Shown piece after piece: positions 1 to 35,214 of a stretch of 35,214 nucleotides of DNA (the first letter of the stretch is position 1; every line of letters starts with the position of its first letter). The stretch covers positions 1-35,214 of the forward strand of contig JAJZDA010000012.1 in assembly GCA_021851525.1 (NCBI GenBank), written 5' to 3'. Under the pieces are notes generated by a model that worked only from the letters and a program-made list of their open reading frames with translations, ran no database searches and was not told the DNA's origin. Both the position numbers and the translations under genes were made by a program. The stretch comes from Actinomycetes bacterium. Lineage in GTDB: Bacteria; Actinomycetota; Thermoleophilia; Solirubrobacterales; Solirubrobacteraceae.

Positions 1-169
1 GACGGGCTGGTCTTTGGCAGGCCCTCCACCACAGGGGCAAGCAATAGTGGCCCTCTCCCGGCGGCGGTCGAGGCAACCACAGCTTGTCCTATGAGCAATG
101 GCGACGCCAGTTCTCAGTCCTCGGTGGAAGCAATCACCTGCGCCGTCTCGTCACGCACTGCCGGCGGGG

Positions 170-579
170 CTAGAAGATGACGCCAGCCGACCTGCGGCGG
201 CGGGCTTCGTCGGCGGAGACGATGTCTCGACCAAACGGGCGCATTGAGACGTTGATCAGCTTGAAGTTTGCGATCCCGAGGGGGATGCCGATGATCGTTA
301 GGCACAAGAAGATGCCGGTGATGAGGTGCACCAGGGCGAGCCAGAAGCCGCCGAGGATGTACCACAGGAGTTCCCCAACGTTGAGCCGACGCCTTTGTTG
401 GCTTGCGGGACTACCGCGCGCCCGAACGGCCAGACTCCGAACAGGGCGATATGTAGCGACGCGACGCCGAACGGAATGGTCACGATGAAGATGAAGCACA
501 GCAGCGCTGCGAACGCATAGCCGAGGAAGAGCCAGAAACCGGCCAGGACGAACCACAGGATGTTCGCGAGTAGCCGCAC
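170..579 (-). pseudogene. YccF-like membrane protein, frameshifted
   Basis: The two halves of a YccF-type inner-membrane protein lie in different reading frames. The 5' half starts at GTG 579 (VRLLANILW) and carries one hydrophobic repeat ending in a WPFGRAVV motif. The 3' half, down to the TAG at 170-172, carries the second repeat (LLWYILGGFWLALVHL) and a RPFGRDIV motif. Two such repeats, each closing with a PFGR motif, are characteristic of YccF, which is normally about 120-140 residues; the joined halves give about 136. The frame changes near 369-376, where one base appears to be missing after a LGN sequence. The function of YccF proteins is not known. This is either a broken gene or an assembly error; other single-base lesions nearby make decay more likely. 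Confidence 0.7.
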
Positions 580-750
580 GCGCGGCAGTCTATGAACCGC
601 TCGGACGGACGGCGCGTCAGCCGATCGGCCACGAGTCGTCGCCCATGCGATAGGCAGCGGTCGCCTACGGGGCGATCGAAGCGATCGTCGTCCGGCACCG
701 CCGGTTCTACGCCCAGTCCGGCGAGATGACGCTATAGGGTCCTGGTTTCT

Positions 751-918
751 GTGCATGCGCTTCTCGAACAGCCGACGACCGATCAACAGCACGTGCTCGA
801 GGTCATCTATGAGGGACGGCGACTGGCGAGTTCATCCGCCGAATTGCGCTGGCCGATCTTCCAGTACGTCGAGCACGAGCTCTACAGGCGCTACGAGATC
901 GATGCGTTGCGCGCCTGA
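751..918 (+). pseudogene. 5' fragment of the hypothetical gene at 933-1871
   Basis: A GTG at 751 opens a 55-codon frame that ends at TGA 916-918. It includes the stretch WPIFQYVEHELYRRYEID, which reads as real, helix-rich protein. The downstream gene's frame is open upstream of its GTG 933 and reads ARLNEFPVVGG across this junction, so the two pieces probably formed one protein before a single base was lost near 903-912. No function is recognised. The frameshift reading is inference from frame continuity and amino-acid character. Confidence 0.45.
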
Positions 919-932
919 ACGAGTTCCCAGTC

Positions 933-1871
933 GTGGGCGGACCACACAGCGGAGGCCGCTATGGGTGGACGTGGTTTCAAACGAGGCAACCCTCGGACGA
1001 GATTGGACTCACGGTTGCCGGCATGTCACACATCCCCGCTGCCGGCCACGAGGTGAATCTCTTTGTCGCAGTGCTTCGGTTGCTCGTGGAGAAAGACCGT
1101 TCATTCGAAGCGTCCCCTACTACCGTCCAGACCGTCACGTTCACTTCCACGGAGTTGGCCGATCGGTTGCCTTCCACGTGGTACGACGATGCCGCGCTCG
1201 CCGCGGTTCCAGCCTTGCTCGGCCACGAACCGGCTACTTGGCATACCAGTGTCCGATCATCCGGCGAGGGATGGGAGCTAGAACTCAGCCCCTTCCTACG
1301 CCGATACCAACGTCTCGGAACGGCACAGGAGTACCTAGGGCGCACCATTGACGTCCTTACTCCAACAGTCGCGGCGGCCCCCGCTCTCTACCCCTCGGCG
1401 CTATCGCTACCAGAGGCCGTCGACTACCTCAATGCGGTATGGCGCCTTCATGCCGGCAGACCCCTAGTTCGGCTAGGGCGGGCGGAGGCCGCAGCCAAGC
1501 TGGTGTTGGACTGCGTTAACGCGGATGAGTTCGAATCCCGTCTGAGCGCCGTCTGCACAATTCTCGATGCGGTGGACGTCCCCGAGTGCGAGCACAGCAA
1601 GCTCTTGGATCTGAGCGATTACCTGAAAGCCCGGCTGACCGAGGAATCGACGCTTCGCGCCGCAGATGCGATCGACGATCTGCGGGCCCTGTTCGACTTA
1701 CGAGTCTGGCGTCAGCACACTGGGACCGAGGGCCGCGCTGCGAGAGGAATGAACCGATTGGGGATGTCGTTACCTGTCTACGACTGGGGTGATGCTTGGC
1801 GTCACGTCCAAGTGCGGACGGTCGCAGCACTGACCGCGCTTCGCGAAGAAGTCGAGACCCTGGTCCCGTAA
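933..1871 (+). CDS. hypothetical protein, probably N-terminally truncated by a frameshift
   Basis: The frame encodes 312 residues from GTG 933. It is soluble, with no membrane segment. The N-terminal part (YGWTWFQTRQ) continues the fragment at 751-918. The middle has alternating hydrophobic strands, and the C-terminal 150 residues look helical and acidic. I do not recognise a family or a catalytic motif. Later in-frame starts exist, for example ATG 1023 (MSHIPAAG), and there is no clear Shine-Dalgarno at 933, which fits a true start further upstream in the other frame. No gene lies within 160 bases downstream. It is probably cargo of the decaying island. Confidence 0.55.
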   Translation: MGGPHSGGRYGWTWFQTRQPSDEIGLTVAGMSHIPAAGHEVNLFVAVLRLLVEKDRSFEASPTTVQTVTFTSTELADRLPSTWYDDAALAAVPALLGHEPATWHTSVRSSGEGWELELSPFLRRYQRLGTAQEYLGRTIDVLTPTVAAAPALYPSALSLPEAVDYLNAVWRLHAGRPLVRLGRAEAAAKLVLDCVNADEFESRLSAVCTILDAVDVPECEHSKLLDLSDYLKARLTEESTLRAADAIDDLRALFDLRVWRQHTGTEGRAARGMNRLGMSLPVYDWGDAWRHVQVRTVAALTALREEVETLVP

Positions 1872-2033
1872 GGCACCAACGCAACTCCGATCGTGCTCGG
1901 AAGTCGCCAATGCAGTAGCGCGCCGCCTAGCCTCCGTGACACGACTGCGATAGCCAGACGTGTGGGCCTTTGCTCTGGGTCGGAAGGCCATTCGCCGTGT
2001 CCGTCCACCTCGAAATCGAGAATCTGAGGAGCG

Positions 2034-2564
2034 ATGCTGGCAACTGTGGTCGTGAACATGCACGAGGGCGACCTTGCGACGACCATCCTGGCCGCGCTCG
2101 GTGTCGTCCTGGCTCTGGCGTCGCTCGGATGGCAGGCGTATAGCTTCTTGCTATCCGGTAGTCGAGTCCGTGTGCAGCTCAAGCACGGCATGAGAAACGC
2201 GATTGGCGCGATCACATCACCGACACCGCTGACCGACGATCAGATGAAGGCTTTGGCCCAGCAGGGCTATCCCGAGCAGGTCTTCGGGGTCGAGGTTCAC
2301 AACGCTGGCCGTAGCCCGACATCCATCATCGATGCGCGCATCGTCTTTGGCAATGGAGCTGCCTACTCTGAGGCGTCCCAGGGTTTCCCTCATCGTCTCG
2401 AGCCCGAGACCGAGGCCAGCTGGTACTTCAGCGCTGCTCTAATTCGGGCTCAAGCTCGGCTCTGGGGTCAAGGCTCGCCAAAGCACGCCAACGAGATCCG
2501 GGCCAGCGTCCGAGTGGCCGGCCGCGATAAGCCGGTCATCTCGAAGAATCGATTCACCGTCTGA
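2034..2564 (+). CDS. membrane-anchored hypothetical protein
   Basis: A 176-residue protein starts at ATG 2034, chosen because a GAGGAG Shine-Dalgarno sits a few bases upstream. Residues about 12-36 form one membrane segment (TTILAALGVVLALASLGWQA). The remaining ~140 residues look like a beta-rich domain with FGVEVHNAGRSPTSI, resembling the Ig-like immune/transport-associated folds of membrane-anchored hypothetical proteins. No enzyme motif is seen. It is transcribed toward the HNH-like gene, which is on the opposite strand. A second small N-anchored protein of similar build lies at 5826-6359. Function unknown; coding status is fairly sure from the start signal and codon use. Confidence 0.6.
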   Translation: MLATVVVNMHEGDLATTILAALGVVLALASLGWQAYSFLLSGSRVRVQLKHGMRNAIGAITSPTPLTDDQMKALAQQGYPEQVFGVEVHNAGRSPTSIIDARIVFGNGAAYSEASQGFPHRLEPETEASWYFSAALIRAQARLWGQGSPKHANEIRASVRVAGRDKPVISKNRFTV

Positions 2565-2646
2565 CTGGCACAGGCGAAGCCCTAGCACTCGATTAGCCGC
2601 GTGGTGCTCGAAACCACGCAACCACCGGCACGAGTGATGAGCATGT

Positions 2647-3441
2647 CTATCGCGTGGCTTGCTCCGGCTCCATCGGCAGACCCAGCGAGTAAACGACCAG
2701 CTCGAGATCATCGTCAGTCAGCGTCTCGGCTGGAGGCCAGACCAGCACATCTTGTGTCGGCGGCCACACGTCGATCAGCTTCGACGTGAGAGCCTCGGGC
2801 AGGTTAAGCGGATGCGGCACGCCAAGCACGTGGCCGTAGACCACGAATGCCAGCTGCCCGACACTGAGCGCCGCGATGTAGGCATGCGCTTCATTGGGAT
2901 CATCAAGCCCGCCAGTCACGGGACCCACAACATGGGCGGCGGTCTGCCGGAACGAGTGATGAGGTTGGGCGCCGACGTATCGACCGATCCAGACCTGTTG
3001 TCGAAGGTTGAGCCGCTGGGTCCGATGGAGAGTGTGTAAGACAGTCCGCGGAATCGTGTGAGCTCGGGGAACCACGGAGTCCCAGACCATCGCCGTCTTT
3101 ACGGCCCAAGTCCCGCCGAGGGTTTGGCGCCAGAACTTGAGCTTGCGGGAATCGCCCTGGATCAGGTTCCGCAGTACGGGCTTCGCCGACTCCTCGAGTT
3201 CGTGCATCCAGCCGGTATTGCATTCTTGGCACACATCGCCGCAGACGGTTGTGAAGGGATTCCGCTCGCCGTGATCGGTGTCCGTCCGACCGTCCGGCGT
3301 TATCACGGCGTGGGTATGCACCGCCGGCCCAAAGTCGGGCAACAGCTCGCGGCACCACTGTGGAGCTGCATGCTCCTGGCTCCGTGGACGATCCGGCCCA
3401 AATGGCCGATCACAAAAGATGCAGTTGGGCACTGCTACCAA
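2647..3441 (-). CDS. HNH-endonuclease-like protein with zinc-binding cysteines
   Basis: A 264-residue protein begins with a CIFC pair, followed by SQEHAAPQW and then VCQECNTGWMHELE. A CxxC pair, a conserved EH in the middle and CxxCN-GWM after it is the layout of a group of HNH-like proteins annotated as putative endonucleases. The cysteines would bind a structural zinc and the His would act at the metal-dependent active site. The rest of the protein has no motif I recognise. The start is TTG 3441 or GTG 3432; neither has a strong ribosome site. It lies 66 bases downstream of the PLD-type gene on the same strand, so the two are probably one transcript. Nuclease activity is inferred from the motif only. 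Confidence 0.65.
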   Translation of the reverse strand: MVAVPNCIFCDRPFGPDRPRSQEHAAPQWCRELLPDFGPAVHTHAVITPDGRTDTDHGERNPFTTVCGDVCQECNTGWMHELEESAKPVLRNLIQGDSRKLKFWRQTLGGTWAVKTAMVWDSVVPRAHTIPRTVLHTLHRTQRLNLRQQVWIGRYVGAQPHHSFRQTAAHVVGPVTGGLDDPNEAHAYIAALSVGQLAFVVYGHVLGVPHPLNLPEALTSKLIDVWPPTQDVLVWPPAETLTDDDLELVVYSLGLPMEPEQATR

Positions 3442-3507
3442 GACGGTGGAAGCCTATCCCTCGGCCCAGAAGCCATGCGCGCGTGTGCTCCCAATCCTCG
3501 GGCTAAC

Positions 3508-4839
3508 TCATGCCTGATCTCCGACAGCGCTGTCCGGCAGGTCCGGCCAGTCAAGCTTCTCGAGCTCATCAGTTGGCAGATGGCCGTGCTTGGCTAGCGC
3601 TGCATCGAAGCGCTCATTCATCCAAGCCAGTCCTTCGGGAGACAGACGCACGTCAGCCTTCTGCATGATGGAGTGGCGTGGATCGAGATTGGCCTTGGGA
3701 TCTCCGCTGGCCTTGTTCTCCTGAGTCGGACCTATGGCGTCCGCCTCGAGTTCATCGAACATCTCGTAGAGCGAGACCCCGTTGTTCACCGTGCCGGCGA
3801 TGATCTCCGGATCGGAGATGCGGATGTAGCGAGACCACTTCTCACGCCACCACCGTTCCTCGATGTCCTCGGCGCTGGCGTCATCCCGTCCAGGCACGTA
3901 GGGCATAGCTCGCCCCCTTCCAAAGATCAGGTAGTCCGGCTCATCGTCAACCATGGCCGCGAGGTACATCACCGTGCCGTCCTTGACGCCCGTTGGTCGC
4001 TTTCCCCTTGGGTAGGTGCACGACCAATGCGCTCCCGAATCCTGCAGCTGTTGGGTCATGCTCCGGTCTCGTGGAATCCGGTCATCCGCGGTCCCGAAGA
4101 ACTTGACTCGTCCAAGGGTGGCTTCAGGCAACCACGCCGGCCTAGTCATCTCAGCCGATGTCTCTACTGCCGGTACCGCCGGCTTCTTGGTTTTGGTTCT
4201 GCCGACAACCGCTCCATAGTCCTTTAGATACCTACGTCGCCACGATCCACCGCCTCGGGCTCGGGCATCAGTGACTTCGTCGTCCCAGGCCTCCAGCTGT
4301 TCGAGCGTCACGCTAGGTCCGCTCTTGTCCCAGAGTTCGTCGAAGTACGCCTGGCAGGTAGCGATGAACTCCGGTAGGTCTGAGACACAGCCGAACTCGG
4401 AGTTGGTCGTGATCCCGGCGAGGGTCAAGTTGGCGGAGGTCACCGCTGCAGCGTGTTCGCCAAAGACGAAGACCTTGGAATGCAGCCCCCGGACTCCGCG
4501 AACCTGTCCGCCGGCCGCGAGCACGGTCTGAAGCGCCCAGATATCGCTGACTCCCGCGGCGAAGTCGTCGAGGTTGAGGCGGGTGATGACCCGAGCGCCT
4601 TTGGGAGCCTGCTTACCGACAACCTTCGAAAGGGCTGGCTCGGTAATGAAGGGGCAGATGATCTCCATCAGGCCGCCACTGCCCGCAAACAACCTGGCCA
4701 GCTCGTAGTCCCATCTCTTGTCCACCAGTCTCAGGTCCATAGCGCAGAGGATTATCTCTTTGCTTGGGTCGTTCTCAACCGGCGCGATGCTTTCGGGTCT
4801 CTCGGACCGGCCAGTCGGCGCGACTGCGTTGGTGACCAT
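3508..4839 (-). CDS. phospholipase-D-like (PLD) nuclease-family protein
   Basis: A 443-residue protein with one HKD-type motif at about residues 142-160: LHSKVFVF, then AAVTSANLT. The H-x-K followed by a TSANLT strand is typical of PLD-family nucleases rather than lipases. Such proteins can dimerise to build one active site, as in the BfiI restriction enzyme. The C-terminal half (WLPEATLGRVKFFG to WWREKWSRYIRI) looks like a separate DNA- or ligand-binding region I cannot name. The start at ATG 4839 gives a 33-residue N-terminal extension; ATG 4740 (MDLRLVDKRW) is an alternative. It is the first gene of a likely two-gene operon with the HNH-like gene. A role in DNA defence or mobile-element biology is plausible but inferred. 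Confidence 0.7.
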   Translation of the reverse strand: MVTNAVAPTGRSERPESIAPVENDPSKEIILCAMDLRLVDKRWDYELARLFAGSGGLMEIICPFITEPALSKVVGKQAPKGARVITRLNLDDFAAGVSDIWALQTVLAAGGQVRGVRGLHSKVFVFGEHAAAVTSANLTLAGITTNSEFGCVSDLPEFIATCQAYFDELWDKSGPSVTLEQLEAWDDEVTDARARGGGSWRRRYLKDYGAVVGRTKTKKPAVPAVETSAEMTRPAWLPEATLGRVKFFGTADDRIPRDRSMTQQLQDSGAHWSCTYPRGKRPTGVKDGTVMYLAAMVDDEPDYLIFGRGRAMPYVPGRDDASAEDIEERWWREKWSRYIRISDPEIIAGTVNNGVSLYEMFDELEADAIGPTQENKASGDPKANLDPRHSIMQKADVRLSPEGLAWMNERFDAALAKHGHLPTDELEKLDWPDLPDSAVGDQA

Positions 4840-4874
4840 CCGTACCGTGTCGCTGGGTTGCGCATCTGGTGAGG

Positions 4875-4911
4875 AGCACGTCTCTCAGAGGTCAGGCGGT
4901 TGAGACGTGCT
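4875..4911. promoter_or_regulatory. inverted repeat upstream of the PLD gene
   Basis: AGCACGTCTC at 4875-4884 pairs perfectly with GAGACGTGCT at 4902-4911 across a 17-base loop. It lies 35 bases upstream of the PLD start on the minus strand. It could be an operator, or a transcript hairpin at the end of an unseen unit. No T-run follows on either strand, so a simple terminator is less likely. Confidence 0.4.
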
Positions 4912-5076
4912 TTGTGTTGGCGCACGCATCGGCTGCCGTCAACTTGTAGCCCCAGTCGTTCACGGAGGAGAGACGAGCCAAGCTCCGTCAAGACCAGGTC
5001 AGCTCATCTTGAGGTGGCATGCACATGAGGAGCCCGGTCCGCCACGAGGCTCGCCGGGCTCTAACTGCGGCGTGGT

Positions 5077-5178
5077 TCAACGCCCGGGCAGGCGCTTGTA
5101 CGCGACGGCAACGCTGACGATTGCGAGCACGAGGCCCGCGACCGCCAGGAACATCTCCATCTCAGGCGATAGGCGCAT
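5077..5178 (-). CDS. 33-residue single-pass membrane peptide
   Basis: ATG 5178 opens a 33-codon frame ending at TGA 5077-5079: a short start (MRLSPEMEM), a membrane segment (FLAVAGLVLAIVSVAVAY) and a basic tail (KRLPGR). The ribosome site is AGGAGGTGATC, an almost complete match to the 16S anti-Shine-Dalgarno, followed by TA and the ATG. The TGA stop of the Cas2/SinR-like gene lies inside this ribosome site, so the two genes are translationally coupled. The positive-inside tail suggests an outside N-terminus. Small one-pass peptides beside nucleic-acid proteins can be toxins or anchors; nothing here decides which. The strength of the start signal makes it a likely real gene despite its length. 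Confidence 0.65.
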   Translation of the reverse strand: MRLSPEMEMFLAVAGLVLAIVSVAVAYKRLPGR

Positions 5179-5182
5179 TAGA

Positions 5183-5530
5183 TCACCTCCTCTCTCGTCT
5201 CAAACTGGACCGAGTCAGAGCGGGCCGCCCGGAGACGGCCCCACCCCATCGGGCGGCTTTCTTCAGCCAGTCGGTGCGCTTGTCGCTGAAGTTGGTAGCC
5301 CACGCCGACTTGGTGACGTCGAACACCGCCACCAGGTCGCCGGAGCGCACGATCTTCATCAGCTCATCGCGGACCTGTCCAGGCGTCTTGCTGGTCTTCA
5401 CGACCCAACAGGACTTCAGGAGGTGATCCCAGCGATCGAACGCCTTGATGTACTCCTCGACGGCTTCGTAGTTGCCGCCGGGGGACTTCAGGTCGTAGTT
5501 GATCTGGATCTTGTACTTGTACTGGGGCAT
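5183..5530 (-). CDS. Cas2/SinR-like family protein
   Basis: A 115-residue protein starts at ATG 5530 (MPQYKYKIQINYDLKSPG). The opening strand ending in YDL, a YEAVEEYIKAF helix, a central W-x-V-K-T strand, and LVAVFDVTKSAWAT resemble the ferredoxin-like fold of stand-alone Cas2-like proteins often annotated SinR family. Cas2 itself is a small metal-dependent nuclease and the structural half of the Cas1-Cas2 integrase. There is no Cas1 and no CRISPR array in the window, so an adaptation role is not supported. The gene is followed directly by the 33-residue membrane peptide. It is divergent from the membrane-anchored gene at 5826, with about 295 bases between them that probably hold both promoters. 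Confidence 0.65.
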   Translation of the reverse strand: MPQYKYKIQINYDLKSPGGNYEAVEEYIKAFDRWDHLLKSCWVVKTSKTPGQVRDELMKIVRSGDLVAVFDVTKSAWATNFSDKRTDWLKKAARWGGAVSGRPALTRSSLRRERR

Positions 5531-5825
5531 TGCCACTTCTCTTTTCTGCGGCGCCGGACTTGCTTCCGTCCGACCCCGCGTATAAGTTGTGGCGATGTTG
5601 GTCTTGGTGGACCGACATCGCCCGGGCAGCGACGCAGCCGATTCGAGTCGGCAGCGTCGCTTCGTGTTTGTGGACCTCCTTTCGCTCTTGAGATGGGTAC
5701 GAGGAATGGTTTCACGCAGCTCGGACGAAACCCGTCGGCGTGCCCGCGCGATTTCCTTCAGGGGTCGTGACGGGCAGCCGACGGTTGCTCGCGCCCACAC
5801 ACTGTCGGCGCGATAGGTTGCGCCT

Positions 5826-6359
5826 GTGGTCGCAATCACCGGCCTCGTCCTCTCGGCGATAGCAACGCTCGCGGCCGTGGTCGCGCTGTACTACGCGAAG
5901 AAGGCGATCGACAAGTCGACGGAGGCGCTCGCCCTCCAGATGTCGCTCGAGAGCATCGGGCAGATGCAGAGGGTGGCCGACCACCTCTACGAACTGATCG
6001 ACGCCGCGCGCGAGGAGTACGCCCACCCGCATGAGCGAGTGACGACGCCTGCCGGGTTGGAGCTGACCCCGAGCCGCCTTCCCGCCCTTCACGCGCGCCT
6101 ACGGATTGACGTTGTGGCGCTGTCCCAGATGGGCGGCATCGACCTCAGAGGCGAGCTGCCGGATCCGGGCGCGGGCGACCCCGAATCCAACTTGAAGGTG
6201 TGGACGAACACCCTCGGTCTCCTCAGCGAGCTGGCCGAGATCGCAGAAGCGACGGCGGAGCCGAAACCGCCGCCGCCTGAGCTCCCGCCCTCGGTCGTTT
6301 CGTCCCCGGAGCTCGCTGGCAAGCAACAAGAGCAGACCGCCAGCCCGTCTCAGCCGTGA
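5826..6359 (+). CDS. membrane-anchored hypothetical protein
   Basis: A 177-residue protein from GTG 5826. Residues 1-24 are a membrane anchor (VVAITGLVLSAIATLAAVVA) followed by a helical, probably coiled-coil stretch (AKKAIDKSTEALALQMSLES), then a mixed region and a Pro-rich C-terminal tail (PKPPPPELPPSV). It resembles short N-anchored proteins of unknown function with the bulk in the cytoplasm. Divergent from the Cas2/SinR-like gene. No catalytic motif is visible. Confidence 0.6.
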   Translation: MVAITGLVLSAIATLAAVVALYYAKKAIDKSTEALALQMSLESIGQMQRVADHLYELIDAAREEYAHPHERVTTPAGLELTPSRLPALHARLRIDVVALSQMGGIDLRGELPDPGAGDPESNLKVWTNTLGLLSELAEIAEATAEPKPPPPELPPSVVSSPELAGKQQEQTASPSQP

Positions 6360-6623
6360 CTCGTCCCATCCTGCGGCCGTAGCCGCGTCGATTAGGCCAG
6401 GGACCTTGGCCGTCGCGATGTCCGACGGTTCCGGCTGCACCGCGAGCACGAACGCCTGGCGCCGCCTGATGATCTCCGTGACCATCGGAGCGTTTGGACG
6501 CGGGGCTAACTGCTCCGGGTCGGGATACGTTCGTGACGGCTCGATGACCTCTGCAACGTGGCGGTGCACGCGCCAGACGACCGGCTTCTCCTCAATGATG
6601 GACAGGACGACCACCTCGGCCAT
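6099..6623 (-). CDS. possible hypothetical protein, 3' part doubtful
   Basis: From ATG 6623 (MAEVVVLSIIEEKPVVW) to about 6360 the minus strand reads as credible protein with GC-rich third positions. The frame then continues antisense through the 3' half of the gene at 5826-6359, where the sequence becomes Arg-rich and looks non-coding. The true gene may have lost its natural end, or the stretch may be a coincidence. No family is recognised. Confidence 0.3.
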   Translation of the reverse strand: MAEVVVLSIIEEKPVVWRVHRHVAEVIEPSRTYPDPEQLAPRPNAPMVTEIIRRRQAFVLAVQPEPSDIATAKVPGLIDAATAAGWDESRLRRAGGLLLLLASELRGRNDRGRELRRRRFRLRRRFCDLGQLAEETEGVRPHLQVGFGVARARIRQLASEVDAAHLGQRHNVNP

Positions 6624-6699
6624 CTTCGGCACCTGCCTAGATCGCCCCGCAGGCATCTCGAACGCCTTATCAAGCCACCCGCGCTGTGGCGAGCACAAC

Positions 6700-7123
6700 C
6701 CCGCGCTCGCTATCGCTTCCGGGTTTCAAGCCGACCGCCCGGCGCTATCCCAATGGCGACGTACCGCATCTGCGATGAAGCGTCCGGTGCCAGCGGCGCG
6801 GCCCGCTGGGACACTCCCGAGGCCATGCATAGGAATCGAGCTGGCGGCCGCGAAGTCTCCCACGCCCCGGTGTTGGCGAATTGCGGGGTGAGTTCGCGCA
6901 ACGGCGCTGAGACCCGCTTTCGCGTTCCGGCGGGCAGGCGACACCTCCTCGCGACGCTGGGGGAGAAACCCGGCCCCACGCCGGATTTGTCCCCCAGGGT
7001 CGAGGCTCTTGCTCGTGGCGAAACTCAGGTGTCTCGCGCGATTTGGCCTCAGTCGCGCTTTCGCGTCGGCACGGGTTCGTGGCCCGGCGGTGGATGGTCC
7101 GAGCGTGGTCGCATACTCGCTTG
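6700..7123. other. stretch without a convincing gene
   Basis: Long frames are open here on both strands, but their composition (Arg/Pro/Ser-rich) is that of GC-rich shadow frames, and none has a ribosome site or a recognisable motif. I see no RNA gene or repeat in it. Confidence 0.5.
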
Positions 7124-7411
7124 GTGTCGTTTCTCAGCATCGAGTTCAACTTGGAGACGCTGCGCAAGCTTGCCGAGCGGGGGATCTCGGTCGATGAGGT
7201 GACCGAGGTGTTCCAGACGACGCCGGTTGTCTGGATCGAGAATCCGAATCCACGCGCCGATGAGAGCCGCTGGGTGATCGGCCCGACCAGGATGGGTCGG
7301 TTCTTGACGATCGTGGTCGACCGGGACGGCAGCGACCATGGGCGCTGGCATGTGATGACGGCGTGGGATTCGACTGAGCCGCAGGTGCGGCTCTACCGCA
7401 ACGCGCGATAG
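7124..7411 (+). CDS. BrnT-like toxin of a type II toxin-antitoxin pair
   Basis: A 95-residue protein if started at GTG 7124 (VSFLSIEFNLETLRKLAERG); the frame is also open upstream with ATG 7094. The pattern of a helix ending in a Gly turn (AERGISVDEVTEVF), an acidic stretch with a Trp strand (ESRWVIGPT), a central strand (FLTIVVDRDG) and a C-terminal strand then YRNAR resembles BrnT-type RNase toxins. They inhibit translation by cutting RNA. The gene is followed after 22 bases by a small antitoxin-like gene; toxin first and antitoxin second is the usual BrnT-BrnA order. The key His/Arg residues cannot be assigned confidently from sequence alone. Confidence 0.5.
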   Translation: MSFLSIEFNLETLRKLAERGISVDEVTEVFQTTPVVWIENPNPRADESRWVIGPTRMGRFLTIVVDRDGSDHGRWHVMTAWDSTEPQVRLYRNAR

Positions 7412-7433
7412 CCCGTCAGAATGAGAGGAAGCG

Positions 7434-7643
7434 ATGAGCGATCAGCACGATCACGACCCTGGTGCCTTTGACGCGGAGCTCGCGGCGGCGGAGGTTCACG
7501 TTGAGGCCGGCAATCCGGCCATTGAGGTGACCGTGACCGTGCCGGTCGCGGCTGCAACCTTGACCGCCCTGAGCGAGCGCGCGCAGCGTGAGGGCCGCGA
7601 TGTCGAAGCGGTCATCGCCGACGCGCTACACGCTGCAGCCTAA
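7434..7643 (+). CDS. small antitoxin-like protein
   Basis: A 69-residue acidic protein with a GAGGAAG ribosome site just before ATG 7434. The C-terminal half ([20 protein letters not shown], then [16 protein letters not shown]) reads as a beta strand followed by two helices, the layout of ribbon-helix-helix DNA-binding antitoxins. The acidic, disordered-looking N-terminus ([14 protein letters not shown]) would be the toxin-contacting part; this is reversed from the usual RHH order. Such antitoxins neutralise the toxin and repress their own promoter. It sits directly after the BrnT-like gene. The pairing is inferred from order and spacing. Confidence 0.5.
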
Positions 7644-7657
7644 CCCGGCATTCCGCG

Positions 7658-8035
7658 ATGCGGGAGCGTGCGGCCGAACTCAAGGCTGGTCGTTCCGGCA
7701 AGGCCGATGGCGGGACAGACGTGCTCGCAAAGATCGCCGAGATGCCCGAACCGGATCGTCGGATGGCCGAACGCATTCATGAGATCGTGCGCGTCAGTGC
7801 GCCGCATCTCACGCCGCGGACGTGGTACGGGATGCCGGCATATGCGCGAGACGGCAACGTCGTGTGCTTCTTCCAGGCTGCCCACAAGTTCAAGGCCAGG
7901 TATGCGACCCTGGGCTTCAGCGACAATGCCCACCTCGATGACGGTTTCATGTGGTCCACGGCGTTCGCTCTGAAAGATCTTGACGCCGAGACCGAGGCGC
8001 GCGTCCTCGAGCTGGTCGCGCGCGCAGCTAGCTGA
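7658..8035 (+). CDS. DUF1801 / YdhG-like protein, N-terminus probably trimmed
   Basis: A 125-residue protein from ATG 7658. The segment [19 protein letters not shown] followed by [11 protein letters not shown] is the core of actinobacterial DUF1801 (YdhG/YjbR-like) proteins, small cytoplasmic proteins of unsettled role sometimes called iron-chaperone-like. The family usually has about 15 more N-terminal residues. Here the same frame upstream of the ATG reads SLTRHSA and runs into the 3' end of the antitoxin gene, without a start codon. A deletion may have joined the two genes and removed the original start. The rest appears intact. Confidence 0.65.
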
Positions 8036-8499
8036 CAGCTGCACGCGGGAGCAAGAAGACATGCTCGCCTACTAGAAGTGACGTCACGCATCAGTGAGGC
8101 GCGCCACTCTTCTCACCGGGCACTGCGGCGCACCACGCCAGTTGCGCTACCGGTTCGCCACAGAGGCGATCGCGTCGGCGGACCCGCAATCCTCAGCGCA
8201 GAGGCATCTGACGTCGTGCGCCGACATGCGCCCTTTGCGCGGATCTGAGGGCACGAGTGCTGAACGTCGCTGGCCACAGCTGCCTATGCAGGTCGGCACG
8301 TTACGGACCAACGCAAAGCGGGTCGTAGCAGTTTGGCCCACACGCCCCGCATCGCTATCGCTCCGACTCAGTGGGCCACCGATCCCGGACTGATGTGACC
8401 AGAATTGTGGTCAGCAGGTCCGCGCTCTGCGACGGATCATGTCTGCTCGGGATCTGGACGGTCCATCACCACCCTCCCCGGCGACACACACCGTCACCA
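8036..8499. other. gene-free stretch with one palindrome
   Basis: No frame here has a ribosome site, a family motif or convincing composition. The only structure I see is the palindrome at 8396-8413, listed separately. Confidence 0.5.
8396..8413. promoter_or_regulatory. operator-like palindrome
   Basis: TGACCAGAATTGTGGTCA matches its own reverse complement at 16 of 18 positions, with an AATT centre. That is the shape of a dimeric repressor site. It stands alone in a gene-free stretch about 90 bases beyond the 3' end of the minus-strand hypothetical gene, so its target is unclear. Confidence 0.3.
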
Positions 8500-8763
8500 T
8501 CACCATCCAGCGTGTCGCTCAACAGTGCGCGCCGCGAACACCATGTCCCTCGGCGTCTGCCCACATAACTTCCACAGCTCGCGCGCCGAGCGCTTGTACC
8601 GATGGATCAACTGGTCGAGCTCGAACGCATCGATCGCTGCCGCATCGGGCCGTGCGAAGCCATCACGAACGTCGTCGAGCAGCCACCCAAGCTGCTCCTT
8701 GTGATAACGCCCGATGCTCTCACGGGCAGCCCGCCGCTCGGCGCGATCATCGTCGGGGCTCAC
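8500..8763 (-). CDS. conserved hypothetical protein downstream of the ERCC4 gene
   Basis: An 87-residue helical protein from GTG 8763 (VSPDDDRAERRAARESIG). The stretch AIDAFELDQLIHRYKRSARE followed by LWKLCG is typical of a small actinobacterial family of unknown function. The start was chosen because the original stop of the upstream ERCC4 gene, TGA 8760-8762, overlaps this GTG as GTGA, a coupled arrangement. A longer frame from GTG 8802 is possible. No domain with a known activity is seen. Confidence 0.55.
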   Translation of the reverse strand: MSPDDDRAERRAARESIGRYHKEQLGWLLDDVRDGFARPDAAAIDAFELDQLIHRYKRSARELWKLCGQTPRDMVFAARTVERHAGW

Positions 8764-9762
8764 GCGCTCGTCCCCGTCCCCAGGCCGCGCGATCGCTCCC
8801 ACGCCTCACGAATATGCCGCGGCTGACCCGGCCGCGGTCAGACACCGCCATGCAGCTCTGCCGCGCCCATTCGCGGAGCTCCGTGTCAGACAGCGCAGGG
8901 GCAGCCGGACCGCTCGCCGTCGCGGGCTCCTCAAGGGTGCCGGCACGCGCCCGTGCGGCCGACTCCTGACACGCCCACACGTGCGCCGCAGCCAGATAGC
9001 GGAAGGTCCACTCCTCAGCCAACTTGCGGGTCTCGCAGTGCACGATCGGGACGGTCGGCCAGCGGACCTGCAGCTCCGCCAAACCGTCGGCGACCATTGC
9101 CGGACGCACATACTGACCGCGAACACCCGCGAGTACCCCTCTTCCACGACGACAGCCACTCGCGGCAGCGCCGCGAGCTCCGTCAAGGCGTAGCGCAGCC
9201 GCCCGCTCGTCAAGCTTGTGACCAGATCGGCGATCGACTTGCGCTCAACCGCACACACAACCCGGCCGTCCACCGCCACCGCATAATCCCCACACGCGAG
9301 GCCACGCTTGACTGCCCGAACCCGCTGCCCGGCGAACCGGTACGGGTAGCGTTCGTGCGCGTCCACCAAGATCTCGAGCTCGTCGATCCCCTGCGCCCGC
9401 GCGACCGGCACCGACACCGCCGGTCGGGACTGCTTGCGGGTCCGGGCCGACTGCCAGAACACCATGTCGCGCCCGCACGCCTTCGTGAACACGATCTGCG
9501 AGCGCTGCTCCCGCCCACGCTCGCAGACGACATCGATCGCAGCACCACGCCGCAAACACGACCGCAGCGCAACCCGCTCGACGATCTCCGGCATCTCCGG
9601 CCACTGCCCGACATCAACCGGATGGCAGTACCGCGCACTGGTCCGAGGCCACGTTCCCTTCGTCCGAAACACCGACCCGCCCTCGAGCGGCAGGCGCAAC
9701 AGACACGGAAGCGAACTCGACGGATCCGGGCTGCGCGCGAGCAGCAGCTCCACCCCCAGCAA
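8747..9762 (-). pseudogene. ERCC4-domain nuclease, two frame lesions
   Basis: The 5' part, from TTG 9762 (or GTG 9753), contains the ERCC4/XPF nuclease core: ILVDAHERYPYRF, CGDYAVAVDGRVV and the catalytic-type VERKSIADL. ERCC4 nucleases cut branched DNA. The frame breaks near 9108-9118: after EGYSRVFAV the expected continuation YVRPAMVADGLAELQVRW lies in another frame, which needs one added base. That second frame runs through VHCETRKLAEEW to an Lsr2-like tail (SDTELREWARQS, VSDRGRVSR). A second break near 8825 moves the expected ending HIREAWERSRG into a third frame whose TGA, 8760-8762, overlaps the next gene. With two lesions the gene is almost certainly dead unless both are assembly errors. 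Confidence 0.75.
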
Positions 9763-9869
9763 TGTGCCTCACACGCCCGACTCGAACTCGACCGGCACAG
9801 TCGGCCGAGACGCGTTGGAGATGTCCAGATCACCTGCATCAACGGGTTGCCGTGGCCTACGACCAGCCA

Positions 9870-10274
9870 ATGGCTGTGGATCGGATCGCGGTCGACCATC
9901 AGATCATGGGTGGAGTCCCGTGCATTCAGGAAACGAGAATCCCGGCGGCGACAGTTCTCAGGCTCCTCGCTCAGGGCCTCACCGATGCCGGGATCCAGGC
10001 CGACCATCCGCGGCTCACCGGCGAGGAGATCAGGGCTTCGCTTGAGTTCGCGGCCGACGCTGTTGGCGAGCGTCAGCTTCCGCTAGGCGACCCCACATTA
10101 GGAATCCCTCGGCCCCTACACGCTTCGTGTTATCTCGTGTACGATGCCGCGCGTGGAGCGCCTGAACATCACCCTCGACGACGAGCAGGCCGAGAAACTC
10201 GTCCGGCTCGCGGAGCGGATGCACATCCAACCCGGGACGATCGCTCGATCGCTCCTCTCGGTTGCCCTCGATGA
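9870..10274 (+). CDS. DUF433 (antitoxin-like) protein with an abnormal C-terminal run-on
   Basis: ATG 9870 starts DRIAVDHQIMGGVPCIQETR IP, then VLRLLAQGL and IQADHPRLTGEEIRASLEFA, a full DUF433 domain. DUF433 proteins are about 75-80 residues and are often antitoxins paired with a DUF5615/PIN-like toxin. Here the domain ends near residue 72 (GERQLPL), but the frame runs on for about 60 more low-complexity, Arg/Pro-rich residues and overlaps the next gene by 131 bases. A TAG lies one frame away at 10,084-10,086, just after the domain end, so the natural stop was probably lost by an indel. No DUF5615 partner is present; the next genes are a different toxin-antitoxin pair. Confidence 0.6.
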   Translation: MAVDRIAVDHQIMGGVPCIQETRIPAATVLRLLAQGLTDAGIQADHPRLTGEEIRASLEFAADAVGERQLPLGDPTLGIPRPLHASCYLVYDAARGAPEHHPRRRAGRETRPARGADAHPTRDDRSIAPLGCPR

Positions 10275-10398
10275 CGCCGATCCCGACGCGCGTAACGTCA
10301 CCGAACTCCTGGACGGCATCTCTGGCGCGCTCGCGCGCGCCGCACTCGGCCGCGAGCAGGCCCAGGCTGGCGAGACGATCGCATTGGATGAGCTCTAG
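10144..10398 (+). CDS. ribbon-helix-helix antitoxin (RelB/ParD-like)
   Basis: An 84-residue protein from ATG 10144. VERLNITLDDEQAEKLVRLA is the beta strand and first helix of a ribbon-helix-helix domain, followed by PGTIARSLLSVAL. The C-terminal acidic half would wrap the toxin. It ends at 10,398, three bases before the GTG of the toxin gene. There is no Shine-Dalgarno; TTATCTCGTGTACGATG upstream holds a TCGT-GT-ACGA palindrome that may be an operator, and the message may be nearly leaderless. RHH antitoxins usually repress their own operon. Confidence 0.7.
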   Translation: MPRVERLNITLDDEQAEKLVRLAERMHIQPGTIARSLLSVALDDADPDARNVTELLDGISGALARAALGREQAQAGETIALDEL

Positions 10399-10401
10399 CG
10401 C

Positions 10402-10695
10402 GTGGCCCGCGTCGAACTGGCCGTCGCGGCCGTCGAGGACCTCGACCGGCTGATCCGCACACACAGCCTCCCGGCTGACACCCGCGCACGCGTCGCGCGA
10501 TCACTCCACTCACTGGTCCAGTTCCCGAGACTCGGCCCCGCCCTGACGGGCCGATGGGACGGCTACAGATTCATCCTCGGGCCGTGGAGATGGCTGATCC
10601 TGGTCTACGTCTTCATCGAGGACGAGGACCGAGTCGTGGTCGTCACGATCCAGGACGCGGGCTCGTCGACCGCGGTCACCGCGGACCCGCTCTAG
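10402..10695 (+). CDS. RelE/ParE-family toxin
   Basis: A 97-residue protein from GTG 10402. VELAVAAVEDLDRLIRTH gives the opening strand and helix, FPRLGPALTGRWDGYRFILG the central Arg-containing hairpin, and RWLILVYVFIEDEDRVVVVT the last strands, the RelE/ParE fold. Family members either cut mRNA in the ribosome (RelE) or poison gyrase (ParE); the sequence does not decide between them. The stop codon TAG 10,693-10,695 lies inside the left terminal repeat of the MITE-like element, so the insertion may have changed the last residues. Confidence 0.7.
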   Translation: MARVELAVAAVEDLDRLIRTHSLPADTRARVARSLHSLVQFPRLGPALTGRWDGYRFILGPWRWLILVYVFIEDEDRVVVVTIQDAGSSTAVTADPL

Positions 10696-10859
10696 TGGTC
10701 TGTCCCGCAAATAGCTGGCGACCGAGAGGCGTCACTGGCGGATGGCGGGCAAGAACGCAGGAGCCGTGGCGTGGCAGCGCCACGCGAGGCGACGAGGACG
10801 CCGCCCGCCGCCGCCAGGGGCGGCTCGAATCGACAGATATTTCGGAGACAGACCACTAG
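10692..10859. mobile_element. MITE-like element with terminal inverted repeats
   Basis: CTAGTGGTCTGTC at 10,692-10,704 is matched perfectly in inverse at 10,847-10,859, and similarity continues inward, including an AAATA block, to about 25 bases with 5 mismatches. The 168-base element has no coding capacity and contains an internal hairpin, GCGTGGC/GCCACGC around 10,770-10,787. The outer TA or CTAG could be the target duplication. It resembles a non-autonomous derivative of a DNA transposon that must be mobilised by a transposase encoded elsewhere; no transposase is in the window. Confidence 0.65.
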
Positions 10860-10892
10860 CGGTCGCAACCGCAAAACCACGGCCAGCGCCGA

Positions 10893-11345
10893 TCAGTCGT
10901 GGCCCGAGACACGCTCCTCGATCCCGGCCGGAGCCGGCTGCGTGGGTGAGAACGCGTGGGTGAACCGCGCGGCCATCTCGGCCTCCGATCTCGCGTGCAG
11001 GCAACGCTCAGTCGTCTTCAGGTCGGAGTGACCCATCACAGCCTTGATCGTGACCAGATCGATGCCGCCGGCGGCAGGCGTCGAGCCGAACGTGTGCCGG
11101 AGATCGTGCCAACGCAGCGGCCGCATATCGGCCAGGTCCCGCGCGCTTGCAGCGGCGGCGCAGGGCCGAGCCGTCCAGCGGTCGGCCCAGGGCACTGCAG
11201 ACGACGAGGCTGGCCCGATCCGCCGCTTCACCTGCCTGCCCTGGAGCCAGAACTTCGCCTCGTAGAAGTAGCGCCCGCCGTACTCACGAACGTGCAGCTG
11301 GGGCACCGGAATCCGCGCGAGCGAGGTCGCCATCGGAACGCTCAT
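10893..11345 (-). pseudogene. tyrosine recombinase (integrase) remnant
   Basis: The 150-residue frame joins an integrase N-terminus (YGGRYFYEAKFWLQGRQVKR) directly to the C-terminal catalytic part: WHDLRHTFGS (the HxxR box), then MGHSDLKTTERCLHAR. A normal family member is about 350-400 residues, so the core-binding domain and the first catalytic Arg box have been deleted. The nucleophilic Tyr, expected in TTERYLH, is Cys here (TAC to TGC). Both lesions make it inactive. Its start faces four direct repeats and a tRNA-Trp fragment, the usual layout of an integrase beside its attachment site. Confidence 0.85.
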
Positions 11346-11350
11346 GCAGG

Positions 11351-11409
11351 CGTGGGTACACAGATTCTGGCCGTGGGTACAGGCGTCTCGTGGGTACGAT
11401 TTTGGGTAC
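11351..11409. repeat. four direct repeats, probable integrase arm sites
   Basis: GGGTAC with a preceding CGT or TTT occurs at 11,351-11,359, 11,372-11,380, 11,389-11,397 and 11,401-11,409, all in the same direction, between the integrase start and the tRNA fragment. Short direct repeats in this position are the usual arm-type binding sites of tyrosine recombinases. Function is inferred from position. Confidence 0.55.
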
Positions 11410-11490
11410 CAAACTCGCGTGATCTCGCCGTTTTCCAGGGCTTTTATTGGCTACTTTTTGCCCGCATTTGCTGGATTCAGAGGCGATGCA

Positions 11491-11536
11491 CCGGTCTCCA
11501 AACTGGGAGTTGCAGGTTCGAGTCCTGTCTCCCCCG
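11491..11536 (+). other. tRNA-Trp 3' fragment (attR-like site)
   Basis: The sequence carries an anticodon arm CCGGT-CTCCAA-ACTGG with CCA, a T-arm GCAGG-TTCGAGT-CCTGT that folds fully, and the 3' acceptor strand CTCCCCC. No matching GGGGGAG 5' acceptor strand or D-arm lies upstream, so this is only the 3' part of a tRNA-Trp gene. The anticodon loop has 6 rather than 7 bases. An integrase remnant directly to the left makes this the distal attachment site of an island that used tRNA-Trp, with the intact tRNA expected beyond the left edge of the window. Confidence 0.65.
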
Positions 11537-11798
11537 CTTCGGAAGTTCCTGTCAATGGGCATCGTTTAGGGCCTTTGCTCAGCCATATTGAGCGGTGCGC
11601 GGCGCTCTGCTACCAGCCTCTGCTACCAAACTCGCGTCCGGTTTGACACTTGTGCCGCGGGCCTCGGAGCACCAGGCCGGGGGTTGTGATCCCGCATTTG
11701 CCGCCCGGAAGTGGGTGCGGCTGGCCGGCGCTGAAGCTGAACCTCGCCGCCGCAGACGGAGGCGACGCCGGGCCTACCCGACGACTCGCGTTCGCGGG

Positions 11799-12107
11799 TC
11801 AGCAGCCCGTCGCGTCACGCAGAGTCCGGCACGCCTGTGCCATGCGGCGTGCTGACAGCTGGACCACCTGGCGGCGGAAGGTTGAACGGGGCAGGGTGTG
11901 GACGTTGTCGAAGTTCACCACGCAATCGCTGGGCACTCCATCCTCCTGCGCGGTCAGAACCAGCTCGCTGACAAGCCCCCGCCGGGTCCTGGTCAGTGCT
12001 GCCACCACCACGCTGCCGATCCGGTCGGCGACTGGGTCTCGCGTGAGCACAAGCACCGGCCGATCGCCGCCCGGCGCGGCCGCGAACCAAATCTCACCGC
12101 GCTGCAT
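11799..12107 (-). CDS. mazF: MazF/PemK-family toxin
   Basis: A 102-residue protein from ATG 12107. MQRGEIWFAAAPGGDRPVLV is the hallmark opening of MazF: RGEIW, then a G-x-RPVLVL strand. It continues through VVVAALTRTRRGL and SDCVVNFDNVHTLPRS, the second conserved block. MazF is a sequence-specific endoribonuclease that stops growth by cutting mRNA when its antitoxin is lost. It overlaps the antitoxin gene by 14 bases, which couples translation. Length and motifs are normal, so it is probably functional. The specific cut sequence cannot be told from the protein. Confidence 0.85.
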   Translation of the reverse strand: MQRGEIWFAAAPGGDRPVLVLTRDPVADRIGSVVVAALTRTRRGLVSELVLTAQEDGVPSDCVVNFDNVHTLPRSTFRRQVVQLSARRMAQACRTLRDATGC

Positions 12108-12345
12108 CGTTCCAGTCTGACCAGTCCTCGGCCGGGCCCCAGTCGGCGATCGCCTCAAGCGACCGTTCGGTGTCAGTGGCCGGCTGCTTTTGCCATCGCT
12201 CAGCGTCGGCTTCACCACTGAGGACGACCAAATGCCGGTGCAACGCATCTCGCAAGATCTCAGACCGATCAACGCCGAGCGCGTCGGCCCAGTGTTGAAC
12301 AGCGGCTGCTTCTTCGTCGGGCACGCGAAAGCTGAGCATCGTCAT
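12094..12345 (-). CDS. ribbon-helix-helix antitoxin of the MazF pair
   Basis: An 83-residue protein from ATG 12345 (MTMLSFRVPDEEAAAVQHWA). The strand LSFRVP and helices AAAVQHWADALG and RSEILRDALHRHLV are a ribbon-helix-helix DNA-binding domain. The acidic, Trp-rich tail (ADWGPAEDWSDWNDAAR) is the toxin-binding part. It would neutralise MazF and repress the shared promoter. A longer frame upstream has Arg/Pro-rich composition and is rejected. The start codon lies within a 7-base inverted repeat that is probably the operator. Confidence 0.8.
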   Translation of the reverse strand: MTMLSFRVPDEEAAAVQHWADALGVDRSEILRDALHRHLVVLSGEADAERWQKQPATDTERSLEAIADWGPAEDWSDWNDAAR

Positions 12346-12368
12346 ACGACTAATCATAACGCGTATGA
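12342..12368. promoter_or_regulatory. inverted repeat over the antitoxin start
   Basis: TCATACG at 12,342-12,348 and CGTATGA at 12,362-12,368 form a perfect inverted repeat with a 13-base AT-rich spacer (ACTAATCATAACG), unusual in this GC-rich DNA. It covers the antitoxin start codon and the likely promoter, the standard place for autoregulation by an RHH antitoxin. Confidence 0.5.
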
Positions 12369-12442
12369 CAAGCCTGCCAGCGCGGGCGCTTGCGTCGTTC
12401 GGGCACCCGCAGCGGACACGAGTGCAACGGCGACGAGGAGCC

Positions 12443-12592
12443 TCAGTCGGCCCGGGCACGCTCCGCGCGGATCCGTTTCTCCAAGCTGGCAAGTCCCGAG
12501 AGCTGGAACAGCAAGGCGACTCCGCACGCGATGAGGATCCACGCAAACGAGAAGATGGCGCCGACGAGGAGCAACGGCACCAGGAGAGCCAT
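12443..12592 (-). CDS. possible small membrane protein
   Basis: A 49-residue frame from ATG 12592 with one long hydrophobic stretch (MALLVPLLLVGAIFSFAWIL, then IACGVALLFQL) and a charged tail (EKRIRAERARAD). This is a convincing membrane helix with a positive cytoplasmic end, but there is no ribosome site. It lies in the same frame as the end of the next upstream ORF, separated by its TGA at 12,611-12,613. Confidence 0.35.
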   Translation of the reverse strand: MALLVPLLLVGAIFSFAWILIACGVALLFQLSGLASLEKRIRAERARAD

Positions 12593-12610
12593 CCAGTAGA
12601 AGTAGACGGA

Positions 12611-12871
12611 TCAGCAGCCTGCGATGAGATCAGCGCCTGGCCACTTGGGGCTCGCTCGGTCAGCCTCGCTCCTGGCGTGAGCGCGTACGGATTCGCGTCC
12701 TGAGGAAGATGGCGACGAGCGCGAGGGGGCGATCCCCGCGAGTTCGCCGAAGGCGAGCAGCACGATCCCGGTGGTGAGGAGCGCGGCTGCGAGCAGGCTC
12801 TGCTGCCATCGCGGCAGATAACGAGCAGGTCCGATGGCCCGGCGGGCCTGGAACAGCACGCCGTGAGGCAT
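12611..12871 (-). CDS. small membrane protein, possibly frameshifted
   Basis: An 86-residue frame from ATG 12871 (MPHGVLFQARRAIGPARYLP) with one membrane helix (LLAAALLTTGIVLLAFGELA). After GELAG the composition becomes Ser/Arg-rich. One added G in the GGGG run near 12,735 would instead give GDRPLALVAIFLRTRIRTRS and a stop, a second hydrophobic segment with a basic end. The gene may therefore be a two-helix protein with a frame lesion. Function unknown. Confidence 0.4.
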   Translation of the reverse strand: MPHGVLFQARRAIGPARYLPRWQQSLLAAALLTTGIVLLAFGELAGIAPSRSSPSSSGRESVRAHARSEADRASPKWPGADLIAGC

Positions 12872-12924
12872 CAGCTCATCCCCGGCCGGCCGGCGCAGAC
12901 ACCGCCGGCGAAGATCACCGAACC

Positions 12925-13644
12925 TCAGGCGAGCAGCAGGCCTCCGTCGACGGTCAGCACGGTCCCGGTCACGTAACGGTTCTGCATCAGATGGATGTGG
13001 GCCAGCGCCAGGTCCTCAGCCTCGCCGACGGTGCGCGTCAACGTCCTGGCGGCGAGCTGCTCAAACAGATGTGCGCGCTGCTCCTCAGGAATGCCATCCC
13101 AGAGCGGCGTCCGGACAGCGCCGGCACGGACCGCGTTCACGCGTATTGGCGCGAGTTCCGCCGCCAGGCCCCTGATCAGGCCCTCCGCGGCACCCGCACC
13201 GGCGGCCGCCAGCGCCGCACCGGGCACCGGGCGCTGCGCGACAGTGCCGGTGGTCAGAGCGACTGAGCCTCCGGCGCGAATCCGCGGTGCGGCGTGCTTG
13301 ACGGCGGTCACCGCCCCCCAGAACCTCACCTCGAGCACGGCGCGTGCGTCCTCGAGGCTGAGCTCTGCCAGCGGGCGCGGCCTGAAAGCATCACCGGCGG
13401 TGAACACGAGGTGATCGAGCTCACCGACACGGTCGAAGAGCGCGGCCACCGCGGCCTCATCGCGAACGTCGAGCACCTCTCCCCCGGTGCCGTCCGGCAA
13501 CTCCGTGAGTGCGGCGTGCAGCCTCTCGCGCGTGCTTGACGCGATCGTCACGGCGGCGCCCTGCAGGGCCGCCGCTCTTGCAGTTGCCAGCCCGATGCCC
13601 GAGCTCCCGCCGATGACCACGACCCGCTGCTGAGCAAGTGTCAT
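12925..13644 (-). CDS. atypical short-chain dehydrogenase/reductase (SDR)
   Basis: A 239-residue protein. Start ATG 13644 (MTLAQQRVVVIGGSSGIG) is chosen for its GGAGGG ribosome site; the longer frame upstream is not needed. GGSSGIG at residues 12-18 is the Rossmann NAD(P) motif, with a LDVRDE segment and a HLVFTAGD strand. The ending IRVNAVRAGAVRTPLW is typical of classical SDRs. The catalytic YxxxK motif is missing: the aligned region reads ALAAAGAGAAEGL, with Leu and Gly where Tyr and Lys belong. A clade of actinobacterial SDRs shares this, and its chemistry is unclear. The gene diverges from a TetR regulator and is probably its target. Confidence 0.85.
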   Translation of the reverse strand: MTLAQQRVVVIGGSSGIGLATARAAALQGAAVTIASSTRERLHAALTELPDGTGGEVLDVRDEAAVAALFDRVGELDHLVFTAGDAFRPRPLAELSLEDARAVLEVRFWGAVTAVKHAAPRIRAGGSVALTTGTVAQRPVPGAALAAAGAGAAEGLIRGLAAELAPIRVNAVRAGAVRTPLWDGIPEEQRAHLFEQLAARTLTRTVGEAEDLALAHIHLMQNRYVTGTVLTVDGGLLLA

Positions 13645-13731
13645 GAGACCCTCCGAACAAATGATGACGCAATGAGACATCATCGTAGCGGAGCCGAGGA
13701 CTCACTGAGACATCACTGTTAGCCTTCGCGC
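13645..13731. promoter_or_regulatory. divergent SDR/TetR promoter region with repeats
   Basis: TGAGACATCA occurs twice in direct orientation, at 13,673-13,682 and 13,706-13,715, 33 bases apart (about three helical turns). An inverted pair ATGATG (13,661-13,666) and CATCAT (13,678-13,683) overlaps the first copy. These are good candidates for TetR operators controlling both genes. Confidence 0.5.
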
Positions 13732-14355
13732 ATGCCACGTTGGGACCCTCAGGCGGAGCAGCGGCTGCGTGACGCTGCCGTTGAGCTGTTCCTGGAGCTC
13801 GGTTACGACAACGTCACCGTCACGCAGATAGCTGAGCGCGCGGGCCTCACCCGCCGAACCTTCTCGCGCTACTTCACCGATAAGCGCGACGTGCTGTTCG
13901 CCGGCTCCGAAGAGCTCCCGCCGGCGCTTGCGAGGGCCGTGCTCGACGCCGATCCGAGTCTCGGGCCGTTCGATGCGCTGATCAACGGACTCTCAGAGGT
14001 CGGCTCGGCGATGGCTGACAGGGTCGCGTCGCTGGCGCCGCAGCGCAGGGCGATCATCGCGGGGAGCCCCGAGCTTCAGGAACGCGGGCGCACCAAGTTC
14101 GCCGAGGTGTCGGACGCGCTCTGCGCAGCCCTCGCCAGGCGGGGCTCCGATCCCGTCCACGCGAGACTGCTCGCAGATGTCGGTGTGGCGATCTTCCAGA
14201 GCGGCTTCAACCGCTGGGTGGATGACCCAGCAGCCCGCACCCTCGCCCAACGCATCACGGAGGCAGCCAACCAACTGAGAACCGCCGCCACCCACGACCG
14301 CGCCCACGGCCACCCCCACCCCAGCGGCCACCCCCACCCCAGCGACCACCCCTGA
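13732..14355 (+). CDS. TetR-family regulator with a His-rich tail
   Basis: A 207-residue protein from ATG 13732. Residues about 10-55 form the TetR DNA-binding domain: RDAAVELFLELGYDNVTVTQ, then IAERAGLTRRTFSRYFTDKR. The remainder is the helical ligand-binding and dimer domain. The last ~20 residues (HDRAHGHPHPSGHPHPSDHP) are a His/Pro repeat not usual for the family, encoded by a CCACCCCCACCCCAGCG-type DNA repeat. A metal-binding role is possible; slippage-made junk is equally likely. It is divergent from the SDR gene, 87 bases apart, and probably represses it in the absence of an unknown ligand. Confidence 0.85.
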   Translation: MPRWDPQAEQRLRDAAVELFLELGYDNVTVTQIAERAGLTRRTFSRYFTDKRDVLFAGSEELPPALARAVLDADPSLGPFDALINGLSEVGSAMADRVASLAPQRRAIIAGSPELQERGRTKFAEVSDALCAALARRGSDPVHARLLADVGVAIFQSGFNRWVDDPAARTLAQRITEAANQLRTAATHDRAHGHPHPSGHPHPSDHP

Positions 14356-14395
14356 GAGCCGTTCCAGCGCGACCGTCCGCGGGCCGCGTGGACCG

Positions 14396-15838
14396 TCAGG
14401 AGACCGCCCGCTCCCCCGCTGAGGGCGCGTGGGCGACGCGGTTGCGACCGGCCTGCTTGGCGGCGTAGAGCGCGCCGTCAGCAGCACGGACGAGCGCCCC
14501 CGGATCGGCAGCGCTGGCCGGGAAGGCGGCCACGCCGAAGCTGGCGGTCAGCCGTGCCGGCAGCGCTTCATGCTGCTCGATCGCCACCCTCAGGCTCTCC
14601 GCCACGACCCCGCAGGCGGCGAGGTCGGCGCCCGGGCAGAGGACCAGGAACTCCTCGCCGCCGTAGCGCGCAACCACATCCCCCACCCGCGCCCGCTCGC
14701 TCAGGAGCTTCGCGACGCCGATCAGCGCCCGGTCCCCGGCATCGTGACCGAGGGTGTCGTTGAGGCGCTTGAAGTGATCGACGTCGGCGAGGATCACGCC
14801 AAACGGCTCACCGCTGCGCGTCGCGCGGGCACAGATGCGCACGATCTCCTGCTCCAGCGCCCGGCGGTTGGCGATCCCGGTCAACCCGTCGGTGAGCGCG
14901 TGGTCCCGGGCCTCAGCCAGATCCTGCAGGTTGGCGATCATCGGAGCGGCCGCCGCCAGCGCCACCTGGATCTGCGTCTGGGCTACCGGGTTGAGCCGCC
15001 CGCGACCCCAGATCAGCGCGGCGCCGAGCTCCTGCCCCGCGAAGGCGAGCTGAAAGCGCCGGACCGCGGGCGCGCCCTGCGGCTCAACGGCCGGCTCCCC
15101 AGGCCGGATGACGGCGACCCGCGCCCCCCGTGAGAGCGCCTGCAGGCGGCGCTCGAGCAGCTCGTACGCAGCCGCCTTGTCGGCGACGCTGAGCAACTGC
15201 TCCACGAACGCCGCGTGAGCCTCGCGTGAGCCCCGGTCGCGACGCTCACGCCTGACCACCGCCAGCTCAGCGAAGACGGCGATCAGGGCCGCGCAGAGAC
15301 CGGCGCCGAGCACGGTCCAGAGGTTGGCGACATACGTGGAGTGGTTGCCCTCATCCACCAGGCGCCTGACCAGCGCATCGGACTCACGCTGGTAGGCGTC
15401 CGCGTAGCCCTGAAGCGCGAGCAGCTCACCGACGCTCACGTGCTTGTTGTGCTCCAGCTTCGTGTAGCCGTTCAGCGCGAGCGTGTACCAGTCGCGAATG
15501 CTCGTCTGCGCCGCCGCGAAGGCGCGCGCCGTGGCGTCGTTGCCGGGAAACGCCTGGAAGCCGCGCTTCTCCACCTGGTTCAAACGGGTCATCGCCGTCG
15601 CGGCCAGCCGGGCGATCGCCGGACTGCCGGTGTTCAGGTAGCCATCGACAGCCGCCTCCGCGTCCAGGAACGCCTCGGAGACGGCCTGCACGTCGTTCTG
15701 CAACCGTGCGTTTCCGGCGGCCGCGGACGCCACGACCCGGCCCGCCCCCCAGGCCGAGGCGCCCACGAGCAGCGCCATGAGCAGGATCACGAGATGGGCC
15801 TGGAAGGTGATTGATCGCACCGCACCGTGATTCAACAC
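14396..15838 (-). CDS. membrane diguanylate cyclase (GGDEF) with a CHASE3-like sensor
   Basis: A 480-residue protein from GTG 15838. A membrane helix at about residues 11-33 and another at 172-195 enclose an extracytoplasmic helical domain with DAEAAVDGYLNTGSPA, a CHASE3-type signature. A linker region of GAF-like size follows, then the GGDEF domain from about residue 320 (DGLTGIANRRALEQE, DVDHFKRLNDTLGHDAGD). The active-site loop is GGEEF, and the product-inhibition I-site RVGD lies five residues before it, so it should make cyclic-di-GMP with feedback control. It is divergent from the start of the RiPP-exporter region with about 180 bases between. Confidence 0.9.
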   Translation of the reverse strand: MLNHGAVRSITFQAHLVILLMALLVGASAWGAGRVVASAAAGNARLQNDVQAVSEAFLDAEAAVDGYLNTGSPAIARLAATAMTRLNQVEKRGFQAFPGNDATARAFAAAQTSIRDWYTLALNGYTKLEHNKHVSVGELLALQGYADAYQRESDALVRRLVDEGNHSTYVANLWTVLGAGLCAALIAVFAELAVVRRERRDRGSREAHAAFVEQLLSVADKAAAYELLERRLQALSRGARVAVIRPGEPAVEPQGAPAVRRFQLAFAGQELGAALIWGRGRLNPVAQTQIQVALAAAAPMIANLQDLAEARDHALTDGLTGIANRRALEQEIVRICARATRSGEPFGVILADVDHFKRLNDTLGHDAGDRALIGVAKLLSERARVGDVVARYGGEEFLVLCPGADLAACGVVAESLRVAIEQHEALPARLTASFGVAAFPASAADPGALVRAADGALYAAKQAGRNRVAHAPSAGERAVS

Positions 15839-16017
15839 GTGAACGCGGCGGTCGTGGGTGCCAAGACTCGGGGGCCGGTGGCCGTCCCGTCCGCAGGGAC
15901 CGGGCGGCGCGAAGGATCACGCGGGGGTAAAGGGTCGGTGAAAGTTCTCTTATCTGCTACGTGATCACGCGCTTTGAGCCGATTACCCCGGAAGAAGTTC
16001 CAATGAAAGGAGCAGGA

Positions 16018-16254
16018 ATGAGCGTGCAATCAATCGGGGGCCAGTCCCCCGCGTTCGCGCTGCAGTCGCTGCAGGCGACGCAGTCAGCCACCAAGCCCGA
16101 GTCCGCAGAGCAGCCCGGCGTGGCCGACAACGACGGCGATCACGAGAGCGCCGTCAAGGTCTCACTCTCCAACCAGGCCTCGGGCTCCAACCAGGCATCG
16201 GGTTCCAACCAGGCATCGGGTTCCAGCCAGGCATCGGTTTCCAACCAGGGCTGA
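16018..16254 (+). CDS. small protein with C-terminal SNQASG repeats
   Basis: A 78-residue protein from ATG 16018, chosen for an AAAGGAG ribosome site 6 bases upstream; a longer frame from GTG 15961 is possible. The N-terminal half (IGGQSPAFALQSLQATQSAT) is helical, the centre is acidic (VADNDGDHESAVKVSLS), and the last 28 residues are near-identical SNQASG repeats. It has no signal peptide and no NHLP-type leader, Cys or Gly-Gly site, so I do not call it a RiPP precursor, although it lies at the head of the export operon. The opening loosely resembles small YjfB-like motility proteins. Function unknown. Confidence 0.55.
   Translation: MSVQSIGGQSPAFALQSLQATQSATKPESAEQPGVADNDGDHESAVKVSLSNQASGSNQASGSNQASGSSQASVSNQG
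16168..16254 (+). repeat. 18-base tandem repeat in the SNQASG gene
   Basis: TCCAACCAGGCATCGGGT is repeated head to tail from 16,168: copies begin at 16,168, 16,186, 16,204 and 16,222, with a partial fifth copy at 16,240 that ends in the stop codon. The copies differ by 0-3 bases. Repeats of 18 bases keep the reading frame, so copy number can change without breaking the gene. Confidence 0.8.
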
Positions 16255-16262
16255 GCGCCGGA

Positions 16263-16338
16263 CGTGCGCCGCGCCGCGGCGCGGGCGACGCGGCGCACGC
16301 CGACTCCGCAGACCGGCGGCGCGCCGCAGCGCGCCGCC
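16263..16338 (+). terminator. two strong hairpins after the SNQASG gene
   Basis: CGTGCGCCGCG at 16,263-16,273 pairs perfectly with CGCGGCGCACG at 16,289-16,299. A second hairpin follows, GGCGGCGCG at 16,315-16,323 with CGCGCCGCC at 16,330-16,338. The first begins 9 bases after the stop codon. There is no T-run, as is common in high-GC actinobacteria, so they may terminate or attenuate transcription into the exporter operon. Confidence 0.5.
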
Positions 16339-16480
16339 ATGCACGCGGTCGCTGGATGCGGCCTCCCGCCAGGCTCACGATTCCCGCCGGGTGACGCCTT
16401 ACAGTCCAGCCCGATGACGACTGAGCAGCCCGACCTTTGCGGCCGCGCCCGCGGCGTTGAGACCCGCCGCTGAGCGCGCC

Positions 16481-17704
16481 ATGGGCATCGGCTTCTCGCG
16501 CAAGACGGCTGGGCTGCTCGCTGTGACGCTGTGCCTCACGGGCGCGATCGTGGCGCTCGTGGCGGTGCTCGCCGGAGGCCCATCGGGGACCAGCATCAGA
16601 GGACGGCGGGTGCTGAGCATCGGGGCCCTGTTCTCGCTGACCGGCGCGGGCGACGTCTACGGCCCCCAGCAGCTGCGCGCGGCCCAGTTGGCCGTGTCCC
16701 AGCTCAACGCGGCAGGCGGCGTGGACGGGGCCACGGTCAAGCTCGACGTGCACGACGACGAGTCATCGCCGGCCGTCGGCAGGGCGCAGATGGGCGCGGT
16801 GATCGGGCGTGATCACGTGCTCGCCGTGCTGGGCCCGAGCCTCTCGCTGGTCGCCCAGCACGCGGATGCAACGGCCAGCGCGCAGCACACACCCGTGCTG
16901 GCGGTGAGCAACTCCGCCAACGGCATCGTGGGACGCTGCGCCTACGACTGCTCGTGGATCTGGCGTGACAGCCTCGGCGAGGCGACCGCGGTGCCCTCCG
17001 CGGTGCAGTGGCTCGCGGATCAGGGGCACATCGCGTCGGCGGCGATCATCAACTCAGACGATGTGCTCGGCCAGGATGACGCTCAGATCGCGTCGCAGGC
17101 GTTCACCGCCAACGGCATCCCGGTGGTGGCGCGGATCCAGGTGGTGGGCAGCATCAGCGTGCCCACCGCGGTCACAGCAGCGCTGCGCGAACGACCGGAG
17201 GTGCTGTTCGTGGGGGCCACCTCCGGGGCGCTGGCCGCTGAGGTCGTGCGCCGGGCGCGCGCCGACCACTTCACAGGCACGATCGTCGGCGGCAACGTCT
17301 TCAACAGCCACGCCACGAACCTGCTGGCCGGTGATGTCGGCAGCGGCACGATCAGTGGCGCCGCCTGGTACGCCGGCAACGACTTTCCCGCCAACAGCCA
17401 GTTCATCGCGGCCTACACGCGCCGCTACGGGGTCGCTCCGGATCAGTTCGCGGCACAGGCGTACACCGGCGTACAGGTGCTGGCCGCGGCGATCCGGATA
17501 GCGGGCTCAGCGGTGCGCACGGCACCGCTCCCCCAGGCCCGCGCGGCGATCGAGCGGGCCCTCTACAGGGTCGCGGTGATGACCCCGCTGGGCGCCCTGC
17601 GCTTCACCCACACACACGACGTGATCCAGACCGTGTGGGTGCTCAGGTCAACCGCCCGGGGCTCGAGACTCGTCGGCTTCTGCGACACGGGGCTGCTGTG
17701 CTAG
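16481..17704 (+). CDS. periplasmic ligand-binding protein (Leu/Ile/Val-type)
   Basis: A 407-residue protein with ATG 16481 (MGIGFSRKT) as likely start; residues about 10-32 are a signal or anchor helix (AGLLAVTLCLTGAIVALVAV). The mature part has IGALFSLTGAGDVYGPQQ and AAQLAVSQLNAAGGVDGATV, the signature of type I periplasmic binding proteins of branched-chain amino-acid ABC importers (Peripla_BP_6), in two lobes. No lipobox Cys is visible, so it may stay anchored by its N-terminus. There are no matching permease or ATPase genes nearby. It is co-directional with the NHLM exporter and overlaps its HlyD gene by 7 bases, so it probably belongs to the same transcript. The ligand is unknown. Confidence 0.85.
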   Translation: MGIGFSRKTAGLLAVTLCLTGAIVALVAVLAGGPSGTSIRGRRVLSIGALFSLTGAGDVYGPQQLRAAQLAVSQLNAAGGVDGATVKLDVHDDESSPAVGRAQMGAVIGRDHVLAVLGPSLSLVAQHADATASAQHTPVLAVSNSANGIVGRCAYDCSWIWRDSLGEATAVPSAVQWLADQGHIASAAIINSDDVLGQDDAQIASQAFTANGIPVVARIQVVGSISVPTAVTAALRERPEVLFVGATSGALAAEVVRRARADHFTGTIVGGNVFNSHATNLLAGDVGSGTISGAAWYAGNDFPANSQFIAAYTRRYGVAPDQFAAQAYTGVQVLAAAIRIAGSAVRTAPLPQARAAIERALYRVAVMTPLGALRFTHTHDVIQTVWVLRSTARGSRLVGFCDTGLLC

Positions 17705-18507
17705 CTCCGGGCAAGTTCCGCACCAGTGCGCTCAAGCGCCTGAACTCACCGGAACAGCTCGACCAGCTGCTCCGGGTGGCGCCGGCGCGACGCTGGTTCG
17801 CGCTCAGCGGGCTGCTGCTGCTGGTTGCTGCGGCGATCGTCTGGTCGGTGGCGTCGAGCGTGCCCACCACGCTCAGCGGCACCGGCTACCTGTTGCCGGA
17901 GGGGGGGCTGCGCAAGATCTCCGCCTCGCAGTCAGGCACCGTGGAGAACCTCAACATGTCCAACGGCCAGCACGTCGTCGCCGGGGAGACGCTCGCCGAC
18001 GTGCGCACCCAGGCGGGCGCGGTGGTTCCCCTGCGCTCGCCGGAGACCGGTGTGCTCACCGAGCAGGACATCTCCCAGAACTCCTACGTGACCGCGGGCG
18101 GACGGGTCGGGCTCGTACAGCCGGTCGGATTCCCGCTGGTGATCTACGCGTACGTGAAGACCAACATCGCCGCGGACCTGCGCCCCGGCACCCCTGCGCA
18201 GGTGGTCTTCGGGGCCGGGATCGGCCAGGCGTATGGGTACGCGGAGGCGACCGTCGCCTCGGTCAGCCAGTTCGCCGTCACCGGGGAGCACCTCGACTTC
18301 ATCCTGCAGGACGCGTCCGTGATCAAGAAGGTGCTGGCCCAGGGGCCGACCAACGAGGTGGTGCTGACGATGAACCTCTCCGCTGATACGCCCAGCGGCT
18401 TCGTCTGGGGCTCGGGCCGCGGACCGAGCGGGCCGCTGCCGGCCGGGCTACCGGCGCAGGTGACCTTCGTGATCGGCCAGCACCACCCGATCAGCAACGT
18501 GCTCTGA
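17698..18507 (+). CDS. NHLM secretion system HlyD-like protein
   Basis: A 269-residue protein. The start GTG 17698 overlaps the previous stop (GTGCTAG); the N-terminus then reads FRTSALKRLNSPEQLDQLLR, the conserved beginning of the NHLM bacteriocin secretion protein family. A membrane helix follows at about residues 35-58 (FALSGLLLLVAAAIVWSVAS), then a barrel-sandwich/lipoyl-like part (GTVENLNMSNGQHVVAGETL). It acts as the adaptor that links the inner-membrane ABC exporters to the outside. It ends 6 bases before the first ABC gene. Length and order match known NHLM export cassettes. Confidence 0.88.
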   Translation: MLAPGKFRTSALKRLNSPEQLDQLLRVAPARRWFALSGLLLLVAAAIVWSVASSVPTTLSGTGYLLPEGGLRKISASQSGTVENLNMSNGQHVVAGETLADVRTQAGAVVPLRSPETGVLTEQDISQNSYVTAGGRVGLVQPVGFPLVIYAYVKTNIAADLRPGTPAQVVFGAGIGQAYGYAEATVASVSQFAVTGEHLDFILQDASVIKKVLAQGPTNEVVLTMNLSADTPSGFVWGSGRGPSGPLPAGLPAQVTFVIGQHHPISNVL

Positions 18508-18513
18508 GCCAGG

Positions 18514-20745
18514 ATGGCAACCACCGCCGACGCCCCACAGCCGCTCAGGGCCCCGACGGGCGCCACGCGCCGGCGCGTGCACACCCCCACGCTGCTGCAG
18601 ATGGAGGCCTCCGAGTGCGGGGCCGCGTCGCTGGGCATCGTCCTCGCCCATCACGGCATGTGGGTGGCGCTGGAGGACCTGCGTGAGCAGTGCGGCGTGT
18701 CGCGCGACGGCTCAAAGGCATCAAATGTGCTGAAGGCCGCGCGGCATTACGGGATGGATGCCAAGGGGATCCGCATCCGCCCAGAGGACCTGACCGATGT
18801 GCGGCTGCCGGCGATTGCGTTCTGGAACTTCAATCACTTCCTGGTGATCGAGGGCTTCGGGCCCGCGGGCGTGCACCTCAACGACCCCGCCAGCGGTCCC
18901 CGCACCGTCGGCTGGCGGGAGTTCGACGACAGCTTCACCGGCGTGATCGTCGAGCTCACGCCGGGGGCCTCCTTCGCGCGTGGCGGCGCCTCACCCTCGC
19001 TGGCGCGTGGGTTGCGACGCCGCTTCCACGGCGGCACCAGCGCGCTGACGCTCTGCGTGCTGGCGGGTGCCGGGCTGCTGGTGCCCGGTCTGCTGACGCC
19101 CGCGGCCACGCGGATCTTCGTGAATGAGGTGCTGGCCCAGGGCAACAACAGCTGGCGCTCCGTGCTGATCGTGGCCGTGATCCTCGCGGCGCTCACACAG
19201 GTCGCGTTCACGTGGCTGCAGCAGATCACGCTGCTGCGCCTCTCGGTGAAGCTCTCGATGTCGATGTCGACACGCTTCGTGGAGCACCTGCTGGCGCTGC
19301 CGCTGCGGTTCTACGCGCAGCGCTCGGGCGCTCAGCTGGTCACGCGCGTGCGCCTCAACGATGAGATCGCCTCGCTGCTGTCAAGCCAGCTGGCGGCGAA
19401 CCTGCTGGCGATGCTGACATCGACCTTCTACCTGGTCCTGATGGTGATCTACGACTGGCAGCTGACGCTCGTTGCGGTTGCCTTCTCCGCCCTGAACGTG
19501 CTGGTCCTGCAGGCATCGGCACGGCGTCAGCGTGACGGGAACCTGCGCGTGATCAAGGATTCGGGCGCGCTCACCGCCACAGCGGTGGCCGGCCTGAGCA
19601 ACATCGAGAGCCTCAAGGCCGGCAGTGAGGAGGGCTCGTTCTTTGCTCGCTGGGCGGGATACCAGGCCAAGACGATGGCGGAGATCCAGGAGCTCGGTCA
19701 GCCCTCCGCGCTGATGACCAGCGTGCCGATGCTGCTGATCAGCCTGAACACGGCGGTGCTGCTCGGCTTCGGCGGGCTGCAGGTGATGAACGGGACGCTC
19801 TCGATCGGCACGCTGCTGGCGTTCCAGCTGCTGGCGGCGAGCTTCGCCGGGCCGATCGCCCAGCTGGTCGGCTTCGGGTCCGTCCTGCGCAGGGCCGCCG
19901 GCAACCTCGCGACGCTCGACGACACGCTCAACTACCCGCCTGACAGCGACACGCTGCCACGACCGCGCGCACCCCGGATCAGTGTGACCGAGCCCGACGG
20001 CCGGCAGCTCGAGCGCGAGCTGCCGGCGAAGCTGTCCGGTGCGATCACCGTCGAGGGCCTGACCTTCGGCTACAGCCCGCTGGAGCCGCCGCTGCTGAAC
20101 GACTTCACGCTCAGCGTCCAGCCCGGTCAGCGGATCGCGCTCGTCGGGGAGACCGGCAGCGGCAAGTCGACGGTGGCGATGCTGATCTCCGGGCTGCTGC
20201 AGCCCTGGGCGGGACGGATCCTGTTTGACGGCATCCCACGGGAGCTGATCCCGCGTGAGACCTTGGCCGCCTCACTGGCGCACGTGAGCCAGGACATCCT
20301 CCTGTTCGAGGCGCCGATCAGGGAGAACCTCACGCTCTGGGACCCGACCGTCAGCGAGAGCGCCGTGGTCCGGGCGGCCCACGACGCGATGATCCATGCC
20401 GACATCCTCAAGCGCCCGCAGGGGCTCGAGCGGCCGCTGCAGGAGGGTGGACGCGACTGGAGCGGCGGCCAGCGCCAACGGCTCGAGATCGCCCGGGCGC
20501 TCACCGGAGACCCCTCGATCCTGATCATGGACGAGGCCACCAGCGCGCTGGACCCGGTGGTGGAGCAGGCGATCGACGAGCGCATCCGTGCGCGCGGCTG
20601 CACCTGCCTGATAGTCGCGCACCGCCTCTCAACGATCCGTGACGCCGATGAGATCCTGGTGCTGGATCACGGGACCGTTGCCGAGCGCGGCACGCACCAG
20701 CAGCTGATCGAACTGGGCGGCATCTACGCGGGGCTGGCCGAATGA
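18514..20745 (+). CDS. NHLM ABC transporter with C39 leader peptidase
   Basis: A 743-residue protein in three parts. Residues about 20-150 are a C39 peptidase: LLQMEASECGAASLGIVLAH gives the catalytic Cys at about 35, NHFLVIEGF the His at about 108, and NDPASG the Asp. It would cut precursor leaders after Gly-Gly. Residues about 170-440 are six membrane helices (ABC exporter). The C-terminal ATPase has Walker A GETGSGKST (~545), signature WSGGQRQR (~648) and Walker B ILIMDEAT (~669). It is the first of the paired NHLM transporters. It overlaps the second by ATGA at 20,742. The precursor at 32,382 has a matching Gly-Gly site. Confidence 0.92.
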   Translation: MATTADAPQPLRAPTGATRRRVHTPTLLQMEASECGAASLGIVLAHHGMWVALEDLREQCGVSRDGSKASNVLKAARHYGMDAKGIRIRPEDLTDVRLPAIAFWNFNHFLVIEGFGPAGVHLNDPASGPRTVGWREFDDSFTGVIVELTPGASFARGGASPSLARGLRRRFHGGTSALTLCVLAGAGLLVPGLLTPAATRIFVNEVLAQGNNSWRSVLIVAVILAALTQVAFTWLQQITLLRLSVKLSMSMSTRFVEHLLALPLRFYAQRSGAQLVTRVRLNDEIASLLSSQLAANLLAMLTSTFYLVLMVIYDWQLTLVAVAFSALNVLVLQASARRQRDGNLRVIKDSGALTATAVAGLSNIESLKAGSEEGSFFARWAGYQAKTMAEIQELGQPSALMTSVPMLLISLNTAVLLGFGGLQVMNGTLSIGTLLAFQLLAASFAGPIAQLVGFGSVLRRAAGNLATLDDTLNYPPDSDTLPRPRAPRISVTEPDGRQLERELPAKLSGAITVEGLTFGYSPLEPPLLNDFTLSVQPGQRIALVGETGSGKSTVAMLISGLLQPWAGRILFDGIPRELIPRETLAASLAHVSQDILLFEAPIRENLTLWDPTVSESAVVRAAHDAMIHADILKRPQGLERPLQEGGRDWSGGQRQRLEIARALTGDPSILIMDEATSALDPVVEQAIDERIRARGCTCLIVAHRLSTIRDADEILVLDHGTVAERGTHQQLIELGGIYAGLAE

Positions 20746-23606
20746 CCGCAGAGCTGGAGCTCGACTTCGCCGGGCCGGCCATGTCGGTCTCTGGGCTCAC
20801 GCCGATAGTGCTCGACGACAGCGACCGGGCGTGGCTGGTCGCGTCCGGATCGGTGCAGGTCTTCGCCGCGCCCGCAGGCGCGGCGCACACGCAGCGCTTC
20901 CCGCTGATGTCGGTCACCTCCGGGGGGCTGGTGCTGCCACCGAGCGGCGATCCCCGCGTTCAGCTGATGATCGTCGGGCTCAGCCCCGGCACCACGGCGC
21001 GACCGGTGACCCGTGGCGAGCTGATGCGCCGCGCGCAGAGCGGCGGGCAGGCGGCGGTGATCGGGCTGGTGGAGGATTGGCTCGAGGCGCTCAGCGCAGC
21101 CGTGAGCGCACCGATGCCCGACAGCGGCGAGTCGCTGATGGCCGATGAGCCGCTGGCGCTGAGCGCGGGCCAGCCGGCCTGGCCGGCGACCAGCACCGTC
21201 TGGCTGCCGGTCAGCTCGCCGGTGCGGATCTTCGGAGATGAGAGCGACGCCGTCGACGGCGGGATCCTGCTGCCCGTCCCACCCCGGGTCTGGCTGAGCG
21301 CCGACACGCCGCTGCAGGCCACGCCGCTGAGCAGCGAGGACGCGTTTGCGATCCCCGACGCGCGCGCCGGGGTCGACGCCCTGATCAGCGTGCTCCTGGC
21401 ACGCCTGCAGCGACGGCTGGCCGGGGTGCCGGCCGCCGCCGCTGACGCGCTCGACCGCCGCGCGCAGTACGAGGCCGCGCTGCGTGAGCAGACCTTCACG
21501 GCGCTGGCCGCGGTGCTCAGCCACGAGCAGCCGCCCGACGGTGCCGAGCAGGGCGGGGCGGTCCTCGCCGCGCTGCGGCTGGTCGCCGCCGCCCAGGGAA
21601 TCGAGCTGAAGGCCCCGCCTCCGGGCGCGATCGGGGCGCAGACTGACCCCGTGGACGCGATCTCACGGGCCTCCGGCGTGCGCTGGCGCGAGGTGGCGCT
21701 CACCGAGGGCTGGCAGACGCGCGACGTGGGCCCGCTGATGGCACGCATGCTCGACGACGGCCGCCCGGTGGCGCTGCTGCCGCGCCGCCTGCGGGGCTAT
21801 GAGCTCGTCGATCCGGCGGACGGCTCGCGCGTGCGCGTCAGCGCCGAGCTGGCAGGGCAACTGGCCGTTCACGGGGTGATGCTCTACCGGCCGCTGCCGG
21901 AGGGCGTCGTGAGCAACCGGCAGATGGCCCGATTCCTGTGGCGGTCGATCCGCCTTGACACCCGCGCGCTGGGGCTGCTGACGGTCGGCACCACCGCCGT
22001 GTCGCTGCTCACGCCGCTGGTGACCAAGCGGATCTTCAACGTGATAGTGCCGGGGCTGCGGCGTCCGGAGCTGGTCTGGATGACGCTGCTGCTGGTGGTC
22101 TTTGCACTCTCGAGCTTCGGCTTCGCCTACGCCCAGCAGCTGGCGGTGCTGCGGATCCAGGGTCGTGGCGCGGGGGACGTGCAGGCGGCGATGTGGGACC
22201 GCGTCCTGGGGCTGCCGATGCCGTTCTTCAGAACGTCCTCGGCCGGCGCGCTGGCGATGAGCGTGATGGGCGTCGAGCAGATCCGCGCGCTGGCCACGGC
22301 CGTGGTGGTGGCGGCGATCCTGGCCGTCCCGGTGGGGCTGGGCAACCTCGCGGAGGCGCTCGTGATCGACTGGCGGCTGGGGATCTTCGCGGTGGTGGCG
22401 GTCGCGGTGGTGGCGGTGCTGCTGGTGGTGCTGATCCGTGCCCAGGTTCCCAGGCAGAGGCTGGTGATCGACGCCGATGACGAGCTCTTCGGGGTCACGC
22501 TGCAGATCGTCGACGGGATCGGGAAGCTGCGCGTCGCCGACGCGGAGCGACGCGCCTTCGCGCAGTGGGGCTGGCGCTTCAGCAGGCTCAAGCGGCGCTT
22601 CTACGACGCGCAGGCTTCGTTTGCGGCGGTCACCGCGCTGGTGGCCGGCGCCCCGTCGCTGGGCATCCTGCTGCTGCTGGTCGGCAGCTCGACCATCGAC
22701 CGGAACCTGAATCCCGGGACCTTCCTCGCATTCAACACCGCGTTCCTGCAGGCGCTCACGGCCGTCACCGGGCTGACCGGGGTGGCCGCGTTCATCGCCC
22801 AGGTGGTGCCGCTCTATCGCAAGATGGCCCCGGTGCTGAGCGTCGAGCCGGAGGCGGCCGAGATCCGCAGCGACCCCGGGCGCCTCAACGGCCAGATCGA
22901 GGTCAGCCACGTGTCCCTGCGCTACAGCGACGACGGGCCGCTGGTGCTCAACGACGTGAGCTTCAAGATCGAGGCCGGGGAGTTCGTCGCCTTCGTGGGA
23001 CCGTCCGGGGCCGGCAAGTCATCGATCATGCGGGTGCTGCTGGGATTCGAGCGGCCAGAGGTGGGATCGGTGCGCTACGACGGCCAGGATCTCGAGATGC
23101 TCGACCTCACGGCGCTGCGCCGGCAGCTCGGAGTCGTCGTGCAGAACGCTCGGCTCTTGCCGGGCGACATCTTCTCCAACATCGTCGGGTCGCGCCGGCT
23201 GACGCTGGAGGACGCCTGGGAGGCGGCCCGCACCGCGGGTGTAGATGAGGTGATCCAGGCGCTGCCGATGGGCATGCACACGATCATCTCCGACGCCGGC
23301 GGGGCGCTCTCCGGGGGACAGCGCCAGCGGCTGCTGATCGCGCGGGCAGTTGCGGGACGCCCGCGGGTGCTGCTGTTCGACGAGGCCACCAGCGCGCTTG
23401 ACAACCGCACCCAGGCGGCGGTGTCGGACGCGATTGAGCGGCTGCACGCCACCCGCATCGTGATCGCGCACCGCCTCTCGACGGTGCGCAGCGCCAACCG
23501 GATAGTCGTGCTGGACGCCGGCAAGGTGGTGCAGGTGGGGACCTACGACGAGCTGATCGATGTGCCCGGACCGTTTCAACGACTGGCGAGGAGGCAGCTG
23601 GCGTGA
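20742..23606 (+). CDS. second NHLM ABC transporter, ATP-binding/permease
   Basis: A 954-residue protein. The first ~380 residues form a long cytoplasmic N-terminal region specific to the second NHLM transporter; it has no C39 Cys motif. Membrane helices follow, for example LGLLTVGTTAVSLLTPLVT and LVWMTLLLVVFALSSFGFAY. The ATPase is complete: Walker A GPSGAGKSS (~752), signature LSGGQRQR (~857), Walker B VLLFDEATS (~876) and an H-loop IAHRLSTV. It probably works with the C39 transporter as a heterodimer or in sequence, but how the two share the job is not known. It overlaps its neighbours at both ends by 4 bases. Confidence 0.92.
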   Translation: MTAELELDFAGPAMSVSGLTPIVLDDSDRAWLVASGSVQVFAAPAGAAHTQRFPLMSVTSGGLVLPPSGDPRVQLMIVGLSPGTTARPVTRGELMRRAQSGGQAAVIGLVEDWLEALSAAVSAPMPDSGESLMADEPLALSAGQPAWPATSTVWLPVSSPVRIFGDESDAVDGGILLPVPPRVWLSADTPLQATPLSSEDAFAIPDARAGVDALISVLLARLQRRLAGVPAAAADALDRRAQYEAALREQTFTALAAVLSHEQPPDGAEQGGAVLAALRLVAAAQGIELKAPPPGAIGAQTDPVDAISRASGVRWREVALTEGWQTRDVGPLMARMLDDGRPVALLPRRLRGYELVDPADGSRVRVSAELAGQLAVHGVMLYRPLPEGVVSNRQMARFLWRSIRLDTRALGLLTVGTTAVSLLTPLVTKRIFNVIVPGLRRPELVWMTLLLVVFALSSFGFAYAQQLAVLRIQGRGAGDVQAAMWDRVLGLPMPFFRTSSAGALAMSVMGVEQIRALATAVVVAAILAVPVGLGNLAEALVIDWRLGIFAVVAVAVVAVLLVVLIRAQVPRQRLVIDADDELFGVTLQIVDGIGKLRVADAERRAFAQWGWRFSRLKRRFYDAQASFAAVTALVAGAPSLGILLLLVGSSTIDRNLNPGTFLAFNTAFLQALTAVTGLTGVAAFIAQVVPLYRKMAPVLSVEPEAAEIRSDPGRLNGQIEVSHVSLRYSDDGPLVLNDVSFKIEAGEFVAFVGPSGAGKSSIMRVLLGFERPEVGSVRYDGQDLEMLDLTALRRQLGVVVQNARLLPGDIFSNIVGSRRLTLEDAWEAARTAGVDEVIQALPMGMHTIISDAGGALSGGQRQRLLIARAVAGRPRVLLFDEATSALDNRTQAAVSDAIERLHATRIVIAHRLSTVRSANRIVVLDAGKVVQVGTYDELIDVPGPFQRLARRQLA

Positions 23607-23902
23607 CGCCGCAGGACACCTTCGATGAGCTCGTGGCGATCGATCGCGCAGCCGAGCCGCACCCTCGCCGCTGGCCGCTGGCGCTGCTGGCCCTGCCGGT
23701 GGTGGCGGTGATCGTGCCGGAGATCTACAACCATCTGCGCCCGCACTGGCTCGGGCTGCCGTTCTTCATCTGGTACCAGTTCGGCGCGGTGCTGCTGGGC
23801 GGTGTCGCCGCCGGGCTGGCCAACCTGCTGACGCACGGTCGCGGCGGCCGTGCGCGGCCGGCCTCGCAGGCCACCCCACCGCCCGCGGAGCCGGCGCCGT
23901 GA
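23603..23902 (+). CDS. DUF3311-type small symporter partner
   Basis: A 99-residue protein from GTG 23603 with two membrane helices (LALLALPVVAVIVPEIYNHL and FGAVLLGGVAAGLANLL). The segment LGLPFFIWYQF between them is the hallmark of DUF3311 proteins, small membrane proteins encoded just before sodium:solute symporters such as MctP, and presumed to be a subunit. It overlaps the transporter gene before and the symporter gene after, each by GTGA. The Pro/Ala-rich tail is likely disordered. Confidence 0.8.
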   Translation: MTPQDTFDELVAIDRAAEPHPRRWPLALLALPVVAVIVPEIYNHLRPHWLGLPFFIWYQFGAVLLGGVAAGLANLLTHGRGGRARPASQATPPPAEPAP

Positions 23903-25362
23903 TCACGCTGGGCGCGATCCAGACCACGCAGGCGGCGGTGATCGCGGCCGCCTTTGCGCTGATCACGCTGATCGGGCTGGGCGCCTCGCGCTGGCGCCGC
24001 GCGGACCTCACACAGCTGGACGAGTGGGCGCTGGGGGGACGCTCGATGGGGCCGTTCCTGACCTGGTTTCTGCAGGGCGGCAGCATCTACACGACCTACT
24101 CCTTCATCGCGGTGCCGGCGCTGGTGTACGGGTCCGGGGCCGTCGGCTTCTTCGCGCTGCCCTACCTGGTGATCGCCTACCCGGTGGCGTTCCTGGTGAT
24201 CCCGCGACTGTGGGAGCTGGCGCGCGCCCGGGGTTACGTGACCCCGGCAGACTTCGTCTCAGACCGGTTCCAGGACCGCCGCCTGACGCTCGCGATCACG
24301 CTCACCGGGCTGCTGGCGACGATGCCCTACATCGCGCTTCAGGTCTACGGCATCGAGCTCTGCTTCGCGCAGATCGGCCTGCCGGTGCAGGCGTCGCTGT
24401 GGATCGCCTTCCTGCTGCTGGCGGTGATCACCTACGTCAGCGGCCTGCGCTCGGCGACGCTGATCTCGGTGGTCAAGGACGTCCTGATCTGGATCACGGT
24501 GGTGGTCGCGGTGATCTACATCCCCAACCACCTGGGTGGCTTCGCGCACGTGTTCGCCGCCGTGCCACGGGCCCGGCTGACGCTTCCACACGCGGATTAC
24601 GCGCAGTACGCGACGCTCGCGCTCGGCTCGGGGCTGGCGCTGTTCCTCTACCCGCACACGCTGACCGGGAGCCTCGCGGCGTCCGGTCGCTCGGTGGTCA
24701 GGCGCAACGCCACCTTCCTGCCGGTCTACACGCTGATGCTGGGGCTGCTGGCGATCCTCGGCTACTGCGCGCTGGCGGCGCACGTGCATCTCAACCCGCA
24801 TTACGGCGCCAACGCGGCGATGCCGGCACTGCTGGACTCGATGTTCCCGCCATGGTTCGCGGGCTTCGCGCTGGCGGCGATCGCGATCGGCGCGCTGGTG
24901 CCGGCGTCGATGATGGCGATCGCCGCAGCGAACCTGTTCACGCGCAACGTCTATGTGGAGATGATCAACCCGCAGGCCACCTCCAGCCAGCAGACCCACG
25001 TCTCCAAGATCGCCTCGCTGTGCGCCAAGTTCGGCGCGGTGGCGTTCGTGGTGGCGGTGCCCACCACCTTCGTGATCAACTTCCAGCTGGCGGCGGGGGT
25101 CTGGATCCTGCAGACGCTGCCGGCGGTCTTCCTCGGGCTTTTCTGGCGCAGGCTCGACCGTCTGGCGCTGCTCGGCGGCTGGCTGGTGGGCATGGCGATC
25201 GGCACCTACCTGCTGGCCCGCAACGGCTTTCAGTCCTCGAGCTACAGCGTGCACGGGACGCCGATGTTCATCGGCATTCCGGCGCTGACGGCGAACCTCG
25301 TGATCGCGCTGGCGGGCTCCGCGCTGCTCAGCCTGGCACGCGCCCGGCAGCAACGAAGCTGA
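23899..25362 (+). CDS. sodium:solute symporter (SSS family, MctP-like)
   Basis: A 487-residue protein from GTG 23899 with about 13 membrane helices. DEWALGGRSMGPFLTWFLQG is the SSS-family first-loop signature, and GYVTPADFVSDRF is also conserved. With a DUF3311 partner it fits the MctP group, which takes up monocarboxylates or amino acids by sodium coupling; the substrate here is unknown. It is the last gene of the export operon, cotranslated with the NHLM transporters, which is unusual. Its 3' end overlaps the convergent methyltransferase by 35 bases. Confidence 0.88.
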   Translation: MITLGAIQTTQAAVIAAAFALITLIGLGASRWRRADLTQLDEWALGGRSMGPFLTWFLQGGSIYTTYSFIAVPALVYGSGAVGFFALPYLVIAYPVAFLVIPRLWELARARGYVTPADFVSDRFQDRRLTLAITLTGLLATMPYIALQVYGIELCFAQIGLPVQASLWIAFLLLAVITYVSGLRSATLISVVKDVLIWITVVVAVIYIPNHLGGFAHVFAAVPRARLTLPHADYAQYATLALGSGLALFLYPHTLTGSLAASGRSVVRRNATFLPVYTLMLGLLAILGYCALAAHVHLNPHYGANAAMPALLDSMFPPWFAGFALAAIAIGALVPASMMAIAAANLFTRNVYVEMINPQATSSQQTHVSKIASLCAKFGAVAFVVAVPTTFVINFQLAAGVWILQTLPAVFLGLFWRRLDRLALLGGWLVGMAIGTYLLARNGFQSSSYSVHGTPMFIGIPALTANLVIALAGSALLSLARARQQRS

Positions 25363-26152
25363 CCGTCATGACCAGCGCCTCGGGGTCCTGCATGAAGCGC
25401 CGGTAGGCGGCGTGCAGGCGCCCGTACTCAGCGAGCGTGAGCGTTCCGTCAGCCACCCGCGGTTGCAGCTCCTGGGGGTCGAGCAGGGCCGCGAAGCGCT
25501 CCGTCCCGAGCTGGTCGCTGTGCGCGGCGGCCAGCTCGAGCGTCGGCTCGAGCAGCCCGGCCCGTGACAGGATCCGTGTCAGCCGGCGGCCGATGAAGCG
25601 GTCCCCTCCGCGCTGCTGCTGGGACTGCCAGGCGCGCGCGTGGATCGCCATCAGCTCCGGGAAGAACGGCTCCGCCAGGCCCCACAGACCGCCGTCCACG
25701 TCGATCGCCGCGAGCACGCCGCCGGCGGCCATCGTCGCCGCCAGGCCCCTCACCGCGTCGACCGGGTCAGCCTGGTGCTGGAGCACCAGCCGCAGCAGCG
25801 CGAAGTCAGCGCCGCGCGCCGCCGGCGGGGGGTCCTGCACCGTCCCCTCGAGCACGCGCACGCGCTCACCGTGCTCGGCGAGCCGCCGGCGCGCGTGCGC
25901 CAGCAGCTCGGGGTCGCTGTCCAGGGCGAGGATCCGTGCGCCCGGCAGGGCCTGGGCAAGCCGGGCTGTGATTGCCCCCGACCCGCACCCGGCGTCCAGC
26001 ACCGTGACGCCGTCCCGCAGCCCGGCGCGACGCAGCGCCGCCAGCTCCGCGGGCCAGGAGAGCTGCGCCTGGGCCTCGAGCCGCAGCAGCTCGCCGTCAA
26101 GCCCGGCGACGGTGGCGTGCGGATCATAGGAGCGGGGCTCTGCGGGCGACAC
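25328..26152 (-). CDS. class I SAM-dependent methyltransferase
   Basis: A 274-residue protein from GTG 26152 (VSPAEPRSYDPHATVAGLDG); the longer frame upstream runs antisense into P450 and is rejected. VTVLDAGCGSGAITARLAQA at about residues 48-67 is SAM motif I, ILALDSDPELL motif II, and FALLRLVLQHQADPV the motif IV region. It belongs to the broad UbiE/Methyltransf_25-type group. It starts 11 bases after the P450 stop in an operon with P450 and the radical SAM enzyme, so a role as O- or N-methyltransferase on the RiPP product is likely, but target and site are unknown. Confidence 0.85.
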   Translation of the reverse strand: MSPAEPRSYDPHATVAGLDGELLRLEAQAQLSWPAELAALRRAGLRDGVTVLDAGCGSGAITARLAQALPGARILALDSDPELLAHARRRLAEHGERVRVLEGTVQDPPPAARGADFALLRLVLQHQADPVDAVRGLAATMAAGGVLAAIDVDGGLWGLAEPFFPELMAIHARAWQSQQQRGGDRFIGRRLTRILSRAGLLEPTLELAAAHSDQLGTERFAALLDPQELQPRVADGTLTLAEYGRLHAAYRRFMQDPEALVMTVSFVAAGRVPG

Positions 26153-26163
26153 CGTCGCGGCCC

Positions 26164-27519
26164 TCAGCTGGACGGCGCCTGGCGCGCGCCCACGGTCATC
26201 AGCAGCCCGTTGGCCGGGCGCAGGGTGACCAGCGCCTGCGGCTCGACGACCTCCCCGGGCACGAGCCGCAGATCGACCCGCGTCAGCAGGGTGGCGAGCA
26301 CGAGGTGCGCCTCGAGCATCGCGAAGCGCCGCCCGAGACACTGGCGCGGACCGGTGCCGAACGGGAAGTAGCTGTAGGGCGAGCGTCGCAGGCTCTCGTG
26401 ATCAAGGAAGCGTGTCGGGTCAAACAGCTCCGGCGCAGCCCAGCGCTGCGGGTCGCGGTGCAGGATCCACGGGCTCACGCACACCAGCGAGCCGGCCGGG
26501 ATCGCCCACCCACCCAGCTCCTGGTCGCTGGCGGCGCGGCGTGAGATCACCCAGATCGGCGGGTAGAGGCGCATCGCCTCCTGGAGCACCGCCCTGCACA
26601 GCGGCAGCTGCGGCAGGTCCGCGACGGTCGGCGCGCGCCCGCGCAGCGCCTGCTCGACCTCAGCCTGAGCGGCGCGCTTGACCTCCGGGTTGCGGTCCAG
26701 CAGATAGAGCGCCCAGGTCAGTGCCTTGGCGGTCGTCTCGTGCCCGGCCATCACCATCGTCAGCACCTGGGCGTGGATCTCACGCCCGGCCAGTGGCCTC
26801 CCGGTGACCGGGTCACGCGCGTCGAGCAGGGCCGCCAGCAGATCCGGGGACCCGTCTTCATCGTGGCCGAGGGCGACCCGGGCGCGGACCAGCGCCGCGA
26901 CGATCCCGTCGAGCAGCCGCTGGGCACGCGGGTATGCGGCCTCATCACCTAGCACGGTGTCGGTGTCAGGCGTGTCCAGCGGGTCACCGTGGGACATGAA
27001 GCTGTTGACGGCGTCAACCGCCTCACCGAAGCCGTGGCCGATCCCGGAAAGGTCGCCGCTGAGCAGCGCTCCCGCAATCACGGTGAGCGTCAGCCCACTG
27101 AGATCATGGTCGACGCGGACCGGGCCGCCGTGCGGCCGGCTCAGCCAGCGATCCGCCAGCGCCTGCGCCTCCTGCACCATCAGCGCGGCGAACCGCTCCA
27201 CGCGGTGGCGCTCGAACATCGGCGCGGTCAGCTCGCGCTGGCGCCGCCACTGCTCGCCGTGGGTGGTGAGCAGCCCCTCCCCCAGCACCGGCGTGAGCAT
27301 CAGGTCATCCGGCGTGCCCTGCTTGGTGAAGCGCTCCTCGCCGGCCAGGAACATCTCACCGACCAGCTCGGGAGCGCTGATCATGATCACGCGGTCACGC
27401 TCGGTGCTGTGGGCCGTGACCGGCCCGTAGAGCTCGTGCATGCGGTGCAGGAAGCCGAGCGGGTCATCCCGAATCTGCGCCATCGTGACCAGCCCGTCGG
27501 GCCCGGGGGGAAGGCTCAT
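26164..27519 (-). CDS. cytochrome P450
   Basis: A 451-residue protein. ATG 27519 overlaps the radical SAM stop as ATGA, which sets the start (MSLPPGPDGLVTMAQIRDDP). The I-helix has MAGHETTAKAL (about residue 256), the K-helix the ExxR motif EAMR (about 313), and the heme loop FPFGTGPRQCLGRRF with the ligand Cys at about 394. All P450 essentials are present. Its chemistry, hydroxylation or cross-linking, cannot be read from the sequence. Redox partners are not encoded nearby. It lies between the radical SAM and methyltransferase genes and probably oxidises the peptide. Confidence 0.93.
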   Translation of the reverse strand: MSLPPGPDGLVTMAQIRDDPLGFLHRMHELYGPVTAHSTERDRVIMISAPELVGEMFLAGEERFTKQGTPDDLMLTPVLGEGLLTTHGEQWRRQRELTAPMFERHRVERFAALMVQEAQALADRWLSRPHGGPVRVDHDLSGLTLTVIAGALLSGDLSGIGHGFGEAVDAVNSFMSHGDPLDTPDTDTVLGDEAAYPRAQRLLDGIVAALVRARVALGHDEDGSPDLLAALLDARDPVTGRPLAGREIHAQVLTMVMAGHETTAKALTWALYLLDRNPEVKRAAQAEVEQALRGRAPTVADLPQLPLCRAVLQEAMRLYPPIWVISRRAASDQELGGWAIPAGSLVCVSPWILHRDPQRWAAPELFDPTRFLDHESLRRSPYSYFPFGTGPRQCLGRRFAMLEAHLVLATLLTRVDLRLVPGEVVEPQALVTLRPANGLLMTVGARQAPSS

Positions 27520-29528
27520 GCGACCGCCAGCGGCGCCTGCAGCCGCGCGGCCGGAGCCAGGTACTCGCGCTTGTCGCGACCCTGGCACCAGGTCAGGAAC
27601 TCGGCCCAGGCGCTGAGCGACTCGAACCGCCGTTCACTGTGGCGTATGCGGTACACGCAGAGGCGCTCATCGAGCGCCAGCGACTCCCCGCGCTGGCCCG
27701 CCTGCCAGAAGCCGAGCAGGTCGTGTGAGAGCACCAGCCGCGCGTCCCGCCGCCGGCCCGGCAGGCGCAGCAGCTCGCCGTTGAGCGTGAACGCCTCGTC
27801 GAGAATCGTCTGCTCCTCAGGATCGTCGGGCAGCAGCGCGCCCAGCGCACCGCGCGCCTCCGCGTAGAAGGCCTCCAGGCGCGCTTCGGTGACGAGCCTC
27901 AGGTACAGGTACTGGTCACCTGGCCAGAGGATGTTGCCCCAGCGCGGCTCGGCGATGTACTCGACCGCGCCCTGCTGGATCCGGCGCGCCTGCTCAGCGA
28001 GCAGCGCGATCGCCCATGCGAGTACGGGGAAGCGATCCGGCTGCGCCTGCGTGAGCTGCTCCAGCAGCCGGCGGTGGGGCACCCCGTGGCGCTGCCCCAT
28101 CACCAGCAGCGGGACCTGCAGCAAGCGGTCGAAGTAGACGAGGTCCGTCATCCAGGCGAACACCTTGACCCGCACCCAGTCCGCCGGCGGCATCGCCTCG
28201 GTCGCGATCACCGTGTCGCAGTACTCCTCAACCTCCGGCCGCTCGTCGGCCGGCGCATAGGCGCTGCGGATCGCCTGGGGCACGGTCGCCATCCCGAACC
28301 GCCGCTGGTAGTCGGGGTCGCCCATCTCCGCATTGGGCAACACCTGGCAGTTGTGGAACTGGATGTGGTTGTGCTGGCCGTCCGCGATCACCCGCGAGAC
28401 GCTGTCCGCAAAGGCCGCGTAGCTCTCACCGGGCAGGCCGATGATCAGATCGGTGTAGGTGTAGATCCCGTCTCTCAGATAGCGCTGCTGCAGCTCTGTG
28501 AACGACGACGAGCGGATGTTGGCGCGGCGGATGTTTGCGAGCGTCTGTGGGTCCGCGCTCTGCAGTGAGAGCGTGACGCCGATCGTGTGCAGGTGCTGGT
28601 GCAGCAGCCGCTGGATCTGGTAGGTGCGCTCGGTCGAGTTCTTCGCGTTCTGGATTGAGAGTGAGAAGGGAAAGCCGCTGCGCTGCTTGGCGTCGACCAC
28701 CGCCTGCGCGATCTCCACGTCACGCGGGAGCATCCCGAAGTTGGCGTCGGCGCACAGCACGAAGCCCACCCGCTGCTCTGAGAACCAGTCGATCTCCCGC
28801 TGCAGACGGTCCATCGCGAAGCGACTGACCTTCGCTGCGGTGGCGGAGCCCCAGTCGCAGAACGTGCACGAGAAGGGACAGCCGCGGTTGGTCTCCCAGG
28901 TCGCGACCCAGCGCCGCTGCGGCTGGGAGGCCATCAGCTGCGCGAAGGCCCCGTTCAGGTACGGCGAGGGGATCTGGTCCAGCTCGCGGGTGCGCGGCGC
29001 CGGGGGGTGATGCTGAAAGCCGGCGTCGGCGTCGAGGTAGCTGATCCCCGGGATCCCCTCCCAATCGCGTGAGGCGGCGCGGGCGAGGATCGCGGTGAAG
29101 ATCCGCTCCCCCTCCCCGTGGCAGACGAGATCGACCTGCGGGTTGGCGCGCAGGAACTCCTCGGCACGGTCGGGCACCTGCGGGCCACCGAGCACCACCA
29201 GCGTGCGCGGCGCCGTGCGCTTGAGCTCGGCGAGCACCGCCAGTGAGGCGCGCACGTTCCACACGTAGACGCTCGCGCCGACGACGTCGGCGCCGAGCAG
29301 CTGCGAAACCGCCTCGGCGACGGGCAGGCGTTCAAACACCGGTGTCAGCCAACGTGGCTGCGCAGCGGCCGGCAGGTGCGCCGCGGCGTGAGCCTGCAGC
29401 AGCCCGACCGAGTAGGGCAGCAGGCTGTATGAGCTCTGCTGCGCGTCGGCCTGCGGACGCGACTCATGCTCTGAGTGCGACCAGTTCAGCCCCCAGTTGA
29501 TCTGCATCAGCCCGACGGTGGTTGTCAT
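27516..29528 (-). CDS. B12-binding-type radical SAM RiPP maturase
   Basis: A 670-residue protein from ATG 29528 (MTTTVGLMQINWGLNWSHSE). The N-terminal ~200 residues form a Rossmann-like B12-binding-type domain (VVGASVYVWN, TLVVLGGPQV, VDLVCHGEGE) without the DxHxxG motif. The radical SAM cluster is CPFSCTFCDWG with Cys at about 217, 221 and 224. The rest (LIIGLPGESYAAF, YCDTVIATEAMPP) matches the RiPP-maturation radical SAM C-methyltransferase group. Related enzymes methylate unactivated carbons in RiPPs such as proteusins. It heads the P450/methyltransferase operon. C-methylation of the core or leader-distal residues is inferred. Confidence 0.9.
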   Translation of the reverse strand: MTTTVGLMQINWGLNWSHSEHESRPQADAQQSSYSLLPYSVGLLQAHAAAHLPAAAQPRWLTPVFERLPVAEAVSQLLGADVVGASVYVWNVRASLAVLAELKRTAPRTLVVLGGPQVPDRAEEFLRANPQVDLVCHGEGERIFTAILARAASRDWEGIPGISYLDADAGFQHHPPAPRTRELDQIPSPYLNGAFAQLMASQPQRRWVATWETNRGCPFSCTFCDWGSATAAKVSRFAMDRLQREIDWFSEQRVGFVLCADANFGMLPRDVEIAQAVVDAKQRSGFPFSLSIQNAKNSTERTYQIQRLLHQHLHTIGVTLSLQSADPQTLANIRRANIRSSSFTELQQRYLRDGIYTYTDLIIGLPGESYAAFADSVSRVIADGQHNHIQFHNCQVLPNAEMGDPDYQRRFGMATVPQAIRSAYAPADERPEVEEYCDTVIATEAMPPADWVRVKVFAWMTDLVYFDRLLQVPLLVMGQRHGVPHRRLLEQLTQAQPDRFPVLAWAIALLAEQARRIQQGAVEYIAEPRWGNILWPGDQYLYLRLVTEARLEAFYAEARGALGALLPDDPEEQTILDEAFTLNGELLRLPGRRRDARLVLSHDLLGFWQAGQRGESLALDERLCVYRIRHSERRFESLSAWAEFLTWCQGRDKREYLAPAARLQAPLAVA

Positions 29529-29657
29529 CTGACGGTTATCACTCCCCGGACCGCATCGGACCTCACGTGCGAGCAGTAAACCAGGGGCTGTGGCGAACTC
29601 CCACCGGCCGCGCCCAGCGTCGCGTCAGCGCGCCGCTCGAGCTGCCACAGTGCTGCG

Positions 29658-30881
29658 GTGCTCCCCACTGTCGGTGTGGTCGTGCCCACGCGCGACCGGC
29701 TGCTCAACCTCACGCGCCTGCTCGGAAGCCTGGCCGGCCAGAGCTTTGGTGAGTTCGCCGTGGTGGTGGCCGACGATGGCTCGCGGGACGGCACACGTGA
29801 GTGGGTCACGGAGCTTGCGGGGCAGGCCCAGTGGTCAGGCTGGCTGACGTGGGTGGGTTGCGGACGCGGGCCACTCGCCAACAGCCTGCGCGCGCGCAAC
29901 CTCGGCGCCGCGAACCTGCCGGCGTCGGTGGAGCTGCTGGTGACGCTGGACAGCGACCTCCTGCTGGCGCCGGAGACGATCGCCGAGTTCTGGGCGGCGC
30001 ACAGGCGCTGGCCGGACGCCGCGATCTTCGGCAGGGTCTCCTGGCTGGCGCCGGGCGAGCCGTTCGAGCGCAGGCGCTCCGCGCCGACCGGCGCCCCAGA
30101 TCAGCACGCGCAGGCGCTCGCGTCGAGCGCGACCCCACCCGCGCCGCCAACCCCACCCGCGCCGCCAACCCCACCCGCGCCGCCGGCCGTGATCCCGCCG
30201 GTGCGCGAGCTCAGCTCACTGGTCCCGGTCGGCTGGCCGCCGCAGCGCGTGCAGGGCACGCTGGTCGGCCCGGAGCTGCGCGCCACCGCACCGTTCAAGG
30301 CGCTCTCCGAGGCCGCGCCGGTGGCACTGCGCCCGGAGTGGGGGCTGACGCTCAACAGCGCCGTGAGTCTCAGCCGCTATTGGGAGCTCGGGGGCTTCGA
30401 CGAGACGATGCCCGGCTACGGACTCAAGGACTTCGACTTCACGCTGCGACTGCGCGCGGCGGGGGTTCCTGCGGTGTTCCTGGCCACCGCGCAGGCCTTC
30501 CACGTGTGGCATCCCAAGGGTCCTGGGTGGGCTGCGCAGGAGCAGCGCAACCTCGACCTGCTGCTGCGCCGCCACGGGCGCATCGCGAGTCTCGAGGCGG
30601 GCTGTGACTGGCGCCTGTGGTTTCACTACCACCGTGAGCGGGGAGGGCGCATCGCCGCCCTGGAGGGGCACTCACCGGCCGCCGAGGACGGGCTCTGGGC
30701 GATCAACGCATCCGGCAGCCGACGGCTGCGCCTGCCGGACCCCGGCTGGTGCCACAGGCTTGGGTTCCAGCCGGGCGACGCGCAGCCAGTCAGCAGCACG
30801 GAGCTCGAGCGAAGCAGCGACGCGGGAGTTGCGCAGCTCGAGCCGATCCCCGGTGAGGAGTGGAGCGCGGCCGGCGGGTGA
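29658..30881 (+). CDS. GT2-type glycosyltransferase with a Pro-rich insert
   Basis: A 407-residue protein from GTG 29658 (VLPTVGVVVPTRDRLLNLTR). VVVADDGSRDGTREWV and LVTLDSDLLL (DxD-type, about residue 97-100) are GT-A fold donor-binding motifs, and PGYGLKDFDFTLRLRAAGV matches the galactosyltransferase-type C-terminal acceptor region. Between them, at about residues 155-180, lies a PAPPTPPAPPTPPAPP linker made by an 18-base repeat, unusual for the family. The last ~100 residues are variable. It probably adds a sugar to the RiPP. It is divergent from the radical SAM operon and convergent with the GT4 gene. Confidence 0.85.
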   Translation: MLPTVGVVVPTRDRLLNLTRLLGSLAGQSFGEFAVVVADDGSRDGTREWVTELAGQAQWSGWLTWVGCGRGPLANSLRARNLGAANLPASVELLVTLDSDLLLAPETIAEFWAAHRRWPDAAIFGRVSWLAPGEPFERRRSAPTGAPDQHAQALASSATPPAPPTPPAPPTPPAPPAVIPPVRELSSLVPVGWPPQRVQGTLVGPELRATAPFKALSEAAPVALRPEWGLTLNSAVSLSRYWELGGFDETMPGYGLKDFDFTLRLRAAGVPAVFLATAQAFHVWHPKGPGWAAQEQRNLDLLLRRHGRIASLEAGCDWRLWFHYHRERGGRIAALEGHSPAAEDGLWAINASGSRRLRLPDPGWCHRLGFQPGDAQPVSSTELERSSDAGVAQLEPIPGEEWSAAGG

Positions 30882-31029
30882 CAGCGCCAGGGGGTCGGCG
30901 CGGCCGGCTGGTGATCGCGCCCGTGCGTCGGCTCTGCCGGCTGGTGATCGCGCCCGTGCGTCGGCTCTGCCGGCTGGTGATCGCGCCCGTGCGTCGGCTC
31001 TGCCGGCGGGTGATCGCGCCCCGGGGCGT
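30865..31029. repeat. five tandem copies of a 33-base repeat
   Basis: The unit is 33 bases and centres on GGTGATCGCGCCCGTGCGTC. Copies begin at 30,865, 30,898, 30,931, 30,964 and 30,997. The third and fourth are identical, and the first and fifth have drifted. The first copy covers the last codons and TGA of the GT2 gene, and each copy carries a TGA in that frame. The array fills the space between the two convergent glycosyltransferase genes. There are no spacers, so this is not CRISPR. Confidence 0.85.
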
Positions 31030-31057
31030 GGGCGCGAGCCCCGCGTGCCAGACCGTC

Positions 31058-32212
31058 TCAGCTGCTCAGCTGTGAGCTGCTCAGCTGCGCCAGCTGAGCC
31101 AGCCGCGCACCGATCAGCCGCGCCACGGGCGCGGCTGAGAAGCGCTCGGCGATCAGGCGCCTGCCGCATTGTGCGCGCGCAGCTGCAGCCTGCGGATCGG
31201 TGAGCACCGCGCGCATCAGCGCGACTGCATGCTGCAGGTCAGGCTCCGCCCACTGCGCGTCGGCCGCGTAGGGCTCGCGTCCCTCCCCCACCGCCACCAG
31301 CCTGTGGCTCACCGGGAAGCCGGTCCGCGCGCTGAGGAAGTCCGTGGTCCCGGAGTAGTCGGTGGCTATCACCGGCACCCCGGCCGCCATCGCCTCGGCC
31401 ACCGCGAGGCCGAAGCCCTCCCCGCGATGCAGCGACACGTAGGCGCTGGCGTGCGCCAGCAGCGACGCCATCTCAGCTTGGGACATGTGACGGTCCACGA
31501 CCGCGCAGTCCGGGCGATCCCGCACCATCTCCCGCAGCTGCGCGAGCGCCCGCGGAGCCTCCTGGCCGCCGACTGTCTTGAGGTAGCAGCCGGCTCCCGC
31601 TCCGGCCGGAAAGGCGCGCTGGAAGGCCTCGATGAAGCCCGCCGGGTTCTTGCGCGCGAGCACCGCCCGCTCGTTGGTGGAGGAGCCGAGGTTGACCACG
31701 GAAACGAACACGCGCCCCTGCGGCATCCCCAGCTCAGCGCGTGTGTGCGCGGGCCGGCCCGCATCGCCCCGGCGCACGGACGGTGCGCCGACGACCAGCG
31801 GGATGACGTGCACCCGCCGCTCCCCCACCGCGAGGGCCGCAGCCGAGGCGGCGAAGCTGCTCGGCGCCCAGACCTCGTCGACGAAGCGCGCCGCCACCGC
31901 CATCATCGGGTCGGGCTGCGCAAGCTCCCAGGGCCAGCAGCCAATCACGTGATCACCCGGCCACGGACGCTGCCGGCTGCCGAACGCGAGCCCCGCGAGC
32001 GCCCGCGCAGTCATGCAGACGAGCGTGACCGGATACGCCGGCTCACCGCTCCGCGACCGGCGGCGGGCGCGGGCCAGATCATGACGCTGCACGGGCACCC
32101 CGGCCGCCGTCAGCGCGTCGGCGTAGGCGGACGCCACCGGCCCCATGCCCGGATCCGCGGAGAACCAGCCGGCGACGTTCACGCCCAGTCGCGCAGCGCC
32201 GGTCGCGGTCAT
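31058..32212 (-). CDS. GT4-family glycosyltransferase
   Basis: A 384-residue protein from ATG 32212. The N-terminal half (VNVAGWFSADPGMGPVASAY) is the acceptor-binding domain of a GT-B fold enzyme. The C-terminal half has RVFVSVVNLGSSTNE and the EGFGLAVAEAMAAGVPVIA stretch (about residue 265) that binds the nucleotide-sugar. The very end (QLAQLAQLSSSQLSS) is a repeat of AGCTG-rich DNA. It diverges from the precursor gene with 169 bases between them and is a plausible second sugar-adding enzyme of the cluster. Donor and acceptor are unknown. Confidence 0.85.
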   Translation of the reverse strand: MTATGAARLGVNVAGWFSADPGMGPVASAYADALTAAGVPVQRHDLARARRRSRSGEPAYPVTLVCMTARALAGLAFGSRQRPWPGDHVIGCWPWELAQPDPMMAVAARFVDEVWAPSSFAASAAALAVGERRVHVIPLVVGAPSVRRGDAGRPAHTRAELGMPQGRVFVSVVNLGSSTNERAVLARKNPAGFIEAFQRAFPAGAGAGCYLKTVGGQEAPRALAQLREMVRDRPDCAVVDRHMSQAEMASLLAHASAYVSLHRGEGFGLAVAEAMAAGVPVIATDYSGTTDFLSARTGFPVSHRLVAVGEGREPYAADAQWAEPDLQHAVALMRAVLTDPQAAAARAQCGRRLIAERFSAAPVARLIGARLAQLAQLSSSQLSS

Positions 32213-32232
32213 CGAGACCGCGTGCCGCCACG

Positions 32233-32272
32233 CCAGATGTGGTCATTCTGGTTCATCGTCCAGAAAAACTGG
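32233..32272. promoter_or_regulatory. paired CCAG/CTGG palindromes upstream of the precursor
   Basis: CCAGA at 32,233-32,237 is mirrored by TCTGG at 32,247-32,251, and CCAG at 32,260-32,263 by CTGG at 32,269-32,272 around AAAAA. Both lie in the space between the divergent GT4 and precursor genes, about 110-150 bases before the precursor start. They are possible repressor or activator sites. I cannot place a promoter with confidence. Confidence 0.35.
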
Positions 32273-32381
32273 CGGTCGTCGGACACGGACGTTATTGTGC
32301 CTGCCGTGGCGTGCCCTGTGACCGAGTTCACATCGGTGCGCGGCGTCAGGGAAGAGAAGAAACGATTCCGAAAGGAACCTG

Positions 32382-32747
32382 ATGGATCCAGCTGGGCGTA
32401 AGCAGTTCATCAGCAGTTACACCAAGGTCCTCACCACCGCGTGGACCAACGAGCAGTACGCGAGTCGCCTGCAGTCGGACCCAAAGGCAGTCCTGGCAGA
32501 GGCCGGCCTGGAAGTACCGGAGAGCGGCACGCTGATGATCCTCACCGAGTCCGGTGGCGATCCCAACCTCGATCAGGCGGTTGACCTGTGGGAGGAGGGC
32601 GCGAGCAGCGGCACCTACAAGCTCTACGTGCCGCCGGAACCGCAGTATGAGACCGGGGAGCTCGACGAGAGCGACCTGGAGGCTGTCGTGGGTGGTGGCA
32701 CCAGCGCCTGCTGCTGCTGCTCTTCCCCCTGCTGCTGCTGCACCTGA
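32382..32747 (+). CDS. NHLP-type RiPP precursor with a poly-Cys core
   Basis: A 121-residue peptide from ATG 32382 with an AAAGGAAC ribosome site 5 bases upstream. The leader (KQFISSYTKVLTTAWTNEQY, then DPKAVLAEAGLEVPESG) is nitrile-hydratase-alpha-like, the NHLP family of TOMM precursors. It ends in ELDESDLEAVVGG, a Gly-Gly site for the C39 peptidase. The 16-residue core (residues 106-121) is GTSACCCCSSPCCCCT: eight Cys plus Ser and Thr, all potential azole sites. Every Cys codon is TGC. The following cyclodehydratase gene, the NHLM exporters and the tailoring genes support the assignment. The exact modified product is not known. Confidence 0.92.
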   Translation: MDPAGRKQFISSYTKVLTTAWTNEQYASRLQSDPKAVLAEAGLEVPESGTLMILTESGGDPNLDQAVDLWEEGASSGTYKLYVPPEPQYETGELDESDLEAVVGGGTSACCCCSSPCCCCT

Positions 32748-32768
32748 GCATCACCTGGCCCAAGATCA

Positions 32769-32800
32769 CGTTTCCGTCTCCCTGACCGGAGACGGAAACG
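32769..32800 (+). terminator. 13-bp hairpin between precursor and cyclodehydratase genes
   Basis: CGTTTCCGTCTCC at 32,769-32,781 pairs perfectly with GGAGACGGAAACG at 32,788-32,800 around the loop CTGACC. It begins 21 bases after the precursor stop and ends 9 bases before the YcaO start. No T-run follows. It is probably a partial terminator, or an mRNA stabiliser, that yields much more precursor than enzyme, a common need in RiPP clusters. It could also hold back YcaO translation. Confidence 0.65.
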
Positions 32801-32809
32801 CCCAGGTCC

Positions 32810-35101
32810 ATGCCCAAGCTTGACTTCACCCATCCGCGTCTGAAGGCGGACAGGCGCGTCGACGTGGTCGACGGCGACAAGGTCTTCCTCACCTCGGAGG
32901 GCCGTCACTTCATCGTCCACGGCCAGCCGGCGGTGGCCGTCCTCCCCTACCTGGACGGCAGGCACACGCTCGCCGAAATTGCCGAGGCGGTGGCCGACCG
33001 GTTCCCGATCACCACCGTGCTGGGCGCCGTCGGACGCTACGCGGACTTCGGACACCTGGTCGAGGGGCCGGCCGACGGCGACCCCGCCACCGCCTGGTGG
33101 GACCACCTGGACGCCGGGGCGCAGCACGCGACCGAGCGGCTGCGCTCGCGCGTGCCGGTGCTGCTGGCGATCGGCGACGACGCGCAGCAGCTGGCGATCC
33201 AGGAGCTGGCCGCGCAACTGCCCGAGGCGCGTGTCCTAGCGTCGCCGGCAGAGCTCACGCAACTGGGCGCGCAGGATCTGGCGGTGGTCCTCACCGACGA
33301 CTACCTGAACCCCGCGCTGCAGGAGTGCAACCGGATCCTGTTGAGCAACGGCACACCATGGCTGCTGGCGCGCGTGACCGGCTTTCAGCTGTGGCTCGGC
33401 CCGCTGCTGACACCACGGCAGAGCGGCTGCTGGGCCTGCCTGGCGCAGCGGCTGGCGGCCAACCGCCAGGTTGAGCGCTTCGTGCAGAGCGCCAACGGCG
33501 CCGGCTGGTCGGATCCCGGCGTGGCGACGATGCTGCCCGCCACGCTGCGGGCCGCCACCGGCCTGACCGCCGCGGAGACGCAGCGGATCCTCGTGCAGGA
33601 CGGCTCCCCGACGGTCGACGGCACGCTCGTGACGATCGACCTGACCACGCTCGAGTCCCAGCGGCACACGCTGGTGCGCCAGCCGCAATGCCCCGCCTGC
33701 GGCGAGCCCGACAGCCACGGCCGGCCCGGGCCGATCGAGCTCAGCCCTCAGCAGGCGCGCTTTGGCGAGGACGGTGGCCACCGCGTCAGAAACCCGTCCG
33801 AGACCGTCGCCCGGCTCGAGCGCCATGTGAGCCCGCTGATCGGTGCGATCACCGGCCTGCACCGCCTCACCGAGCCGGGAGACGAGGTCTCCCACGCCTA
33901 CGCGGCCGGCCACAACTTCGCGATGCTCACCACCTCCACCTACCTGCTGCGGCGCAACCTGCGCGGCCTCAGCGGAGGCAAGGGGCGCACCGACGCGCAG
34001 GCACGGGCCAGCGCGATGTGCGAGGCGATAGAGCGCTACAGCGGCCTCTGGCGCGGCGATGAGCCGCGCCGCCGTGGGGCCCTCGCGACGCTCGGCGAGG
34101 AGGCGATCGCGCCGGAGGCGCTGCTCGAGTTCTCAGCGTGGCAGTACGACAACCGCGAGGCCTGGAACCACCGTCAGCGCAGCGGCCTGCACATGGTTCC
34201 CGAACGCCTGGACCGTGAGCGCGAGATTGATTGGACGCAGGTCTGGTCGCTCACCCACCAGCGCCCGCGGCTGGTTCCCAGCGCCTACTGCTACTTCGGG
34301 CACCCCGACCTGGCGGATGGCCCGTTCTGCTACTGCGACGCGAACGGCAACGCCGCCGGGAACACGCTCGAGGAGGCGATCCTGCAGGGGTTGCTCGAGC
34401 TGATCGAACGGGACTCGGTGGCGATCTGGTGGTACAACCGCTCACGGCTCCCGCGGGTCGATCTGGACTCGCTCGAGGATCCCTACACGCGCACGCTCGA
34501 GCGTTACTACCGCGAGATGGACCGCAGCCTCTGGGTGCTGGACATCACCACGGACCTCGGGATCCCCGCCTTCGCGGCTGTCTCACACCGCCAGGACCGG
34601 CCCGTGCAGGACATCGTGCTGGGTTTCGGCGCGCACGTGGAGCCGCGGCTCGGGGTGATGCGGGCGCTCACCGAGTGCAACCAGTTCCTGCCCGCGGTCG
34701 TCAAGCGCGACAGCGACGGCGCGACCCTCTACGACTTTGACGATCCCGAAGCCCAGCAGTGGTGGCGCGAAGCGACGCTCGACAGCGAGCCCTACGTGGT
34801 CCCCGCGGCGAGCGCTCCGCCCACCGACGTGCGCCGCATGGCCGATGCCTCGGGCAGCGACATAGCCGAGGAGATCCGCGCCTGCGTGCAGCGCCTGGCG
34901 CACGCCGGCATCGAGGTGCTGGTGCTGGACCAGTCCCGCCCTGACCTCGAGATCAAGGTCGCCAAGGTGATCGCGCCGGGGCTGCGCCACTTCTGGCGGC
35001 GCCTCGGCCCCGGGCGGCTGTATGAGGTGCCGGTGGCGCTGGGCCGTGCGGAGCGCCCGACCCCGGAGTGGGAGCTCAACCCGCGGAGCGTCTTCTTCTG
35101 A
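32810..35101 (+). CDS. fused TOMM leader-binding / YcaO cyclodehydratase
   Basis: A 763-residue protein from ATG 32810. Residues about 1-90 form a RiPP recognition element-like leader-binding part, and 90-310 an E1/ThiF-like partner domain with zinc-type pairs CWAC (~206) and CPAC (~294). From about 350 the YcaO domain follows: SGGKGRTDAQARASAMCEAI (~388) with the ATP-binding ExxER, and LLELIERDS (~525). The ending PTPEWELNPRSVFF is a Pro-containing C-terminus as in YcaO cyclodehydratases. It uses ATP to turn core Cys (or Ser/Thr) into azolines. Both partners in one chain is common, as in TruD. Its target is the precursor just upstream. Confidence 0.92.
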   Translation: MPKLDFTHPRLKADRRVDVVDGDKVFLTSEGRHFIVHGQPAVAVLPYLDGRHTLAEIAEAVADRFPITTVLGAVGRYADFGHLVEGPADGDPATAWWDHLDAGAQHATERLRSRVPVLLAIGDDAQQLAIQELAAQLPEARVLASPAELTQLGAQDLAVVLTDDYLNPALQECNRILLSNGTPWLLARVTGFQLWLGPLLTPRQSGCWACLAQRLAANRQVERFVQSANGAGWSDPGVATMLPATLRAATGLTAAETQRILVQDGSPTVDGTLVTIDLTTLESQRHTLVRQPQCPACGEPDSHGRPGPIELSPQQARFGEDGGHRVRNPSETVARLERHVSPLIGAITGLHRLTEPGDEVSHAYAAGHNFAMLTTSTYLLRRNLRGLSGGKGRTDAQARASAMCEAIERYSGLWRGDEPRRRGALATLGEEAIAPEALLEFSAWQYDNREAWNHRQRSGLHMVPERLDREREIDWTQVWSLTHQRPRLVPSAYCYFGHPDLADGPFCYCDANGNAAGNTLEEAILQGLLELIERDSVAIWWYNRSRLPRVDLDSLEDPYTRTLERYYREMDRSLWVLDITTDLGIPAFAAVSHRQDRPVQDIVLGFGAHVEPRLGVMRALTECNQFLPAVVKRDSDGATLYDFDDPEAQQWWREATLDSEPYVVPAASAPPTDVRRMADASGSDIAEEIRACVQRLAHAGIEVLVLDQSRPDLEIKVAKVIAPGLRHFWRRLGPGRLYEVPVALGRAERPTPEWELNPRSVFF

Positions 35102-35214
35102 GCGAGACCGAACTCCGCAGCGGGTTGCGTCCCGACGCGCGGCTGCTGATCGAGCCCGGCGCCCCGGCGCGGCTGACGCTCGGGCCGGCCACGCTCAAGC
35201 TCGGCGCCGCCGGG
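35098..35214 (+). CDS. start of a further cluster gene, cut by the window end
   Basis: A frame open from CTG 35098, overlapping the YcaO stop, reads SETELRSGLRPDARLLIEPG, then ARLTLGPATLKLGAAG to the window end. It starts directly after YcaO, so it belongs to the same operon. TTG 35125 is another possible start. Only 39 codons are visible. By position a SagB-type azoline dehydrogenase, or another leader-binding partner, would be expected, but the visible residues do not prove either. Confidence 0.4.
   Translation, partial: MSETELRSGLRPDARLLIEPGAPARLTLGPATLKLGAAG

Follow-up and report, generated by a model that had tools for sequence, protein, structure and literature searches.

The window that we analyzed, a stretch of 35,214 nucleotides that makes up an entire contig, encodes a short precursor peptide whose C-terminal end is crowded with cysteine. 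This raises the question of whether such a core is peculiar to one gene cluster and its assortment of enzymes, or whether it belongs to a wider family of pathways. A first-pass annotation described the locus as a poly-Cys core with a rich tailoring set, a combination for which no characterized product was known to it. Profile and Pfam scans located every gene it named where it had placed them (Table 1), and the gene set is real, but the core is not particular to it: much the same core ending is found in 44 further gene clusters, spread over three named phyla.

Table 1. Features of the window, in order of position.
Feature	Position	Strand	Evidence or remark
Periplasmic binding protein (Peripla_BP_6), ahead of HlyD	16457..17704	+	Distant counterpart at equivalent place in L004
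NHLM HlyD-like membrane fusion protein	17635..18507	+	TIGR03794 130.1 bits, under cut-off 156.2
NHLM ABC transporter 1 with C39 peptidase	18514..20745	+	TIGR03796 967.3 bits, cut-off 853.3
NHLM ABC transporter 2	20742..23606	+	TIGR03797 789.1 bits, cut-off 709.4
DUF3311 protein, overlapping stop of ABC transporter 2	23603..23902	+	Equal gene order in Acidimicrobiales L004/G483
Sodium:solute symporter	23899..25362	+	55% homologue at equivalent place in G483
Class I SAM methyltransferase	25328..26341	-	Methyltransf_25 56.5 bits
Cytochrome P450, 474 aa counted from first GTG	26164..27588	-	PF00067 266.5 bits
B12-binding radical SAM enzyme, 670 aa	27516..29528	-	Best NCBIfam KedN5, 265 bits
Family 2 glycosyltransferase	29658..30881	+	Pathway membership unsupported
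Family 4 glycosyltransferase	31058..32212	-	Pathway membership unsupported
NHLP-type precursor, 121 aa	32382..32747	+	Leader homology, Gly-Gly site, poly-Cys core
Predicted C39 cleavage site, Gly-Gly codons (residues 104-105)	32691..32696	+	From sequence
Core region, last 16 residues of precursor, GTSACCCCSSPCCCCT	32697-32744	+	
Fused C/D YcaO cyclodehydratase, 763 aa	32810..35101	+	TIGR03604 and TIGR03882 over cut-off
Probable SagB dehydrogenase gene start, cut by contig end	35102..35214	+	Frame 35104-35214, likeness by eye

The leader of the window precursor is a homologue of the nitrile hydratase alpha subunit, as in proteusins and other NHLPs. Leader profile A3 matched nitrile hydratase alpha at E 7e-12 (1v29) and an NHLP leader at E 3.7e-8 (8tb1), and the precursor scored 40.3 bits (E 2.1e-10) against TIGR03793, below the NCBI cut-off of 50.9. 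Foldseek by itself returned no match below E 0.001; its top rows were nevertheless nitrile hydratases. The metal-binding Cys motif of nitrile hydratase is absent, with zero Cys ahead of the core in the window precursor. Directly ahead of the core stands VVGGG, in which G105 is conserved at 90% or above in an alignment of 61 precursors, and this Gly-Gly-type site is accompanied by NHLM transport genes, again as in NHLPs. The core, GTSACCCCSSPCCCCT, contains two runs of four Cys flanking one Pro, with 8 Cys in 16 residues. A YcaO cyclodehydratase and a leader-binding C domain, as in TOMMs, are both found above cut-off in one protein (TIGR03604, 259.2 bits against 219.25; TIGR03882, 149.1 bits against 36.9). 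Judged from sequence, the window cluster is thus a RiPP gene cluster of the proteusin / NHLP-TOMM type, and the class, core, Gly-Gly site and NHLM export of the first-pass annotation all hold. The definition of this class goes back to Haft et al. in 2010 (PMC2887384); Cox et al., who surveyed it in 2015 (PMC4603692), state that their own parameters did not identify NHLP precursors. As described there, the class shares with the window a nitrile hydratase-like leader without the metal motif, a Gly-Gly site, a fused YcaO and NHLM transporters.

A dehydrogenase gene is probably hidden by the end of the contig, which stops 113 bases past the end of the YcaO gene. Judged by eye, the frame at that end looks like the N-terminus of a Frankia SagB, and contig C235 of the same genome carries the C-terminal half of a SagB (67% identity over residues 275-494); the SagB gene of this genome is probably split over these two contig ends. 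SagB had been left out of the earlier gene list. It lies immediately 3' of YcaO, and over cut-off, in all six of the poly-Cys relatives first scanned, and we saw it in 31 of the 33 poly-Cys clusters where YcaO was seen, the two others (G724 and G1038) running into a contig or stretch end. No LanM-type dehydratase (DUF4135) was found among the Pfam-scanned cluster genes, a scan that extended up to the gap between the two contig ends.

On the other side of the cluster, the periplasmic binding protein was considered as a possible conserved component, but it matches its L004 counterpart only weakly (25% over 77 residues). Its start at 16457 is that of the first cluster-like gene, whereas the earlier finding had begun at 16018. 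Scanning the window against Rfam and for tRNA genes found nothing.

The tailoring genes differ in how widely they recur among the 44 other poly-Cys clusters. Homologues of the P450 occur in 37 and of the methyltransferase in 38; the annotated start of the methyltransferase, which overlaps the P450, is probably too early, and the true start of the P450 probably lies inside its annotated frame. The B12-binding radical SAM enzyme, with 265.4 bits against the KedN5 model NF033712 (cut-off 700) and with C217, C221 and C224 invariant in an alignment of five, is likely a C-methyltransferase. Its homologues occur in just 11 of the 44 clusters, five at 43-63% identity and six at 32-37%, and we therefore rejected it as a universal cluster part. 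In a phylum sample, a close relative was confined to the window genome (1/396), and a plasmid collection yielded 15 records, the best at 40%; the one opened was without an annotated RiPP cluster. BLAST at E up to 1e-6 matched neither glycosyltransferase to anything in the examined stretches of the other clusters, so that, of the tailoring first proposed, the P450, methyltransferase and B12 radical SAM set stands, while the sugar additions are unsupported.

We then asked how the core varies across relatives of the leader. A first profile search gave 421 proteins, 120 of them listed, but its uniform cores were not counted as evidence because Cys words could have driven their selection. Since a leader-only search with a single sequence yielded just 4 matches, we adopted a leader-only profile, built from 21 leaders (that of the window and 20 from the first-profile list, which leaves a residual dependence). 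Among the 120 matches listed for this profile, 82 scored 83-146 bits and the next scored 56. Above this gap, 76 proteins fit a strictly drawn core pattern, another 4 depart from it slightly and 2 are without a C-terminus; none of the 38 listed proteins below it fits the pattern. In the aligned members (n = 80), mean identity is 0.70 in the core and 0.44 in the leader, and Cys, Ser and Thr interchange at most core positions, core identity being 0.92 when the three are taken as one class. The below-gap controls show the reverse, with 0.52 in the leader and 0.34 in the tail (n = 36 of 38). The gap does not mark a clean limit, and the tie between core and leader is not absolute, because four leader relatives at 73-87 bits with this profile carry unrelated ends. 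The precursor of a Streptomyces cadmiisoli plasmid, at 86.9 bits, lies above the 83-bit line and ends in VKINCQIL; those of G1190, G1196 and G1064 (73-78 bits) have no Cys run; and G500, a poly-Cys member, reaches only 80 bits. A search of the plasmid collection with the precursor gave two records, of which the one opened has a related leader and NHLM genes with a different end. G782, G1064, G1190 and G1196, in which the poly-Cys end is absent, were omitted from the poly-Cys tallies, and L054, missed by the profile, is kept separate.

The predicted core thus recurs with little change across one leader clade. NHLP cores have been termed hypervariable or highly variable in earlier work (PMC2887384, PMC4603692), a description from the literature rather than a rule of membership, and this clade departs from it; an NHLP leader clade whose core exceeds its leader in conservation is the novelty that we claim. 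Azole-containing proteusins made from NHLP leaders include nostatin A (PMC11583998), carnazolamide and the dehydrazoles (PMC10676384), and MprE/MprC/MprD (PMC12455567). As those reports describe them, they have in common with the window an NHLP leader, a YcaO, a dehydrogenase or azoles, and a core rich in Cys, Ser and Thr. Nostatin A, however, has a 30-residue core with mixed modifications (PMC11583998), against 16 residues in the window, and carnazolamide is likewise built on a 30-residue peptide with mixed modifications and requires a LanM-type dehydratase (PMC10676384), which is absent among the scanned genes of the window. A short core of the form Cys run, Pro, Cys run was not found in the available descriptions of any of the three. 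Nor did we find a description of the two-block poly-Cys core or its product in the open-license PMC literature; it may be described elsewhere.

The P450 and methyltransferase genes occur together in 37 of the 44 clusters, whose precursors all have Thr as last residue. In four clusters read for at least 19 kb on each side (G500, G638, G502 and G488) the pair is absent and no precursor ends in Thr. Because the pair and the Thr come and go together, we propose that the pair acts at the C-terminal Thr, to which this pattern points. The idea was recorded ahead of the Streptomycetaceae set, and five apparent exceptions proved to have the pair just beyond ABC transporter 2. G516 and G1039 had too little flank to score (G516 has a methyltransferase at the contig end, and its second precursor ends in S), and G1510 and L054, partly covered, are outside the four. 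Alternatively, the pair may belong to the pathway but modify the backbone or the residues of the first block, ahead of Pro, the tie to Thr being inherited and nonfunctional. Just four independent contrasts lie behind the link (4/4 agree; sign test, 0.125), in a tree that takes in 26 of the 38 clusters with the pair. Furthermore, a P450, a radical SAM enzyme and a methyltransferase likewise share the aminopyruvatide cluster (ApyO, ApyD and ApyS), in which ApyO is reported to link two Tyr by a bond (PMC11117315, PMC13192836); the window core lacks Tyr. With these three models the corresponding enzymes of the window reach 183.6, 67.4 and 29.7 bits, all far under the curated cut-offs (525 for the ApyO-type P450). 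Given the coincidence of pair and Thr in both sets of clusters, we regard action elsewhere on the peptide as rather unlikely.

It could also be argued that this is an ordinary NHLP-TOMM cluster, whose Cys-rich core is regular by coincidence and whose tailoring genes came together locally at random. Cys-rich cores are already known among NHLP-TOMMs (PMC2887384, PMC10676384), some below-gap NHLPs such as P0184 and P0187 also have Cys runs, and the four differently ended leader relatives fit such a reading. Yet a P-C pair sits within the Cys-rich core of all 80 above-gap proteins having intact C-termini, and the P450 and methyltransferase recur as stated, which makes coincidence improbable. We give still less credence to the idea that the Cys remain wholly or partly free, so that the secreted peptide binds metal as thiols and YcaO and SagB modify few residues. 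The density of Cys and the constancy of the P-C pair would suit such a peptide, but YcaO with SagB is an azole-making pair, present as such in nearly all clusters where YcaO was seen, and the exchange of Cys, Ser and Thr fits heterocyclization, not thiol ligands. Finally, although TGC TGC TGC TGC runs occur in the window and most relatives, an origin of the poly-Cys end by chance, as a trinucleotide repeat or as a reading-frame artifact of GC-rich DNA can be practically dismissed, because the end recurs in 44 clusters with varied codons (326 TGC and 23 TGT among 349 Cys codons of the stretches compared, the TGT at scattered positions; all four Pro codons in use), is the same in a Desmonostoc locus of 41% G+C, and lies in frame with the homologous leader.

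We therefore favor a proteusin-type cluster, from a leader clade with a near-constant core, whose product likely contains two consecutive-azole blocks around Pro, and we hold this reading to be probable. The azole chemistry and the function of the product we infer from sequence. The structured leader would recruit the fused YcaO, which would cyclodehydrate the four Cys on each side of Pro and, on the side preceding it, perhaps the two Ser as well, and SagB would oxidize the rings to thiazoles. "Up to eight thiazol(in)es," as first proposed, is fair as a count of Cys, and Ser and Thr could add azoles. The P450 and methyltransferase would oxidize and methyl-cap the C-terminal Thr, the radical SAM enzyme, in a subset of clusters, would likely add a C-methyl group, and the C39 domain of ABC transporter 1 would cut after Gly-Gly before the NHLM exporter secretes the product. 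Plantazolicin, with two blocks of consecutive azoles, noncyclized residues between them and terminal methylation, offers a comparison of how such a product might work only; it has a different leader, separate B, C and D proteins, mixed Cys/Thr/Ser blocks and N-terminal dimethylation. Unlike in plantazolicin, the separator in the window core is Pro.

More tentatively, and as a possibility that we think has less than an even chance, actinobacteria, chloroflexi and cyanobacteria may all make one bis-polyazole peptide of nearly constant structure, in which two azole runs flank Pro and the C-terminal Thr is modified, using an NHLP leader clade dedicated to it, with the core conserved beyond the leader. 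Its target would be invariant, the peptide being a signal, a metal or redox carrier or an inhibitor of a universal machine and not a varying weapon, and the P450 and methyltransferase would be a new Thr-capping module. The finding provides named loci for one predicted compound class, for example in Streptomyces, Nonomuraea, Frankia and Desmonostoc, and a clear prediction of where the P450 and methyltransferase act, for which the four clusters lacking both the pair and a terminal Thr are natural controls. Since NHLP cores have been described as hypervariable and the core of this clade is nearly constant in three phyla, a conserved product and a conserved target are indicated, which is unusual for RiPPs, and this constancy most likely reflects a target that is itself conserved, not an arms race.

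The first-pass annotation had reported an NHLP/TOMM cluster with a poly-cysteine core on this stretch, an observation we confirm. The window is the whole of contig C8 (35214 bases), from a genome totalling 3.44 Mb in 267 contigs, and the cluster runs from ~16457 to the contig end. It comprises a forward block (binding protein, HlyD, the NHLM ABC transporter ABC1 with C39 peptidase, a second transporter, ABC2, DUF3311 and a sodium:solute symporter), a reverse block (methyltransferase, P450 and B12 radical SAM), the glycosyltransferases GT2 (+) and GT4 (-), and finally precursor and YcaO. NHLP and YcaO each match once in the genome, and scans of ten proteins to the left of 16 kb revealed none resembling a cluster member. 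The binding protein and the DUF3311/symporter pair, which keep their positions in the Acidimicrobiales cluster L004, perhaps serve re-uptake or sensing.

Coordinates of features in the window and in stretches from relatives (L-handles)
Stretch	Position	Strand	Feature
Window	3508-4839	-	PLD-domain protein, PADLOC DrmC match at 334 bits; no match to defence genes in three further left-flank proteins scanned
Window	7043-7411	+	BrnT-like toxin-antitoxin family protein, below cut-off, left flank
Window	10402-10695	+	ParE-like toxin-antitoxin family protein, left flank
Window	16168-16249		Tandem repeat, 18-base units (SNQASG repeats), within ORF 15961-16254
Window	16457-17704	+	Binding protein upstream of HlyD
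Window	23603-25362	+	DUF3311/symporter pair downstream of ABC2
Window	30865-31036		Tandem repeat, 33-base units, spanning GT2 end and stretch before GT4
Window	32382-32747	+	Precursor, 121 aa
Window	32810-35101	+	YcaO, fused C/D cyclodehydratase
L004	13745-15049		Binding protein
L004	21442-22268		DUF3311/symporter pair
L006 (Ilumatobacter)	7929-9371; 19371-20273		Two TIGR03032/DUF4915-like proteins
L010 (Anaerolineae)	7688-12250		Two tandem YcaO genes, two precursors
L013 (Spirulina)	4722-4922; 5012-5203		Two peptides
L080 (Streptomyces cadmiisoli plasmid)	13908-14321		Precursor with short end, NHLM genes alongside

Six poly-Cys relatives (L004, Frankia sp. AgB32 L005, L006, Desmonostoc L007, L010 and the Helcobacillus record L070) carry a SagB dehydrogenase directly 3' of YcaO, at 116-175 bits versus the NCBI cut-off of 78.4. 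In the window, 113 bases follow YcaO, and one reading frame of this tail resembles, by eye, the N-terminus of Frankia SagB. The genome's single match to that protein (residues 275-494, 67% identity) lies at the end of another contig, C235. Since an ArsR-like gene and apparent hydrogenase genes, named by eye from translations, follow this match, the cluster probably terminates on C235 past the presumed SagB fragment. The C235 terminus is a 9-base tandem repeat, a likely source of the assembly break.

The P-C pair of the core was invariant in an alignment of eight precursors. Our first precursor profile search, which returned 421 proteins, could have selected on Cys words, and as a control we searched with 21 leaders cut ahead of the core. 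This leader-only profile found 130 proteins, the best 120 of which divide into 82 at 83-146 bits and 38 at or below 56 bits. Within these best 120, the strict core pattern was present in 76 of the 82 above the gap (four others were near variants and two lacked the C-terminus) and in 0 of the 38 below it. Across the 80 intact above-gap precursors, identity was 44% in the leader versus 70% in the core (11 columns), or 92% with Cys, Ser and Thr merged into one class; all 80 had the P-C pair within the last 20 residues, and 68 ended in Thr. The below-gap NHLPs were reversed (leader 52%, tail 34%; 36 of 38 usable). NHLP cores are described as highly variable or hypervariable in passages of Haft et al. 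2010 (PMC2887384) and Cox et al. 2015 (PMC4603692). The Spirulina peptides (cores CCCTCPCCCC, ahead of a SYDGDD tail, and CCCTLCCC) share a similar core grammar but not the leader, which is cyanobactin-like by eye; L054 is a more distant NHLP with CCCCCCPCCCC.

The leader-core tie is strong but not absolute, with exceptions at the clade edge, given that four precursors without a poly-Cys end score 73-87 bits with the leader-only profile (S. cadmiisoli, ending VKINCQIL, at 86.9; Streptomycetaceae genomes G1190, G1196 and G1064 at 73-78) and that poly-Cys G500 (Amycolatopsis) scores 80. The score gap is no sharp boundary of the leader clade. In the 20 kb read of each of the three Streptomycetaceae stretches (L193, L192 and L194, respectively), SagB gave a match and YcaO none. 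Because of these non-poly-Cys leader relatives, we slightly lowered our confidence, holding the explanation proposed below to be probable and a single near-constant product to be rather doubtful.

Gene content was tallied in 48 groups besides the window, 44 of them with a poly-Cys core. These 44 included YcaO in 33, SagB in 31, P450 in 37, methyltransferase in 38 and the radical SAM enzyme in 11, with identities of 43-63% in five and 32-37% in six. The clusters without YcaO, 11 in all, comprise ten ~20 kb stretches and one 6 kb contig; in fully read Streptomyces clusters YcaO lies >10 kb from the precursor, and in the ten stretches it may likewise fall outside. P450 and methyltransferase are mostly found no more than ~5 kb from the precursor or immediately after ABC2. 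Five genomes (G1005, G1021, G1032, G1097 and G1120; L174-L177, L179, L205-L214) encode two different poly-Cys precursors per cluster, one of which has a gene for a divergent B12 radical SAM enzyme (32-35%) nearby.

In the first 25 clusters, window included, those lacking the P450-methyltransferase pair lacked a terminal Thr, a pattern noted before further genomes were added. These brought five apparent exceptions, and longer flanks revealed the pair in all five. All 37 clusters with both genes (38 with the window) have solely Thr-ending precursors, and four that lack the pair and were read at least 19 kb to either side end in V (G500), A (G638), S (G502) and C (G488). Fisher's test gave 9e-6, a value that takes no account of relatedness. 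A YcaO tree was built with 41 rows, 30 of them bearing both traits under the strict set; it requires a minimum of four label changes, and 4/4 independent pairs are concordant (sign test, 0.125). We regard the association as promising but unproven. Two further clusters were set aside: G516, in which the methyltransferase gene lies at a contig end and the precursors terminate in T and S, and G1039, a 6 kb contig whose two precursors both terminate in T. Two partly covered clusters without the pair in the sequence read, G1510 and L054, end in S and C.

In work on MprE/MprC/MprD (PMC12455567), a YcaO enzyme works on a structured leader of this sort and a flavin enzyme oxidises the ring. By analogy, the C4 run before Pro, perhaps including two Ser, would become one azole block and the C4 run after Pro a second, with the C-terminal Thr a likely site of P450 and methyltransferase action. 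The radical SAM enzyme would likely C-methylate, and C39 would cleave after Gly-Gly. As the Desmonostoc precursor (L007) lacks a Gly-Gly site, and the stretch examined contains an S8 protease and no NHLM genes, its sequence fits another leader-removal route. The earlier interpretation, a run of up to eight thiazol(in)es with C-methyl, oxygen and sugar additions, is supported in part: the poly-Cys cluster stands, and the reading of its product is only partly upheld.

YcaO matches occurred in 2 of 101 genomes (the window's and one of the same genus). The precursor profile matched 10/200 genomes in the family of G501 (Streptosporangium), 23/345 in that of G487 (Streptomyces), 3/297 in that of G500 and 3/298 in the order of G483 (Acidimicrobiales); four matching genomes (G782, G1064, G1190 and G1196) lack the poly-Cys end. 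Named proteins matched include Streptomyces, Embleya, Microbispora, Sphaerisporangium, Kitasatospora, Yinghuangia, Nakamurella, Cylindrospermum and Anaerolineae. This patchy distribution fits horizontal transfer. The larger finding is a widespread subfamily whose core is near-constant.
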